Shown here: positions 1 through 56,481 of the stretch, piece after piece
Position numbering within the stretch: position 1 is the first letter of the stretch
Layout: each line of letters begins with the position of its first letter
From: Elusimicrobiota bacterium
GTDB taxonomy: Bacteria > Elusimicrobiota > UBA8919
Assembly (NCBI GenBank): GCA_040757695.1
Contig: JBFLWK010000012.1
Location: 1 to 56,481 of the forward strand
Direction: 5' to 3'
Length of the DNA: 56,481 nucleotides
Translations under genes and position numbers: made by a program
The notes under the pieces: generated by a model
Told to the model about the DNA's origin: nothing
The model's input: the letters and a program-made list of their open reading frames with translations, nothing else
Database searches by the model: none

Positions 1-121
1 CATCCCAGCATCAGTTAGTTCGTTGCCTTATTAACTGTGGGATTTGGTGTTGGACTGGTCGCTACCCTTTATCCAGTTCGGACTTCCACCGACAAGAATT
101 CAAGGAACTTTCTTGGCACAC
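1..121 (-). mobile_element. Probable 5' end of a group II intron, cut by the window edge
   Basis: On the minus strand, directly after the purE stop codon, the sequence begins GTGTGCC, which fits the GUGYG 5' consensus of group II introns. It continues with GGTGGAAGTCCGAAC and GGTAGCGACCAGTCC segments that resemble the structured domain I start of bacterial group II introns. Only about 120 nt lie in the window, so no reverse transcriptase or domain V can be seen. An open frame exists on the plus strand (44..235) but shows no protein family, which fits non-coding RNA. The alternative is another kind of structured RNA or repeat. Intron identity is inferred from the 5' motif and the architecture. 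Confidence 0.5.
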
Positions 122-631
122 TCATATATATCTCCTGTAACCAACTTTTTTAAGTTTTACATCTTTTTTCAAGACATTTTTTTCAAGGTCTTTTTTGTAT
201 TGATTAAGTTTTTTCTTAAGGTGCGTATTGTTTAATGATAATATTTCACAGGCAAGAATCGCAGCATTTGCAGAGCCATTTATTGAAACAGTAGCGACTG
301 GAACACCTTTTGGCATCTGGACGATTGAATAAAGCGAATCAACACCTGAAAGTGTTTCCGTTTTTATAGGAATACCAATCACTGGTATCGTTGTTAACGA
401 TGCGACAGATGCGGGAAGATGCGCCGCACCTCCTGCACCTGCGATAACAACTTGAATCCCATTTTTTGTAAGATTTTTGGCATATAAATTTGTTTTTTCA
501 GGCGCTCTATGTGCAGAGATAACTGTCATCTCAAAAGGTATCTTAAAAAACTCAAGCATTTCTGCACAACTTTTCATCACAGGCAAATCAGAATCGCTTC
601 CCATTACGACACTTACAATCGGTTTTTTCAT
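122..631 (-). CDS. purE: N5-carboxyaminoimidazole ribonucleotide mutase PurE
   Basis: PurE converts N5-CAIR to CAIR in de novo purine synthesis in the cytoplasm. The 169-residue protein has the family signatures GSDSDLPVMK (residues 11-20), SAHRAPE with the active-site His near 41, and the glycine-rich AGAGGAAHLPAS loop. The SDSD motif and length fit bacterial class I PurE, which normally uses the product of PurK; no purK lies in this window. The Lys-rich tail after about residue 135 is longer than usual. It overlaps purD by ATGA, so translation is probably coupled, and it is the last gene of the pur cluster. The downstream stop abuts the putative group II intron. Confidence 0.96.
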   Translation of the reverse strand: MKKPIVSVVMGSDSDLPVMKSCAEMLEFFKIPFEMTVISAHRAPEKTNLYAKNLTKNGIQVVIAGAGGAAHLPASVASLTTIPVIGIPIKTETLSGVDSLYSIVQMPKGVPVATVSINGSANAAILACEILSLNNTHLKKKLNQYKKDLEKNVLKKDVKLKKVGYRRYI

Positions 632-1884
632 AAAACTCCTTTTGAACCAATATCCCGACGGTAATGCATATTTTCAAATTTTATTTTTTTAACATCCTTG
701 TATGCTTTAGATATTGCCACTTCCAATGTTTTACCAATCGCACACACATTCAAAACTCTGCCCCCGGTTGTGAAAAACTTGTTGTTTTCAATTCTTGTTC
801 CAGCATGAAAAACAAGCACATTTTTAATTTTTTTTATACCGTGAATTTCTTTATTTATCTCATATTTGCCGGGATAACCACCTGATGCTAAAACAACAGA
901 CACGCAGTATTTATCATACCATTCAATTTTACATTTTGCAAGTGGACCATCAACAGTTGCTAAAAACAAATCTAATAAATCACTCTTCATCAACGGCAGT
1001 ATCGTCTGGGTTTCAGGGTCGCCGAAACGAACATTGAATTCAAGTACTTTCGGGCCGGCAGATGTCATCATTATTCCAGCATAGATTATGCCACTGAATT
1101 GAAGGTTTTCTTTTTTGATTCCTTCTATAAAATTTTCAAATATTTTTTTTGTATCTTTTTCAGTAATGATTTTTACAGGTGAATATGCACCCATACCACC
1201 AGTATTTTCGCCGTTATCACCGTCGGCAACTCTTTTATGGTCTTGTGATGGAATTAGCGGTAAAACTGTTTTACCATCACAAAATGCGATAAGCGATGTT
1301 TCTTGTCCTATAAGTTTTTCTTCAATAACAACTTTTTCACCTGCAGTACCGAATATTTTATCAACCATTATTTTTTTGATTGTATTTTCTGTTTCTTCTT
1401 TTGAATTGCAGACAAAAACACCTTTCCCAGCACAGAGGCCATCTGCTTTAACGACAACCGATTGGAGATTGGAGGTTGGAGATTGAAGATATCTTAAAGC
1501 ATCATCATGCTTTTCAAAGATATTAAAAGATGCTGTTGGGATATTATACTTTTTCATAAACTGTTTTGCAAAAATCTTGCTTGACTCAAGTTGTGCTGAT
1601 TTTTTATTACAGCCAAAAATTTTTAATTTTCTTTCTGTAAAATAATCAACAATACCTTCTGAAAGTGGCAGTTCAGGTCCTACAACAGTTAAATCAATTT
1701 TATTTTTAATTATAAACTCGGAAATACTGACGAAATCCAAAATATCAATTTTTTCGCATTTGGCAATTTGAGAAATACCGCCGTTACCGGGAATACAAAA
1801 AATTTTATTTACATTTTTTGATTGTTTTAATTTCCAGATAATTGCGTGTTCTCTGCCACCGGACCCAATCACAAGAATTCTCAT
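628..1884 (-). CDS. purD: Phosphoribosylamine-glycine ligase PurD
   Basis: PurD is the ATP-grasp enzyme that joins glycine to phosphoribosylamine (GAR synthetase). The N-terminus has GSGGREHA (residues 7-14). The ATP-grasp core shows VVKADGLCAGKGV near residue 150 and EFNVRFGDPETQ near 290, and 418 residues is normal for the family. Just before the VVKADGL strand the protein carries LQSPTSNLQS, encoded by four tandem 7-mers (ATTGGAG-type on the plus strand, 1461-1488); this is an in-frame low-complexity patch in a surface segment. The gene overlaps purF by 4 nt upstream and purE by 4 nt downstream, a tightly coupled purF-purD-purE string. Confidence 0.96.
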   Translation of the reverse strand: MRILVIGSGGREHAIIWKLKQSKNVNKIFCIPGNGGISQIAKCEKIDILDFVSISEFIIKNKIDLTVVGPELPLSEGIVDYFTERKLKIFGCNKKSAQLESSKIFAKQFMKKYNIPTASFNIFEKHDDALRYLQSPTSNLQSVVVKADGLCAGKGVFVCNSKEETENTIKKIMVDKIFGTAGEKVVIEEKLIGQETSLIAFCDGKTVLPLIPSQDHKRVADGDNGENTGGMGAYSPVKIITEKDTKKIFENFIEGIKKENLQFSGIIYAGIMMTSAGPKVLEFNVRFGDPETQTILPLMKSDLLDLFLATVDGPLAKCKIEWYDKYCVSVVLASGGYPGKYEINKEIHGIKKIKNVLVFHAGTRIENNKFFTTGGRVLNVCAIGKTLEVAISKAYKDVKKIKFENMHYRRDIGSKGVL

Positions 1885-3215
1885 TTTATTGGATAATCTC
1901 CTGTGAAACAGGCGAGACAGAAATCGTCTTTTTTTAATCCTGTTGCTTTTATCAAGCCGTCAATAGAAAGATAATATAGTGTATCGTCATCAAAAAATTT
2001 TTTTATCTCATCCACAGATTTTTTTGCAGCAATAAGTTCAGATTTTTTGGGGGTATCAATACCATAAAAACAAGGATATTTAATTGGTGGCGAACTTATT
2101 CGGTGATGTATTTTTTTTACACCTGTTTTTCTTAGTAGTTTGATAAGTTTCTTAGATGTTGTGCCTCTAACGATTGAATCATCAACCAGCACGATATTTT
2201 TCTGATACAGTGTTTCACTTACAGGATTGTATTTTATTTTTACTCCAAAATTTCTGATTTCCTGTCGTGGCTCTATGAATGTCCTGCCTACATAATGATT
2301 CCTGATAAAACCAATTTCGTATTGTATCTTTGACTGTTCAGAGAACCCAACGGCAGCAGCATTTGCTGAATCAGGAACCGAGATTACAATATCAGCATCA
2401 GTTTTTGATTCTTTTGATAGTTGTCTTCCAAGATTTTTTCTAACATTATAAACTGATTTTCCAAAAACTTTTGAATCAGGTCTTGAGAAATAGATAAACT
2501 CAAATATACAGAATGCATTTCTTCTGGTTTTGCAGAACTGGACTGACTCAATTTTGCCGTCAGAAATAGATACTATTTCACCTGGTTTTACATCTCTTAT
2601 ATATTTTGCACCAATGAGGTCAAACGCACAACTTTCTGACGATACAATATATGAATTTTTTAATTTGCCAATACACAGCGGTCTGAATCCCAAAGGGTCT
2701 CTGACAGCGATAAGTTTTTTATTCAACAGAAAAAGTAACGAATAGGCACCTTTAATTTGTGATATGGCATCAATTATTTTTTGTTCAAGCCCAATCTTTT
2801 TTGATCTTGCAATAAGATGAAGAAACACTTCACTATCTGATGATGTCTGAAAAATAGAACCGTCTCTCTCCAGTTTTTCTTTTAACGATTTAGCATTACA
2901 AAGGTTCCCATTGTGTGCAATTGCGAGGTTGCCGTTTGAATAATTTATTGCAAACGGCTGCGCATTTGTTAAATTAGACAAACCAAATGTTGAGTATCTC
3001 ACATGCCCGATTGCACAAGAACCTTTAAGTTTGTTTAACTCATCTTTTGTAAAAACATCAGCAACTAATCCGGTAGCGATTTTACTAAAAAATCTTTTAC
3101 CATCAGACGAAATGATTCCTGCTGACTCCTGTCCACGATGCTGGAGCGCATAAAGTCCGAGATATGTCAACTTTGCTGATTCACTATGATTATAGACACC
3201 AAAAATTCCACACAT
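1881..3215 (-). CDS. purF: Amidophosphoribosyltransferase PurF
   Basis: PurF catalyses the first committed purine step, PRPP plus glutamine to phosphoribosylamine. The N-terminal class II glutaminase begins MCGIFGVYNH with catalytic Cys2 and no propeptide. The phosphoribosyltransferase domain has VDDSIVRGTTS (about 344-354). Cysteines in FCIFEFIYFSRPDS, YPCFYGIDTP and the C-terminal FCLACFTG match the ligand pattern of the iron-sulfur form known from Bacillus subtilis, so an oxygen-labile [4Fe-4S] enzyme is likely, in keeping with an anaerobe. At 444 residues it is of normal length. The start is fixed by the need for Met1-Cys2. Confidence 0.96.
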   Translation of the reverse strand: MCGIFGVYNHSESAKLTYLGLYALQHRGQESAGIISSDGKRFFSKIATGLVADVFTKDELNKLKGSCAIGHVRYSTFGLSNLTNAQPFAINYSNGNLAIAHNGNLCNAKSLKEKLERDGSIFQTSSDSEVFLHLIARSKKIGLEQKIIDAISQIKGAYSLLFLLNKKLIAVRDPLGFRPLCIGKLKNSYIVSSESCAFDLIGAKYIRDVKPGEIVSISDGKIESVQFCKTRRNAFCIFEFIYFSRPDSKVFGKSVYNVRKNLGRQLSKESKTDADIVISVPDSANAAAVGFSEQSKIQYEIGFIRNHYVGRTFIEPRQEIRNFGVKIKYNPVSETLYQKNIVLVDDSIVRGTTSKKLIKLLRKTGVKKIHHRISSPPIKYPCFYGIDTPKKSELIAAKKSVDEIKKFFDDDTLYYLSIDGLIKATGLKKDDFCLACFTGDYPIK

Positions 3216-3268
3216 ATAAAGCCAGTGATTAAGCGATTAAGTAATTAAGTGGAAGACAAAACTTAACA

Positions 3269-4057
3269 TTATATTTTTGTTCTAGCATATTCTACTACGT
3301 TTTTGAAAATAGCAAGTCCAACTGGTTCAATAGTTTTATTTCTTGTCCAAACAGGATACTGATATTTTGTTACGAATCTTTCCGGATGTGGCATTAAACC
3401 AAGAATATTACCGTCAGGATTCATTATTCCTGCGATATTATCAATTGAACCATTAGGATTGTATGGATACTCTGCACTATTTCCTGTTTCATCACAATAC
3501 TTGAAGACAACCAGACCCTGTTTTTCCAATTTTTCAATTATTTCATTATCTGCATAAAATTTGCCTTCCGCATGTGCAATTGGTAGTTGAATAATTTCTG
3601 GCAGATTTCGTATCCAAAAATTTTGATTTTTGATTTTTGATTTTTGATTTTTTTTCAGATACACCCATCGGCATTCAAATTTTCCGGAGTCGTTCCATCC
3701 AAGTGTTACTGATTGCCTGTCGGTTACAAATGGAAGAAGTCCTGATTTTACAAGCACCTGAAAGCCGTTACAAATTCCGATAATAAGTTTTCCTGTTTTT
3801 GCAAATTTTATTATTTCGGCTTTTAGTTTATATTTTAACTTGTTTGCAAAAACTTTACCAGCCGAAATATCGTCGCCATACGAAAATCCACCGGGTATTG
3901 CCAGAATTTTATATTCGGAGATTTTTTTTTCTTTTCTTAAAAATCTATTTATATGAACGATTTCAGAACTTGCACCTGCCAAATTAAATCCTTGTGCTGT
4001 TTCAATATCATTATTTGTCCCTGCTGTTTTTAGTACTAAAACTTTAACCTTTTTCAT
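3269..4057 (-). CDS. purQ: Phosphoribosylformylglycinamidine synthase glutaminase subunit PurQ
   Basis: PurQ supplies ammonia from glutamine to PurL. I place the start at MKKVKVLVLKTAGTN. The open frame continues 19 residues upstream, but that stretch is encoded by an intergenic inverted-repeat element. The class I glutaminase triad is visible: GICNGFQVL with Cys96 and LMPHPERF near the C-terminus. Between the Trp-Val-Tyr-Leu strand and WIRNLPEI the protein carries KKNQKSKIKNQN, coded by four tandem 7-mers (GATTTTT on the plus strand, 3625-3652). It lies 53 nt upstream of purF; that gap holds the imperfect tandem GATTAAG/AATTAAG. PurQ, PurL and PurS are all encoded here. Confidence 0.95.
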   Translation of the reverse strand: MKKVKVLVLKTAGTNNDIETAQGFNLAGASSEIVHINRFLRKEKKISEYKILAIPGGFSYGDDISAGKVFANKLKYKLKAEIIKFAKTGKLIIGICNGFQVLVKSGLLPFVTDRQSVTLGWNDSGKFECRWVYLKKNQKSKIKNQNFWIRNLPEIIQLPIAHAEGKFYADNEIIEKLEKQGLVVFKYCDETGNSAEYPYNPNGSIDNIAGIMNPDGNILGLMPHPERFVTKYQYPVWTRNKTIEPVGLAIFKNVVEYARTKI

Positions 4058-4075
4058 AGATTCGCTTCGCTCATT

Positions 4076-4152
4076 ACACAGAACTGACTCGGAACTTATA
4101 CACGGAACTGACACTGAATAGTTCTGCTTCCGTTCCGTGTTAGGTTCTGTGT
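4076..4152. repeat. Inverted-repeat element, copy A, between pyrG and purQ
   Basis: Nested arms ACACAGAAC (4076-4084) with GTTCTGTGT (4144-4152) and CACGGAAC (4101-4108) with GTTCCGTG (4132-4139) can fold into a long hairpin. A related element lies at 11801-11890, and both share the flank TTCGCTCATTACACAGAAC. The element supplies the last codons of pyrG and a false 5' extension of purQ. It is probably a small dispersed repeat. A role in folding of the purine operon transcript is possible but not shown. Confidence 0.75.
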
Positions 4153-5735
4153 CTATTCCGTGCTTTATTCACAAATGCAACAAACAAGGGATGCGGCTTT
4201 AATGGTCTTGATTTAAACTCCGGATGAAATTGTGTTGCCACAAACCATGGATGTTTTTTTAACTCAACAATTTCAACGAGACCATTATATTCACCAGCAA
4301 TTACAAGTCCACTATTTACCAATTTTTTTCTAAACTCATTATTAAACTCATAACGGTGTCTATGTCGTTCAGAGATATTTTTTACCTTGTATGCGATTTG
4401 AGAGGTTGTATTTTTTTTTAACTTACAAGGATAACTTCCAAGTCGCATTGTTGCGCCTTTGAGTTTAATTTTTTTCTGTTGTGGCAATAAGTCAATTACA
4501 GGATATGAGGTTTCAGGATTAAATTCAGTACTATTAGCATTTTTCAGCCCACATACATTTCTTGCAAACTCAATTACTGCACATTGCATTCCCAGACAAA
4601 TTCCTAAAAATGGGATTTTATTTACTCTTGCATATCCTGCAACCTTTATTTTTCCTTCAATTCCTCTTTCACCAAAACCACCCGGCAGAATTATACCATC
4701 CACAGTTTTTAATTCATTCTGCAAAAATTTGCTTTCAACATCAATATATTTTATTTTTATATTTGTTTTATTTTTAAGTCCGGCGTGAATTAAAGCCGAA
4801 TCTACGCTTTTATATGCGTCTTTTAATCCGGTATATTTTCCGCAAATACCGATTTGAACTTCTCGGGTGAATTCTTTTTTACTTTCAACCATTTTCTTCC
4901 ATTCTGTTAAATTATGTTTTTTAGCACGGCATTTCAGATGCTTCAATATAATTTTATCTAATTTCTGTTCTTTCAGAATCAGCGGAATTGAATAAATATT
5001 TTCAGCGCCAACATCCTGTTCTTCTATTACTGCTTCTTTTTTTACACTACAAAATAACGAAATTTTGGATTTTATCTCGTCGGTCAGTGGTTTTTCACAT
5101 CTCGCTATAATGATATTCGGCTCAATACCTATTTCTCTGAGTTTACCGACGGCTTGCTGTGTTGGTTTGGTTTTCAATTCTTCTGCTGCTTGAATATATG
5201 GAATCAAAGTAAGATGGATATACAAAACATTTTCCGAACCTTCATCTATTTTGAACTGTCTGATTGCCTCTAAAAATGGGAGGCCTTCTATATCCCCAAC
5301 TGTTCCACCGAGTTCTACAATTGTTATCTCTGAGTTTTGTGCAGTTTTTTTGATTCTATTTTTTATCTCGTCGGTAATATGCGGTATTACTTGGATAGTC
5401 TTTCCCAAATAATCGCCATTACGTTCTTTTCGTAAGACGGTTTCATATACCTGTCCTGCTGTAAAATTATTTTCTTTAGACATATTCATATCTAAAAAGC
5501 GTTCGTAATATCCCAAATCCAAATCCGTTTCTGTGCCATCTTCTGTCACAAACACCTCACCGTGTTGATACGGGCTCATCGTTCCAGGGTCAACATTCAG
5601 GTAAGGGTCTATTTTTAACACAGTTATTTTAAGCCCTCTGCTTTTAAGGAGTAATCCAATAGATGCAGTTGTGATGCCTTTCCCTAATGATGATACAACC
5701 CCACCGGTGACAAAAACAAATTTTTTAATCATCAT
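4140..5735 (-). CDS. pyrG: CTP synthase PyrG
   Basis: PyrG aminates UTP to CTP using glutamine and ATP. The amidoligase domain begins [17 protein letters not shown] and includes [13 protein letters not shown]. The C-terminal glutaminase has LPGGFGERG and GICLGMQCA with the nucleophilic Cys, and ends with the HPEF segment. Total length 531 is typical. The last residues (KARNRHRT) are encoded by the inverted-repeat element and run past the usual family end. Translation may start at the second Met, which is better spaced from AGAGG. It is co-directional with the purines, 10 nt after the STT3-like gene. Confidence 0.97.
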
Positions 5736-5745
5736 AACCTCTATT

Positions 5746-8148
5746 TTAATATCTTTCAGCTTTTATGGTACTAATAATAAGTAATGCTTTATTATTTTGT
5801 GGATTATTTTTAAGTAACTTTTCCGCTTCTTTTAAAGATTTTTGTATCTCCCCTGTTAAATAATATAATTGGGCTAATGTAAGTTGTAAATCGCTTTCTT
5901 CAGGTGCAAGTTTAATTGCTTTTTCTAAATATGGTATTGCTTTTTTATATTCTTTTTTAAGAGCATAGATATTACCAATCTCTGAATAAAACCGATATTC
6001 TGGATAACCTTCTTCTGACCCTTTTAGATTACATTTAATTGTTTCATCATATTCCCCATTAGCAGTAAATTTAATTCCATGAACAAACCACTCAATACCT
6101 CTATAATACTTTTCAACCACTGCAGAAACCGATTCTTCATTAAAATAATTGTCTATCTTTTTTTGGTTGTATAAGTTCACATCATAAAGAGCAATATATG
6201 GAAGTTCCCGAACCAATATATTATTCTTAACTATTTTATAGACACGGGAATTCATATTTTGATATACTAATTGAAAATGCTTAAAACTTTCTGGTTGAAA
6301 ATGGAATCTATAACACAAGGAGGTTTTTAATAGATTTAATGCTTCTGCTTGATATCGTTTTGACTCAATTCCTTTTTCAAATAATAAAAAAGGTTGATAT
6401 AAGAAATAAGAAACATTATATTTTTTACAGAGTGTAAAGAATTTTTTTTCATCATTATTATAAAGTGCAAATGTAAATTCTTTAACTTTATCACGCATTA
6501 TTGATGTTTCAAATTTTGAATGAATAATAATAGGACGGTCAGCAGACAAAAGTATTATTGGCCCTGTTTCAAAACTGGTAAGAAAAGCATTTTCAGAATT
6601 AGTGTTTTTTTGTATCCATTCTTTTAATTCAACTATAACAAATTTTGGTATTTTTTTTATGGTGTCTTCGTGTTGAAAGTACCTCAACATTATTAAATTT
6701 TTCAATCCTATTCCTTTATAATTGGGTATTTCATATATTTCCCATAAAATAGTCATTACTAAAAAAGAAATGATAAATGATTTTATAATCTTTGGGAATT
6801 TCATTAAAAAGAGACATCCGCATAATACACTTAAAAAGAAAGATATAAAAACATGAAGCCGCACTATCATTACATATAATATCCCAAATCCGATGAAAAC
6901 CAAAAATAAAAGAATATGAGCAAGTTTTTCAACCTCTTCATTTTTCTTTAAAATCTTTTTAATAAAAAGTGAATATCCACCCAACAATCCCCAAATTAAC
7001 AAACTTGAAAGATAGAATATAGTTATCAGTACATTTGTGGTATTAAAATCTCCAGTCCATAGCGCCCGACTTTCAAACGAAAGCGACGATGGGCTTTCAG
7101 GTTTTACACCTAAAAAATGTAGTTTGTCTATAAAAAGTGACCAAACATGTGTATATTCAGATTCTGCATTTCTAATAAATATCACTGTTGCACAGCAAAT
7201 CAAAATCAGACATAGTAATAACAATTTTTTGCCAATTGAATTATATGAAAATTTTTTCTGTAAAAAAAAGTATAAAAATAGTCCATATAATATAAACATT
7301 GGCAAACTAAACACTGCAAGTCGGGTTACTGGTAAAAACAGACTACCAATGGTTGGAATAATAACAAAACCACCGATAGTTTCACATAAATTATAGTGCC
7401 TGTTTCGGAGAACACAGAAAACGGCTGTTATCGTAACAGCGATAGTAAATACATAAAAATAAAATTTTGCGAAATGCCAACTCCAGAAAGACAACAAAAT
7501 AAATAATCCTGAGATTATACCCAACAATAAAGAATATTTTGAACGTGTTTCTTTAATACTACTGACAAAAAACATAAAACTACAGAAAATCAACAATAAT
7601 GTAAAATCTTCTAGGTTATATGTGAAAAATCCACCTTGTGGCATTGTGCGTATGAAACTAGACCAAGAGGTTGCATAAAAAATTGTTGAAATAAGTCCGG
7701 CAATTAAATTTTTCCATAACATATTAGAAATGATAAAAACAATACAAACGGTTAAACTTGTATAGAAACAGATAAAGTAAAACAAATAGATATGAAATGG
7801 AACTTTTGGAAAGAATTTAATAAATATTCTATAAGTATATCCGTGAACCATCGGCATAAGCATTGTCAGTTCTGAATAAGGTTTTATGCCCTCCGGCCAT
7901 TGTGCTTTTATATCTATTTCAGGAACCCGATTGCCTTCAGCTATCATTTTTGCGTATCTATATTGGAATGCGGATTCTGTAAAGAACAACAGAGTATCGG
8001 GCTCTTCTTTATGAAGTAGCAATTCTTTGTTAATAGTAATAATTTTGAAATAAGAAACAGTCAAATATATCAAAACTAACACTGCATAGCAAATAATTTT
8101 TTTTGAGTTAGTATTGGGGTTCATAGACGTGAATTTTATTCTTTCCAT
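5746..8148 (-). CDS. STT3-like membrane glycosyltransferase with C-terminal TPR repeats
   Basis: This 800-residue protein has about a dozen hydrophobic segments from residue 18 to about 470, then a soluble part. The first periplasmic-type loop contains TESAFQYRYAKMIAEGN and QWPEG, which resembles the D-x-x-Y-R...P-x-G region of oligosaccharyltransferase STT3/AglB and related lipid-linked sugar transferases. The C-terminal 100 residues form TPR-like helices (EEYRFYSEIGNIYALKKEYKKAI pattern). It probably transfers or handles glycan at the envelope. It has only about 10 nt to purL and to pyrG, so it is co-transcribed with nucleotide genes, an odd place for such a protein. The family call rests on topology and a short motif. 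The start may instead be Met9. Confidence 0.5.
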   Translation of the reverse strand: MERIKFTSMNPNTNSKKIICYAVLVLIYLTVSYFKIITINKELLLHKEEPDTLLFFTESAFQYRYAKMIAEGNRVPEIDIKAQWPEGIKPYSELTMLMPMVHGYTYRIFIKFFPKVPFHIYLFYFICFYTSLTVCIVFIISNMLWKNLIAGLISTIFYATSWSSFIRTMPQGGFFTYNLEDFTLLLIFCSFMFFVSSIKETRSKYSLLLGIISGLFILLSFWSWHFAKFYFYVFTIAVTITAVFCVLRNRHYNLCETIGGFVIIPTIGSLFLPVTRLAVFSLPMFILYGLFLYFFLQKKFSYNSIGKKLLLLCLILICCATVIFIRNAESEYTHVWSLFIDKLHFLGVKPESPSSLSFESRALWTGDFNTTNVLITIFYLSSLLIWGLLGGYSLFIKKILKKNEEVEKLAHILLFLVFIGFGILYVMIVRLHVFISFFLSVLCGCLFLMKFPKIIKSFIISFLVMTILWEIYEIPNYKGIGLKNLIMLRYFQHEDTIKKIPKFVIVELKEWIQKNTNSENAFLTSFETGPIILLSADRPIIIHSKFETSIMRDKVKEFTFALYNNDEKKFFTLCKKYNVSYFLYQPFLLFEKGIESKRYQAEALNLLKTSLCYRFHFQPESFKHFQLVYQNMNSRVYKIVKNNILVRELPYIALYDVNLYNQKKIDNYFNEESVSAVVEKYYRGIEWFVHGIKFTANGEYDETIKCNLKGSEEGYPEYRFYSEIGNIYALKKEYKKAIPYLEKAIKLAPEESDLQLTLAQLYYLTGEIQKSLKEAEKLLKNNPQNNKALLIISTIKAERY

Positions 8149-8157
8149 ATCGTCATT

Positions 8158-10512
8158 TTATTGTAACAATGTTTTCTGCCAGCACTTTTTTAATTCAAAA
8201 ATATCAGCATCAATTGTTTTTTTGCCAGTACTTCCTGTAACAATTAATCTTTTGGCTTCGGTAACTGTTCCAATTTTTGCAAAAGTATTTCCGCTAAGAA
8301 TTTTGCTGAATTCCTGTTCTTTTTCCTTTTTTACTTCAACAATAAATCTTGAATTGGTTTCTGAAAATAAAATCAGATGGTTAGGTTGATAAGGAACTTT
8401 TGATAAGTTAATTTCTGCGCCTAATTCACCTGAGAAACACATCTCGCTTATACAAACACCAATCCCGCCGTCTGAACAATCGTGACATGATGCAACACAA
8501 TTATTTTCAATTGCTTTTTGTAAAGCGCACATCTGTTTTTTTGCTGTTTTCGGTTCAACCGTTGGTGGAAATTCATTTTTTGTAATACCAACAATATAAA
8601 TTGGGTTCCCTGCTTTTTTTAAATCCATAGTTATACAATTTCTTACATCTTTTACAACAGAAATCGCAGAAATCAAAAGCGTTGGTGGAATGGATACTGA
8701 TTTTTGATTTTTGATTTTTGATTTTTGATTTACTACTATGTATTTATTATTTAAACTATCTTTGCCCGAGATAAACGGTATTCCAAACCCCTTTGCGATA
8801 TTATAACAGGCTTCACACGCTCTTACAAGCCCGCCGAGTTGTTCCGGTTTTTCTAATTCACCCCAACAAAAATTATCTAAAAGTGCTGTTCTTTCTAAAT
8901 CGCCGCCAACTGCGATAATGTTTCTTAATGCCTCATCAATTGCAGATGCCGCCATAGAATAAGAGTCAATTTTGCCATACAGATTTATTCCATTTGAAAC
9001 AACAATACCGCGATAGGAATCAAAAAACGGTTTCAGAACAGTCGCATCTGAAGGCCCATCATTTTTTATTCCTACAACTGGTTTTATTACTGTCTGGGCT
9101 TGAACTTCATAATCATACTGACGGATAACAGATTCTTTTGAGCATACGTTTAGTGATGTTAGGAGTTTTTTTAATGTAGAAACTGGATTTAATGTTTTCG
9201 TGTTTGCGGAAACACGGAAACATTTTTTTTCGGTTTTTGGCTCAACAGCAACCATTTTTTTTGTCGGCACTCCGTTATGCAGAAAATCCATATCAATAGA
9301 GCAGACCAATTCATTTTTATAGAATACTTCCAGTTTGCCTGTATCAGTGAACTCGCCAAGCACAGTTGCCTCTACATCTTCACCAAAAAATAATTCCATT
9401 ATTTTTTCAATATTTTTTCTTGGAACCGCAAGAATTATTCTTTCTTGTGATTCAGAAACCCATATTTCCCAGGGTTCAATCCCTTGATATTTTAATGGTG
9501 CTTTTTCCAAAAATACCTTTGCACCACCTGACAGAATTGCAAGTTCACCAATAGCAGACGAAAACCCACCAGCACCGCAGTCAGTGATTGCGTTGTAAAG
9601 ATTCTTATCACGTGCTTGAAGGATTGTATCTACAAGTTCTTTTTCAACAATCGGGTTGCCTATCTGAACTACGCTTGCAGGTATATTTTTTTCTAACGAT
9701 AATGACGAAAATGTAGCACCGTGAATACCATCTCTGCCTGTTCTTCCGCCGACAGCCAGAATTAAATTATTTGGAACAACTTTTTTGGATATTTTGTTTT
9801 TGGGCATAATACCTATAGTTCCGCAGTAGACCAGTGGATTATATATATAACCATCATCAAAAATTATACTACCATTTGCAGTAGGTATACCCATACGGTT
9901 ACCATAGTCCCTAACACCTGCTACAACGCCATTAAAAATTCTTTTTGGATGCAGAATATTTTCAGGCAATTTTTTATACGGATAATTATATGAGCCAAAA
10001 CAGAAAATATCAGTATTCATAATTGGTTTTGCACCGCAGCCTACACCTAAGATATCACGAATAACACCGCCGATACCTGTCCCAGCACCACCATATGGTT
10101 CTATTGCAGACGGATGATTATGTGTTTCAACTTTGAAAGCAACCGCGTTTCTTTTATCAAACTCAATTACTCCGGCATTATCCTTAAAAACAGACAGACA
10201 CCATTTTTTATTCAGTTCTTCAGTCGTTTTGAAAATCGTTTCCTTCAACAGATTATTATATGTTTTTTCTTTCCATCTTTCCATCTTTCCATCTTTCCAT
10301 CTGTATTTTATTTCAGCAGTTAAAGTTTTATGCTTACAGTGTTCAGACCATGTTTGTGCGAGTGTTTCAAGTTCTACATCGGTTGGATTTCTTTTAAGTG
10401 TTTGAAAATACTTCTGAATTGTAACCATCTCTTCAAGATTTAATGCCAGCAAGTATTTCTTACTAATTTTTTGCAGTTCTGGTTTGGTAGCAGTAAGTAT
10501 TTTAATTTCCAT
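8158..10512 (-). CDS. purL: Phosphoribosylformylglycinamidine synthase PurL
   Basis: PurL makes FGAM from FGAR with ammonia delivered by PurQ, in a complex bridged by PurS. It is the small PurL type (784 residues). It shows LAQTWSEHCKHKT near residue 53, KVETHNHPSAIEPYGGAGTGIGG, the GRTGRDGIHGATF segment and the DCSDGGIGVCISEM half. Three foreign-looking patches are in frame: WKDGKMERWKE from four CTTTCCAT units (10269-10300), FRVSANTK from a palindrome (9199-9216), and NQKSKIKNQKS from four GATTTTT units (8699-8726). The start overlaps the purS stop by 11 nt. Confidence 0.96.
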   Translation of the reverse strand: MEIKILTATKPELQKISKKYLLALNLEEMVTIQKYFQTLKRNPTDVELETLAQTWSEHCKHKTLTAEIKYRWKDGKMERWKEKTYNNLLKETIFKTTEELNKKWCLSVFKDNAGVIEFDKRNAVAFKVETHNHPSAIEPYGGAGTGIGGVIRDILGVGCGAKPIMNTDIFCFGSYNYPYKKLPENILHPKRIFNGVVAGVRDYGNRMGIPTANGSIIFDDGYIYNPLVYCGTIGIMPKNKISKKVVPNNLILAVGGRTGRDGIHGATFSSLSLEKNIPASVVQIGNPIVEKELVDTILQARDKNLYNAITDCGAGGFSSAIGELAILSGGAKVFLEKAPLKYQGIEPWEIWVSESQERIILAVPRKNIEKIMELFFGEDVEATVLGEFTDTGKLEVFYKNELVCSIDMDFLHNGVPTKKMVAVEPKTEKKCFRVSANTKTLNPVSTLKKLLTSLNVCSKESVIRQYDYEVQAQTVIKPVVGIKNDGPSDATVLKPFFDSYRGIVVSNGINLYGKIDSYSMAASAIDEALRNIIAVGGDLERTALLDNFCWGELEKPEQLGGLVRACEACYNIAKGFGIPFISGKDSLNNKYIVVNQKSKIKNQKSVSIPPTLLISAISVVKDVRNCITMDLKKAGNPIYIVGITKNEFPPTVEPKTAKKQMCALQKAIENNCVASCHDCSDGGIGVCISEMCFSGELGAEINLSKVPYQPNHLILFSETNSRFIVEVKKEKEQEFSKILSGNTFAKIGTVTEAKRLIVTGSTGKKTIDADIFELKKCWQKTLLQ

Positions 10513-10969
10513 TTGTTATCCTGTAGTTATGGATGACGGTATTTGCCAGTATTTTTTTGGCTATTAGTTTTAATTCCTTTTTTGATAATCGCGGAATAGA
10601 TTCAAAAAAGTATTTTTTACCCGTCTTTACAAACAGTTCATTACCTATACCCATATCTTTTATTCCAATTTTTACTGTTTCTGCAACGGTATCTGTGACA
10701 CCATTTTTATAATAAACCTCAACTGCCAAACATTTATTTTGTGATTCAAAGTTTATATTTATTACTTGTATAAGCGGGTCAACAAGCAAAGCCGTACAGA
10801 TTTTTTTTATTTTTCTAAAAGAAATACTGCCGGAAATCTTGTATATCTGTGCTATCTTTACAGATAATTTTTTTTTGACGCCCATCGCAAAAATATCTTT
10901 TTTAATTTTTTCTGCTTCTGCATCAAAAACCTTATCCTTACATTTTACAAAAATTTTATATTCAGCCAC
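10502..10969 (-). CDS. purS: Tandem PurS-type subunit of FGAM synthase
   Basis: Classic PurS is about 80 residues; this protein has about 155 and looks like two PurS-like halves. The first (AEYKIFVKCKDKVFDAEAEKI...) has the normal PurS start. The second (VEVYYKNGVTDTVAETVKIG...LANTVIHNYRI) resembles the PurS-like N-terminal region of large PurL proteins. A GTG start at 10969 is chosen because AAAGGAG lies 6-7 nt before it. The longer open frame upstream runs 15 codons further inside purC without a ribosome site. PurS bridges PurL and PurQ; one tandem chain could replace a PurS dimer. The function follows from its position between purC and purL. Confidence 0.85.
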   Translation of the reverse strand: MAEYKIFVKCKDKVFDAEAEKIKKDIFAMGVKKKLSVKIAQIYKISGSISFRKIKKICTALLVDPLIQVININFESQNKCLAVEVYYKNGVTDTVAETVKIGIKDMGIGNELFVKTGKKYFFESIPRLSKKELKLIAKKILANTVIHNYRITNGN

Positions 10970-11786
10970 ATAATCTCCTTTGTGCTTCAAGATACCGTTG
11001 TTTTGTTTTTTGAACAATATCTTCTGGAAGCTCTGGAACTGGCGGCTGTTTATTCCATTTTATTTTTTCAAGATAATCTCTGACAAACTGTTTATCAAAA
11101 TTCTCCTGCGGATTGCCTGCTTGATATTTCGCTTTATCCCAGAATCTTGACGAATCAGGTGTAAGAACTTCGTCAATCAGAATAACTTTACCATCTACTA
11201 TTCCGAACTCAAATTTTGTATCTGCAATTATTATTCCTTTTGATAGTGCATATTCAGATGCTTTCCTGTATAACATTATACTTTTTTCTTTGATAATTTT
11301 AACAATTTCACCTCCTGCAATTTGTTCTGCTTCTGCTTCTTTGATATTGATATCGTGTTTGCCGTCGGGCGCCTTTGTTGATGGTGTAAAAATCGGCTCT
11401 GGCAGTCTTTCTGATTCTTTAAGTCCTAACGGCAATTTATTCCCGCAGACACAGCAATAATTTTGTTGATACTCTTCCCATGCGCTACCTGATAGATAAC
11501 CACGGACAATACATTCAATATCTATTCGTTTGGCTTTTTTTACAAGCATTGTACGACTCTTGAATTCTTCAATATCAGTATCAGCTGAAATTAAATGGTT
11601 ATCAATAATTTCTTTTAAGTAGTCAAACCAGAACAAAGATATTTTTGTTAGAATTTTACCTTTCTCAGGAATCAAGGTCGGTAGAACAAAATCAAAACAA
11701 GAAATTCTATCGGTTGCAACAATCAGCAGTTTATCGTCATCAAATTCGTATACATCACGCACTTTCCCGCGATATAGCAGTTTCAT
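10962..11786 (-). CDS. purC: SAICAR synthetase PurC
   Basis: PurC joins aspartate to CAIR using ATP. The protein (274 residues) starts MKLLYRGKVRDVYE, a textbook family N-terminus. It also has ATDRISCFDFVLPTLIPEKG, RGYLSGSAW, and the DEVLTPDSSRFW signature near the C-terminal third. It includes a CVCGNKL loop between RGYLSGSAW and LPLGLKESE, as seen in the longer (about 290-residue) PurC forms. Its stop overlaps the GTG start of purS by 8 nt. The 105-nt gap to guaA is filled by inverted-repeat copy B. Confidence 0.95.
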   Translation of the reverse strand: MKLLYRGKVRDVYEFDDDKLLIVATDRISCFDFVLPTLIPEKGKILTKISLFWFDYLKEIIDNHLISADTDIEEFKSRTMLVKKAKRIDIECIVRGYLSGSAWEEYQQNYCCVCGNKLPLGLKESERLPEPIFTPSTKAPDGKHDINIKEAEAEQIAGGEIVKIIKEKSIMLYRKASEYALSKGIIIADTKFEFGIVDGKVILIDEVLTPDSSRFWDKAKYQAGNPQENFDKQFVRDYLEKIKWNKQPPVPELPEDIVQKTKQRYLEAQRRLCG

Positions 11787-11800
11787 TCTCTTCGCTCATT

Positions 11801-11890
11801 ACACAGAACTGACACGGAACTCCTGCACGGAACTGAAGCAGAACTGTTCTGTGTCTGTTCCGTGTTTTGTTCCGATTCTATTCCGTGTCT
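11801..11890. repeat. Inverted-repeat element, copy B, between guaA and purC
   Basis: This element is related to the one at 4076-4152. It has ACACAGAAC (11801-11809) with GTTCTGTGT (11846-11854), and ACACGGAAC (11812-11820) with GTTCCGTGT (11857-11865), followed by further TTCCG and GTGTCTAT units. It starts immediately after the guaA stop codon and reaches to 15 nt before purC. Two related copies in one cluster point to a dispersed element. Confidence 0.75.
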
Positions 11891-11891
11891 A

Positions 11892-13418
11892 TCATTCCCA
11901 TTCTATTGTTGCAGGTGGTTTTGAGGTAATATCATAAACCACTCTATTCACGCCTTTTACTTCGTTCACAATTCTGGTTGATATTTTTTCAAGTAATTGA
12001 TATGGAACTCTTGAAAAATCAGCAGTCATTCCATCAGTACTTTCAACTATTCTTATAGTAATCACATTTTCATAACTGCGTCTATCACCTTTAATCCCGA
12101 CGGTTTTCACAGGTAAAAGAATTGCAAACGATTGCCATACTTTATAGTAATACCCTGACTTTTTCATTTCATCAATCAATATATAGTCGGCATCTTTCAA
12201 AATTTTCAATTTTTCTTCTGTTATCTCACCAATAATTCTTATTGCTAATCCAGGACCTGGAAATGGCTGCCGATAAACAATCTCATTTGGTAACCCAAGT
12301 TGTTTTGCAATAGTTCGGACTTCATCTTTGAATAAAAACTTCAGTGGCTCAACAAGTTCAAGGTTCATTTTTTCAGGTAGCCCGCCTACATTATGGTGTG
12401 ATTTTATTTTTGAAGATGGTCCTTTCACAGGTTGAGATTCAATCAAATCAGGATATAATGTTCCCTGTGCTAAAAATTTTGCATCTTTAATTTTTTTTGC
12501 CTCTTTTTCAAATACTTCTACAAATAGTCGTCCAATAATTTTCCTTTTTCGTTCAGGATTTGTAACATATTTCAATTTTTTTAGAAAAACTTTTTGGGCC
12601 TCAACAAAATGGATTTCAAGACGGAATTTCTTACCAAATATATTCCGTATTCGTTCGGGCTCTTCTTTTCGCAACAGCCCGTTATCTACAAAGATAGGAA
12701 TAACATTTTTACTAATTGCCTTTTTTAATATCATCGCAGTAGTTGAAGAATCTACACCACCTGAAAGCCCGCATATAACTTTGGAATTCTGAACCTTCTT
12801 TCTTATTTCGGTTATTTCCTGGCTGATAAATGATTTCAAGTTCCAATCTTTTTTTGATTTGGCTATATTAAAAACAAAATTCTCAAGTAGTTTTTTACCA
12901 TATTCTGTATGAACAACCTCGGGATGGAATTGAACACCATACAGGTTTCTGTTGAGATTCATAAACGCTGCATATTCAATATTTTTTGTTTCTGCTATTT
13001 TAACAAATCCTTTTGGTAATATTTTTATTCTATCAGAATGGCTCATCCATACATTGAATTGTTTCGGTAACCTGTGAAAAAGCAGATTCTTTCTGTCAAC
13101 ACAGATTTCTGACTTCCCGTATTCTTGTAATTTTCCATTTACAACTTTACCGCCAAATATCTTTGCCAGAAGTTGCATTCCGTAACATATACCTAACACA
13201 GGAATTCCTAAATTGAAAATATAAGTGTCACAAGTAGGTGAATTTTTTGAAATAACAGACGCAGGTCCGCCTGACAGTATAATTCCGGAAGGTGACTTTT
13301 TCAGCAGTTCAACACTACAAGTATTATATGGCAGAATTTCAGAGAATACATTTAATTCTCTAATTCTTCTTGCAATAAGTTGGGTATATTGAGACCCAAA
13401 GTCCAGTATTACAATCAT
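11892..13418 (-). CDS. guaA: GMP synthase (glutamine-hydrolysing) GuaA
   Basis: GuaA converts XMP to GMP. The N-terminal class I glutaminase has LSGGPASV and GICYGMQ with Cys78, and QFHPEVVHT carries the His-Glu pair. The ATP pyrophosphatase domain has [14 protein letters not shown] near residue 215. The C-terminal dimer domain ends KPPATIEWE, the exact family end. The length of 508 is normal. It overlaps guaB by 4 nt, so the two steps from IMP to GMP are translationally coupled. Confidence 0.97.
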
Positions 13419-14578
13419 TTTCCCATCCCAACACCTTGTTTTTTCTGTAGAATTTTGCCTTCGTGTTTTATTTCAGGTGCAAGTATAATTTCAACCTTTT
13501 GCATCTCTTTTATATTTTTTGCACCGAGTGAACCCATACTGGTTTTTAAGGCACCAACCAGATTTTGTGTGCCATCGTCAGTTTTTGCTGGTCCAAATAG
13601 TATCTCTTCAAGTTTTCCAGAGATACCAACATATATACCTGTTCCTCTGGGCAGATTCTTATGCGAGGTTGCCATGCCCCAATGCCAGCCGCGACCTGGC
13701 GATTCTTCTGCACGGGCAAACCCGCTGCCAATCATCACAGCATCACTTCCACAAGCGAATGCTTTACAAATATCGCCACCAGTTATCATTCCACCATCAG
13801 CAATTACAGAAACATATCTTCCTGTAGTTTTGTAATAGGAATCTCTCGCAGATGCGCAATCAATAATTGCTGTAACCTGTGGGACACCTATTCCCAAAAC
13901 ACCTCTTGTTGTACAGGCAGCACCAGGACCGACACCAACCAGAATACCACAGCAGCCGGTTTCCAATAGTTCAAGTGCTGCATTGTATGTGACTGTATTT
14001 CCAATAATAACAGGGATTTTAACTGAACTACAGATTTTTTTTAAGTCAATCGTTTGCTGTCTTGTAGAAATAAACTTTGCAGTTGTAACTGTTGACTGTA
14101 TTACAAAAATATCACAGCCGGCTTCTTCAGCAATTTTTGAATATCGTTCGGCATTTTTGGGAATTGTTGAGACAGCAGCAATCCCGCCTCTTTTTTTTAT
14201 TTCGCTTATTCGTTTTGATATTAGTTCTTCTTTTACTGGCTGTTTGTAAATTTCCTGAATAATTTCGGTTGAATTTTTTTTTCTACAAGCATCTTTGATT
14301 TTTCTAATTACTTGTTGTGTGTTTTTATATCTTGTCTGGACACCATCTAAATTAAGCACTGCCAAACCACCGAGTTTGCTAAAGGCGTCTGCAAACTTTA
14401 CATCCACCACACCATCCATTGCAGACGCTAAAAACGGAATTTTTAATTCTATATTCCCGATTTTTGTGGAGATATCTACATCATCAATATCTACCGTCAC
14501 AGTTGACGGCACAAGTGCTATCTCATCAAACCCGTAAGCCCGTTTTATTTCTTTCTCTCTGCCTATAAAAAACGCCAT
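13415..14578 (-). CDS. guaB3: IMP dehydrogenase, GuaB3 type without CBS domains
   Basis: This protein oxidises IMP to XMP, the step before GuaA. The 387-residue form lacks the CBS pair of ordinary GuaB. It matches the GuaB3 family in order of motifs: [25 protein letters not shown]-like, [15 protein letters not shown] with the catalytic Cys, IADGGM and [12 protein letters not shown]. GuaB3 is best known from actinobacteria and cyanobacteria, and its presence as the partner of guaA argues that it is a working enzyme here. I chose the ATG at 14578, preceded by GAGAGGG. A GTG five codons earlier overlaps the thyX stop and is less likely. Confidence 0.9.
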
Positions 14579-14589
14579 ATTTTTCCCTC

Positions 14590-15207
14590 TCACCCCTTTA
14601 TAATTGTTCTTTCTTTTTCATCAATGACAAAATCACCAAATACAGATGGCGCTTTTTGTCTGATAATTTTTAGCAGTTCAATACATACCTCTCGGATTTC
14701 CCATTGTGCTCGTTTAGAACCACGAACTTCAAATATATGCCTTAACTCTCGGAAATTTGTTGAGAAAACTATTTCGCTACAACATGCATTAGGCAGAATA
14801 TATCGGGCGTCTTCATTTGGGATATTCAGTGATTGGAGTCTTGTGTAGATATCTCTTGCATTTTCTAAAAAGTTGTCATATAACTTTTTTGCTTCATCAT
14901 TATTTTTAATTTTTTCAGGTGTTATGTATGTAAAATTTTTTTCGTTAACATAGCGCTGTGACTGCTGTGAAAATGCACACAGCCTGTGCCTAACAAGCTG
15001 ATGTGTGAATGCCCGCGAGACATCTTTAAGCCGAAATGTTACATACGCATGCTCCAAGACAGATGTATGCCCTGCTTTTATTAAGCCCTGTATAAACCTT
15101 TTTTCAGATCCTGCTGTTTTTTTATCAAACGACATATAACATGTTCTTCCCGCGTTCTCAACCAATTTTTCTGCATCTGGTGTAATTGCCAAAAGTTCTA
15201 TCAGCAT
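14590..15207 (-). CDS. thyX: Flavin-dependent thymidylate synthase ThyX
   Basis: ThyX makes dTMP from dUMP with FAD, NADPH and methylene-THF. The signature RHRX7S is present as RHRLCAFSQQS, followed by QRYVNEKNF. The protein also has GHTSVLEHAYVTF and the C-terminal RELRHIFEVRGSKRAQWEIRE. At 205 residues it is slightly short but complete. A clear AAGGAGG precedes the start. It follows dut, which supplies dUMP, with a 136-nt gap that holds two palindromes. Confidence 0.95.
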   Translation of the reverse strand: MLIELLAITPDAEKLVENAGRTCYMSFDKKTAGSEKRFIQGLIKAGHTSVLEHAYVTFRLKDVSRAFTHQLVRHRLCAFSQQSQRYVNEKNFTYITPEKIKNNDEAKKLYDNFLENARDIYTRLQSLNIPNEDARYILPNACCSEIVFSTNFRELRHIFEVRGSKRAQWEIREVCIELLKIIRQKAPSVFGDFVIDEKERTIIKG

Positions 15208-15244
15208 AGAATTATCCTCCTTCGCCTTGTCCCTAAAAATTTTG

Positions 15245-15276
15245 ATAGTTGCTCATTTAGCTAAATGAGCAACTAT
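15245..15276. repeat. Perfect 32-bp palindrome between dut and thyX
   Basis: The core GCTCATTTAGCTAAATGAGC (15251-15270) is extended by ATAGTT and AACTAT to a 32-bp perfect palindrome. The same 20-mer recurs at 43243-43262 upstream of the porin gene, so it is a dispersed family. In RNA it would form a strong hairpin about 40 nt before thyX. Confidence 0.85.
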
Positions 15277-15308
15277 TGTTAATAATTTACCGACGAGCCA
15301 TATTTTTC

Positions 15309-15336
15309 ATTTTCTCATTTAGGCAAATGAGAAAAT
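15309..15336. repeat. Second palindrome (variant core) between dut and thyX
   Basis: Arms ATTTTCTCATTT and AAATGAGAAAAT of 12 bp flank an AGGC loop. The inner CTCATTTA..AAATGAG core resembles the neighbouring palindrome at 15245-15276. It lies 8 nt after the dut stop codon and might act as a processing or weak termination site. Confidence 0.75.
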
Positions 15337-15343
15337 AACCTTA

Positions 15344-15772
15344 TTATCCAGTTGAGCCAAACCCTCCACTGTCTCTTTTTGTTTTATTTAATTTTTTTAC
15401 TTCTTGCCATACAATTTTTTCTATTTTACAGAGCGCAGCCTGTGCGATTCTTTCTCCTTTTTTTATACTGACATTTTTGTCTGTACTGTTATACAGAATC
15501 ACACAGACCTTACCTCTGTAGCCCGCATCAATCGTTCCCGGCGTATTCAACACTGTCACTCCTTTTTTTAATGCCAGTCCACTTCTTGGTCTTATCTGGA
15601 GTTCATAACCCAAAGGCACTGCTACCTTTATACCTGTTGGTACAAGTTCTCTTGAAAATGGTTTAATGATTACATCTTTCTTTGCATTTATTAAATCAAC
15701 ACAGGAATCGCCACTATGCTGATATTGTGGCAAGTTGAGATTTTTCCGGCATCTCAATATTTTTACGAGCAT
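15344..15772 (-). CDS. dut: dUTP diphosphatase Dut
   Basis: Dut hydrolyses dUTP to dUMP, protecting DNA and feeding ThyX. The trimeric dUTPase motifs are visible: SGDSCVDL (motif 1), RPRSGLALKKG (motif 2), NTPGTIDAGYRG with the catalytic Asp (motif 3), GERIAQ (motif 4) and the C-terminal RDSGGFGSTG (motif 5). Length 142 is typical. The family N-terminus (VKILR...LPQYQHSGD) needs the start at 15772. The gene therefore overlaps nrdD by 59 nt in another frame, unusually long for this cluster. Confidence 0.95.
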   Translation of the reverse strand: MLVKILRCRKNLNLPQYQHSGDSCVDLINAKKDVIIKPFSRELVPTGIKVAVPLGYELQIRPRSGLALKKGVTVLNTPGTIDAGYRGKVCVILYNSTDKNVSIKKGERIAQAALCKIEKIVWQEVKKLNKTKRDSGGFGSTG

Positions 15773-18164
15773 CGTTTTCCTCCACCGAATAAATTCCTTT
15801 ATGTCTGTCTTTTAACTCACCTAATTTTGATTTATTCCAGTTTGATATTCTTGAATAATATCCGACGATTCTTGTAATTTGATAAACATTTTGGGAACCG
15901 CATCTTAAACAATTACTCTTTAGTCCGCGAACCGTTCTGCAACAATCCTCGCAGACAGTAAACTCTGGTGAGATTGTGAGTTGGGCACATTTTGTATTTT
16001 GCCAGGTTTTTTTAACAAGTGCAAAAATTGAAGATGAATGCGGTTTTTGTTCGCCTATGAATGCATGGATAATAGCACCGCTTTCTATAAGCGGATGAAA
16101 CTGACTTTGTTTTATTATCCTATCAATAAGCCCAATAGGTGCATTCGCAGCAAAATGGATACTGTTTGTATAATAATACTCGTCGCGGTTTATATCACCT
16201 TTTATAACCTCTTTTGCCTGTGTATACTTTTGGAGGTCAACCTTTGATAGTCGTCTTGCAGCAGATTCTGCCGGGCTTTCTTCAAGCGAGAATTTCAGGT
16301 TGTATTTTTTTTCGTATTCTTTTGTTTTCAGATACATAAAAGAAACTATTTTTAAGCCCAGTTGAAACGCGCTCTCATCTTCGTGGAGTTGTTTTCCTGT
16401 TATGTACTGAACACATTCATTGAGTCCAATTATACCTATTATATATGTTGCTTTTTCCAAGTCAACATACGGTCTGCCATCAGATGCATTTTTTCCTATT
16501 TGATAGAGTGGCATTTCTTCAGATGTGCTAATTTTTTTCACAAACGATTTTTTTTGGAGATGCGCTTTTACACACAACGCTATATCTTCCTCAATTTCAG
16601 TTAACAGTTTATCAGTATTTCCCTTCCCAGCCCGATATGCTGTCTGCGGAAGATTAACTGTAACATTTTGGAACCCACAGAACCGCATTGATTCTGGATG
16701 CTCAATCATATAATTATCTTTTATTTGTGTCCGCAGACGACAGCAGGCAGAAAGTGTAACCTCATCTCTATCAAATATAAAATATGGTGTTCCGTTTTCT
16801 GACGCAACAAGGCATGCGTATTCCAGAATTTTTTTTTGGTTCTCGTCTGTAAAAGTTTCTTCATTTATATGTAAATCACATTTCGGAAATGCAAACACAT
16901 TGCCGTATCTATCGCCTCTACGCCATACCTCTAAAAGTGCCATTGCGAACATCTGTGCTGTTTTTTCATAATCACTGTAAGTTCTGCCTGTATATTGTCC
17001 ACCCGGACCGATTGCCTGTATATTTTTGAGATATGATGGCACACCAGTATGGATATTAGCGTCTAAAAACAAAACCTGTCCACCACGCGAGAATGCCGAC
17101 TGAGAAAGTGAAAAGATAAGATACTGTGCTTCTTGAAGCATTTCTTCGTAACTTAACCCGACAAGATACGGTGCATAAAAGACATTTAAATAACCAATCC
17201 CGAGTGCACCTGCATAATACGCCTGCATAGAAGCAAGAAATGTATTAAGATGTCCTGTAAGCGTTCTTGCGTGTTTTGCAGAACTGGAGATAACATCAAG
17301 ATTTTCCAATGCAAGTCCATATTTTTTTATGTATTCTAAAGAATGACTTGAACAATAAACTCTTGTAGGATAGCCTAAATCATGTATATGGATACGACCT
17401 TCTAAATGGGCATCAGAAACATCACGCGAAAAAATATTGTTCAATGCATACTGTTTAAGTATTATCTCTGCAACTGATAGATTTATTGCTTCAGGATTAT
17501 GCGAGGTAACATTTGAGTTTTCTTTCCCTTTGGAGAATACAATCTGTTCTAAATTATAGGTTGGGATTCCAAGTGATGTCTGTTTTTTTATTTTTGCTGA
17601 GAAACCTAAAGCAAAAAGTTCGTTATCAACTAGTTCTCTTAAAAGCGAAGTTGTAATTTTACTAATAGTGGACATTATTACTTTTTTTTCTATATTATTT
17701 GCAATTTTACGAGCATCATTATGTGGGATTCTGGCTTCTTTTACAAGTGCGTCAATAATTTTTGTTTTATCCCACGAGGATGTCTCTTCTTCAAGTTCTG
17801 CCTGAACAAGAAGCGACAAGTCGGTTGAATCCGCTTTTTCTTTTCGTTTCGCTACTTTTAATTGTTTTCGGATTTCGTTTTTTTTAACCCGTCTTCTATG
17901 ATATGCCTGAAATGTTTGTTCGTATCGCCCGTCAATAAGAACTCTTTCAACTGCATCGCTTATTATCTGCGTTGTAATTGTTTCGCCAGGCAGAAAATTT
18001 GTTTTTAGGTATTTTGCAACATTGCTAACGATTTTTTTGATTTCTTCCTTACTTTCACAGCCACCTTCTTTACTTGCACGGTTGAGTGCTGTAAAGATTT
18101 TTTGTTCATCTGCCAACTCAAAGGTATTATCCTTCTTTTTTACATAACTGAAGTACTTCTGCAT
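15714..18164 (-). CDS. nrdD: Anaerobic ribonucleoside-triphosphate reductase NrdD
   Basis: NrdD is the class III glycyl-radical enzyme that makes dNTPs without oxygen. The N-terminus is an ATP-cone domain (residues 1-95), which senses ATP/dATP. The catalytic core follows, and a C-terminal zinc site has CEDCCRTVRG plus CLRCGSQN. The glycyl-radical loop is RIVGYYSRISNWN. I chose the Met at 18164, preceded by GGAGGG, over an ATG nine codons upstream. It overlaps the activase gene by 38 nt. The extra tail after the radical loop (about 35 residues) is coded where dut begins. Confidence 0.95.
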   Translation of the reverse strand: MQKYFSYVKKKDNTFELADEQKIFTALNRASKEGGCESKEEIKKIVSNVAKYLKTNFLPGETITTQIISDAVERVLIDGRYEQTFQAYHRRRVKKNEIRKQLKVAKRKEKADSTDLSLLVQAELEEETSSWDKTKIIDALVKEARIPHNDARKIANNIEKKVIMSTISKITTSLLRELVDNELFALGFSAKIKKQTSLGIPTYNLEQIVFSKGKENSNVTSHNPEAINLSVAEIILKQYALNNIFSRDVSDAHLEGRIHIHDLGYPTRVYCSSHSLEYIKKYGLALENLDVISSSAKHARTLTGHLNTFLASMQAYYAGALGIGYLNVFYAPYLVGLSYEEMLQEAQYLIFSLSQSAFSRGGQVLFLDANIHTGVPSYLKNIQAIGPGGQYTGRTYSDYEKTAQMFAMALLEVWRRGDRYGNVFAFPKCDLHINEETFTDENQKKILEYACLVASENGTPYFIFDRDEVTLSACCRLRTQIKDNYMIEHPESMRFCGFQNVTVNLPQTAYRAGKGNTDKLLTEIEEDIALCVKAHLQKKSFVKKISTSEEMPLYQIGKNASDGRPYVDLEKATYIIGIIGLNECVQYITGKQLHEDESAFQLGLKIVSFMYLKTKEYEKKYNLKFSLEESPAESAARRLSKVDLQKYTQAKEVIKGDINRDEYYYTNSIHFAANAPIGLIDRIIKQSQFHPLIESGAIIHAFIGEQKPHSSSIFALVKKTWQNTKCAQLTISPEFTVCEDCCRTVRGLKSNCLRCGSQNVYQITRIVGYYSRISNWNKSKLGELKDRHKGIYSVEENDARKNIEMPEKSQLATISA

Positions 18165-18873
18165 AACGCAATCCCTCCGCATTAGAAACAATGATTTCGT
18201 GTTTCCGCAAACACGAAATATTCTTTTCCATTTTTTTCATATCTTTATCTGAGTATGGTTCAAGATTTGCGTAATTTTTGTTCAGTGTATTATGCGGGAC
18301 AAATTTCTGAATAGTATATTTTTTGCCGCAAATTTTTTCAGAGATTTTTTTAATATCGTCTATATCTACAATTCCCGGCACAGCAGTTGTTCTGAACAAA
18401 CAATCTATTTTTGAGTTAATTAAGATATCAATTGAGTGAATTATATCACGGAGATTTACTGTTATGCCACAGGCGACATTATATTTTTTTTGCTCGACTG
18501 AAGTTTTTATATCCATAGCAACTGAATCCACGAGCTTGTTTAAAATGAGTTCTTTTAGAAGTTCAGGTTTTGAGCCATTAGTATCAATTTTTACTGTAAA
18601 CCCGTTGTTTTTAATTTCGGAGATGAGTACTTTTAAGTTTTTGTTTATTGTCGGCTCTCCACCAGTTATTACAAACCCGTCAATCCAGTCTTTTCTATCT
18701 TTGAATTTTTGTAATATCTCGGTAATATGGATCCTGTTCGCTGTTTTGCCTAATACAAGGTCTCTATTCTGACACCACGGGCAGCGGAAATTACAACCTG
18801 ATAAAAACAAAACACAAGAAATTTTTCCATCCCAATCTAAAAGTGATGTTTCAAGATAATCAGCAACATACAT
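18127..18873 (-). CDS. nrdG: Anaerobic RNR activating radical SAM enzyme NrdG
   Basis: This radical SAM activase installs the glycyl radical on NrdD. The iron-sulfur motif GCNFRCPWC has Cys27, Cys31 and Cys34, followed by GGEPT. It belongs to the longer (about 230-250 residue) activases typical of anaerobic thermophiles and clostridia, not the 155-residue enteric NrdG. The start at MYVADYLETS is chosen because the open frame before it lies inside the preceding gene. Residues CLRKHEI near the C-terminus are encoded by a palindrome (18198-18215) that also occurs in purL. Confidence 0.9.
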   Translation of the reverse strand: MYVADYLETSLLDWDGKISCVLFLSGCNFRCPWCQNRDLVLGKTANRIHITEILQKFKDRKDWIDGFVITGGEPTINKNLKVLISEIKNNGFTVKIDTNGSKPELLKELILNKLVDSVAMDIKTSVEQKKYNVACGITVNLRDIIHSIDILINSKIDCLFRTTAVPGIVDIDDIKKISEKICGKKYTIQKFVPHNTLNKNYANLEPYSDKDMKKMEKNISCLRKHEIIVSNAEGLRYAEVLQLCKKEG

Positions 18874-19231
18874 TTTTAAATTCCTCTTCTTCAGGTATAT
18901 TTTTCCATCGTTTGACCTCGTAGCCGTTCTTTTCAATAACAATTGTAGGAATATCAAACGCAACATATATTGCTGCTTCCGTTAAGCCGTCTAATGTATC
19001 CAAATCGTAATAATTAAGTACTGGTTTATTTTCAAATTGCCTTAAATACTGATGTATTTTTTCAATTACTTTTTTGCAGATATCACAATCGTTCTTACCA
19101 AAAAATTTGATTTTCATGCCCTGTAGTGACTTCTCTGCTGTTGCTATATTAGAAATCTGCAATGAGGAAATAAACTCAATTTTTTCCTGTGATAACGAAC
19201 ACTTACCGGATTCACAAATTTCATTACTCAT
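18860..19231 (-). CDS. Thioredoxin/glutaredoxin-like protein, probable electron donor for NrdD
   Basis: The 123-residue protein has a thioredoxin-fold pattern: strand MKIKFFGKNDCDIC with a CDIC active site (Cys49, Cys52), then a helix, a strand (VLNYYDLDTLDGL), a cis-Pro-like IPTIV and a final strand. An N-terminal extension carries two more cysteines (CESGKC). Class III reductases of this zinc-bearing kind can take electrons from a small redoxin, and its place between nrdR and nrdG makes that role likely. The start is the Met after GGAGGC. It overlaps nrdG by 14 nt. The partner assignment is inferred. Confidence 0.75.
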   Translation of the reverse strand: MSNEICESGKCSLSQEKIEFISSLQISNIATAEKSLQGMKIKFFGKNDCDICKKVIEKIHQYLRQFENKPVLNYYDLDTLDGLTEAAIYVAFDIPTIVIEKNGYEVKRWKNIPEEEEFKNVCC

Positions 19232-19247
19232 TTGTCTGCCTCCAAAC

Positions 19248-19290
19248 AAAAACCCGAATAACTACAATAAAAGAAATCATTCGGGTTTTT
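19248..19290 (-). terminator. Hairpin with U-tract before the redoxin-nrdGD genes (attenuator or terminator)
   Basis: A perfect 12-bp stem, AAAAACCCGAAT (19248-19259) with ATTCGGGTTTTT (19279-19290), has a 19-nt loop. In the minus direction the stem is followed by T-rich sequence and then, 17 nt later, the redoxin start codon. It lies between nrdR and the reductase genes, so it may end or attenuate read-through and lower reductase expression relative to nrdR. It could also work on the plus strand, but no gene ends there. Confidence 0.65.
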
Positions 19291-19395
19291 TATACCTGAA
19301 AACTTTTCTATCGTAGTCATTCCATTAACGGTGGAATGGTAGAAACTCCTAGACCATATTACTAGGATTATACGAATTTTCTTATTATTCTGAAT

Positions 19396-19848
19396 CTATT
19401 TTCTTCTTTTCAACTTTCTTAACTCTTTCAGAAATGTATCAATACTATCAAACTTTCTGTAGATTGATGCAAACCTAACATATGCAACTTCATCAATTTT
19501 TCTGAGCCGTTTTAACACCATTTCGCCTATTGTTTTAGATGGCACTTCCATTATGTAGTCGTGTAATTCCATTTCTATTTCACTGATAATTCTTTCTATC
19601 GTTTCTTCAGGAACCGGTCTTTTAAGACATGCCATTCTGACACCTTTTCTAAGTTTTTCTAAATCAAACGGTGCTCGTTTGCCATCACTTTTAATCACAG
19701 TAAGCGGTGGGATTTCTACTCTTTCAAATGTAGTAAATCTTTTTTTACAACGAGCACATTCCCTTCTTCTTTTGATTATTGAACTGTTTTCAATTTGACG
19801 GGTATCGCTGACACCACAATTGTGCCATCCACAAAAAGGGCATTTCAT
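19396..19848 (-). CDS. nrdR: Transcriptional repressor NrdR
   Basis: NrdR represses ribonucleotide reductase genes in response to ATP/dATP. The N-terminal zinc ribbon is CPFC...CARC (Cys3, Cys6, Cys31, Cys34), with SDTR and RRRECARCKKRFTTFE, followed by an ATP-cone (residues 49-139). At 150 residues it is full length. It heads the nucleotide cluster with its own promoter, directly before the class III reductase that it would control. Confidence 0.97.
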   Translation of the reverse strand: MKCPFCGWHNCGVSDTRQIENSSIIKRRRECARCKKRFTTFERVEIPPLTVIKSDGKRAPFDLEKLRKGVRMACLKRPVPEETIERIISEIEMELHDYIMEVPSKTIGEMVLKRLRKIDEVAYVRFASIYRKFDSIDTFLKELRKLKRRK

Positions 19849-19925
19849 AACTACAACCTATACTACATGTTTGCTATTGATATACTAAATAATGAATTAT
19901 TATTACGATAAGTAGATTGGTTAGT

Positions 19926-19954
19926 ATTATATTATACTACATATAGTTTGTCAA
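19926..19954 (-). promoter_or_regulatory. Strong sigma-70-type promoter of nrdR with NrdR-box-like spacer
   Basis: On the minus strand TTGACA (19949-19954) and TATAAT (19926-19931) are separated by exactly 17 nt. A second TATAAT overlaps at 12 nt spacing. The spacer holds AACTATATGTAGT, an imperfect palindrome similar to NrdR boxes (ACAnnATATnTnGT type), so autoregulation is plausible. The predicted leader to nrdR is about 70 nt. The NrdR-box reading is weak because I see only one clear box. Confidence 0.75.
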
Positions 19955-20084
19955 GTCCCTTTTTTATTTTTTACAAAATTTTTTTAGGGAGGTAACCAAA
20001 CCGAAAGAATTTACCGATAGAAACACGGACTACACAGGCAAGCGAAAAGTTTTTTATTGTATTCATTCCAAATTTTTTAATTTT

Positions 20085-21158
20085 TTATTCTATTGCTTTT
20101 GTTTCCTGATGTTCTACAGAAACAAGTTTGTATTCAAACTTTTCTAATTTTTTAAGTGTTTCATCATATTTGCCGGCAGTTTTAGAAATATGGCCGCCAA
20201 GTGTTTCAAAATCATCTTTAAATTTCTGGAAATCACCAGTAAGTCGCAAAAGTGTCTCCATAATATTTCTGGCGCTTTCTTCAATTTTCATTCCACGCAG
20301 TCCTAAAACAATCGCCTGAAGATATGCATAAAACGAATTCGGTGAAACGGGAATGACCCGTTTTTGTAATGCATATGAAGAAATAGATGTCTCATCAGTA
20401 TTTTCATCTTTTATAATTGTTTCATAATATACATTCTCGGCTGGTATATACATCAACGCGAAATCAAAAGTATCTTCGTCTGGCAAGATATATTTTTCTG
20501 AAATTGCATCAATATGTTTTTTAACATCACTAACAAATTTTTTGCGTGCTTGATTTTTTTCTTTTTCTTCAACTGCTTCAATCATTTTCTTGAAATTTTC
20601 AAGTGGGAATTTAGAATCCACCGGAACCAGTCCACTACCCAGTTTTATAACCGCATCTACTTTTTCGCCTGATTTGAACTGATACTGCAATATAAAAAAC
20701 TTGGGTGGCAGTATCTGTGTTAGCAAATCACCGAGAAAAAACTCGCCGATATTCCCACGCAGTTTCGGTGCTCTCAAAATTTCTTGAAGTGACGCAATAT
20801 CCTGACCAACCTCAAACACTCGTTTGGTTGCCTCTGAAAGTTGACCGATACTTTTGTTGACATCGCCTACAACTCTTGTTGCACTATCCAGTCGGTCTCC
20901 GATACTTTTTTGTGAGTTAAGCAGTTGTTCAGCAACTGATGAAAGTTGTTTGTTAACCTGAGAAGTCAAGGTTGCAATCTGTTGATTTGCAATCAGTGTA
21001 TTATTGGTTAATGTATCACTCACTTGTTGTCTTAATGCCTCAATCTGTTGTTGGATAAGCAGGTTTGACTGCGATTCCTTTTGTGGATTCTTTTTAAGAA
21101 GTAAAACTACAAGCGCCAAAATTACTATTACAGCAATAATTAAAAGAGTTTCTATCAT
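20085..21158 (-). CDS. rmuC: DNA recombination protein RmuC homologue
   Basis: The family has a PD-(D/E)xK-like nuclease domain and limits inversions at repeats. The 357-residue protein starts with a membrane helix (LLIIAVIVILALVVLLL), then a long coiled coil (about 35-125), then the conserved RmuC core with LRGNIGEFFLGDLL, VDAVIKL, VPVDSKFPLENF and the DFALMYIPAENVYYE segment. Its job at inverted repeats is notable in a genome this full of palindromes. It overlaps queF by ATGA. The 236-nt gap to nrdR holds the nrdR promoter. Confidence 0.9.
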   Translation of the reverse strand: MIETLLIIAVIVILALVVLLLKKNPQKESQSNLLIQQQIEALRQQVSDTLTNNTLIANQQIATLTSQVNKQLSSVAEQLLNSQKSIGDRLDSATRVVGDVNKSIGQLSEATKRVFEVGQDIASLQEILRAPKLRGNIGEFFLGDLLTQILPPKFFILQYQFKSGEKVDAVIKLGSGLVPVDSKFPLENFKKMIEAVEEKEKNQARKKFVSDVKKHIDAISEKYILPDEDTFDFALMYIPAENVYYETIIKDENTDETSISSYALQKRVIPVSPNSFYAYLQAIVLGLRGMKIEESARNIMETLLRLTGDFQKFKDDFETLGGHISKTAGKYDETLKKLEKFEYKLVSVEHQETKAIE

Positions 21159-21508
21159 TTTTTATAATCCGCTTTTAATGTTGTTTTAAGCCCACCACGA
21201 ATATTGAAAACTGCTTCAATACACATTTTTTTTGGTTTAACCATTTTGACCAAATCAGAAAGCACTCTATTTACGACACTTTCATGGACGATACCTGCAT
21301 TTCTGTAACTCTGCAGATAAAATTTTAATGATTTTAACTCAACACAGTGTTTATCCGGTATGTATGAAATTGTAAGATGTGCGAAATCAGGTAATCCTGA
21401 CCAGGGACAGAGGCAGGTGAATTCATCTGTTTCAACAACAATCTCAATTTTTTTGCCTTTATATTCGTAATCAATAGTTTTCAGCAGTTTCGGATTTATT
21501 TTGTTCAT
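21155..21508 (-). CDS. queF: NADPH-dependent preQ0 reductase QueF
   Basis: QueF reduces preQ0 to preQ1 in queuosine synthesis. The short, unimodular form (117 residues) has FTCLCPWSGLPDFA with the catalytic Cys34 and Asp41. It also has the QueF motif region CVELKSLKFYLQSYRN and VHESVVNR, as in the Bacillus-type enzyme. It is last of a complete preQ1 set (queD, queC, queE, queF) in order, co-directional, and overlaps rmuC by 4 nt. GTP cyclohydrolase (FolE) is not in the window. Confidence 0.96.
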   Translation of the reverse strand: MNKINPKLLKTIDYEYKGKKIEIVVETDEFTCLCPWSGLPDFAHLTISYIPDKHCVELKSLKFYLQSYRNAGIVHESVVNRVLSDLVKMVKPKKMCIEAVFNIRGGLKTTLKADYKK

Positions 21509-21521
21509 TTTTCAATAGTTA

Positions 21522-22220
21522 CTATCGTATGCCTATTTTCTTGTGGATTTGTGATACAATAGAAACATTTTCTATCCCACCTTTTTGCTCTGCATAATTT
21601 TTTAAAACCTGAATCTGTTTAAACGGCATTGAACCAATTTCTCTGATAGGTGTTACAGGTTGAATCACAAGTGGAATTGAGGTATCAACATTTGAAATAA
21701 GCTCTACTGCTTTTTGGAATTCATCAAAAGTTGATTTAGCAGTTATGACAATTTTGACAAATACACACCCTTTTGCTAATTTCAGAAACTTTGAATACAC
21801 TTGCCAGAGTTCTATGCCACACGCTGATGGCAGTTTTATATCCATTGCCACATAATCAATAATATCTGCGATTGTTGAAAACTTTTCAGGCAGTGTGCCG
21901 TTAGTATCAAGATATGTTTTTATTCTGCTATCTCTAAAATGTGAAATGACCTGTGAAATTATCTCTGGTTGTAATAGCGGTTCACCACCTGTAAACGAGA
22001 TAAGAGATACCGTTTTATTTTCTTCCAATTCTTTTTCTACCGTTTCTTTTATTTCATCTGCTGTATACACTTTGCCGTAGACAGCAAGCCGACTTTCCGG
22101 CGTATCGCAGTAATCGCAGTTTAAGTTACAGCCTGCAAATCTTACGAAAACCATTGGTGTGCCTGCATAAATTCCTTCGCCCTGAACAGATACAAAAATT
22201 TCTGAAACTCTACCAATCAT
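21522..22220 (-). CDS. queE: 7-carboxy-7-deazaguanine synthase QueE
   Basis: This radical SAM enzyme turns carboxy-tetrahydropterin into CDG. The N-terminus has SVQGEG and FAGCNLNCDYCDT with Cys31, Cys35 and Cys38, followed by SFTGGEPLLQ. The C-terminus has IQPVTP. Length 232 is in the usual range. It overlaps queC by 4 nt. The later part resembles the longer QueE forms rather than the minimal 190-residue ones. Confidence 0.95.
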   Translation of the reverse strand: MIGRVSEIFVSVQGEGIYAGTPMVFVRFAGCNLNCDYCDTPESRLAVYGKVYTADEIKETVEKELEENKTVSLISFTGGEPLLQPEIISQVISHFRDSRIKTYLDTNGTLPEKFSTIADIIDYVAMDIKLPSACGIELWQVYSKFLKLAKGCVFVKIVITAKSTFDEFQKAVELISNVDTSIPLVIQPVTPIREIGSMPFKQIQVLKNYAEQKGGIENVSIVSQIHKKIGIR

Positions 22221-22882
22221 AAAATTGGATCCTTTCGGTTTGCTTTAGCAAACCCGTTTGCTCTCAAAATACAGGCGTCGCATTTCCCACAGGGATATTT
22301 TTTGCCTGAATAGCAACTCCAGGTTAATTCAAATGGAACTTTATACTTAAATCCTAATTCCACAATTTCTTTTTTTGTTTTATAAAGTAACGGGGTTTCT
22401 ATTTTTATTTTTGTTCCACCTTTTGTTTCCCCTTTTGTTTTTGTTCCATTATACAAAATGCGATTAAAACTTTTGTAGTACTGTGGACGGCAATCGGGGT
22501 AGCCTGAAAAATCAACAGCATTGGCACCGATAAAAATTTTTATGGCACCTATTGTTTCCGCATATGAAAGTGCATAACTTAAAAAGATTGTATTTCTACC
22601 TGGCACATATGTTGATGGAATAGAATCTCCTATTATTTTATTATACGGAATTTTTTTAGTTTTATCAATAAGTGAACTGCCTTTCCATGGAAAGGCAATT
22701 TTTACAATTTGGTATTTGCAACCTGTGATACTTGCAATTTTTTGGGCAGATTCAATCTCTTTTTTATGTCGCTGACCATAATCAAAAATCAGACAGTATG
22801 TTGTATATTTTTTTTTTGCGATAAAAAGCGCTGTTGCAGAATCAAGCCCGCCTGATAACAAAACAACCGCCTTAGGTTTCAT
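22217..22882 (-). CDS. queC: 7-cyano-7-deazaguanine synthase QueC
   Basis: QueC makes preQ0 from CDG, ammonia and ATP. It has the PP-loop LLSGGLDSATA (residues 8-18), the middle SIPSTYVPGRNTIFLSYAL and the zinc site CYSGKKYPCGKCDAC. The start at MKPKAVVLL is chosen; the longer frame upstream is inside queD. Two odd stretches are in frame. IAFPWKGSS comes from a perfect 20-bp palindrome (22678-22697). A Thr-Lys-Gly-rich insert (TKTKGETKGGTKIK) comes from imperfect tandem repeats at 22408-22448. Confidence 0.95.
   Translation of the reverse strand: MKPKAVVLLSGGLDSATALFIAKKKYTTYCLIFDYGQRHKKEIESAQKIASITGCKYQIVKIAFPWKGSSLIDKTKKIPYNKIIGDSIPSTYVPGRNTIFLSYALSYAETIGAIKIFIGANAVDFSGYPDCRPQYYKSFNRILYNGTKTKGETKGGTKIKIETPLLYKTKKEIVELGFKYKVPFELTWSCYSGKKYPCGKCDACILRANGFAKANRKDPIL
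22678..22697. repeat. Perfect 20-bp palindrome inside queC
   Basis: TGCCTTTCCATGGAAAGGCA is a perfect palindrome within the coding region, encoding AFPWK. I saw no second copy in this window. It has the same size and build as the palindromic families that do recur here, so it may be another family member. Confidence 0.6.
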
Positions 22883-23240
22883 AATAACTTGCGTAATTTC
22901 TTTCTGTTTCCCAAACAACAACTTTAATTTTTAATTTTGAATTTTTAATTTTCAATTGTATTTGTCTGTGTATGTATTTTGCGATATTTTCAGCAGTTGG
23001 ATTAATTCTATCAAATGGTTTAATTTCATTCAGATATTTATGGTCAAGTGTGGCTATAATTTCGTTAAGTTGCTTTTTCAGAATAGTAAAATCAACGAGC
23101 ATTCCTGTCTTATCCAGTTTTTGCCCACAGACAGATATACAGACATTGTAATTATGCCCGTGCAGATGTTCACATCTGCCTTTATAGTTTCTCAAATTAT
23201 GCGCAGCTGAAAAATTATCTTCAACAAAAATTTCAAACAT
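22872..23240 (-). CDS. queD: 6-carboxy-5,6,7,8-tetrahydropterin synthase QueD
   Basis: QueD converts dihydroneopterin triphosphate to carboxy-tetrahydropterin. Zinc ligands His14, His27 and His29 (FSAAHNL, EHLHGHNY) and catalytic Cys23 are visible, as are the DFTILK segment and the LDHKYLN motif. The C-terminal strand is reached after a Lys-rich patch, QLKIKNSKLKIK, coded by AAAATTA/AAAATTC-type 7-mers at 22924-22957, an in-frame expansion. The last WETERNYASYY keeps the family Glu. It overlaps queC by 11 nt. Confidence 0.95.
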   Translation of the reverse strand: MFEIFVEDNFSAAHNLRNYKGRCEHLHGHNYNVCISVCGQKLDKTGMLVDFTILKKQLNEIIATLDHKYLNEIKPFDRINPTAENIAKYIHRQIQLKIKNSKLKIKVVVWETERNYASYYET

Positions 23241-23242
23241 AA

Positions 23243-24055
23243 TTAGCCAACATCTATTTTAGATACACTTACTATTTTTTTATTAAGAAACAACTTCCCT
23301 AATTTTTTGAATTTTTCAGGCGCATCCGATACAAAAAACTTTAGATAACCATGCTTCTTATCAGTATTCAATATCTTTTGGTTCTTAAGTATCTGCTTGA
23401 CTTTCAAAGAAACTGTTGAAGCAGAATCAACAAGTGTAATTTTGTTGCCGAGCACCTTTTGAATAACTTCTTTAATCAGCGGATAATGTGTGCAGCCAAG
23501 AATAACAGTATCAACTCCAAATGTTCTCAACGGATACAGATATTCTTGTGCAATCTCAATTGTAATTTTTTTATTTATCCAGCCCTCTTCAACCAGCGGA
23601 ACAAAAAGCGGACAGGCGCGATTTACAACCTTACAGTTTGGCGATATTCTTTTTATCTGTTTTTTATACGCACCACTTTTTATAGTTGCTTCAGTTCCAA
23701 TCACGCCAATTTTATTCTTTTTTGTAAAGGAAACAGCCGCAGAGACACCAGAATCAATAACACCAATTACAGGTATTTTTATCTTCTTGCGTAGCACATC
23801 TAACGCTACCGAAGATGCAGTATTACAGGCAACAAGCAGCATCTTGATATGTTTTTGTATCAGGAAATCAGCAATTTCTTTTGAGAATTTTATCACGGAT
23901 TCTTTTGACTTTGTTCCATATGGTACCCGTGCAGTATCACCAAAATAGATTATATTTTCAGACGGCAGTATCTTGAGCAACTCTTTTACAACGGTAAGCC
24001 CGCCTACACCTGAATCAAAAACGCCTATTGGACTATTTTGTAATCTGTTTTTCAT
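23243..24055 (-). CDS. murI: Glutamate racemase MurI
   Basis: MurI supplies D-glutamate for peptidoglycan. Motifs are IGVFDSGVGGLTVV at the N-terminus, IIYFGDTARVPYGTKS, VACNTASSVA with the first catalytic Cys and LGCTHYPLI with the second. Length 270 is typical. It overlaps the amidase gene by 23 nt, so the two cell-wall genes are coupled. It is followed after 2 nt by queD. Confidence 0.96.
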   Translation of the reverse strand: MKNRLQNSPIGVFDSGVGGLTVVKELLKILPSENIIYFGDTARVPYGTKSKESVIKFSKEIADFLIQKHIKMLLVACNTASSVALDVLRKKIKIPVIGVIDSGVSAAVSFTKKNKIGVIGTEATIKSGAYKKQIKRISPNCKVVNRACPLFVPLVEEGWINKKITIEIAQEYLYPLRTFGVDTVILGCTHYPLIKEVIQKVLGNKITLVDSASTVSLKVKQILKNQKILNTDKKHGYLKFFVSDAPEKFKKLGKLFLNKKIVSVSKIDVG

Positions 24056-25667
24056 ATTTTTTTATACCATTGTATATCGCTTCTACTATTCTTTTTTGGA
24101 ATTTTTTTTGTTTTAATAATTTTTCTTCTTTAGAATGAGATAAAAAAGCGAGTTCTACAAGCACTGCTGGCATTGTCGCACCACGCAAAACAAAAAAATT
24201 TGCCTGTTTTACACCGCGGCTTTCTATGTTGGAAAAGTTTTTGCAAACCTGTTGATTGATAAATCCGCATACCGCTGATGACTCGTTCATAAACTCATTT
24301 ACCGCCATAGAAAGTAGCAGTTTTTCAATATCCTTTTTGTTATCTTTTGATAATCCTTTTTCTAAAACAACAACCGAGTTTTCCATATTCGCAACCGCCT
24401 CTGCAGCACGGTCAGTCGCATTTTCAGACAGAAAATAAATCTCAAATCCACGTGTCTCCTCTGAGATTGAGGCATTACAGTGAATACTTACAAACAGGTC
24501 TGCTAATACCTTATTTGCAAATTTTGCTCTATCAGCGAGCGGGATAAAAGTATCATCATGTCTTGTCAGATAAACTGCATATCCATCATCTTCCAGAACT
24601 TTAGCCAGTTTTAGAGCGACTGATAGATTGATATCTTTTTCTTTTGTTCCTTTGGGACCGATTGCGCCTGCATCCTCACCACCATGTCCAGCATCTACAA
24701 CTATTCTGTTGAGTTTCCGAACTGTCGTACCACGCTTCCGCCACTTTGCTATTTTTTCTTTGGTGGTAGGAATTATTACTCTCGGTTTATGTGCTTCTTT
24801 TGTTTCAGACGGTGGCGGGATAATTGCAGACGGTATATTTGTCTCTGCAAAACTGGTTGATGACTGTGCAAATTCTGAAATCATTCCTGGCAGTTTTATT
24901 ACCATGCTACCAACACGCTCTATATCAATCACGAACCGGTATGGTTTGTAAAGTGTGAATGTTTCAATTTTGCCTGAATAATTACCGAGGTTCACAACAA
25001 AGAATGCATCTCGGTCTAAATTGGTTGCATCAATACTATTGACTACACCATCGTTTATCACTACTGAATTCTTTTCAGGATTTAATCTGCTTCTGTAAAT
25101 TTTTAGTGTTAATTTTTTTTCTTTAGAAATATCATCAAATCGCACCTCTTTTTTATTAACCATCTGAATAACCAGTCGGGTTTTATCTTTGTAAGAATAA
25201 TATCTTGTTGGAAAAATATCGGGTATCGGTGTGATTCTTAAAATAGAACGATAATAATCCCACTCAGTATAAGAATTTGCAACATCTGTAAAAACTCGTG
25301 TGAGTATAAACTCCAGCGGTATCAGAAGTTTTTTGTTTTGTAATCTTGCCGGTTTGTTCATCAGGCGTTCCTGATTATTTACTACAACCTTTTTTGAATC
25401 AATCTTAAAACTTATTTCTTTATTATTCAAGGTAAGAATAATTTTTTTTGATACCGGATACCAGTTAATTTTTGCATTATAAACTCTGGCAATATCTTCA
25501 CAGGATAAATAGCCCATACCTTGAATCATAAAAAGCGGGATATTAGCGACAACATTTCTTTCTTTTATTACTGTAACCTGTTTAATTGCCGAATAAACAA
25601 AAGAAAACGACAAAAAAACAAGAATAAAAAAACAACTCCAAAATTTTCCATTATTTTTTAACCACAT
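24033..25667 (-). CDS. N-acetylmuramoyl-L-alanine amidase (Amidase_3)
   Basis: This secreted enzyme cleaves the stem peptide from peptidoglycan. A signal or membrane segment (FWSCFFILVFLSFSFVYSA) is followed by a copper-amine-oxidase-N-like and AMIN-like region (about 30-310). The zinc amidase domain runs from residue 322: DAGHGGEDAGA (His328), Glu343, SIHCNAS (His396) and the catalytic Glu505 in LVELAFLSH. The long N-terminal part probably targets it to the septum or cell wall. It lies 13 nt from aroC and overlaps murI. Confidence 0.9.
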   Translation of the reverse strand: MWLKNNGKFWSCFFILVFLSFSFVYSAIKQVTVIKERNVVANIPLFMIQGMGYLSCEDIARVYNAKINWYPVSKKIILTLNNKEISFKIDSKKVVVNNQERLMNKPARLQNKKLLIPLEFILTRVFTDVANSYTEWDYYRSILRITPIPDIFPTRYYSYKDKTRLVIQMVNKKEVRFDDISKEKKLTLKIYRSRLNPEKNSVVINDGVVNSIDATNLDRDAFFVVNLGNYSGKIETFTLYKPYRFVIDIERVGSMVIKLPGMISEFAQSSTSFAETNIPSAIIPPPSETKEAHKPRVIIPTTKEKIAKWRKRGTTVRKLNRIVVDAGHGGEDAGAIGPKGTKEKDINLSVALKLAKVLEDDGYAVYLTRHDDTFIPLADRAKFANKVLADLFVSIHCNASISEETRGFEIYFLSENATDRAAEAVANMENSVVVLEKGLSKDNKKDIEKLLLSMAVNEFMNESSAVCGFINQQVCKNFSNIESRGVKQANFFVLRGATMPAVLVELAFLSHSKEEKLLKQKKFQKRIVEAIYNGIKKYEKQITK

Positions 25668-25679
25668 TAAAAACTCATC

Positions 25680-26843
25680 CTACCTGTTTCTTAACATATC
25701 AAGATAATTTGAATAGTTTGATTTTAGTTCATCTACAGAATCACCACCAAACTTTTCACAAAACGCTCTTGCAATTTCAATAGCGACAACCGCTTCACCA
25801 ATAACGCAGGCTGCCGGGACAGCACATATATCAGACCGAACAATTTGTGCCTTAATTGCCTCTTTTGTTACTATGTCAACCGATTGAAGTGATTTCTTTA
25901 ACGACGGGATTGGTTTCATTGCTGCCCGAACTATTATCTGTTCACCATTAGAGATACCGCCTTCTATACCACCCGCATTATTTGATTTTCGCCAGTAGCC
26001 AATCTGATTATCATAAAAAATTTCATCATGAACCTGAGAGCCAAGTTTTCTTGCTATATCAAACCCGCGGCCTATCTCAACCCCTTTTACTGCCTGAATT
26101 GACATCATCACATAACTGAGCCGCGCATCAAGCTTTAAGTCCCACTGTGTATGGCTTCCCAGCCCGACAGGTACTTTATCAACGACTACTGTAAAAATCC
26201 CGCCAAGCGTATCACCATTCTGTTGTGCTTTTTCAATTGCTGAAATCATCAACTCTTCTGCTTTTTTATCAAGACATCGTACAGGCGAACTTTCAGCAAT
26301 TTTTTCTATATCACCGGGTTTGAGTTTTATCGCAGGTGCTTTGATACCACCAATCTCCTTAGTGAACGAAACGATTTTTATACCAATTTCAGCCAACAAT
26401 TTTTTGCAGACTGCACCAGCACTAACCCGTGCAGCGGTTTCTCGTGCAGAAGCCCGTTCTAAAATGTTGCGAGTATCATCAGTATTAAATTTTAACACAC
26501 CTGCTAAATCCGCATGACCAGGTCGCGGACGGGTTAACTTAAACTTTTCATCGTAATCTTCTGGTTCGGTTGACATTATTGTCTTCCAGTTTTCCCAGTC
26601 TTTGTTTGATATTGTCATTGCAATAGGAGATCCTAGCGTTTTTCCATGTCGGACACCCGATGTAATAGAAACCCTGTCTTTTTCAATTGATTGCATCCTT
26701 TCACCGCGACCGAAACCTTTCTGTCGACGGGCAAGTTCGGTATTTATAAACTCTTCAGTCAACTCAACTCCTGAAGGAAGCCCTTCAAGTATCACAGTAA
26801 GACACTTCCCATGTGATTCACCTGCTGTAACATACCGTATCAT
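25680..26843 (-). CDS. aroC: Chorismate synthase AroC
   Basis: AroC makes chorismate from EPSP using reduced flavin. Signatures are RYVTAGESHGKCLTVILEG at the start, RRQKGFGRGERM, RPRPGHADL, RASARETAARV and the EGGISNGE region. The 387-residue length fits the Gram-positive-like longer type. AGGAGGT precedes the start. It follows aroE in the same direction with a 71-nt gap containing a short CTGTGTTCAT duplication. Confidence 0.97.
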   Translation of the reverse strand: MIRYVTAGESHGKCLTVILEGLPSGVELTEEFINTELARRQKGFGRGERMQSIEKDRVSITSGVRHGKTLGSPIAMTISNKDWENWKTIMSTEPEDYDEKFKLTRPRPGHADLAGVLKFNTDDTRNILERASARETAARVSAGAVCKKLLAEIGIKIVSFTKEIGGIKAPAIKLKPGDIEKIAESSPVRCLDKKAEELMISAIEKAQQNGDTLGGIFTVVVDKVPVGLGSHTQWDLKLDARLSYVMMSIQAVKGVEIGRGFDIARKLGSQVHDEIFYDNQIGYWRKSNNAGGIEGGISNGEQIIVRAAMKPIPSLKKSLQSVDIVTKEAIKAQIVRSDICAVPAACVIGEAVVAIEIARAFCEKFGGDSVDELKSNYSNYLDMLRNR

Positions 26844-26914
26844 TTTAACGCTACCTCCTATAAAGTGCAGGTTAAAGGTTAAAAGTTAAAATTAAAATCT
26901 GTGTTCATCTGTGT

Positions 26915-27754
26915 TCATCTGTGGCTGCTTTGTATTTTTGTCGTTATCACTTGTCTCATTATTTCAATCGGCGGTTTTTTACCTGTCCATAATTCAAACG
27001 ATTTCATACCTTGATAAATAAGCATATCTAATCCATCTGAAAAAGGTGCACCAACTTTTTTTGCATCTTTGATTAACTGTGTTTGTCTGTTATAGATAAC
27101 ATCATACACAAACATATCCTTTCGCAATAGTTTCTTGTTAATTGGTGATGCATCTTTTTTGTCCATACCGATTGGCGTTGCATTGATAAATATATCAGAT
27201 TGTAAAATATGATGACTACTTTTGTTAACCTCAATACCAAGCAATTTGCATTGTGTGTTACAAAAATGTAAGCATTTGCTTACAAATTTTTTCATTCGTT
27301 GCTTGATAATATCCGATACAACAAGTTTTTTTATACCGGATTTTATCAACGCATATGCGATTGCTTTTGCTACACCACCACAGCCAAGCATAAAAACAGT
27401 TTTATTTTTAACAGTTGTTTTACCTTCAATAGATTTTACAAAACCGTAATGGTCAGTATTATATCCCGATAGGAAACCATTCCTATTGACGATAGTATTC
27501 ACAGCACCGATTTTTTTTGCTTCATCAGAAATTTTATCTAAAAATTTGATTACATTTTCTTTGTGTGGAATTGTGATATTCACACCGGCAATATTCAAAA
27601 CACGAATTGATTCAACAGCAGTTTTAAGCTGGCTTGGCTTGATATTAAAAGGAATATACACATAATCCAAGCCCATTTTTTTTATTGCAGCATTATGCAT
27701 CGCTGGTGAAAGCGAATGTTCTATCGGCCAGCCAAAAATGCCTAAAATTTTCAT
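26915..27754 (-). CDS. aroE: Shikimate dehydrogenase AroE with an in-frame palindrome
   Basis: AroE reduces 3-dehydroshikimate with NADPH. It has GWPIEHSLSPAMHN (Ser14, Ser16), TIPHKENV with catalytic Lys65, GYNTDHYG with Asp101, the nucleotide loop MLGCGGVAKA (122-131) and FINATPIGM. Residues 158-163 (VSKCLH) are coded by the 18-bp palindrome TGTAAGCATTTGCTTACA at 27267-27284, inside the NADP domain just where the loop that reads the 2'-phosphate is expected. The enzyme is otherwise intact at 279 residues, so the insert appears tolerated. Confidence 0.95.
   Translation of the reverse strand: MKILGIFGWPIEHSLSPAMHNAAIKKMGLDYVYIPFNIKPSQLKTAVESIRVLNIAGVNITIPHKENVIKFLDKISDEAKKIGAVNTIVNRNGFLSGYNTDHYGFVKSIEGKTTVKNKTVFMLGCGGVAKAIAYALIKSGIKKLVVSDIIKQRMKKFVSKCLHFCNTQCKLLGIEVNKSSHHILQSDIFINATPIGMDKKDASPINKKLLRKDMFVYDVIYNRQTQLIKDAKKVGAPFSDGLDMLIYQGMKSFELWTGKKPPIEIMRQVITTKIQSSHR
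27267..27284 (-). repeat. TAAGCAAATGCTTA hairpin repeat, copy 1 (inside aroE)
   Basis: TGTAAGCATTTGCTTACA on the plus strand, with 7-bp arms and a 4-nt loop that reads AAAT in the transcript. It is read in frame as VSKCLH. This is one of seven copies, all in this orientation. Confidence 0.9.
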
Positions 27755-27799
27755 TTTTGTCTCTAATTTTTCTAATTATGAAATTGTTAAAAAACTCCT

Positions 27800-27880
27800 A
27801 TAAGTTGTCATTCTGAGCAAAGCGAAGAATCTCTTACCAACCAAACGTGAGTTCCTTCACATCGTTCAAGATGACAAATT
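27800..27880. repeat. Dispersed inverted repeat of GTCATTCTGAG type between aroE and brnA
   Basis: TGTCATTCTGAGCAAAGCG and AGAATCTC at the left and a matching ATCGTTCAAGATGACA at the right form an imperfect inverted repeat that fills the gap after brnA. Elements beginning GTCATTCTGAGC/GTCATTGCGAGC are known as dispersed repeats in many bacterial genomes. Related sequences occur at 30201-30283, 48340-48412 and 53415-53453. No gene was seen here. Confidence 0.65.
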
Positions 27881-27882
27881 GA

Positions 27883-28098
27883 TTAGATTCTTGACTGAGC
27901 ATGAATAATACCAGCGATTACCCTTAATGTTCGATTAATTGATTCGGATGTGGGAAATACTTTTGACACATCTGAATCTAACAACACTGCATTATTTCCT
28001 TCAGCATATTTCCGCGCATATTTCCCACGGACTCCTTTTCTGAAGTCATACTCAGGCAACATTCCGTTACCGTGCTGGTTTTTACTTACATTCTTCAT
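27883..28098 (-). CDS. brnA: BrnA-type antitoxin
   Basis: This 71-residue protein has the pattern PEYDFRKGVRGKYARKYAEGNN followed by LLDSDVSKVFPTSESINRTLR. It is common in antitoxins paired with BrnT-family toxins and carries a C-terminal ribbon-helix-helix-like part. It would bind BrnT and repress the operon. The start at 28098 (MKNVSKNQHG) is chosen because the frame upstream runs inside brnT. The 17-nt overlap with the toxin gene is typical of such pairs. Confidence 0.75.
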   Translation of the reverse strand: MKNVSKNQHGNGMLPEYDFRKGVRGKYARKYAEGNNAVLLDSDVSKVFPTSESINRTLRVIAGIIHAQSRI

Positions 28099-28368
28099 AA
28101 CTTTTCCTTTTCCGACGAGTAGCCCACCTTGCACTAATAATACGAATGGTATCTTTCTGTTCACAGTGGACTACTATTGAAATTCGTCCTTTATATATTT
28201 GTCCGATTGTTACAAACCGTTTTTCTCCTGGTTTTGAATGTAGCGGGTCAATAATAGTTACAGAAAAAGGAACTCCAAAAATTGTTGAGGCCTCTTCAAA
28301 CGACACTTTATGCTTTTTATATAATTAGATTTCGCTTTTCCTGAGTCCCATTCAAAAGTTAATCCCAA
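28082..28368 (-). pseudogene. brnT: BrnT toxin, broken by a one-base frameshift in a homopolymer
   Basis: BrnT is a small RNase toxin. The 3' frame (28082..28306) gives VSFEEASTIFGVPF...RIISARWATRRKRKSYEE, the family body. The N-terminal part LTFEWDSGKAKSNYIK lies in another frame upstream, starting at a TTG (28368) after AAGGAG. Adding one A to the A5 run at 28314-28318 would give NYIKKHKVSFEEA, the expected join. So the gene is shifted by one missing base. This could be real inactivation, slippage-based phase variation or a sequencing error. BrnA next to it is intact. Confidence 0.75.
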
Positions 28369-28407
28369 TTTAATTCTCCTTTTCTTGAACCATTTCCAAA
28401 TTACTTT

Positions 28408-28950
28408 TTAATTACCTCCGTCCCCAGTATTTTTTGTCTTATATTTCCCTGTTTGTATTTTATGGATTATCAATTTCTCTATATTTCCTTCATCTTCTAG
28501 ATCTGAGTTTCTATATTTACAATCAGGATTAGGACATTCATAAGTATAACCTTGATTTAATTCACAATCACACTTTGGGCAATGTGGAGTTAAATTACAA
28601 ATTTTGTTATCAATATACTTCCAATGCCAACATACTTTATAAAAAACATCTTTTGTATAATTATACCAGTCAAGTTTTTCTGATTTCTTGTTTTTAAACA
28701 GCATAATTCCCACAAAAATAATAAAAATAAGCAAGGGAAAAAAATCGAAAAATAATATTGTTTTCCATAAGGGTAGGGTAAATTTTTGTGTAAAAAAAAG
28801 ATAAATATATACTACAAGTGTTACTATAAAGTTTAATAATGACTTTATAAAATTAAAATCAAATATATATGTTGAAACTAAATTACCTCCAGCAGTAGCA
28901 AATATCCCGACAACAAAAGTAATAAAATACTTATTTCTAATAATTTTCAT
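28408..28950 (-). CDS. Hypothetical membrane protein with C-terminal zinc ribbon
   Basis: I do not recognise this 180-residue protein. Three hydrophobic stretches (about 9-28, 34-54 and 62-85) suggest a membrane anchor. A cytoplasmic tail follows with HCPKCDCELNQGY and YECPNPDCKY, a CxxC...CxxxxC zinc-ribbon pattern, ending in a charged tail. It lies 5 nt after the restriction-modification gene in the same direction and may be co-transcribed with it. A role linked to defence is only suggested by position. Confidence 0.6.
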   Translation of the reverse strand: MKIIRNKYFITFVVGIFATAGGNLVSTYIFDFNFIKSLLNFIVTLVVYIYLFFTQKFTLPLWKTILFFDFFPLLIFIIFVGIMLFKNKKSEKLDWYNYTKDVFYKVCWHWKYIDNKICNLTPHCPKCDCELNQGYTYECPNPDCKYRNSDLEDEGNIEKLIIHKIQTGKYKTKNTGDGGN

Positions 28951-28955
28951 TGTTC

Positions 28956-31727
28956 TTATTTACTTTCCACAATTTTTATTTCTTTTTCTGTAAGTCCGTA
29001 AAGTTTATAGACTAATTCGTCTATTTGGTTGTCGGTTTTTTGGATTTCGGATTCAATTCGTTTTCGCTCATCTGTAATTTTATCACCGAATTTTTGCAGT
29101 TGTTTGTTTAACTCAAGCATTCTTTGAGAAAATTGTGCAATTTTTTCTTGTTCGCTTTCACTTGCTTGAGGGATTGGAAAAATTGCTAATTCTTTAACCT
29201 TAAATTGAGGGAAAATATTGCGTTGTAACTTATCAAAAGTATTCACAAACCAAAAAGTTGTGATTTTTGAATTAAGAACAGCAAGGACAAAAAATGGCTC
29301 AATATCATGAAAATTATAAATAATCATACTATTTATATCATTCAGCAAATAATCTTTTGTAAATACAGCATAAATTGAATAAGGCGGTGGCGATGGTATC
29401 TGTCTAACCAAAATTCGTGGGTTAGTAAATAACTTTTCATCTCTTGGTGCAGCTAAACACTCTCCATATTTTAACCACCAACCACTCCAATCTATACCAT
29501 ACCTTTTGACATTTTTGCCCTCTAAATATTTACCGTAATCAGCATCTTCTTTCGTTTTACTATGATAGACACGGTTGTTTTTCATCGTGTCTGTTTGTTT
29601 TGGTTTTCCTTTGCCTGTTTCGTATGCTTTTAATCCAGCTTTGATGATGGAAAAAGAGTCAAGTGATTTTGAATGGTTTTTTATTTTTCCCAATATAGTT
29701 ATTTTATCTTTGTTTTTAGTTAATACGATGTTTATTATGTAATTATTGCCCTTGAAAAGTGATGGTGCAAATTTTCCAACAATTTCAAGTTTTCCATCTC
29801 TAAACTCGCCGAGTGTTATATCAGTAGGTTTTCCTTTTTGAAAAACTAACAAACAGGTGTCAATATTAGCATCTTGAAAAACTTTATCAAAAATATTGAT
29901 AATTTTAAGATTGCTTGTCTCTTGTAATAGAAATTTCCTAAACTCTGAAAAAGTATCAATAGTAAGCCAGTTATTCGGAATAATAAAACCGAAATAACCA
30001 TTTCTATCGAGCAGTTCATATGCCTTATTCACGAATAAAAGATAGGTATTTATTTGATATTTAACTAAATCATAATTTTCATAATAATATTTTTTCTCTT
30101 TCTCTGAAAAACTTTCCCCTCGCGCAAAAACATACGGGGGATTGCCGATGATGATGTCAAAACCACCATTGGATTCTTTGGCTCGTCCCGTTTCAACACC
30201 GAGATTGCCACGGCTACGCCTCGCAATGACATTGGGCTGGTCTGATGAGATTGCTACAGGACTTCGTCCTTCGCAATGACACAACACTTCTGGGAATTCT
30301 TCAGACCAGTTGAATGCTTTGTTGCCTGCAACTGTTGGGTCATCAATCAGCGAATTCCCGCATCTGATATTTTTTAACATTGGCAAGCGTTCACGAGTAT
30401 AAAGCGTTTTCAGAAGCAAATTCATCTGTGTAATTTCTACTGCCTGTTTATCAAGGTCAACACCATAGATATTGTTCTGCAGTATTTCGGGTTTTCGGAC
30501 TCCGCCTAACTCACCCGTCCAGTATTTTACCAATTCGTCAAATGCTTTTATAAGAAATGAACCAGAGCCACAGGCGGGTTCTAAAATTTTAAGATTTTGA
30601 ACTTCTTTTGGTTTTGCTGTTTTTAACACTTCTCCAACGGTATTTTTCACAATGTAATCAACGATATAAGTCGGTGTGTAATAAATCCCCTGCTCTTTTC
30701 TGTGCTGGTGTGTTTCTTTTAACTTTGCTGTTGTCGGTGTTTTTTTAAGTATATGTCCGAGATACTGCTCGTAAATACTGCCTAAAACATCAGCATTTAT
30801 CACTCCAAAATCATAATGAATATTTCCATCTTTTGTCTGATATAACGATAGAATAATTTCTTCCAAAATATCGTTATCAATTTTCAGTTTCTCGCAAAGA
30901 TGCGGTTCAAAAAGTTTTGAGTTATATCCGTCATCAAACTCACGGAAATTTTTTTGTAGAGAAGAGTTTAAGTCCCGCTTACTTTCTTGGCAAGAGCGAA
31001 CGAGAGATAAAAGATGGTTCTGCTCAATATTTCTATCCTCGCAAGTGCGAATAAAAATTAGACGGTCAAGTATTCGCTGGACTGATTCATCAAGTTCTGT
31101 CTCTGAAATTTTATTCAATCGTGGATATTTCAGAATATTTTTAGTAAGTTTTTCGCGAGCTTTTAACAAATCGTCAAGAATCTGTTTTGAGACGGGCTGT
31201 TTCTTGATTTTCTTTCCAAATTTTTCTGACCATCTATCAAGTGTTCCAGTTTCAATACTTGTTTTACTTAATAACCATAAAGAATCAAAATCAGTAATGT
31301 AATCCATATAAGTTAAATCAAGCACTTTTGCTTTGTCAGCATCTTCTCGCCATTCTGCGTTGTAAAGTTTGAGCCCTTCAAAATCAGTCAAAATAGCCCA
31401 TTGAACGCCTTTATGCCACGAATAATTTATTGCCTGTTTGCTGTATTCAGGATTATTGAGGTCGGCTTTAAGCGGTTTTGCTTCAACAAAAAACTTTACG
31501 ATACCTGAAAGTATGAATGAATAATCAACCCTACCGTTTGAAATTTTGTCTTCAGCGCTAACTTCGTTAGAATTCTCAATATCCCAACCCAGTGTACGAA
31601 ACAACGGAAGAATAAAATCCTTCTTGGTCATTTCTTCTTTATAGTCATTTATTTTACCATCAGTTTTTACTGTTTCATATTTTTGAATTAGTTTTTTAAC
31701 TTCTGATTTTGCGGTTTCTTTGTCCAT
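28956..31727 (-). CDS. Single-chain restriction-modification enzyme (type IIG / Eco57I-like)
   Basis: This 923-residue protein would methylate adenine at, and cut near, a specific DNA site. The N-terminus has a nuclease pattern with Asp68, Glu82 and Lys84 (VDYS...FFVEAK) as in type I R-like N-terminal domains. The N6-adenine methyltransferase has YYTPTYIVDYIV, motif I LEPACGSGSF (382-391) and motif IV NPPY (529-532). The C-terminal 300 residues should be the TaqI-like target recognition domain. Residues 483-519 (CHCEGRSP...) come from two tandem dispersed repeats inserted in frame between motif I and NPPY. Confidence 0.85.
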   Translation of the reverse strand: MDKETAKSEVKKLIQKYETVKTDGKINDYKEEMTKKDFILPLFRTLGWDIENSNEVSAEDKISNGRVDYSFILSGIVKFFVEAKPLKADLNNPEYSKQAINYSWHKGVQWAILTDFEGLKLYNAEWREDADKAKVLDLTYMDYITDFDSLWLLSKTSIETGTLDRWSEKFGKKIKKQPVSKQILDDLLKAREKLTKNILKYPRLNKISETELDESVQRILDRLIFIRTCEDRNIEQNHLLSLVRSCQESKRDLNSSLQKNFREFDDGYNSKLFEPHLCEKLKIDNDILEEIILSLYQTKDGNIHYDFGVINADVLGSIYEQYLGHILKKTPTTAKLKETHQHRKEQGIYYTPTYIVDYIVKNTVGEVLKTAKPKEVQNLKILEPACGSGSFLIKAFDELVKYWTGELGGVRKPEILQNNIYGVDLDKQAVEITQMNLLLKTLYTRERLPMLKNIRCGNSLIDDPTVAGNKAFNWSEEFPEVLCHCEGRSPVAISSDQPNVIARRSRGNLGVETGRAKESNGGFDIIIGNPPYVFARGESFSEKEKKYYYENYDLVKYQINTYLLFVNKAYELLDRNGYFGFIIPNNWLTIDTFSEFRKFLLQETSNLKIINIFDKVFQDANIDTCLLVFQKGKPTDITLGEFRDGKLEIVGKFAPSLFKGNNYIINIVLTKNKDKITILGKIKNHSKSLDSFSIIKAGLKAYETGKGKPKQTDTMKNNRVYHSKTKEDADYGKYLEGKNVKRYGIDWSGWWLKYGECLAAPRDEKLFTNPRILVRQIPSPPPYSIYAVFTKDYLLNDINSMIIYNFHDIEPFFVLAVLNSKITTFWFVNTFDKLQRNIFPQFKVKELAIFPIPQASESEQEKIAQFSQRMLELNKQLQKFGDKITDERKRIESEIQKTDNQIDELVYKLYGLTEKEIKIVESK
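30201..30283. repeat. Two tandem GAGATTGC..CGCAATGAC repeats inside the restriction-modification gene
   Basis: Two direct units, GAGATTGCCACGG..CGCAATGAC (30201-30230) and GAGATTGCTACAGG..CGCAATGAC (30248-30280), lie in frame. The second holds the hairpin AGGACTTCGTCCT. They encode peptides such as VAISSDQ and VIARRSRGNL, which I recognise as typical products of this dispersed repeat when read through in proteins. Confidence 0.8.
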
Positions 31728-31734
31728 ATTCTTG

Positions 31735-32331
31735 TTACTTTTTCCCTAATATCTTATTGAGTAGATTGGTTGTTCCTGACCTTTTAGCCCAGTTTGACAA
31801 TTTTTTTAGATTCAGTTTATTTTTATTAACCACTTTAAGTATATTCTCAATATCTATAATGTCCATTGGCCCACCTGCTTTTAATTTCAAGATTATCTGA
31901 CCTTCAGTATTAACTACAGGGATTGACTGTCTTGCAAAATGTAGTAGAACTGTATCTTTACAAATTTCATCTTGCCAGTTCAATGTTGATATAAGAATAT
32001 CTACAATTCGTGATTTTTTTTCTCGCCCTCTTTCTTTCTTATAACAAATAATTGCATAATATGGAAAAACTTCTTGTTCTGGTTTTTTTAATTCTATTGA
32101 GTAACTTTTCGTATTAAATAGTTTTCTAAATTCTACATAAAACTTTCCTATATTTTCTGTTGATATTAAGAAATCTACATTTTTCGTCGCTCTGGGTATG
32201 CCAATAGCACCTACTCCTAACCCACCAATAAGTCCGTAAGAATTTATAATTCCTGTAGATTTAAATCCTGACAAAAACTTTGATATAACAATTAGTAAAT
32301 TTTCTATTTTTTGATATTCTCTATTTTCCAC
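31735..32331 (-). CDS. AbiEii-like nucleotidyltransferase (candidate toxin)
   Basis: The 198-residue protein has the nucleotidyltransferase pattern GLIGGLGV...RATKNVDFLI (GG at 36-37, Asp53) and a later carboxylate strand RIVDILIS. This is as in AbiEii/DUF6036-type proteins, which are toxins in several toxin-antitoxin systems. Translation starts at GTG (32331), overlapping the stop of a 56-residue ORF by 11 nt. It lies 7 nt before the restriction-modification gene. Toxin function is inferred from fold and setting; a housekeeping transferase is the alternative. Confidence 0.65.
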   Translation of the reverse strand: MENREYQKIENLLIVISKFLSGFKSTGIINSYGLIGGLGVGAIGIPRATKNVDFLISTENIGKFYVEFRKLFNTKSYSIELKKPEQEVFPYYAIICYKKERGREKKSRIVDILISTLNWQDEICKDTVLLHFARQSIPVVNTEGQIILKLKAGGPMDIIDIENILKVVNKNKLNLKKLSNWAKRSGTTNLLNKILGKK

Positions 32332-32491
32332 TGAATTTTACTTTCTTTCCGGCTTCTGCAAGGTTTCTGCAGAACTCGGAAATCAGAAGCGTCTCTACTA
32401 ATTTTTCTTTTATACTTTTTTTACGATAGTAATTTGCATGGTCATCAATGCTTCTTCTAAACTTACTATTATGACAATGGCTTCTTTTCAT
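32321..32491 (-). CDS. Small 56-residue ORF, possible antitoxin partner
   Basis: The frame from ATG 32491 encodes MKRSHCHNSKFRRSI...SEFCRNLAEAGKKVKF. It is basic and helical, with two Cys and four His, and I know no family for it. The stop overlaps the start of the nucleotidyltransferase gene by 11 nt, the layout usual for antitoxin-toxin pairs. The evidence for a real gene is the overlap, the absence of other content in the gap and the compact composition. No strong ribosome site is seen. Confidence 0.5.
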   Translation of the reverse strand: MKRSHCHNSKFRRSIDDHANYYRKKSIKEKLVETLLISEFCRNLAEAGKKVKFSGK

Positions 32492-32523
32492 ATATCAGTT
32501 TATTGAGATTCTGATAACTTCAA

Positions 32524-33891
32524 CTATTCTCCTGCAACTGACAACTGGTTTATCAGCAGCGAAGGACTACCAATACTTCCATAAAATTTTAAATCATTTC
32601 CTATATCCAAAATATTATCAAACAAATCCAGAATATTTCCTGCGATTGTTACGCCGTGAACTGGGAATTTTTTTTCACCATTTTCTACATAAAAACCATT
32701 TACACCTACAGAGAACTCACCGGAAACAGCATCAGCATTATGCATTCCCATTGTTTCAGTAATATAAAGCCCGCGACCCATTTTTTTTAATAAACTATCA
32801 AGAATTGTTTCACTTTGTTGAATATAAAGGTTTGTAGCCTCCGGCACCGAAAGCCCTGAATAACCTCTTGAGGCATTCCCAGTAGATTTGGTATTGTCTT
32901 TTTTAGCCGTGTATAAATTATGAATATAATTTTTAAGCACCCCATTTTCAATAATTATTGTTTTTTGTGTTGGGATACCATCATCATCAAACGACGAAGT
33001 CGCAACCCCATTAGTAAGTGTTCCATCATCAATAATACTTAGTTTTTCAGAACATACTTTTTGGTTAATGCGTTCTTTCAATAAAGAAACATTTTTCTGG
33101 ACGGCAAATGCTGAAAAAGAGGCTGAAAATAATCCTAAAAAATCACAGCCAACATTTTGGTTAAAAATTACTGGATAACTGCCTGTCTTTATTCGTTTAG
33201 CACCTAAAAGGTCAACAGCATTTCTAACTGCCTGTGAGGTTGTTGTTTCAAAATCTATATCGTTAAAAATCCTTTTTATTGTAGATTCTCCACCAACCTG
33301 AATTTCGCCACACTCACCTTCTTTCCCACGCCCTTCACTTCCATCCGAAGCAACACAAGAAATTCCATATGAAAAAAATGTCCCACGAGAAATATATGCA
33401 ACCCTATTACTATTTACGATATAAGTTTCGCCTGATGATTCTGAATAACCTGCTTTTGCGATACTTCTTATTTTTTTGTTTGATAGGGCAAATCGTTCCA
33501 TATTTTTCAGTATATTGATTTTTTTATCAATTGGAATCTTCCTAAAAGTTTCATCACTAATATCCAGTTCAGTATTAATTTTAGTCGGTGATGCTATAGT
33601 ATTATATTCATCTTCAGGCATCAGTTCACGGTTTTGTTCTGCTAATAAAACTAAATCGTCTATTACAGAATCACTGAAATTATTTGTATACGCGAAACCT
33701 GTTCTACTGTTTTTTATGATTCTTAGTCCAATACCCTGTGATACAGTGTTATAACAATCTTCTAATTTGCCTTCAGACCATACAATTGTAGTATTATCTG
33801 TAATATCGCCGAAAAGTTCAACTTCTGTTGTTATACCAACTTTTTTTTGTAATTTTGTAAAGATATTCTTGAAAAAATTAAAATCAATCAT
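32524..33891 (-). CDS. pmbA: PmbA/TldE-family protease subunit
   Basis: PmbA works with TldD as a zinc peptidase on peptides; here TldD is not in the window. The 455-residue protein has WSEGKLEDCYNTVSQGIGLRII near the start and the conserved PVIFNQNVGCDFLGLFSASFSAF and SGEFSVGVNGFYVENGE segments. The start at MIDFNFFK forms an ATGA overlap with the upstream small membrane protein, which decides it over an ATG six codons earlier. PmbA itself lacks the zinc motif, as is normal. Confidence 0.9.
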   Translation of the reverse strand: MIDFNFFKNIFTKLQKKVGITTEVELFGDITDNTTIVWSEGKLEDCYNTVSQGIGLRIIKNSRTGFAYTNNFSDSVIDDLVLLAEQNRELMPEDEYNTIASPTKINTELDISDETFRKIPIDKKINILKNMERFALSNKKIRSIAKAGYSESSGETYIVNSNRVAYISRGTFFSYGISCVASDGSEGRGKEGECGEIQVGGESTIKRIFNDIDFETTTSQAVRNAVDLLGAKRIKTGSYPVIFNQNVGCDFLGLFSASFSAFAVQKNVSLLKERINQKVCSEKLSIIDDGTLTNGVATSSFDDDGIPTQKTIIIENGVLKNYIHNLYTAKKDNTKSTGNASRGYSGLSVPEATNLYIQQSETILDSLLKKMGRGLYITETMGMHNADAVSGEFSVGVNGFYVENGEKKFPVHGVTIAGNILDLFDNILDIGNDLKFYGSIGSPSLLINQLSVAGE

Positions 33892-34103
33892 CGTAGTAAT
33901 ACACTCCATGTCATATAAAATGCAATTATAGCAAGTAATATAAAAAGTGCACCGATTTTTTTGCGATGTAAAAGAATATAAGTATCGTTAAATAAAAACT
34001 CTTTGGCATAGAAGTTTATCTTCATAACCATCCTGGGATTATAGAGATAAACAAAACCTAAAAACAGCAGCAAAATTCCACAAATCATTTTTAATATAAT
34101 CAT
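33888..34103 (-). CDS. Small membrane protein, function unknown
   Basis: This 71-residue protein has two predicted membrane helices (about 3-22 and 48-68) around a basic loop, NPRMVMKINFYAKEF. I do not recognise the family. GGAGG stands 6 nt before the start. The stop overlaps pmbA by 4 nt, so it is a real co-translated gene. It is probably an inner-membrane protein of this operon. Confidence 0.65.
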   Translation of the reverse strand: MIILKMICGILLLFLGFVYLYNPRMVMKINFYAKEFLFNDTYILLHRKKIGALFILLAIIAFYMTWSVLLR

Positions 34104-34151
34104 ACAAAACCTCCAGTATCCACACGCTATTCTAAAAAGTATTTTGATACC

Positions 34152-34313
34152 GTTGAAAAAGTTAATTTACCGCAGAGGCACAGAGAAAATCACAGTAGAG
34201 GCACAGCATGCTGTGCCCTTACTCACAGAAAAAACAGAATTCTTAATTCTCAATTCTTAATCCTGTGATTTTCCCTCTGTGTTCTCCGCGTCTCTGTGGT
34301 AGGGTTTTTCAAC
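34152..34313. repeat. 162-bp MITE-like inverted-repeat element between divergent genes
   Basis: Terminal inverted repeats GTTGAAAAA (34152-34160) and TTTTTCAAC (34305-34313) enclose further complementary arms: ACCGCAGAGGCACAGAG and GAAAATCACAG, matching CTGTGATTTTC, CTCTGTG and TCTCTGTGGT. A perfect palindrome, GCACAGCATGCTGTGC, lies at 34201-34216. No gene fits. It looks like a non-autonomous mobile element or large hairpin repeat. It fills most of the space between the two divergent starts. Confidence 0.7.
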
Positions 34314-34334
34314 AATCTCATTTTATAAAAAATA

Positions 34335-34363
34335 TGGTAAAAAGTCAAATTATTTGATATAAT
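34335..34363 (+). promoter_or_regulatory. Promoter of the Nudix gene, predicted leaderless
   Basis: TATAAT at 34358-34363 ends 8 nt before the ATG at 34372, so transcription should start at or one base before the start codon. The -35 region (TGGTAA) is weak. The same geometry occurs at three other starts in the window. Confidence 0.6.
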
Positions 34364-34371
34364 AGTTTAGG

Positions 34372-34908
34372 ATGAAAGAGAAATTATTAAAAAAGAAAAA
34401 AATCTATAGTGGCAAAATACTTAATCTTTTTGCAGATGATGTAATTTTACCTAACAGAAAGAAAGCATTAAGAGAATACATCAAGCAGCCTAATGCAGTA
34501 GCAGTTATTCCATTTGTCAATACTAAAAAAATTGTCCTTGTGAAACAGTACAGATACCCTATAAAAAAAATAACATATGAACTTCCTGCTGGGAAAACAG
34601 TAAAAAACGAAAGCCCGTATAACTGTGTAAAACGCGAACTTGAAGAAGAAACAGGATTCACTTCTAACAATATAAAAAAATTGATTTCTTATTATCCATC
34701 AACCGCATTCTCTACAGAAAAACTGCATATATTTGTTGCTAAGAATCTCAAAAAGGTAGATGTAAAACCGGATGCTGACGAGTTTATAAAGCCAGAAATT
34801 ATTGACTTAAAAATTGCGATGGATTGGATAAAGATGGGTAAAATTGAAGATGCAAAAACTGTTATCGGGCTTCTGTATTATTCCAAGTTCAAAAAATTTC
34901 TTTCATAA
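34372..34908 (+). CDS. Nudix hydrolase, ADP-ribose pyrophosphatase type
   Basis: This is the only plus-strand gene of the window. The Nudix box is complete: Gly at the start of GKTVKNE, seven residues, then RELEEETGF, matching GX5EX7REUXEEXGU. The upstream KQYRYPI and ELPAGK segments are those of ADP-ribose pyrophosphatases (NudF type). It probably hydrolyses ADP-ribose or related nucleotide sugars. The 178-residue length fits. Its 3' end overlaps the convergent GNAT gene by 20 nt, and no terminator hairpin is seen between them. Confidence 0.9.
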   Translation: MKEKLLKKKKIYSGKILNLFADDVILPNRKKALREYIKQPNAVAVIPFVNTKKIVLVKQYRYPIKKITYELPAGKTVKNESPYNCVKRELEEETGFTSNNIKKLISYYPSTAFSTEKLHIFVAKNLKKVDVKPDADEFIKPEIIDLKIAMDWIKMGKIEDAKTVIGLLYYSKFKKFLS

Positions 34909-35341
34909 CAGGCACTTCGTTACAATTCGGGAATAGATGGCATTTAACACATTCAAACCAGATTTTATGTGGCAGGATATCTTTTGAAATTATTTTAAAC
35001 CCAAGTTTTTGGAAAAATGCCGGCTTGAATGTTAATGCAAAAACCCGTTTTATACCAAGTTGTCTGGAAGTTAAAATACATATATTCACAAGTGACTTAC
35101 CAATCCCTTTTCCTCTATATTTTGGAGATACTGCGAGTGCTTTTATTTCTGCAAGGTCTTCCCAAGTAGTAAAAAGTTCACAGCAACCGATAATTTTTTT
35201 GTTTGTTTCAGCAACATAAAAATTCTGTAACTCTTCATAAAGTTGACTCAGAGACCTTGGTAGCATCTCACCGTTTTTGGCATAGAAGTTAATAAGTTTA
35301 TGAATCTTTTTAACATCAGAAACTTTTGCTTTTCTTATCAT
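34889..35341 (-). CDS. GNAT acetyltransferase, N-acetylglutamate synthase-like
   Basis: The 150-residue GNAT protein starts IRKAKVSDVKKIHKLINFYAKNGEMLPRS. It has LAEIKALAVSPKYRGKGIGKSLV (the acetyl-CoA loop RGKGIGKS) and ends with the FFQKLGF...LPHKIWFEC...FPNCNE pattern. That layout is typical of short ArgA-like enzymes that acetylate glutamate, the first arginine step. It overlaps korC by ATGA and is the last gene of the kor operon. The glutamate substrate is inferred. Confidence 0.75.
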   Translation of the reverse strand: MIRKAKVSDVKKIHKLINFYAKNGEMLPRSLSQLYEELQNFYVAETNKKIIGCCELFTTWEDLAEIKALAVSPKYRGKGIGKSLVNICILTSRQLGIKRVFALTFKPAFFQKLGFKIISKDILPHKIWFECVKCHLFPNCNEVPVMKEIF

Positions 35342-35853
35342 AGTTCTGTTCCTCTCATAAATGCAGTAAGATTAGTATCCAGTAAATTGTTTCTAGTGCT
35401 AAAAGTGTTTTTGATAATATCTGTAACAATTTCTACAGGAAAAAGGGTTGTCGTTGAAATAAGTTTACCAAGCATAACCATATTCGCTACACGGACATCG
35501 CCAATATCTGATGCTGTTTCAGTTGCAGGTATCTTAATAGCATTTTCTAAAAAGGACTCTACAAGTGATGAATTAACAAATAACAATCCATCTTTTTTTA
35601 TTTTTGGTGAAAACCGGCTAAACGATTGTTGATTCATAACTATCAAAATTGATGGATTAGTAACTATCGGCGAGCCGATTTCTTCATCTGAAATTATCAC
35701 AGAACAGCTTGCAAAGCCACCCCGTATTTCAGCACCGTAAGACGGAAAAAATGTCGTATATTTGTTTTGGGATACTGCAACATTGCACAGAAGTGTACCA
35801 AAAAACATTATTCCCTGACCACCACTACCAGCAATAATAATCTCTTCATACAT
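35338..35853 (-). CDS. korC: 2-oxoacid:ferredoxin oxidoreductase gamma subunit KorC
   Basis: KorC is the gamma subunit of the enzyme that interconverts 2-oxoglutarate (or another 2-oxoacid) and acyl-CoA with ferredoxin. It has IIIAGSGGQGIMFFG at the start and FFPSYGAEIRGGFASCSVIIS. The start at MYEEIIIAG is chosen; a TTG four codons upstream is possible. No Shine-Dalgarno is visible. Instead, a hairpin repeat ends 17 nt before the start (35871-35888). Substrate choice cannot be read from the sequence. Confidence 0.9.
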   Translation of the reverse strand: MYEEIIIAGSGGQGIMFFGTLLCNVAVSQNKYTTFFPSYGAEIRGGFASCSVIISDEEIGSPIVTNPSILIVMNQQSFSRFSPKIKKDGLLFVNSSLVESFLENAIKIPATETASDIGDVRVANMVMLGKLISTTTLFPVEIVTDIIKNTFSTRNNLLDTNLTAFMRGTEL

Positions 35854-35870
35854 AATTTCGTTCAAACCAA

Positions 35871-35888
35871 TGTAAGCATTTGCTTACA
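35871..35888 (-). repeat. TAAGCAAATGCTTA hairpin repeat, copy 2 (before korC)
   Basis: An exact TGTAAGCATTTGCTTACA copy that almost fills the gap between korB and korC, 17 nt before the korC ATG. No ribosome site lies between the hairpin and the start. Confidence 0.9.
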
Positions 35889-35891
35889 TTT

Positions 35892-36629
35892 TTATTTTTT
35901 ATTTTTATAAACACCTAACGGAAAAGTTTTGCCCAAAACATTATCTACCCATTTTACCGACTCAACAGGTGTCATCTGCCAGTCAGTTGGACACTGTGAC
36001 AAAACCTCAACTAATGAAAATCCAAGATTATTGATTTGGTTTTGAAATGCTTTTTTGATTGCCTTTTTTGCCCGCATGATATTTTTGGGGCTTGTCACCG
36101 AAACCCGTTCAAGATAGCAAACACCGTCAAGCGAGGATAGAAGTTCACAAACCTTTAGTGGATAGCCATCTCGTTTGGCATCTCTGCCAAATGGTGTAGT
36201 GGTTGTTTTTTGTCCTAAAATCGTCGTCGGTGCCATCTGTCCACCAGTCATCCCATAATTGGCATTATTAACAAAGATAGTCGTTATGTTTTCACCGCGA
36301 TTGGCAGCATGAACAATTTCAGCGGTCCCTATCGCCGCAAGGTCACCATCACCTTGATATGTAAAAACAATTCTATCCGGTAGACATCTTTTTATACCAA
36401 TCGCAACCGCAGGTGGTCTACCGTGTGCCGATTCGGTTACATCAAAATTCCAATAATAGTAAGCAAAAACAGCACAACCAACAGGCGCTACTGCTATTAT
36501 TTTTTCGCGTATATTTAATTCATCAATAACTTCTGCTATCAAACGATGTATCACACCATGCCCGCAGCCTGAACAGTAACTGTTTGTTTTTTCTGTCAAA
36601 CTTTCTGGTTTTAAAAAAATTGCTTTCAT
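35892..36629 (-). CDS. korB: 2-oxoacid:ferredoxin oxidoreductase beta subunit KorB
   Basis: KorB binds thiamine diphosphate. It has [17 protein letters not shown] near the N-terminus, [12 protein letters not shown] with the Mg-ThDP GDGD motif, and [16 protein letters not shown], the classical Kor/Vor beta signatures. At 245 residues it is normal. The start is 7 nt after a hairpin repeat (36637-36654) and has no visible Shine-Dalgarno. It sits in the order korD, korA, korB, korC. Confidence 0.95.
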
Positions 36630-36636
36630 AAATAAA

Positions 36637-36654
36637 TGTAAGTATTTGCTTACA
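36637..36654 (-). repeat. TAAGCAAATGCTTA hairpin repeat, copy 3 (before korB, one mismatch)
   Basis: TGTAAGTATTTGCTTACA, one base different from the consensus. In the transcript strand the changed base turns a C into a U-compatible position (G-U wobble), so the RNA stem can still pair. It lies 7 nt before korB. Confidence 0.85.
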
Positions 36655-36701
36655 AATTGTTTTATCGCAATTTAATGCCCCGAGCACATCGCTTGTTTTT
36701 T

Positions 36702-37760
36702 CTATATCTGAATTTTTTTGATTTTACCGATAATTCCTTCTTCATCAAAAACACCTCCCCCTGGTCTGCCTATAAACTCAACAGGACAAATACCATTAAC
36801 GGCAAGTTTTACATCTTCAACCATCTGTCCCATGTTCATTTCGGCAACAAGAATCTTTTTCGCTTTCCTTGCTATTTCTGTAATAATTTTCTCAGGAAAT
36901 GGCCATAGTGTTATCGGTCTGACAAATCCAATTTTGTTATTTGCTTGTCTTAATTTTTTTATCACCGATTTACAGATTCTTGCAACAATTCCAAAAGCAA
37001 CAATAACTATTTCGGCATCGTCAATAAAATCAACTTCACAGCGGACTTCTTTTTTTTTAATTTCATCATATTTTTCATTCAGATGCCAGTTATGCTTTTC
37101 AAGTTCACCCTCTTCCATAATCAACGAGCGAATAAATCTCGGTTCCCGTCCTGCACAGCCATCTAGTTTCCAATTTTTCTCGTGAACTCGTGAACTCGTG
37201 AACTCGTGAACAGTCGTTATCGGCTCTATCATCTGTCCTACAACACCATCAGATAGTATCATAACAGGATTCCTGTATTTATCTGCTAAATCAAACGCAA
37301 GATATGAAAAATCATATAGTTCCTTTACTGAATACGGTGCTAAAATAATCATTCGGTAATCTCCGTGCCCACCACCTTTTGTTGCCTGAAAATAATCTGC
37401 CTGACTTCCTGCTATATTTCCCAAACCAGGTCCACCTCGCTGAATATTGACAATCAGACAAGGTAATTCACAAGCACAAAGATACGAGATGCCTTCTTGT
37501 TTCAGCGAAATCCCAGGTGAAGATGACGTTGTCATTGTTCGTTTTCCACAAACTGCTGCGCCAAAAACCATATTGATTGCTGAAAGCTCACTTTCTGATT
37601 GGATAAAAACCCGACCAAGTTCCACCATCCTTTTTGACATATAGGCAGGCACTTCATTTTGTGGTGTTATTGGATAACCAAAATATGCATCTACACCTGC
37701 AGCAATTGCACCTTCACAAAGTGCAATATTCCCTTTCATCAAAATTTTATCGTTGTTCAT
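36702..37760 (-). CDS. korA: 2-oxoacid:ferredoxin oxidoreductase alpha subunit KorA
   Basis: KorA holds the pyrimidine-binding half of the active site. It has EGAIAAGVDAYFGYPITPQNEVP, MTTSSSPGISLKQEG, and NIQRGGPGLGN...QATKGGGHGDYR. It has 352 residues. Between VGQMIEPITTV and the next conserved segment, the peptide HEFTSSRVHEK comes from four CTCGTGAA units (37179-37210), an in-frame tandem repeat. It overlaps korD by 4 nt. TTGAGG precedes the start. Confidence 0.95.
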   Translation of the reverse strand: MNNDKILMKGNIALCEGAIAAGVDAYFGYPITPQNEVPAYMSKRMVELGRVFIQSESELSAINMVFGAAVCGKRTMTTSSSPGISLKQEGISYLCACELPCLIVNIQRGGPGLGNIAGSQADYFQATKGGGHGDYRMIILAPYSVKELYDFSYLAFDLADKYRNPVMILSDGVVGQMIEPITTVHEFTSSRVHEKNWKLDGCAGREPRFIRSLIMEEGELEKHNWHLNEKYDEIKKKEVRCEVDFIDDAEIVIVAFGIVARICKSVIKKLRQANNKIGFVRPITLWPFPEKIITEIARKAKKILVAEMNMGQMVEDVKLAVNGICPVEFIGRPGGGVFDEEGIIGKIKKIQI

Positions 37761-37960
37761 TTGTAAACCTCAATTGCTACATCGGGACACATTAGAAAAC
37801 AAAACCCACAGGAATTGCATTTTTCATTATTGATAAATTCAACAGGTTTATAGCCAAGTTTGTTTATCTTTTCAGAAATTTTAAGACATTCACTTGGGCA
37901 AACTGAAATACACAAATAACAGCCTTTGCATTTCTCAAGATTAATTTTTACTTTTTCCAC
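37757..37960 (-). CDS. korD: 2[4Fe-4S] ferredoxin subunit KorD
   Basis: This 67-residue ferredoxin has two complete CxxCxxCxxxCP clusters (Cys11, 14, 17, 21 and Cys48, 51, 54, 58). It passes electrons from the kor enzyme to soluble ferredoxin. The start is a GTG at 37960. It is the first gene of the kor operon and stands only 7 nt from the -10 box, so its mRNA is probably leaderless. Confidence 0.93.
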   Translation of the reverse strand: MEKVKINLEKCKGCYLCISVCPSECLKISEKINKLGYKPVEFINNEKCNSCGFCFLMCPDVAIEVYK

Positions 37961-37967
37961 TGCTTTG

Positions 37968-37996
37968 ATTTTACTATTTATATCTTATTTTGTCAA
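37968..37996 (-). promoter_or_regulatory. Promoter of the kor operon, predicted leaderless
   Basis: TTGACA (37991-37996) and TAAAAT (37968-37973) on the minus strand are spaced by 17 nt. The -10 ends 7 nt before the GTG start of korD. The -35 box touches the mogA stop codon. Confidence 0.75.
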
Positions 37997-38497
37997 CTAC
38001 TTTTTTTCATTTTTACAACTGTGTTCTGTTTTACCATGAATAATTTCAATTGCATGCGGGATTGACTGTAGAATAATTTTCAGGCTTTCTCTGACTGCTT
38101 TTTCCGAGCCAGGAAGGTTGATAATAAGCGTTTTTTTTCTCAATCCCGAAATACCTCTTGATAAAATTGAGTATTTAGTATTCTTAAAACCTTCTAATCG
38201 CATTATTTCAGAAAATCCTGGAACTTTTTTGTCAATAATTTCTTCCGTTGCCTCAGGCGTAATATCACGCGAGGCAAGACCAGTGCCACCCGTCGTAAAA
38301 ATTAAATCAAGTCTCAGTTTGTCAGACCATTCCTTCAATTTTTGGGAGATAATTTTTTTACTGTCAGGCACAATTTCATATTTTATTACTTTGCCTTTCA
38401 TTGATTTAACCATTTTTTTGATTAAAGGTCCTGATATGTCTGTCCGTTCACTTTTTGAGCCCTTGTCGCTACAGGTAAGAATACCGATTTTAATCAT
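37997..38497 (-). CDS. mogA: Molybdopterin adenylyltransferase-type protein (MogA/MoaB family)
   Basis: The protein activates molybdopterin by adenylation before metal insertion. The 166-residue MoCF-fold protein has IGILTCSDKGSKSERTDISG, the IFTTGGTGLASRDITPEAT core and NLPGSEKAVRESL. MogA and MoaB cannot be told apart safely by eye. It follows a MOSC gene with an 8-nt overlap, a common pairing. In this anaerobe the cofactor may carry tungsten, given the tup genes upstream. Confidence 0.9.
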   Translation of the reverse strand: MIKIGILTCSDKGSKSERTDISGPLIKKMVKSMKGKVIKYEIVPDSKKIISQKLKEWSDKLRLDLIFTTGGTGLASRDITPEATEEIIDKKVPGFSEIMRLEGFKNTKYSILSRGISGLRKKTLIINLPGSEKAVRESLKIILQSIPHAIEIIHGKTEHSCKNEKK

Positions 38498-38963
38498 TCT
38501 TCACCTCTATTTTATCGCCTGTTTTTATTTTACCGCCTGATAATACTTTTGCAAAAACGCCTGATTTAGGCATTATGCAATTCCCAACTAATTTTTTTAT
38601 AGCACAACCGGAATGACATTCTTTACCAATTTGAGTAATTTGTAATTCCGGCAAATGTAAGCATTTGCTTACATTTTTTTTAATAATTATTTTGTTGCCG
38701 ACTTTTGCTTCTGTCCAGTCAATTCCTTTAGTTGTTATATTTTCCGCAAAGTCACCTGGTTTTATTTTAATTTTTAATTTTGAATTTTGAATTTTGAATT
38801 TTTCTACTACTTCCCAACCGAGAAAACTAACCTGCCGATTACTACCGGAATGGGCATCACCAACAATACCCCAATTTCTTCTAATTAGAGCAATTGTTCT
38901 AATTGGTCTTTTCACGGTTCCTTTTTTTTTACTGATATTTATTGAAATTATTTTGCCTTGCAT
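38490..38963 (-). CDS. MOSC-domain protein carrying three repeat insertions
   Basis: MOSC proteins handle sulfur or molybdenum cofactor. This one (157 residues) has GDAHSGSNRQVSFLG, PGDFAENITTKG and the Cys-containing GKECHSGCAI, as in the MOSC proteins paired with MogA. Three separate repeats are in frame: a near-palindrome giving IRTIALI (38883-38904), 7-mer repeats giving KFKIQNSKLKIK (38761-38803) and the hairpin repeat giving VSKCLH (38656-38673). All leave the frame open. The start overlaps moaC by 35 nt, and no strong Shine-Dalgarno is visible. Confidence 0.85.
   Translation of the reverse strand: MQGKIISINISKKKGTVKRPIRTIALIRRNWGIVGDAHSGSNRQVSFLGWEVVEKFKIQNSKLKIKIKPGDFAENITTKGIDWTEAKVGNKIIIKKNVSKCLHLPELQITQIGKECHSGCAIKKLVGNCIMPKSGVFAKVLSGGKIKTGDKIEVKND
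38656..38673 (-). repeat. TAAGCAAATGCTTA hairpin repeat, copy 4 (inside MOSC gene)
   Basis: An exact 18-bp copy read as VSKCLH between the IIIKK strand and LPELQITQIG of the MOSC protein. Confidence 0.9.
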
Positions 38964-39480
38964 ATCCCAGAAAATGTAAGCATTTGCTTACATTTTTAAC
39001 CTTGCTTCTTTTCCAATATCCGGTTTTTCCACCGCTTTTTTCAAGAAGATAAATATTTGTTATATTAGCCGTTTTATCAACCGCTTTTATCATATCGTAA
39101 ATCGTAAGCCCTGCAACCGCTACCATCGTTATCGCTTCCATCTCGCAGCCAGTCGTATCAACCGCTTTGACTTCAGAAATCATTTTTATTCCATTTTTTA
39201 AGAACAAAAATTGCATATCACTATGAGTAATTTTTATCGGATGAGTAAGTGGAATCAAACTGCTTGTATTTTTTGCTGACATTATTGCAGCTAATTTTGC
39301 GGTTGTAAGCACATCACCTTTTTGGATTTCGTTTTTTTTGATTTTTTTTACTGCATCCACTGACATTTTAACTGTCCCTTCCGCTCTGGCATATCTTAAA
39401 GTTATTTTTTTTTGAGAAACATCAACCATTTGCATTTTTCCTTTTTTATTAAGGTGTGTGAAGTCTGTAAAAGCTTTCAT
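38929..39480 (-). CDS. moaC: Cyclic pyranopterin monophosphate synthase MoaC, with extended tail
   Basis: MoaC forms cPMP after MoaA. It has FTDFTHLNKKGKMQMVDVS, IPLTHPIKITH, EVKAVDTTGCEMEAITMVAVAGLTIYDM and the near-terminal SGGKTGYWKR. MoaC normally ends at that point. Here the frame continues some 25 residues ([17 protein letters not shown]) through hairpin copy 5 and into the MOSC start. So the repeat removed or displaced the original stop. AGGAGGT precedes the start. Confidence 0.93.
   Translation of the reverse strand: MKAFTDFTHLNKKGKMQMVDVSQKKITLRYARAEGTVKMSVDAVKKIKKNEIQKGDVLTTAKLAAIMSAKNTSSLIPLTHPIKITHSDMQFLFLKNGIKMISEVKAVDTTGCEMEAITMVAVAGLTIYDMIKAVDKTANITNIYLLEKSGGKTGYWKRSKVKNVSKCLHFLGYARQNNFNKYQ
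38975..38992 (-). repeat. TAAGCAAATGCTTA hairpin repeat, copy 5 (moaC tail, before MOSC start)
   Basis: An exact copy. It is read as VSKCLH in the extended moaC tail and stands 11 nt before the MOSC ATG. Confidence 0.9.
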
Positions 39481-39481
39481 A

Positions 39482-40441
39482 CTAACCTCCTATACTAATC
39501 ATACTTTTTATATTCATACAATCTTTGGGCTGATTAAACAAGTGCTTTTCTGGTTTTTTTGAGACAGCATCCAGAAATAAATTTTTTATTTCTTTGCTTT
39601 TCTTTTTTCCTACCCTTCTTATCGCTTTTTTCAAATCAATTTCTGTTGGATAACCCAAACAAGGTAGCAGTTTGCCGTTGGCAGTTAAACGCAACCGATT
39701 ACATTTTTTACAGAATGGCCGGGATATAGAAGAAATAAAACCGATTATTGCACCGTTAATTCTGTAATGTCTGCCAGGACCAAATCCTTCAATATTTACT
39801 GCACTGGGTTTGTATTTTGATTTGAACATTTGTTCAAATTGGGCAAAATTTGTTTTCTGATTGTTTACAAAAGGTATATGCTCTATAAACCTTAAAACAA
39901 GTCCGTTAGTTTTTGCAAATTCAACAAAATTTTTTATCTCCTGTTCATTAGCATCTGTTAAAACTACTGTGTTTATTTTTATCGGTTCAATACCTACTTC
40001 TTTTGCTCTCAAAATTCCATTGATTACTTTTTTTATGTTACCACCTCGTGTGATTTGAAAAAATTTTTTTTCTGAAAGAGTATCTAAACTTACATTTATT
40101 CTTTTGACACGCACTTTCTTCAGGTCTTTTGCAAAATCACCAAGTAAAATCCCATTTGTAGTAATAGAAAAATCTACTTTTCTCTGCGACAATTCGCAAA
40201 GAAACGGGATGAGCCCTTTTCTTACAAGTGGCTCGCCGCCTGTTATCCGAATTTTTTTTATACCAAGCGAAATTGCAACATCAACAATTTCCAGAATTTC
40301 TTCATAACGAAGAATTTCATTATATGGAATATTCTCAACACCTTCTTTTGGCATACAATATACACATCTTAAATTGCACCTGTCTGTAACTGAAATCCGT
40401 AGATAATCAATTACTCTTCCAAAATTGTCTATCAGTTTCAT
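39482..40441 (-). CDS. moaA: GTP 3',8-cyclase MoaA
   Basis: MoaA is the radical SAM enzyme that starts molybdopterin synthesis from GTP. The first cluster is TDRCNLRCVYC (Cys22, 26, 29). The C-terminal cluster is FCKKCNRLRLTANGKLLPC (CX2CX13C). The protein ends in Gly-Gly, as functional MoaA does. Length 319 is typical. The start lacks a Shine-Dalgarno and follows a hairpin repeat by 10 nt. I did not find a convincing Moco riboswitch upstream. Confidence 0.96.
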   Translation of the reverse strand: MKLIDNFGRVIDYLRISVTDRCNLRCVYCMPKEGVENIPYNEILRYEEILEIVDVAISLGIKKIRITGGEPLVRKGLIPFLCELSQRKVDFSITTNGILLGDFAKDLKKVRVKRINVSLDTLSEKKFFQITRGGNIKKVINGILRAKEVGIEPIKINTVVLTDANEQEIKNFVEFAKTNGLVLRFIEHIPFVNNQKTNFAQFEQMFKSKYKPSAVNIEGFGPGRHYRINGAIIGFISSISRPFCKKCNRLRLTANGKLLPCLGYPTEIDLKKAIRRVGKKKSKEIKNLFLDAVSKKPEKHLFNQPKDCMNIKSMISIGG

Positions 40442-40451
40442 AAATTCAAAA

Positions 40452-40469
40452 TGTAAGCATTTGCTTACA
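40452..40469 (-). repeat. TAAGCAAATGCTTA hairpin repeat, copy 6 (before moaA)
   Basis: An exact copy in the 32-nt gap between the tupC stop and moaA, 10 nt before the moaA ATG. Confidence 0.9.
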
Positions 40470-40473
40470 TTGG

Positions 40474-41541
40474 CTAACTGTTTTTTATCAAATGTACGGA
40501 TGTCGCCTTGAATGTAAGGTATATTTCATCACCAGTTTTAAGATTCATAGAAACTAACGATTGTTTAGTTATTACCGTCTCAAAATCTGTGCCTGCAACA
40601 TCTACAACCAGATTATATACAGCCCCGATATTTTCTATTTTTTTGATTTTTCCGTTAAAACAATTTCGGGCACTGGACTTAAACGGCATTCTTGATACAA
40701 AAATATCTTCAGCATGTAAAACTGCTGAAACTTCGGATATATTGTCATCAGCAACAACATTCATTTTAATACCATTGCTTAAGAAATACTTTTGACCGTT
40801 TTCTGTTGTAATTTTTCCGTTAAAAATATTTTCTGCAAACGAGTATTCTGCTATATCAACAGATATTGGCTGATTAAAAACTTCGTCAACAGTGCCCTTT
40901 TGTATAATTTTACCATTATTCATAAAAAATATTTTTTGACCGAACTTTCGTGCTTGTCGCAAATTATGTGTAGTTAACACGATTGTCTTTTTTAGTTTTG
41001 ATAATTCGGAAATCGTATTTTCAATCACTTTTACGCTTCCAGGGTCAAGATTAACAGTTGGTTCGTCAAAAATATAAACCTCAGGATGTAAAACAAGCAC
41101 TCTTGCTAATGATAGCTGCTGTTTTTCACCGCCTGATAGTGTTTTTGCGTATTGTTGATTTTTTTTGGATAAACCAACTTTAGTAAGTATAGTGTCTATT
41201 TCATTTTTGTAAATTTTCTTCTTGCTGACTCTTAACCCATAAACCAAATTATCATAAACTGTTCCACTTAAAATTACAGGTGTTTGGAAAACAAACCCTA
41301 TTCTTCTACGAAGATGTAGTTTGGTCTGTGCTGACATTTTTAAGACGGATTGGTTATCAAAAAAAATATCACCATTACAAATCTTGTCTAATAACGCAAT
41401 CTGTCTTAAAAGCGATGTTTTACCAGCGCCATTAGGTCCAACTATTACATTAGTACTACCTGATTCAAAAAGCAGATTTATATTTTTTAATACTTTAGCA
41501 GAACCGATTTTTTTACTAAGATTTGCTATCTCTATTTTCAT
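40474..41541 (-). CDS. tupC: Tungstate/molybdate ABC transporter ATPase with TOBE-type C-terminus
   Basis: This ATPase drives oxyanion import. It has Walker A GPNGAGKTS, the signature LSGGEKQQLSLAR, Walker B VYIFDEP and the H-loop TTHNLRQAR. Residues after about 230 form a TOBE-like domain (GKIKKIENIGAVYNLVVDV), as in ModC-type ATPases that sense the anion. Length is 355. The ATG overlaps the tupB stop by one nt. Tungstate rather than molybdate is inferred from the TupA/TupB partners. Confidence 0.88.
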   Translation of the reverse strand: MKIEIANLSKKIGSAKVLKNINLLFESGSTNVIVGPNGAGKTSLLRQIALLDKICNGDIFFDNQSVLKMSAQTKLHLRRRIGFVFQTPVILSGTVYDNLVYGLRVSKKKIYKNEIDTILTKVGLSKKNQQYAKTLSGGEKQQLSLARVLVLHPEVYIFDEPTVNLDPGSVKVIENTISELSKLKKTIVLTTHNLRQARKFGQKIFFMNNGKIIQKGTVDEVFNQPISVDIAEYSFAENIFNGKITTENGQKYFLSNGIKMNVVADDNISEVSAVLHAEDIFVSRMPFKSSARNCFNGKIKKIENIGAVYNLVVDVAGTDFETVITKQSLVSMNLKTGDEIYLTFKATSVHLIKNS

Positions 41542-42227
41542 TATTTTCCTTGAACTATTTGTAAAATTATGTTTAACATAAGCGCGACAAAAATAAGAAC
41601 GACACCTAATGCGATTCCGAATTCAAAATTGCCTTTCATTGTTTCAAGCGAAATTGCAGTTGTAAGAACTCTTGTTGCGCCTTTGATATTTCCACCGACC
41701 ATAAGCGTCATCCCTGTTTCGCCTATAATTCTTGAAAAACCGGTGATAATCGCTGTCAAAAAGGCAAACTTCTGTTCTTTAACTACTGTTAAAGCCATCT
41801 GTAATCTGCTTGCGCCAAGCGAATATGCCAAATCTTTAATATCTTTTGCGATATTTTTTAATGCTGAAACTGTTAATGCAATTATTATTGGCAGCGCTAA
41901 AATGGATTGGGCAATGATTATTGCGTAAGGTGTGAACAGAAATCCGAAAACACCAAGCGGACCTTTCCGGCATAAAAAAATATAAACCAAAAGCCCAATC
42001 ACAACTGCGGGAATCGCCAGCCAAGTATTAAAAAGCCCAATAATGAAACGGCGTAATTTGAATTCTTTTAATGCAACAAAAATACCGATGGGTATCCCGA
42101 AAAAACTCGCTATGATGGTGGCGCTTCCAGAGACAAGCAGAGAAATAAAAACGATTTCTAAAATCTCTTTTTTAGGCGGATACAAAAGTTGTAATCCCTG
42201 TCTGATACCTTCAAAAATATATTCCAT
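41541..42227 (-). CDS. tupB: Tungstate ABC transporter permease TupB
   Basis: This inner-membrane permease of 228 residues has five or six hydrophobic helices. The EAA-type loop SLGASRLQMALTVVKEQKFAFLTAIITGFSRIIGETG is characteristic of TupB/WtpB-like permeases, and the N-terminus (IFEGIRQGLQLLY) is also typical. It pairs with TupC (one-nt overlap) and the upstream binding protein. The stop of the porin gene touches its start. Confidence 0.9.
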   Translation of the reverse strand: MEYIFEGIRQGLQLLYPPKKEILEIVFISLLVSGSATIIASFFGIPIGIFVALKEFKLRRFIIGLFNTWLAIPAVVIGLLVYIFLCRKGPLGVFGFLFTPYAIIIAQSILALPIIIALTVSALKNIAKDIKDLAYSLGASRLQMALTVVKEQKFAFLTAIITGFSRIIGETGMTLMVGGNIKGATRVLTTAISLETMKGNFEFGIALGVVLIFVALMLNIILQIVQGK

Positions 42228-43219
42228 TAAAATTTAACCTGTAATTGTGTCATTATTAAATCGTTTTTTACCGACGGCGATTCTGTTTTTTGTTCGTAAT
42301 TATTTCTTAATAGAACATTCTTATCAAGAAAATAATTTATACCAAAAGTCCATCTGCTGTTTTTTTTGCCGATAGTTTTCAAACTGGAATCCCATACATC
42401 ATACCGAGCAAGCAAAACACAGGAAGAAAACATTGTGTAACCGATTGTAATATAATATCCTTCTTTTTTAGTTGTAGTTTTTTTACCTTCTGAAATAGAA
42501 TCATCTTGACCAAGAATATATTCGGCTTTACATAATAAAGTTTCTACTTCATATTTCATCTCTAATCCAATTCTATCTTTGTTAAATGTATTTGTGCTTA
42601 TTGCACTATCATAATAAGAGCTACCGAGATTAAGCCCTTTTACCGGACTAAAAACCAATCTAGCAACAGCCATTTTATTGTCATTCTCATCTGACTGATT
42701 TGACCCGCTACCATTCATAATACCTGCAAAAATGTTGCCTTTTACAGATGAAAAAGAAAACTCGCGCGATAGTTCAATCCCGATATCTCTTGTCGGTGAA
42801 ACTAAATTACTAATCACATCAGATTTGTTTATCAGTTCTAAATCCGCATCAGATATCACATTTTCAAGCGAAAATTTATACTTGAACTGTCCTAAACGGA
42901 GTGTAAAATAAGGCACTGATTTGACATCCAGATATATATCATAAAGTGTTTTGTTGTTGTTTGTATCCGTATTCGTACCTTCAAGCGAGAACGAAAAAGC
43001 CACATCTTTTGTTATATCTCCCTTTGCTCCGAAACGGGCTTGGGCAATTGTAAACCCGTCTTTATTTCCAGCTGTGGTATCAACCGTAAATCTTACACTT
43101 GCAAAACCGGTCGGTTTGATTTTTGGGGAATCCTCTACTGCATTTGTATCTGTTTCCATACAAAAAACCAATCTTGAAAACCAACCGATAAAAACCGTAA
43201 TCCAAAAAATCTTTTTCAT
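42227..43219 (-). CDS. Putative outer-membrane porin within the tungstate operon
   Basis: The protein (330 residues) starts with a signal peptide (KKIFWITVFIGWFSRLVFC). It then shows alternating beta strands with GFASVRFTVDT, FTLRLGQFKYKFSLE and RDIGIELSREF, like phosphate-selective porins O/P. It ends in Lys-Phe, the aromatic C-terminus of outer-membrane barrels. It lies between tupA and tupB and so may admit tungstate across the outer membrane. The start is the Met after GGGCGG-type sequence, seven codons into the frame. Confidence 0.75.
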   Translation of the reverse strand: MKKIFWITVFIGWFSRLVFCMETDTNAVEDSPKIKPTGFASVRFTVDTTAGNKDGFTIAQARFGAKGDITKDVAFSFSLEGTNTDTNNNKTLYDIYLDVKSVPYFTLRLGQFKYKFSLENVISDADLELINKSDVISNLVSPTRDIGIELSREFSFSSVKGNIFAGIMNGSGSNQSDENDNKMAVARLVFSPVKGLNLGSSYYDSAISTNTFNKDRIGLEMKYEVETLLCKAEYILGQDDSISEGKKTTTKKEGYYITIGYTMFSSCVLLARYDVWDSSLKTIGKKNSRWTFGINYFLDKNVLLRNNYEQKTESPSVKNDLIMTQLQVKF

Positions 43220-43240
43220 ACCGCCCCTTTTTTTGCTCAT

Positions 43241-43264
43241 TTGCTCATTTAGCTAAATGAGCAA
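43241..43264. repeat. Second copy of the GCTCATTTAGCTAAATGAGC palindrome
   Basis: The 20-mer at 43243-43262, extended to 24 bp by TT/AA, lies between tupA and the porin gene, 23 nt before the chosen porin start. It is identical in its core to the palindrome before thyX. The flank has an extra TTTGCTCA duplicate. Confidence 0.85.
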
Positions 43265-43289
43265 CTATCCATTTCTTATTAAATTTCCT

Positions 43290-44126
43290 TTATTTTATCA
43301 CATCGGGAAAAAATAAAGGAGTTCCAAATTTATCAATTCCATAATTTTTGATAATGTTTTGTCCTTCAGAACTTCTTATGAAATCAGCAAATTTTTTGGC
43401 AAGTTCGTATTTTACCCACGGATGTTTTGACGGTGAAACAACAATTACAGAATATGGATTAAACAATACAGGGTCACCTTCTACAAGAATATCCAATGCA
43501 TCCACTTCTTTTTTGTGAGATAGCCATGTTGCTCTATCACACAAGGTATATGCTACTTTTTCATTGGCAATCCTTAATGTCGTTTCCATACCTGTTCCGC
43601 TTTCAATATACCAACTTCCCGACGGTTTTATGTTTAGTTTTTTCCAGATACTTAATTCCTTTTTATGTGTTCCTGAATCATCGCCGCGTGAAATAAAAAA
43701 TGGTTTTGTTTCAGATACTTTCTGGAATGCATTTAATACTGTCAATCCTTTTATATCCGCTGGGTCATTTTTCGGACCAATAACGAAAAAATCATTGTGC
43801 ATTACATCCAGCCGTTTTGTACCATAGCCATCAGATACAAACTTTTCTTCTGATATCCTGTCGTGAACCAAAAGAACATCGGCATTGCCGTCTTTTGCCA
43901 GCCGAATCGCCTGCCCTGTACCAACTGCAATTATTTTTACTTTGCAGTTATATTTTTTTTCAAATAGTGGAATCAGTATATCAAACAATCCAGAATCCAG
44001 AGTTGAAGTGGTTGATGCAAGAACCAGCTTCGGTTTTGCTTCTATACTGCCTAAACCCAATTTTACAAATAAAAAAGTCCCGATTGTAAAAGACAAAAAC
44101 CGGAACCTTCTTCCAAACAACCTCAT
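43290..44126 (-). CDS. tupA: Tungstate-binding protein TupA
   Basis: This periplasmic solute-binding protein delivers the anion to TupB/TupC. The motif ASTTSTLDSGL (37-47) is the TupA anion-binding signature, followed by NADVLLVHD and NDFFVIGP. A signal peptide (RFLSFTIGTFLFVKLGLG) precedes it. The start at MRLFGRR is set by AAGGAG 8 nt upstream. The longer frame reads through a hairpin. At 278 residues it is complete. Confidence 0.9.
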   Translation of the reverse strand: MRLFGRRFRFLSFTIGTFLFVKLGLGSIEAKPKLVLASTTSTLDSGLFDILIPLFEKKYNCKVKIIAVGTGQAIRLAKDGNADVLLVHDRISEEKFVSDGYGTKRLDVMHNDFFVIGPKNDPADIKGLTVLNAFQKVSETKPFFISRGDDSGTHKKELSIWKKLNIKPSGSWYIESGTGMETTLRIANEKVAYTLCDRATWLSHKKEVDALDILVEGDPVLFNPYSVIVVSPSKHPWVKYELAKKFADFIRSSEGQNIIKNYGIDKFGTPLFFPDVIK

Positions 44127-44139
44127 AATAGGAAATCTC

Positions 44140-44155
44140 CTTCCCTGAAGGGAAG
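44140..44155 (-). promoter_or_regulatory. Leader hairpin overlapping the tupA ribosome site
   Basis: CTTCCCTTCAGGGAAG in the transcript strand forms a 6-bp stem. Its 3' arm shares AAG with the AAGGAG ribosome site of tupA. Just upstream lies GGCTGGAAACGGCT. This short structured leader of about 60 nt could control translation, for example by tungstate or cofactor. No known riboswitch class was recognised. Confidence 0.45.
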
Positions 44156-44193
44156 CATAGCCGTTTCCAGCCATACTCTATCGGTCTAATGCT

Positions 44194-44221
44194 ATATTAC
44201 AATTTGCCGTAACTTAAGCAA
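44194..44221 (-). promoter_or_regulatory. Probable promoter of the tup operon
   Basis: TTGCTT (44216-44221) and TAATAT (44194-44199) on the minus strand with a 16-nt spacer. The predicted start gives a leader of about 60 nt containing the hairpin before tupA. Confidence 0.5.
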
Positions 44222-44239
44222 TCAGACTCGGAGTTAATA

Positions 44240-46351
44240 TTATTTTACAAAAATAATTAAAATTGTCAATAGCAAACTTAACCCAACAAAAAAGCAAGTA
44301 TTTATCGTGCCAATTAGTGGAACAAAAATCAAACTTGCTGATATAGAACCAGCTAATGCGCCTAAAAGGTCCAGCGCATAGAACTTACCAATGGTTTCTT
44401 TTGTTGTTACTAACGGGAATATGAGTCCTACAAACAGTCCTGCTATAAATACCAAGACATAAAAAACTGATAATGGAATGGTCATTCCAATTTTAAACAA
44501 GGAACCTAAAATTAAAGAATACAGAATAATGAACCACATTGTATTTTTTATTGTCTTAACGCGTGTTTCTTGTTTAAACATTTTTCCGCCCACATAACTG
44601 CCAGTTCCAATTCCTAAAAGATTTAACGAAAACAGCAGTCCGATTTGGTAGTAAATATAGCCATAGACCGATTGAAACGCAAAAATTAGAATCAGTTCAA
44701 ACACCATAGCGAGAAAACTGATAACAACAAGCGCAGATTCAAATAGTAATTTTTTAATTTTTACAAAAAAAAGAACCAGAAAAATATAACTAAAAAACAA
44801 AACAGCAACAAGCCAGCGAGTAATAGAAGGTGAAAAAGATACCAATCTGCTGTTGAAATACGAAAGCCAGTATCTCAAACCATAAAGATAGCACAGCGGC
44901 TGAAAATCATAATTCAACCCTGTGAATGCTTTTTTAGACGAAATCCAATCAGCCAGTTTTTCTACTCTATCTTTTCTCAAAATATAATCAAGATAATACG
45001 GTGTAAGATATTTTGTTGTAATTTTTTGTATCTGTAATTCCCGTTTTAATATCTCTGGAATTATCTCAATTTTTTTAGCAGCGCATAAAAAATAATTATA
45101 TGATGCAGGCACTGTTTCGCAGTATTCAAAGACGCTTTTTACAGTATTAAAAACAGATGCGGATAAAAACCGTTGCTCATCAGACATATAGTTTTCAGAT
45201 GATAAAAGCGGGAATATTAAGATGCCATCAGGTGATAATATTTTTTTTAATTCACCAAAAAACTCTTTTGTAAAATACCTATTAGCAAGACCTGTCAGCG
45301 GCGGTGAGATATTGAGAATAATACAATCGTATTTTTCAGTTATTTGTTTGACAAAAAATCTGCCATCTGCAAGATGAACTTTCAAGTTAAGGCTATTAAA
45401 ATCAGCCGAGTATTTTTTTAATACTTCAAAAAAAACCGGATTAGAAATAACATAATCAATTTTTATTATTTTATATTTCAACAACTCATTTATCTCATTA
45501 TTAGCATCCCCAAGCAACAGGATATTTTTGCACGAAGGTACCAGTGCCAACGGGATATGTGTTATTTCTTCATTTTGTACAGATGGTATTGTAGAATAAA
45601 TTTTAGTTGAATTCTCGTAAAAATCGTAATCGGTATCACCTGCTTTTAGGACTGTTACTCTGCCATAAAACGAATCTTTTGTCTCAACAGGTTCAAATGG
45701 TTTCCATTGTTGTGAAAACGAAAATCTATCAATAGTTTCAGAATGAAAAAATATGATGCCAAGTAATACAAGTATCCAAAAAAGAAAAAATTTTTTATAC
45801 GATGCGAATATCAGAAACCCAAAAATTAAAGCAGAAAAAAACAAACTTATCTGGAATGCAGATAGATATTTTATCAAAATTATATTCGTTATGAATCCAC
45901 CAAAAACTGCACCTGATGTTTCCACTGCATATACTATGCCAGCCGAGTTTCGCTGTCGGAATATCTGGGCTGATAACACAAACCAACTACCAAAAAGAAA
46001 ACAAATCACAACGACAGTTAAGAACGAAATAACAAACACAGGGATTAACCCTAACATTTCCGTCGGTGCTTTATTGGTAAGATGTCTTGCAACCCGTATT
46101 CCGAGTAATTCAGATGGTGTAATAACTGCCGTCAGTAAAACACAAATTTTTAGTAACTTATCTGCATTTTCAATTTTTACTCTGCCACGCTCTGTTATAT
46201 ATGAACCAACCGCTACTATCAGCATCCAGTTTGCGATAAATATACCGATTACCAATTCATTATCAAAAAAAACAACCAATAATTCACGCAGAAGCAGAAT
46301 CTGGTAACCAAGCGATACAAACCCAAGCAAAAAAAGTGATATCAATGCCAT
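44240..46351 (-). CDS. Membrane-bound spermidine-synthase-like protein
   Basis: The 703-residue protein has about seven N-terminal helices (1-200), a soluble middle and about seven C-terminal helices (500-700). The middle part resembles spermidine synthases: YGRVTVLK, ILLLGDANNEINELL in place of the usual GGG-D-G motif, the acidic HLADGRFFV and YDCIILNISPP. Proteins with this membrane-spermidine synthase-membrane build occur widely in anaerobes, and their substrate is unknown. It overlaps the DsbD_2-like gene by 10 nt and probably acts with it. True polyamine synthesis is doubtful because the motif I glycines are changed. Confidence 0.65.
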   Translation of the reverse strand: MALISLFLLGFVSLGYQILLLRELLVVFFDNELVIGIFIANWMLIVAVGSYITERGRVKIENADKLLKICVLLTAVITPSELLGIRVARHLTNKAPTEMLGLIPVFVISFLTVVVICFLFGSWFVLSAQIFRQRNSAGIVYAVETSGAVFGGFITNIILIKYLSAFQISLFFSALIFGFLIFASYKKFFLFWILVLLGIIFFHSETIDRFSFSQQWKPFEPVETKDSFYGRVTVLKAGDTDYDFYENSTKIYSTIPSVQNEEITHIPLALVPSCKNILLLGDANNEINELLKYKIIKIDYVISNPVFFEVLKKYSADFNSLNLKVHLADGRFFVKQITEKYDCIILNISPPLTGLANRYFTKEFFGELKKILSPDGILIFPLLSSENYMSDEQRFLSASVFNTVKSVFEYCETVPASYNYFLCAAKKIEIIPEILKRELQIQKITTKYLTPYYLDYILRKDRVEKLADWISSKKAFTGLNYDFQPLCYLYGLRYWLSYFNSRLVSFSPSITRWLVAVLFFSYIFLVLFFVKIKKLLFESALVVISFLAMVFELILIFAFQSVYGYIYYQIGLLFSLNLLGIGTGSYVGGKMFKQETRVKTIKNTMWFIILYSLILGSLFKIGMTIPLSVFYVLVFIAGLFVGLIFPLVTTKETIGKFYALDLLGALAGSISASLIFVPLIGTINTCFFVGLSLLLTILIIFVK

Positions 46352-46974
46352 AAAATAAGTTTTATACCAAAATAAACGAGAATGATATTCGCGATTAACT
46401 TGAACACCAGATATAACTTTCCTAATTTTAATGCCAAGTTTGCCAACAAACCACTGAATATACCCAGAAGTATAAGTGGTGAAAAAAGTGTTCCGAGTCC
46501 AAATACCAGTCCGTTAAGAAATCCATAAAAAATATTTGCTGATTTACACGCTATATAAGTTAAAATACCGATAAGTGGTATACAAGGTGTAAGCCCGATA
46601 AAAAGACCGAGCAACAAACTGCCTGTTTGGGTTTTATTATTAAAATATCTATGAATAAAACTGCAGAATTTTATATTCTCTTTACCAAATTCGTATAACG
46701 GTAACAATAAAATTATTAGAATACCTGCAGTCTGCTTAAAAATATTTTTTTGGATACCGACTGTATTTACAAAAGCAACTGCCACCAAACCCAAAATACT
46801 GTAGGCAGCAATTCTACCAATAGAAAAAACAATCACCCATTTTAGCCCTTCTTTATGATTAAGCCCTTTTGCAAAAATATACGATGAAATAACAGGTGCA
46901 CAAAATAAAAAACAGGGACCGAAACCAAACCCGAGCCCTGCAAGAAATAATTCTACCCAAACAGTCAAATTCAT
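46342..46974 (-). CDS. DsbD_2/CcdA-like membrane protein
   Basis: This is a six-helix inner-membrane protein of 210 residues. The first helix carries GFGPCFLFCAP (Cys21, Cys25), and a second, similarly placed GLTPCIPLIG lies in the second half, the inverted-repeat layout of CcdA/DsbD transmembrane domains (DsbD_2 family). Such proteins move electrons or metals across the membrane. It lies between the AmrS-like radical SAM gene and the spermidine-synthase-like gene, so the three probably form one pathway. Confidence 0.7.
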   Translation of the reverse strand: MNLTVWVELFLAGLGFGFGPCFLFCAPVISSYIFAKGLNHKEGLKWVIVFSIGRIAAYSILGLVAVAFVNTVGIQKNIFKQTAGILIILLLPLYEFGKENIKFCSFIHRYFNNKTQTGSLLLGLFIGLTPCIPLIGILTYIACKSANIFYGFLNGLVFGLGTLFSPLILLGIFSGLLANLALKLGKLYLVFKLIANIILVYFGIKLILWH

Positions 46975-47013
46975 ATCAATTTATGTTTTCTAGTTAGCGA
47001 CAACGTGAAAACA

Positions 47014-48180
47014 TTATTTTTGCCAGACACCGTATATTTTCTGACCGCAGATTTTACAACAACCGTTAACAACATTATTCTTGTCTACATAGAAACCGAG
47101 CCGTTTGATTAACAGTTTTTTGCATTTCGGACAGTATGTATTTTCACCTTCGTTACCCGGTGGAACATTACCAACATATACATATTTTAGTCCCTCATTC
47201 ATTGCAATTTTTCTTAAGTTCTCAACGGTAGAAACTGGTGTTGTCGGATAATTCAGCATTTTGTATTCCGGATGAAATCGTGTGAAATGTAGTGGAACAT
47301 CTGTTCCAATATTCTTTACAAGCCATCTTGCCATCTGACGCACTTCGTCGGGCTTATCATTAAGCGTAGGCACAACAAGATACACAATCTCTAAATGAAC
47401 ACCGGCTTGTTTTACCGTTTTTATTGTTTCTAAAACAGGCTCAAGTTGCGCACCGACAATATCTTCATAGTATTTTTTATTGAACGATTTTAAGTCAACT
47501 TTGTAAGCATCAACATATTTCAAAAGTTTTTTCAGAGGTTCAGGATTGATATATCCGCATGAGACAACCACATTTTTCAGTCCTTCTTTTTTTGCTAATG
47601 ACGAAATTTCAATCATATATTCGTAAAAAACTGTTGGTTCTGTATATGTATAGGCGATAACCTTTGCGCCACTTTTTTTAGCAGTTCTGACAATATCTTC
47701 AGGCGTGATATAAAGCGCCGAACTTTCATCAGGCATAATTTTAGAAATCTGCCAGTTCTGGCAGAATTTGCATCCGACATTACAGCCGGCAGTTGCGATA
47801 GAGAATGCTGCTTCCGACGGCAAAAAATGGAAAAATGGTTTCTTTTCTATCGGGTCAACATTTATTGTACAAGGTCGAGAATATGTAAGTGTATAAAGTT
47901 TGCCGTCTTTGTTTTCTCGGGTTCTACAGACACCTCGTTGGTTAGGTGCGATTGTGCATCGCCACGGACAAAGCCCGCATTTCACAAAATCGTTCGGTAG
48001 TTTTTCATAAAACTGTGCTTCTTTTGGCAGCACTTTTGTATCGTCATATTTCGGAAATCCCTGTGTATAAAGGCAGGTAAAAAGTTGACACGAAATATCA
48101 TTCCCGAATGGTGCTATCTGGAATCCAGAAAAAAGTAGAAATATAGAAACAAAAAGCACTAACCACCTTTTCTTTTTCAT
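47014..48180 (-). CDS. amrS: AmmeMemoRadiSam system radical SAM protein with N-terminal membrane segment
   Basis: This protein belongs to the AmrS family, which is found with Memo and AMMECR1 proteins. The N-terminal Cys set is CGLCPWRC...GVC (Cys68, 71, 75, 85). The radical SAM motif is CNVGCKFC (133, 137, 140). A C-terminal zinc ribbon has YCPKC...CCKICG. Residues 6-22 form a hydrophobic segment like a signal peptide or anchor, unusual for an oxygen-sensitive cytoplasmic enzyme. Neither Memo nor AMMECR1 is in the window. The gene starts 7 nt after its -10 box. Confidence 0.85.
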   Translation of the reverse strand: MKKKRWLVLFVSIFLLFSGFQIAPFGNDISCQLFTCLYTQGFPKYDDTKVLPKEAQFYEKLPNDFVKCGLCPWRCTIAPNQRGVCRTRENKDGKLYTLTYSRPCTINVDPIEKKPFFHFLPSEAAFSIATAGCNVGCKFCQNWQISKIMPDESSALYITPEDIVRTAKKSGAKVIAYTYTEPTVFYEYMIEISSLAKKEGLKNVVVSCGYINPEPLKKLLKYVDAYKVDLKSFNKKYYEDIVGAQLEPVLETIKTVKQAGVHLEIVYLVVPTLNDKPDEVRQMARWLVKNIGTDVPLHFTRFHPEYKMLNYPTTPVSTVENLRKIAMNEGLKYVYVGNVPPGNEGENTYCPKCKKLLIKRLGFYVDKNNVVNGCCKICGQKIYGVWQK

Positions 48181-48187
48181 ATCTTAA

Positions 48188-48216
48188 ATTATACTCAAAA
48201 ATGCCAAAAATTGCAA
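48188..48216 (-). promoter_or_regulatory. Promoter of the amrS operon, predicted leaderless
   Basis: TTGCAA (48211-48216) and TATAAT (48188-48193) on the minus strand with a 17-nt spacer. The -10 ends 7 nt before the ATG at 48180, leaving no room for a ribosome site. Confidence 0.75.
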
Positions 48217-48294
48217 ACAAAAAAAATGGCTGTCACCATCTCAGTCATTCTTGTAATTTTATTTATGACTCTAATGATTCTTATCTTTTTAACC

Positions 48295-48433
48295 CTACTT
48301 CGTTAAGTGTATCTTTAACTGATGGGATATTCAATAAGGTGTCATTACGAGCCGAAGGCGTGGTAATCTCAATACTAAAGACGAAATTGCTTCGGTTCCA
48401 CCTCGCAATGACAATTTCAACTTAACGAAGTAG
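48295..48433. repeat. 139-bp MITE-like element with 14-bp terminal inverted repeats
   Basis: CTACTTCGTTAAGT (48295-48308) and its exact complement (48420-48433) bound a core that itself begins GTGTCATTACGAGC and ends CTCGCAATGACAATT, the dispersed GTCATT-type repeat. The structure is nested, as if one element lay in another. No coding frame is supported. It occupies the gap between the divergently read amrS promoter and mntA. Confidence 0.75.
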
Positions 48434-48471
48434 AATTAATATATCCTTAATAAAAAGAATATATTTCCGTT

Positions 48472-48765
48472 TCATAAATAAACCACATTCCGTAAAATAT
48501 TTTTTTTCAATTCCCGTCGGATATCTTCTTTTGGGACAACTTCCGTTTTAACCCCCAAAATATCTTCCAGAAATATTTCCAATCCCGCTAGTTTTAGAAG
48601 GCTTATGGCCTCGTTAAAACTAACCAGAATATCAATATCGCTTCTTGGGGTTTGTGTGTTCCTGACATATGAACCAAAAACACCAATTTTTTTGACTTTA
48701 TATTTGTCGTGCAATTCAGTTTTATGTGCTTGTATTATTTTTTTGATTTCGTTGAGGGTTTTCAT
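48472..48765 (-). CDS. mntA: MNT-type minimal nucleotidyltransferase, orphan
   Basis: The 97-residue protein has GVFGSYVRNTQTPRSDIDILVSF, the GSxxR..T..SDxD nucleotidyltransferase motif. MntA proteins usually act as antitoxins that AMPylate a HEPN RNase toxin encoded next door. No HEPN gene is seen on either side, since the flanks hold only repeats. So it is either an orphan or acts on a partner elsewhere. Its own promoter stands 7 nt before the ATG. Confidence 0.8.
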   Translation of the reverse strand: MKTLNEIKKIIQAHKTELHDKYKVKKIGVFGSYVRNTQTPRSDIDILVSFNEAISLLKLAGLEIFLEDILGVKTEVVPKEDIRRELKKNILRNVVYL

Positions 48766-48772
48766 AACAAAA

Positions 48773-48800
48773 ATTATAGCAAAAAAACCTAAAAAGTCAA
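48773..48800 (-). promoter_or_regulatory. Promoter of mntA, predicted leaderless
   Basis: TTGACT (48795-48800) and TATAAT (48773-48778) on the minus strand with a 16-nt spacer. The -10 ends 7 nt before the ATG at 48765. Confidence 0.75.
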
Positions 48801-48810
48801 TAAAAAAATG

Positions 48811-49105
48811 ACCCTACCACCTGTCTGCAAAACAAAGTTTTGCTATTGTAAAAAGACAGATGGCAGGGTGACCATTACCACCCCAGCCCGGCGTTGGAAC
48901 AGAATTTGGGACAGGTTCTTGGATGAATTGCCATTCTGAAAATCAGTGTATCATTTTATCTTGCTACGAAATCTATTGTCATTGTCACACAAGTTTGAAA
49001 ATTTCAAGTCAGGCACCATTTCACAAGTCAGGCACCATTTCACCACCATTTCACCCCATTTCACCATTTCTCAGGCACCATTTCCCTCCATTCCCATTTC
49101 TTTAC
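48811..49105. repeat. Gene-free stretch with a hairpin and CAGGCACCATTT tandem repeats
   Basis: ACCCTACCACCTGTCT (from 48812) and AGACAGATGGCAGGGT (to about 48871) form an imperfect hairpin. Further on, CAGGCACCATTTC units with CACCATTTC and CCCATTTCAC variants recur from about 49012 to 49085, a degenerate short tandem array. Plus-strand frames here are low-complexity and not taken as genes. Nothing else was seen in the 387-nt gap. Confidence 0.65.
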
Positions 49106-49152
49106 CGTCTTCACTATTTCTTGATGTCATTTTATATAGATTTTTTCTTTTT

Positions 49153-49743
49153 TTATTTTTTACTTTCGTTCAATTTTTCTTTTGCCCTCTTTATATTTTC
49201 TATTGATGGTTGATGTCTGGTGTCAATTTTTAATACTTTCTCATAGAATTCTATTGCTTTTTCATAGTTACCATTACTAAATGCCTGTTGACCTTTTGTA
49301 AAATACTCGCGCATCTTTGACTTTTTCTCCTCATCTGATACTTCGAGTTTTTTAGTTTGTTCTTCTTTTTTCTTGTATTCAATTTTTTTTTGCTCTATCA
49401 AATCTAATGTAGCTTTTTCATTTATATAGATGGCTGTCATATAGGAATCGTAGATGCTCCAAACATACAAGAAACCAAATCCGCCACCGGTTAATAAGTA
49501 ACCTGCTCCTTTACCTACTTTACCATTATAAAAGCATCCACCACCAGGCAAAATTGCCCAGAGTGCAGCTAAATAAGGATTTTTTTTCTTAACAATTTTT
49601 ATATCCATAGTTGACAATCCCCAGATAAGTTTACTTCTTTCATCTGAGTCAAGAACATCTGGATAAAGTCCACTTGCTTTACATCTTTCAATTTTCCCTA
49701 AAACTCCACAGATAATCATAATAATAATTAAACATTTTTTCAT
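49153..49743 (-). CDS. Envelope protein with a DUF5683/TM2-like hydrophobic domain and TPR
   Basis: The 196-residue protein has a signal peptide (CLIIIMIICGVLG). A hydrophobic domain, NPYLAALWAILPGGGCFYNGKVGKGAGYL, resembles TM2/DUF5683-type membrane domains. It is followed by a Lys/Glu-rich coiled segment and one TPR (QQAFSNGNYEKAIEFYEKVLKID). The hydrophobic domain is related in layout to that at the end of the YidD fusion two genes upstream (KAALFSLIPGFGKIYSAK). It is the last gene of a four-gene operon. Function unknown. Confidence 0.6.
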   Translation of the reverse strand: MKKCLIIIMIICGVLGKIERCKASGLYPDVLDSDERSKLIWGLSTMDIKIVKKKNPYLAALWAILPGGGCFYNGKVGKGAGYLLTGGGFGFLYVWSIYDSYMTAIYINEKATLDLIEQKKIEYKKKEEQTKKLEVSDEEKKSKMREYFTKGQQAFSNGNYEKAIEFYEKVLKIDTRHQPSIENIKRAKEKLNESKK

Positions 49744-49773
49744 CTCATCACCCCAATTTTCTCTTATTAATTT

Positions 49774-50781
49774 TTATTGATACTTATATTTTAATATCAT
49801 TCCATTTAATATTTTTCTTACTCCAGCTTTAAGTACTAAATTTTTAGATTCATTATCATCTTTCAATTGAGGAACCTTCAATTTAGGTTTATTTATATCT
49901 CCCCAATCAATCTTCATATCTTCCTCATAAGAAGATGACCAGCCAGGAACCAGAAAAGGTAATGCCAAACCTCCGGTGAAAGTTAGTAAAGCACATGTCC
50001 CAAAAAACTTTGGTTTCTTAAGGTCTACTTCTATTCCTGACTCACCGTCTACAAACCCAGTACTAATTGTTTCACCTGATGTTGTATCCAAAATCTGTGC
50101 AGCTAGACATACTCTGTTAGAAGGATTGAAATCCAAACTTGGCCCTAATCCTCCCGGGGTTTCGTATCCTTTTTGCATTGCGTCTACATATCCCTTAATA
50201 TTATCTACAAGAGTAACCGCCTTCCAACGAGACCTCCAGACCCAGATAATTAAGACAGCATCGGCACCAAGTTTTTCTTTGAAAGTTAAGAGTTCGTTTG
50301 GCTGAATTGTATTAAAATTGATATCAACTATCTCAGTTTCAGAAAAATGCATATCAGATGAATATGCATACTGTCCACCAGCATAATAATCAGTTTTTTT
50401 TTGGCTACTTCTTTCCTCAACCACCAATGGTGAGGAAAGGCTTTGAACGGTAGAGCTACTAATCTGAATCAGTATTTCCTTTTTATCAACACAAGTAAAC
50501 AATTTTAATTCTCTTATTTGTGCTATAAATTCTTCTTGAATCCAGTCTAATTCACTTTCAGTGACTGGATAAGAGTATACAGTAGAATTAACCACAACAG
50601 CTAATTTCTTGATATTATTTACTTTCTTTTTTTCTGTCTGAAATGCATTTTTATAAAATTTTGACATTCTTTCCGATACGTCAACTTTTTCTGTTCCTTC
50701 TTCGGCTGAAGAATAACCATAAAAACCGAATATAAAAATCAAAACCGTCAATAATTCCCAGTATTTTCCATTTTTACTCAT
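49774..50781 (-). CDS. CsgG-like secreted envelope protein
   Basis: The protein (335 residues) has a signal peptide (WELLTVLIFIFGFYGYSSA) without a lipobox Cys. The middle shows KKLAVVVNSTVY, LFTCVDKKEI, KEKLGADAVLIIWVW and AAQILDTTSGETISTGFV, the strand-helix order of CsgG/LpoB/FlgT-type domains. A short hydrophobic LPFLVPGW segment lies later. It probably sits in the periplasm and assists envelope assembly or export. The ATG overlaps the YidD-fusion stop by one nt (TGATG) with GGAGG 5 nt before. Confidence 0.5.
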   Translation of the reverse strand: MSKNGKYWELLTVLIFIFGFYGYSSAEEGTEKVDVSERMSKFYKNAFQTEKKKVNNIKKLAVVVNSTVYSYPVTESELDWIQEEFIAQIRELKLFTCVDKKEILIQISSSTVQSLSSPLVVEERSSQKKTDYYAGGQYAYSSDMHFSETEIVDINFNTIQPNELLTFKEKLGADAVLIIWVWRSRWKAVTLVDNIKGYVDAMQKGYETPGGLGPSLDFNPSNRVCLAAQILDTTSGETISTGFVDGESGIEVDLKKPKFFGTCALLTFTGGLALPFLVPGWSSSYEEDMKIDWGDINKPKLKVPQLKDDNESKNLVLKAGVRKILNGMILKYKYQ

Positions 50782-52016
50782 CACGTCCTCCTTTTTTTGT
50801 GGTAACTACCACAAGAATTTCTATTCCACTCAATTAATGGCTCAATTTCTCTTTTTAGGTTATTCATAAACTCTTTTTCTTTATTACTGTTGTAATTAAT
50901 AGCTGCATCAGCACCACTATAAATATTGCCGGTGTAAAAAGAAAATGTAAATAATGACCAAATGACTGCCGAGGGATATACATTTTTGGTGTAGCAATCA
51001 TAAGCCAAATATCCTAAACCAGTAATTAAGAAAAAAGAGAATACCCCATCGGCTATTTTCGCGGAATAGATTTTACCAAACCCAGGTATTAAGGAAAATA
51101 GAGCGGCTTTTGTTGGCGATTTTTTCTTTAGTTTATTTACTACATTTAATTCATTTATTATCCTTTCAATGACTTGTTTCTCCGCTGGTTCAGTAAATTT
51201 TTCTCTTAATTGTATAAATTCATCGTTTGCTTCTTTCCAGCGTCTTTCCATTACATAACTCCATGCATACAAAAGTTTTGCTTTTTTAGCAATTTTGGGA
51301 TACTTTTCATCATTACAGATTTCAAAATATTTATTTCGTGCTAAATGGTATGCTTTTGTATCAAGGTAAATTTTACCCAGAGCTAATTGGGATACTAAAT
51401 AAATTTCATATGAGTCTATTGTGCATTGTTCAAAATATATTTTAGATTTTTTAAAATCACTTTTTTTTAGATAACATAATCCAATTTTGTAATATGAGTA
51501 ATTAAGAAATTTTGAATTTTGATTATAATGAACATATCTTGTATACTCAAGCAAAGCAGAATCATAACATTCATCAGAAAATAATTTATCAGCCAAATCT
51601 AAATTAGGCTCAACAGAAATAGTTTTTAATTTCTGATTCTCCACTAAGTTAAAGTCATCTTTTTTTTCATTTGTAAGATTAGCAAAAATATAATGTTTTT
51701 CAACCGGGTCGTTTCCCCATTCACCAAAATAATTACATCTTTGTAATCTATCCGATGCCATTAAAAAACCTGTAAAAAAGCCAAATTTTAAAATTGATTC
51801 TTTAGCGAAATTGGAACATGTAGGATTAAATCTACAAGTTTGGCCTTTAATGGTGGAAATATATTTTTGATAGTAATCAATTAATTTTATAGATGAGTCC
51901 TGTAATATAGAAGTTGTCTCTATATTATTTTCAGCAAATATTATTTCAAAAATAATAAATGTAAAGATACTCAACAAAAAAATATTTTTTTGATTTTTGT
52001 TTTTTAAAGTAAACAT
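50781..52016 (-). CDS. YidD-domain protein fused to TPR repeats and a DUF5683-like membrane domain
   Basis: YidD is normally an 80-residue factor that helps YidC insert membrane proteins. Here, after a signal-like segment, residues about 40-105 are a YidD domain: IDYYQKYISTIKGQTCRFNPTCSNFAKESI...RLQRCNYFG..NDPV. TPR-like helices follow to about 290, then a hydrophobic domain, KAALFSLIPGFGKIYSAKIADGVF. The start is the ATG after GGAAAG. The fusion, together with the neighbouring envelope genes, suggests a dedicated secretion or outer-membrane assembly function. That role is inferred. Confidence 0.7.
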   Translation of the reverse strand: MFTLKNKNQKNIFLLSIFTFIIFEIIFAENNIETTSILQDSSIKLIDYYQKYISTIKGQTCRFNPTCSNFAKESILKFGFFTGFLMASDRLQRCNYFGEWGNDPVEKHYIFANLTNEKKDDFNLVENQKLKTISVEPNLDLADKLFSDECYDSALLEYTRYVHYNQNSKFLNYSYYKIGLCYLKKSDFKKSKIYFEQCTIDSYEIYLVSQLALGKIYLDTKAYHLARNKYFEICNDEKYPKIAKKAKLLYAWSYVMERRWKEANDEFIQLREKFTEPAEKQVIERIINELNVVNKLKKKSPTKAALFSLIPGFGKIYSAKIADGVFSFFLITGLGYLAYDCYTKNVYPSAVIWSLFTFSFYTGNIYSGADAAINYNSNKEKEFMNNLKREIEPLIEWNRNSCGSYHKKRRT

Positions 52017-52096
52017 CTTTCCTTTTTTCAACTTTCAAAGTCTAACATTTCATCTGAAGTCTGGCACAAAATACCTTTTTATTTTATTTGCTGAAA

Positions 52097-53254
52097 CTAA
52101 AATCCTAATCTAATATTTATACATCTCAGGGCATAATTCTTTAGAGGTAACCGATATAACATTTCATGATAGTTTTTTGAAAAGCTAATTGTTAATGCAC
52201 ATGTAGATACACCAAAAGCTATATCCCCGGAATAACCAATTAGTCCCTCGTCAAATAAACCTTTTGAATAAGATACTCCAATATTCGACCCAACATAGAA
52301 ACTTATTTCTTTTCCAAATTTTTCTATATATTTATGTTTAGGTCTTAAAAAATTAATTCTCAGTTTAGATAAAACATAATCTAAACTGAACCAATCATCT
52401 TTTTTATAAATATTGAAAAAAATAGCTGAATTAACTGAAATAGATTCGTTTAGTGTAAGGTCTCCAAATCCAAGTCCGGCCTGATGTGTATTTTCATTCC
52501 TATAATAATTATAACTAACCGTTAGTTTCTTCCCAATATATTTAGCACCTTTATATACATCAAGTTTCTTTTCAGTAGAATTATATAAAGCTTTATTCTC
52601 ATAACCATATAAATAGAAATCAACTAAGCTTTTTGATTCTTTATATACATTTGAATAATATTTACCATCCTCTTTATATACTCCAAACTGTTTACTTCCG
52701 TCAGGAGCTGTCACAATATAAGGAGACCAGCCACCCAAAATAAAAAAATTGAAAATAATATTTTTGCTGATAATAAACCTTAACCCCATCAAATCATTAA
52801 CTTCCGACCAATCGTATATATTTTTATAATAAGAAGGAAGTTCATATTCAGGAACTATCAAGCGAACACCTTGATTTAGGAAAAAGAGAGCCATAGAAAA
52901 ATATTTCATTCCCCATCTATAATAAAATCCAAAATCCATTTGTTCTACGTTTATATTACATGAACCAACTGTTGTGGGAATAACAAAAATAATATCCTCA
53001 GCAAAGATGCCCGGAGTAATCATACTAACATCGCATAAGAATTTTGGATTGAATTTTTGTATCATCGCTTCATAGTGTTTGTATAATTCTAATATGTTGA
53101 GCGATTTTTTATGGATATATTCAAATGTTGCAGGATTTATTTCAGTGCCATTTGCTTTTATTAAGGAAATAAAATAAAAAAATAGAAAAGCAAGTACAAA
53201 AATGTTAAGTAGTCTTATTGATTTGTTCTGATTGAATTGTTTTTTTTCTTTCAT
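52097..53254 (-). CDS. Probable outer-membrane beta-barrel protein
   Basis: This is a 385-residue protein of unknown family. It has a basic N-terminus and hydrophobic signal (IFVLAFLFFYFISLIKA). Alternating amphipathic strands rich in Tyr and Phe follow (KLTVSYNYYRNEN, GLGFGDLTLNESISV, ISFYVGSNIGVSYSK). It ends INIRLGF with a C-terminal Phe, the usual barrel assembly signal. It is the first gene of the four-gene envelope operon, 81 nt before the YidD fusion. No substrate can be guessed. Confidence 0.6.
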   Translation of the reverse strand: MKEKKQFNQNKSIRLLNIFVLAFLFFYFISLIKANGTEINPATFEYIHKKSLNILELYKHYEAMIQKFNPKFLCDVSMITPGIFAEDIIFVIPTTVGSCNINVEQMDFGFYYRWGMKYFSMALFFLNQGVRLIVPEYELPSYYKNIYDWSEVNDLMGLRFIISKNIIFNFFILGGWSPYIVTAPDGSKQFGVYKEDGKYYSNVYKESKSLVDFYLYGYENKALYNSTEKKLDVYKGAKYIGKKLTVSYNYYRNENTHQAGLGFGDLTLNESISVNSAIFFNIYKKDDWFSLDYVLSKLRINFLRPKHKYIEKFGKEISFYVGSNIGVSYSKGLFDEGLIGYSGDIAFGVSTCALTISFSKNYHEMLYRLPLKNYALRCINIRLGF

Positions 53255-53680
53255 AAAATTTTAAACACTACCTTAATAACGAATTTTCTAAATCCTGAAT
53301 TACAAAGCAGATTAAAAAGCACACCTACAAAAAAACGGGAACAAGCCCTGCCATTACAAAACAAAAACGCAGACTGAAGGTCTGCGACTACAAAAGAATT
53401 ATTTTTATTGGTTGAGATTGCTTCACCCAGATTGCCATCAGGGTTCGCAATGACTTCTAAATTCTCAATTCTTAATTCTGAATTATTCAGGCATAGTTCT
53501 TGAGAGAGAGAGAGAGAGAGAGAGTTCAGGTGAGAGCATTAGCATAGATTCTCCTTAAAAGTTAGAGCGTGCTCCGATTTATCGGAGCATGACTACAAAT
53601 AATATAACAAAAAACCTTTATTTTGTCAAGCACTCTTTGTATTTTTTGAATTTTTTTATTTTGAGGTACATAACATATCA
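53255..53680. repeat. Gene-free 426-nt stretch packed with small repeats
   Basis: It contains the hairpin CGCAGACTGAAGGTCTGCG (53368-53386) followed by ACTACAAA, then a GAGATTGC..CGCAATGAC-type repeat (about 53415-53453). A TTCTCAATTCTTAATTCTG stretch like that at 34238-34260 follows. Then come a 23-nt GA dinucleotide run (53502-53524) and the hairpin TGCTCCGATTTATCGGAGCA (53570-53589), again followed by GACTACAAA. The second hairpin could end cstA transcription. No gene was seen. Confidence 0.7.
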
Positions 53681-55318
53681 TTAATTTCGCTTAAGAGGGT
53701 AGATATGTCGGAATTTTGTTTGAGCTTCTGTGAGAACAAAAACAGATAAAATGATAAGAAACAGTCCGATAAAAGCGAGTAAAAAATTACCCTGTTTGAT
53801 AAATTGAACCGTCTGATAAATTAATGCAGAAACAGTTGTCAGAAACATAAAAATCGCAGGATACAAGGTATACTTGATTGGTTTTTTTAAGTTAAAAAGA
53901 TAGCCTGTGATAACTATCAAAACTAGTGCTGCAATTAACTGATTGGATGCGCCGAATACAGGCCAGATTTTTTTCCAATCACTGAATGCCAGAACGCCTG
54001 ATAGTGCTACCACAACTAAAGTTGAAAAGTATTTGTTCTTGAAAATTTTTATACCAAACCCTTCACCAAAAAGTTCAGTTGCGATATATCTTGTAATTCT
54101 TGTAGCGGTATCAAGTGTGGTTATTACAAATGCATTCAATATCAAAATAGCGATAAATTTTCCGAATGAAGAACCAAAGATATTTTTTGTTATTTCACCG
54201 TATCCGGTAGCAAATGTACCAATATAATCACCTGACTTAATCAGTTCAGGATAAATAAGTTGCGGTGTGCAGGAAGCACCGGTCCAGTAAAGCCCAGCAC
54301 ACACACATAAAAGCGCAAGAATTGCCAGCACGCCTTCAGTAACCATTGCACCGTATCCAATTTTTTTAGCATCGCACTCGATAGCGATTTGTTTAGAAGT
54401 AGTGCCTGATGAAATCAACGAATGGAATCCAGAAACAGCACCACAGGCGATAAAGACAAACATCATTGGCCAGAGATTACCGATACGAGTATTAAAACCA
54501 GTTAATGCAGGAGTATTTATATTCGGATGTGATATTATCAGCCCAGCATATCCAAAAAGTAAGCCAAAGATAAGCAAAAATGCAGACAGATAATCACGCG
54601 GCTGCAGAAGAATATTCACAGGAATAACAGAGGCAATATAACAATATATTAAAAGCACAATCATCCAGAATTTTATATTGCTGACGATTACGGGCAGTGC
54701 ATTACCTAAAACCAGAAGTACAACCAAAAGTGCGAGTCCAGTAATTGTAGAAAGCGGATAATTCAATTTCCATACATAAATCATACAGCCGGTTAAAATA
54801 GCAACAAAAATAAGCCCGAAAGTAGGAACAACTATTTGGGGCTCGCCAACAAGCGTCTGTGCAGTTGTAGCGGTAAAAACAGCGATTACTAGAATTAAAG
54901 CGAGCAATAGAAAAACAGAAAAAATGATTTTTGTTTTTTTACCCATTACTTTTTCAGTAATATCACCGATTGATTTTCCCTCGTTTCTCACAGAGGCAAT
55001 CAGTGCTGAAAAATCATGCACTCCGCCGATGAAGATTGTGCCTAAAATTATCCATAACAATGCTGGTAACCAGCCGAAATACGCGCAGGCAAGCACCGGT
55101 CCTATAATAGGTCCAGCACCAGCGATTGATGAAAAATGGTGTCCGAAAAGTATCGTCCAGTGTTTCGCAGGAATATAATCCACACCATCATAAAGCGTTT
55201 CTGATGGCATTTTTCTTGATTTATCAATTCCCCATAATTTTTCAATTATGCTACCATAAAACTTATAGCCAATAATCAACAAAACAATCCCGCATATTCC
55301 GACAATCAACGAGTTCAT
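53681..55318 (-). CDS. cstA: CstA-family carbon starvation protein / transporter
   Basis: CstA-family proteins import pyruvate or peptides during starvation. The 545-residue form (shorter than the 700-residue enteric CstA) has about 15 membrane helices. Family motifs are YIPAKHWTILFGHHFSSIAGAGPIIGPVLA near the start, GGVHDFSALIASVRNEGKSIG, FIACGAVSGFHSLISSGTTSKQI and VFGASNQLIAALVL. Pyruvate uptake would feed the ferredoxin-linked 2-oxoacid enzyme elsewhere in the window. The start follows hairpin copy 7 by 18 nt and has no Shine-Dalgarno. Confidence 0.93.
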   Translation of the reverse strand: MNSLIVGICGIVLLIIGYKFYGSIIEKLWGIDKSRKMPSETLYDGVDYIPAKHWTILFGHHFSSIAGAGPIIGPVLACAYFGWLPALLWIILGTIFIGGVHDFSALIASVRNEGKSIGDITEKVMGKKTKIIFSVFLLLALILVIAVFTATTAQTLVGEPQIVVPTFGLIFVAILTGCMIYVWKLNYPLSTITGLALLVVLLVLGNALPVIVSNIKFWMIVLLIYCYIASVIPVNILLQPRDYLSAFLLIFGLLFGYAGLIISHPNINTPALTGFNTRIGNLWPMMFVFIACGAVSGFHSLISSGTTSKQIAIECDAKKIGYGAMVTEGVLAILALLCVCAGLYWTGASCTPQLIYPELIKSGDYIGTFATGYGEITKNIFGSSFGKFIAILILNAFVITTLDTATRITRYIATELFGEGFGIKIFKNKYFSTLVVVALSGVLAFSDWKKIWPVFGASNQLIAALVLIVITGYLFNLKKPIKYTLYPAIFMFLTTVSALIYQTVQFIKQGNFLLAFIGLFLIILSVFVLTEAQTKFRHIYPLKRN

Positions 55319-55336
55319 TTTTTAGATCCATTAAAA

Positions 55337-55354
55337 TGTAAGCATTTGCTTACA
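55337..55354 (-). repeat. TAAGCAAATGCTTA hairpin repeat, copy 7 (before cstA)
   Basis: An exact copy. The TAA within the repeat provides the stop codon of the upstream 103-residue gene, and the repeat ends 18 nt before the cstA ATG. Confidence 0.9.
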
Positions 55355-55661
55355 TTTGTTCTGTTTCTCTTTTTTTGAATCTTCTTTCTGTGCCGTGATA
55401 GATTTTAGATTGGGTATCAATTGCTTTCAGTTTTTTACAAAGATACAAAATTTCAGGTTCTGTAATTTTATTTTGAAGAAACAGCCGATATGTTTTTCTG
55501 CCAATTTCAAGTATGAGATGAAATTTTCGGCGTTCAAATCCCATCTCTTTTGAATTAATGTTCTTTAGCCGTCCGCCATAGATAGGATCTTCTTTTAAAA
55601 CATTTAAAAGATTCATAATGCCCGATTCCGCACTTCTTAAAACCCGCTTAAAATCAACCAT
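55350..55661 (-). CDS. Small basic protein of unknown function upstream of cstA
   Basis: This 103-residue protein is rich in Lys, Arg and Glu and has no membrane segment. It shows MVDFKRVLRSAESGIMNLLN and RKFHLILEIGRKTYRLF. I do not recognise it. GGAGG stands 5 nt before the start, which supports a real gene. The natural end may have been changed, as the stop codon lies inside the hairpin repeat, so the last residues (EQM) are repeat-adjacent. Confidence 0.55.
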   Translation of the reverse strand: MVDFKRVLRSAESGIMNLLNVLKEDPIYGGRLKNINSKEMGFERRKFHLILEIGRKTYRLFLQNKITEPEILYLCKKLKAIDTQSKIYHGTERRFKKRETEQM

Positions 55662-55691
55662 CGTCTACCTCCGTTAACTGCATTAGAAATT

Positions 55692-55717
55692 TCAATTAGT
55701 ACAATTGTACTAATTGA
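55692..55717. repeat. 26-bp palindrome TCAATTAGTAC/GTACTAATTGA
   Basis: A perfect 26-bp palindrome centred on CAATTG lies in the 60-nt gap between the endonuclease IV remnant and the small gene. A similar near-palindrome (38883-38904) sits in frame in the MOSC gene. Confidence 0.75.
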
Positions 55718-55721
55718 GTTT

Positions 55722-56360
55722 TTATCCTTTTGAGACTTTTCTGAGTATATCCAGATTTTTTTTATCGTTAGATATAGCATTACCACGCGGGGTTTCAATA
55801 ATCCCTGGTAATTTTTTTAGTTCTGGATGATTTAATACTGTCTTAAAACCGGTTAGCCCAATTTTGCCTTCACCGATATGGGCATGCCGATCAATTTTTG
55901 TTCCAAGTTCGCTTGGAGTATCGTTCAGATGCAAAAGTTTCAGATATTTAAGTCCAACTATTTTATCAAATTCGTTTATTGTTTCGCCAAAACCTTTTTC
56001 TGAAATTCTATAACCAGCAGCAAACAAATGAGATGTATCCAAACACACACCAAGCCGTTTTTTATCTTTTATATTATCAATAATCCGACGGAGTTCTTCA
56101 AATCGCCATCCGATATCCGTTTTCCCGCCAGCCAGATTTTCTAATAGAAGCATTGTTTTGTTTTTAACTTTTGAGAATGCAAAATTTATTGCAGCAATTA
56201 TGTTTTTTATACCGGTTTCAAAATCGCCGCTTGAATATCTACCCGGATGAATTACAAGATATTGGGCATTTAGTATTTTACATCTTTTTAGTTCGTCAAT
56301 CAAGACATATACAGATTTTTTATAAAGTTTTTTATCTGATGATGCAAGGTTTGGTAAATG
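55722..56360 (-). pseudogene. nfo: Endonuclease IV, 5' part removed by a mobile element
   Basis: Endonuclease IV cleaves abasic sites in DNA. About 212 residues remain, from LPNLASSDKKLYKKS to the end; the full family has about 280. Most zinc-ligand motifs remain: YLVIHPGRY, LLENLAGG, CLDTSHLFAAGY, LLHLND, DRHAHIGEG and IIETPRG. The first about 70 residues, with the first His ligand, are missing. The open frame continues upstream as TFKIPRSLLRGVC, which is encoded by the end hairpin of an IS200/IS605-like element. So the gene is almost surely dead or relies on an intact copy elsewhere. Confidence 0.8.
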
Positions 56361-56367
56361 ACATACT

Positions 56368-56387
56368 CCCCGCAGCAAGCTGCGGGG
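56368..56387. repeat. Hairpin at the end of the IS200/IS605-like element
   Basis: CCCCGCAGC and GCTGCGGGG form a 9-bp stem with a 2-nt loop, 5 nt after the transposase stop codon. Such imperfect subterminal hairpins are the recognition structures of IS200/IS605 single-strand transposases and of REP-associated tyrosine transposases. Confidence 0.7.
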
Positions 56388-56391
56388 TATC

Positions 56392-56481
56392 TTAAAAGTC
56401 AAGTTTTAACTGGCGTCTGTCTTCTTCTGCTCTTTGATATTGGATGTATTTCTGTATAGTTTGTGCAGTTACTTTGTCGCC
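56392..56481 (-). mobile_element. tnpA: 3' end of an IS200/IS605-like (Y1) transposase gene
   Basis: The minus-strand frame ends DKVTAQTIQKYIQYQRAEED.. and a TAA at 56392. The TA-E/Q-TI-x-KYI-x-x-Q pattern is typical of the C-terminal helix of Y1 transposases. Only 29 codons lie in the window; the catalytic His-x-His and Tyr are outside it. The hairpin next to the stop and the broken nfo gene support this reading. The alternative is a REP-associated transposase. Confidence 0.6.

Follow-up and report, generated by a model that had tools for sequence, protein, structure and literature searches.

The 18-bp palindrome TGTAAGCATTTGCTTACA, in which TGTAAGC and GCTTACA arms surround an AAAT centre, is, judging from sequence, probably the recognition site of a LexA-type wHTH mini-protein and one dialect of a set of palindrome-gene cassettes and solo sites. 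Its host (G000) is a 2.89-Mb Elusimicrobiota MAG. In the window, that is, the whole 56,481-nucleotide stretch that was analysed, the palindrome occurs seven times, once with a mismatch, exactly where an earlier note had placed it, compared with 0.17 copies expected by chance at up to three mismatches. The AAAT centre lies on the minus strand in all seven, the strand that encodes almost all genes of the window. These copies, a remnant of a candidate partner gene (ORF X, described below) and sites of other dialects are located as follows:

27267..27284, minus strand: 18-mer inside aroE, codons 157-163
35871..35888, minus strand: 18-mer at the junction of two oxoacid oxidoreductase (kor-type) genes, with a stop 3 nt before it and the next ORF 5 nt after it
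36637..36654, minus strand: copy with one mismatch, sense TGTAAGCAAATACTTACA, adjoining the mini-gene remnant
36665..36715, minus strand: partner-gene remnant, the last 17 codons of an ORF X-family wHTH, overlapping the 3' end of the upstream gene
38656..38673, minus strand: 18-mer within the MOSC reading frame
38885..38902, unstranded: other dialect, TTAGAGCAATTGTTCTAA with one mismatch, in the MOSC coding sequence
38975..38992, minus strand: solo 18-mer where moaC meets MOSC; the moaC ORF reads through it at its C-terminal end
39821..39838, minus strand: other dialect, TTTGAACAAATGTTCAAA, in the moaA coding sequence
40452..40469, minus strand: 18-mer, with an ABC transporter gene ending 4 nt before it and the moaA start 10 nt on
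55337..55354, minus strand: 18-mer before cstA, its TAA forming the stop codon of the preceding ORF
55696..55713, unstranded: other dialect, TTAGTACAATTGTACTAA, intergenic; a near-match brackets the wHTH gene at G000:C4:7496

The 18-mer at 40452..40469 has no counterpart at that site in G004 or G006. A perfect 20-bp palindrome, GCTCATTTAGCTAAATGAGC, is also present in the window (at 15258 and 43250) and in L196, L199 and L204, amounting to about 10 copies in the 678 kb examined, which consist of stretches picked around copies of the 18-mer and are thus biased towards copies. It is sometimes paired around CCGACG, and no partner was found for it.

Five of the window copies had been read in the earlier note as a structured translation or processing element, placed before start codons without a Shine-Dalgarno (SD) sequence. 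Of the window copies, 38656 lies in the MOSC frame and 38975 in the moaC ORF, and because these two and the copy at 27267 are read within ORFs, they are not simple leader elements. Neither is the missing SD sequence a special pattern, given that an SD-like 4-mer was found for only 113 of 408 genes of at least 200 aa (28%), which makes its absence uninformative. The mismatch at 36637, thought to preserve pairing as RNA, in fact changes the loop-closing C-G of the sense strand to C-A, with a G-U pair formed only in the antisense RNA, and the resulting sense hairpin has a 6-nt loop and a stability of -7.6 kcal/mol, versus -11.2 kcal/mol for the unchanged 18-mer.

Genome-wide, the host carries 50 exact copies of the 18-mer and six with one mismatch, and there is no clear excess of two- or three-mismatch matches in the host, their number being close to chance (scaled from the window expectation). 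The centre is always AA/TT and never AT or TA. When positions are assigned by mechanical, uncurated ORFs, the 54 distinct copies divide into 14 in genes, 17 at junctions or in other intergenic DNA and 23 in a composite of about 80 bp; for 10 of the 54 an ORF start follows within 25 nt, and for 13 a stop precedes within 25 nt. Checked on both strands for distance to starts and for orientation, the genome bears out an orientation bias and not a near-start placement. The orientation lock seen in the window loosens to 37 copies in the same orientation relative to transcription, 10 in the opposite one and 7 ambiguous, with a ratio of 26:3 outside the composite and 11:7 inside it. Replication polarity cannot be separated from transcription as the cause, since the GC skew matches the gene strand almost throughout. 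Such a bias has no explanation from a near-symmetric site and counts against the LexA-site reading. With most copies in genes, after genes or in the composite, the proposed role in translation or processing ahead of SD-less starts gains no support; the dispersed palindromic repeat that had been offered as the alternative comes closer to the evidence, which supports the repeat being real, biased in orientation and apparently undescribed.

The composite is intergenic and consists of the 18-mer, TTTGAATTTTGCTCGTCGGTAAATTTTGGTTTTT and then a second palindrome, CAATTAGnnCAAATGnnCTAATTG, with GCTCGTCGGTAAA between the two palindromes (for example L005:1100-1200 and L020:1480-1590, among L001-L059). 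A near-match of this second palindrome, with an AATT centre, also brackets wHTH genes on contig C4. In a GTDB scan, the closest named relative among the matches listed is an Elusimicrobia groundwater MAG. The matches listed also include TGTAAGCAAATGCTTACA in many Pseudomonas, Moraxellaceae and relatives (for example L060 and L066), and in Pseudomonas it lies within longer palindromes between genes, after an acyl-CoA-dehydrogenase-like gene. We treated these Pseudomonadales copies as unrelated to the host system; they occur once per listed stretch, have differing flanks and are probably a terminator.

The candidate partner was found in the gap between moaC and MOSC. In G006, two exact 18-mers in this gap bracket ORF X (L290:8913-9152), which encodes a stand-alone LexA-type wHTH of 79 aa and scores 49 bits against PF01726 (cut-off 23.7). 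An alignment-based AlphaFold model of ORF X has a pLDDT of 89.6, and its best PDB matches are LexA-DNA complexes; this model was used instead of a single-sequence one, which was poor (pLDDT 60.7). The same locus is empty in G004, holds the 18-mer, the wHTH gene and a second 18-mer in G006, and is reduced to the solo 18-mer in the host. Directly upstream of copy 36637, the host retains the remnant listed above, which shares 72% identity with G006 ORF X over 18 aligned residues (E = 0.0025 in its own genome). Among 61 genomes the 18-mer is present in only two, namely those with ORF X or its remnant. Despite the 50 perfect sites, this 17-codon remnant is all that was found in the host genome, with no intact ORF X orthologue, and the missing intact partner for the 18-mer dialect is the main weakness of our best reading. 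A viral origin was also considered and rejected: no relative was found in viral contigs, and phage records give only weak matches (<60% identity), several of which are annotated as LexA-like repressors.

At least 19 stand-alone wHTH mini-genes, at least 18 of them besides ORF X, were recovered in a family-wide search, from genera g1, g3 and g5. All 19 mini-proteins match PF01726, the LexA N-terminal wHTH, and they are about 63-100 aa long and lack the S24 autopeptidase/dimerisation domain. The host has a separate full-length LexA of 210 aa (G000:C36), and elsewhere in the phylum, among the 295 genomes sampled, nearly all matches are as long as a full-length LexA. In 17 of the 19 mini-genes an ORF end carries a palindrome of the form X..CAnnTG..X', and in seven both ends do, versus 40 and 8, respectively, of 177 control small ORFs, taken from stretches that were themselves chosen around 18-mers. 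Examples from this set are:

G002 mini-gene: CAAAAAGGACATTTGTCCTTTTTG on both sides
G000:C116 mini-gene: GGACAAATGTCC on both sides
G000:C4:10065 mini-gene: TTAGTCCAATTGGnCTAA on both sides

Among closely related mini-genes the same half-site is kept across genera, such that ISKSAAH/ISKSTAH mini-genes go with GGAC in G000, G007 and G002, FSSRNTAHYYI mini-genes with ATAGAGC in G000 and G007, and FKSLS mini-genes with GTAC in G007 and in G053, a member of another family. Recognition helix and half-site correlate over 18 pairs (p = 0.002) but no longer do so once near-duplicates are taken out (p = 0.30), and the correlation is just as good for the remainder of the protein; a fine recognition code was therefore rejected, its statistics being carried by close relatives. 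The mini-domain is also found fused in frame to other genes. It forms the C-terminal end of a prephenate-dehydrogenase-like gene in the host (L288, G000:C110:3657-4712), with one CCGAACAAATGTTCGG in the coding part and two after the stop, and in G053 it is joined to a LacI-like regulator; in these fusions palindromes mark the junction or the end. Additionally, an ORF on G000:C63 contains three CGAACAAATGTTCG in a row at 17-bp spacing (L206:2780-2814) and a fourth near its end (3440).

Palindromes of this architecture are over-represented. Stems around a C-AAAT-G centre number 52 for AAGC, 20 for GAAC and 8 for GGAC in the copy-biased 678 kb, each with an expectation below 0.3, and near-palindromes with a CA..TG core number 142, versus 7-46 for seven other cores. 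Counts of GNNCAAATGNNC against its reversed control are 155/33 in G000, 74/12 in G007, 55/9 in G006 and 52/11 in G004, an enrichment of 4.7- to 6-fold in genomes that all carry mini-genes, compared with 58/44 (G001), 25/34 and 38/49 in three genomes without them. No enrichment is seen in G003 and G005, and G002, with two mini-genes, is only weakly enriched (54/42).

The in-gene sites of trpB (which has two), argD, trpS and glyQ most likely arose without a change in length. Across the site, the first three genes show gap-free alignment to solved homologues or family orthologues, and glyQ is gap-free against seven of seven family orthologues; the exception is trpB of G002, which lacks 6 bases at the second of the two sites. 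Sites of this kind are at odds with simple insertion and count against the LexA-site reading. Structure alignments of aroE and apgM are gapped near the site, which leaves insertion versus replacement unsettled there, and the MOSC site sits in an indel-tolerant loop. In G006 and G004, this MOSC loop carries a tandem repeat of GACTTCGG in frame (L238, L239), where the host has its 18-mer. The glyQ copy is antisense and exactly conserved in two genera: the glyQ site and one in an FAD-oxidase gene are identical codon for codon in G000 and G006, versus a codon match at identical residues of 57% for glyQ and 54% for FAD-oxidase, and each lies within its gene's longest run of identical codons. The glyQ site is missing from the six remaining family genomes, among them G004 and G007, which belong to the same genus as G006. 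Several of the in-gene targets are amino-acid or tRNA-synthetase genes (trpB, argD, aroE, trpS and glyQ).

We infer that the mini-protein, as a DNA-binding domain only, would bind its own palindrome, X..C-AnnT-G..X', and that such sites may spread and influence transcription. In the proposed arrangement, each mini-gene would adjoin its own palindrome and would often be enclosed by two direct copies of it, and the palindromes would also occur solo, paired or in longer composites across the genome, with a solo palindrome at a gene junction representing the putative leftover of a palindrome-gene-palindrome cassette after gene loss. The bound mini-protein would repress its own gene and, at solo sites, would act as a local block or modulator. 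The full, solo and empty series at one locus, the in-frame fusions and the repeated composite suggest mobility; no transposase is attached to the mini-gene cassettes and no target duplication is visible at them. A further-reaching idea, which we put forward tentatively, is that the cassettes form a minimal selfish or drive-like unit. A LexA-type gene of roughly 250 bp would lie between copies of its own operator, and the operators would multiply, including by length-neutral replacement in conserved genes, and would have diversified into many dialects within one family. The open-access literature searched yielded no account of stand-alone LexA wHTH genes that lie between palindromes.

The main rival is a host regulon, in which a LexA-family regulator would act on sites selected singly, including in-gene roadblock sites of the type considered for CodY and further regulators that have intragenic sites. 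It would explain the length-neutral, conserved in-gene sites better than the cassettes do: gapless alignment at both trpB sites, trpS and argD points to an origin by substitution, the glyQ and FAD-oxidase sites are far better preserved between G000 and G006 than the codons of their genes, and amino-acid and tRNA-synthetase genes recur among the targets. However, an ordinary regulon would not drop so sharply from perfect and one-mismatch copies to no clear excess at two or three mismatches, the glyQ site is missing from two genomes of the genus of G006, the composite repeats and the cassette states look mobile, and the host is without an intact regulator for this dialect. We regard the regulon as unlikely, and it and the palindrome-gene cassettes may both be real.

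Far less probable is an RNA-level hairpin serving translation, processing or 3' stability, along the lines first proposed. Its stability is considerable, its flanks are A/T-rich, and 26 of the 29 copies outside the composite have the AAAT loop on the sense strand; nevertheless, few copies lie near starts, three of the six one-mismatch copies break the closing pair of the AAAT-loop RNA, the antisense glyQ copy is exactly conserved, and the palindrome dialects track a DNA-binding protein. We give similarly little credence to a REP element mobilised by a Y1 (RAYT) transposase. The host does possess six Y1_Tnp genes, the composite contains CGTCGG and paired inverted copies exist, but the 18-mer is at none of the six loci, those in L036, L038 and L040 have GTAG-tagged palindromes (GTAGTCGGC...GCCGACTAC), and solo 18-mers bear neither a GTAG nor a CGTC tag.

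The nearest known kind of element is the GTAG/CGTC REP repeat, with its REPINs and its REPtrons with RAYT transposases (PMC3733652, PMC3116915). As in REP/RAYT systems, the palindromes are short and dispersed, solo or paired, located at gene ends and in genes and present as several dialects per genome, and a dedicated gene has repeats of its own type beside it; unlike in those systems, the partner is a LexA-type DNA-binding domain without a catalytic domain. An unpaired GTAG tag is absent at the 54 flanks inspected, which are A-rich or T-rich, and CGTC is found on none of the solo copies, with the CGTCGG of the composite separated from the palindrome by at least about 12 nt. GTAG...CTAC palindromes (GTAGTCGGCGTTTAAACGCCGACTAC and variants) beside Y1_Tnp genes (L036:2375, L038:1426, L038:1763 and L040:1742) form a probable separate REP/RAYT system in the host genome.

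The Gram-positive-type LexA operator is a GAAC-N4-GTTC box. The mini-genes share with LexA the PF01726 wHTH, and their palindromes have arms around a 4-nt centre, apparent half-sites as in LexA-type operators, with the dialect CGAACAAATGTTCG being equal to the Gram-positive-type box. They differ from LexA in that the proteins lack the S24 part, many paralogues with differing half-sites occur per genome, and most sites of the host system lie within metabolic genes or at their ends. Rickettsia palindromic elements (RPEs) are also read in frame in functional genes; however, RPEs insert and lengthen proteins, whereas the trpB, trpS, argD and glyQ sites are gapless and the 18-bp unit is linked to a partner gene. 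To our knowledge, where a known family of bacterial palindromic repeats has a partner gene, that gene encodes a transposase. In the present case it apparently encodes a bare DNA-binding domain, which raises the questions of by what means the sites spread and why conserved genes retain exact 18-bp copies, and the approximately 18 mini-gene/palindrome pairs in one family provide a natural data set on how the specificity of a LexA-type recognition helix changes.

Follow-up and report, generated by a model that had tools for sequence, protein, structure and literature searches.

An exported YidD domain tied to a TPR-TM2 protein in Elusimicrobiota and Ignavibacteria, and its possible role in envelope-protein biogenesis

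The canonical YidD protein is present in most bacteria and helps membrane proteins to insert from the cytoplasmic side, and how it acts is known mainly from E. coli. It is short, cytoplasmic and stand-alone, lacks a signal peptide and is encoded in the rnpA-yidC locus. Other described proteins share single parts with the locus analysed here. TM2 (PF05154) and DUF5683 (PF18935) proteins contain a hydrophobic hairpin with the pattern PGxGxxYxGxxxxG, and BamD/YfiO-type TPR proteins are periplasmic lipoproteins of the outer membrane. YfgM, a periplasmic TPR protein with an N-terminal membrane anchor, acts at SecYEG; together with PpiD it associates with the Sec translocon and stimulates translocation (PMC9643414). 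Moreover, canonical YidD is listed in PMC8082313 as a Sec contact, by in vitro transport and cross-linking (Yu et al. 2011).

The window, i.e. the whole stretch of DNA that was analysed, comprises 56,481 nucleotides of an Elusimicrobiota genome (2.89 Mb, 264 contigs, 99% complete). A sequence-only reading had described four open reading frames encoded in order with tight joins. They are indeed present on the minus strand at 49153-53254:

52097-53254, minus strand: gene 1 (ORF), exported protein of 385 aa with a C-terminal Phe, putatively barrel-like
50781-52031, minus strand: gene 2 (ORF, profiles and AF2), the core protein, with signal peptide, YidD domain, TPR and TM2/DUF5683-like hairpin
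51933-52016, minus strand: signal peptide-like segment of gene 2, MFTLKNKNQKNIFLLSIFTFIIFEIIFA (peak 19-mer hydropathy of the core protein, 2.02, at residue 12)
51678-51899, minus strand: YidD domain of gene 2 (PF01809, motifs and tree)
51144-51611, minus strand: TPR solenoid of gene 2 (AF2 model, residues 136-291)
50832-51116, minus strand: C-terminal hydrophobic hairpin of gene 2, PGxGKIYSxxxxDG...FYTGN, TM2/DUF5683-like (conservation in relatives)
49774-50784, minus strand: gene 3 (ORF), exported protein of 336 aa that had been called CsgG-like
49153-49743, minus strand: gene 4 (ORF and profiles), protein of 196 aa with signal peptide, TM2/DUF5683-like hairpin and TPR

According to the ORF coordinates, the genes are joined at +65, -4 and +30 bp, and a scan for promoters and terminators gave no clear signal of a transcription unit. 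The product of gene 2 has 416 aa when translated from TTG and 411 aa from the likelier ATG at 52016. Degenerate 'caggcaccatttcac' direct repeats lie at 49000-49100, immediately 3' of gene 4. Further along the same strand, the window encodes a small MntA-like nucleotidyltransferase (48472-48765; 41.7 bits against a cut-off of 60) and, in tandem, a spermidine synthase-like membrane protein, a DsbD-like protein and an AmmeMemoRadiSam radical SAM enzyme (44240-48180).

The core protein had been read as a secreted fusion of YidD, TPR and a DUF5683-like part behind a signal-like segment, and the profile searches bear this out. PF01809 recognises residues 47-110 with 75 bits (cut-off 27) and TIGR00278 scores 68.8 bits (cut-off 40), so that the YidD-like segment withstands the HMM test that had been proposed for it. 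The domain sits behind the hydrophobic N-terminal segment and ahead of the TPR. It shares the CxFxPxCS core with canonical YidD, retaining the cysteine pair of CRFNPTC and the RC; a DR motif is present and the HPxxGG motif is absent. The core protein differs from canonical YidD in that the domain is part of an exported fusion encoded elsewhere in the genome. The genome also has a canonical yidD (97 bits) between rnpA-like and yidC-like genes and, since that site is occupied, the exported YidD is an extra copy.

The AF2 model of the core protein, which was built from a 45-sequence alignment, reached a pLDDT of 85.9 and consists of a signal helix, a small helical YidD domain, a disordered linker (113-134), the TPR solenoid (136-291, pLDDT mostly above 93) and a helical hairpin (321-343 and 347-395). 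The PDB copy that was searched yielded no solved structure of a YidD. Foldseek matched the model to TPR proteins, many of them at similar scores and none at E<=0.001. YfgM from the PpiD-YfgM complex was among the better superpositions (TM 0.78 by target length, 2.7 A). That the solenoid belongs to the TPR class is certain; a kinship with YfgM, judged from the model, is not certain, as the resemblance is at the level of the TPR fold. Moreover, YfgM lacks a YidD domain and is anchored at its N-terminus, whereas the anchor of the core protein is probably C-terminal. The TPR_6 and TPR_8 matches are weak, as is the match to the NCBIfam model OM_YfiO, which lies far below its cut-off (32 against 81 bits); unlike the core protein, BamD has neither a hairpin nor a YidD domain.

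The hairpin of the core protein has no match to the TM2 and DUF5683 profiles of Pfam. Its sequence is likely to insert into a membrane, but since its hydropathy is modest (1.46 and 0.82), the inner-membrane anchor is uncertain and an association with the outer membrane is possible. The sequence-only reading had given gene 4 a TPR and a similar hydrophobic domain, and both were recovered: the gene 4 hairpin is related to the C-terminus of the core protein (phmmer 5e-8) and TPR_1 is above its cut-off (30.3 bits), whereas TM2 (24.4 against 27.9 bits) and DUF5683 (18 against 26.7 bits) remain below theirs. The motif PGxGxxY is invariant in 37 relatives of the core hairpin, of which 13 match DUF5683 at E<=0.01 (down to 5e-5) and three match TM2. 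Apart from these scores, the locus differs from described TM2 and DUF5683 proteins by its YidD partner and, in the core protein, by the TPR that lies before the hairpin.

Does this arrangement recur in other genomes? The query P0002 matched just two other genomes of 341 searched (E<=1e-12), and the family-level relatives of the window genome have YidD in stand-alone form only. The four-gene operon was rejected as a conserved system, as the core protein recurs without genes 1 and 3 and the full set was found in the window genome only. The co-occurrence that had been expected of the operon thus failed for the set of four in relatives and held in two phyla for the YidD-TPR-TM2 core. An exported YidD that is fused to a TPR-TM2 protein with a signal peptide, or encoded directly before one, occurs in at least 42 genomes, namely four of Elusimicrobiota and 38 of the phylum to which a Melioribacteraceae genome belongs (Ignavibacteria and relatives). 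Class and phylum searches yielded 41 of these (4 fused and 37 split loci), to which the split locus of the Elusimicrobiota genome G152 was added. The Endomicrobia genome G275 has the same fusion as the window (36-37% identity). In G204, the module is split and a signal-peptide YidD adjoins a signal-peptide TPR-TM2 protein, while a contig scan with the TPR-TM2 part led to a locus of the Melioribacteraceae genome in which two TPR-TM2 proteins come after an exported YidD. Conversely, wherever an Elusimicrobiota genome has a second YidD that bears a signal peptide (four cases), a TPR-TM2 part is fused or adjacent to it.

The association also emerged when YidD was left out of the query. A search of 119 genomes from the class of the Melioribacteraceae genome with the TPR-TM2 protein P0012, which contains no YidD, matched 20 genomes, and in 20 of 20 an exported YidD was fused or adjacent, the match in G423 being weak. 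In all 37 split loci, the two genes share a strand and YidD comes first, the median gap being -4 bp, and all 35 split relatives match PF01809 at E<=1e-3. Like the core protein, the split relatives start with a hydrophobic segment that resembles a signal peptide. As the two parts are fused in some genomes and adjacent in others, this Rosetta-stone evidence links YidD and TPR-TM2 functionally. A search of a plasmid collection returned, among the matches listed, alignments that covered YidD and no other part (14-21% of the query). Five further genomes of the phylum with two YidDs (G061, G130, G193, G265 and G040) were set aside as not being of the exported YidD-TPR-TM2 kind; across them, the second copy lacked a signal peptide, was degenerate, lay on a duplicated contig or had TM segments and no TPR-TM2 partner. 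The literature searched (YidD with periplasmic, fusion/TPR, paralog, Ignavibacter and DUF5683) contained no description of the architecture. Judged from these genomes, the exported YidD-TPR-TM2 module is strikingly conserved, whereas the four-gene 'system' is not. The architecture is well supported; the function we infer from sequence.

The exported YidDs also differ from the canonical ones in sequence. In a tree of 75 YidD domains, a single branch (SH-aLRT 95) separates the exported from the canonical copies. Because the tree is unrooted, was calculated from 84 alignment columns and carries labels that were partly derived from the DR motif, a single origin of the exported YidDs is suggested and not proved. 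In the loci read, 41 domains located far from the N-terminus have the DR motif without the HPxxGG tail, two exported copies (L067 and L070) lack the motif as written, and none of the canonical copies has it. The motif is an imperfect marker, since a copy in G130 carries it although that protein is anchored by TM segments and lacks a TPR-TM2 partner. The gene (L042:1132-1698) encodes TM segments and, C-terminal to them, a YidD domain with the motif DRIKRC; no TPR-TM2 gene is next to it. Both cysteines of C-x5-C are kept in 35 of 35 split copies, and outside the cytoplasm this pair could be joined by a disulphide.

A tentative reading, to which we give a little less than an even chance, is that the core protein is a periplasmic, inner-membrane-anchored YidD-TPR factor for the biogenesis of exported envelope proteins. 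The Sec machinery would export the protein, the C-terminal hairpin would anchor it in the inner membrane and the TPR would offer a docking surface in the periplasm. The YidD domain would rest on the periplasmic leaflet close to where proteins exit Sec/YidC, and there it could help newly translocated envelope proteins to leave the translocon, to mature or to be passed on. Judged from the neighbouring genes, the clients might be outer-membrane or lipid-anchored proteins. The protein would, overall, unite the periplasmic equivalent of canonical YidD with a TPR scaffold of the YfgM type. This mechanism is proposed because PMC8082313 names canonical YidD among the in vitro contacts of Sec and because periplasmic TPR proteins like YfgM act at the translocon (PMC9643414). 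With somewhat more reserve, we consider it possible that the exported YidDs form a distinct branch that is held by TPR-TM2, acts at the periplasmic face of the inner membrane and represents a new class of envelope-protein biogenesis factors in Elusimicrobiota and Ignavibacteria; a YidD activity would then have changed sides of the membrane.

Alternatively, the exported YidD could be a repurposed fragment that merely caps the TPR-TM2 protein structurally and neither assists insertion nor export. The Ignavibacteria-type copies lend themselves to this explanation, as their third cysteine is replaced by Asp and the HPxxGG motif is lost, so that in these bacteria it may have ceased to function as a YidD; moreover, some copies score just ~41 bits against PF01809. 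However, a YidD domain is present in every cassette read and 9 columns are invariant in 35 split sequences, including the Cys pair, a Pro, the Asp-Arg and an Arg; the domain is therefore selected for some function, and we regard a mere cap as unlikely.

The genes around the module point to the cell envelope as a recurring theme, with no single constant partner. In G275 and in G425/G418, which belong to different phyla, the module is preceded by a small exported two-TM protein (phmmer 4e-14 between the two lineages) and by a LolA-like protein (5e-7). The two-TM protein of G275 (L028:1245-1805) has a Cys/Gly-rich tail, is encoded upstream of the LolA-like and YidD-TPR-TM2 genes and is homologous to L112:1456-1869 in the other phylum. 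The fused genes of G381 and G412 lie directly downstream of barrel-like genes in tandem duplication and of a gene for a PEGA lipoprotein:

L111:5374-8301 (G412): tandem barrel-like genes and PEGA lipoprotein
L110:4127-8331 (G381): tandem barrel-like genes and PEGA lipoprotein

Upstream of the fused YidD of G275 there is also a barrel-like gene, which is weakly PorP/SprF-like. Two genes 3' of the TPR-TM2 gene, G204 encodes an exported protein of 143 aa with two internal FASCCLGPR...EWLRL repeats (L047:10084-10515). Most Ignavibacteria-type cassettes are located between an acyl-CoA dehydrogenase gene and an ACT-domain gene, flanks that say nothing about envelope assembly. As the neighbours differ between lineages, the identities of the clients are guesses; the flanking genes are probably clients or lineage-specific helpers, not fixed parts.

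These neighbours also suggest that the module might handle the transfer of lipoproteins or lipids across the periplasm, with the LolA-like carrier as its original partner. The homology of the LolA-like neighbours across phyla, the families that their Pfam matches indicate (LolA and DUF4292) and the PEGA lipoproteins beside the fused forms are in keeping with this idea. However, those Pfam matches are far under the cut-off (E 0.06-0.12; the best has 13.6 against 23.6 bits). Furthermore, relatives of the LolA-like protein were detected in just four of 17 other genomes checked, two of them by weak matches, and at the sensitivity used neither this protein nor the small two-TM protein was detected in the window genome. 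The TPR protein of G204, which has a LolA-like tail, showed no sequence link to the other LolA-like proteins (hhalign 0.1%). On balance, we consider such a transfer role improbable.

The remaining claims concern genes 1 and 3. Gene 1 had been described as an outer-membrane-like barrel, for which no profile speaks: it has no Pfam or NCBIfam match. A crude test of beta-strand alternation gave it a score no higher than that of shuffled sequences, which speaks neither for nor against a barrel; what can be cited for a barrel is the signal-like segment and the C-terminal Phe. We infer a barrel, if at all, from these features. Its sole relative in 324 other genomes of the phylum (G151, L117:7150-8346, 32% identity) likewise has no Pfam match, stands alone and is not near any YidD, and a kinship with the barrel-like proteins of G275, G381 and G412 was rejected, as they are unrelated by sequence. 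The CsgG-like assignment of gene 3 found no support in CsgG family profiles (up to E 10) or in a PDB sequence search (E<=1). The single-sequence AF2 model of gene 3 has a pLDDT of 32, too low to speak for or against a CsgG fold, and no relative was detected in 335 other Elusimicrobiota genomes at E<=1e-3. An hhalign comparison with an exported lipoprotein of 178 aa near the G152 cassette likewise gave no support for CsgG. Among the neighbours scanned there were neither substrates of the CsgA/CsgB type nor CsgE/F partners.

It is very doubtful that the locus encodes an outer-membrane export or assembly system in which the barrel is the channel, the CsgG-like protein is a lipoprotein or a pore for secretion and the substrate is fed in by YidD-TPR-TM2. 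Signal-like segments in four of four window proteins would fit it, as would the barrel-like genes that precede the fused gene in the window, G275, G381 and G412, but no search gave evidence for CsgG, the barrel-like proteins of the other loci are unrelated to that of the window, the split loci have no barrel in the ~1.5 kb flanks read, neither a substrate nor an outer-membrane channel recurs, and genes 1 and 3 do not follow the core. Of the 'new secretion or assembly system' that had been suggested, envelope assembly is retained as the best broad reading, whereas secretion across the outer membrane is not.

If the exported YidD acts in the periplasm as a biogenesis factor for envelope proteins, it would add a component to this process in two phyla in which it has been little studied, and it would account for some of the 'extra YidD' genes. 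With its consistent link to a TPR-TM2 protein, the exported branch offers a natural second system for studying what YidD does outside its usual place at the cytoplasmic side of YidC; it may be present in cultivable Ignavibacteria.
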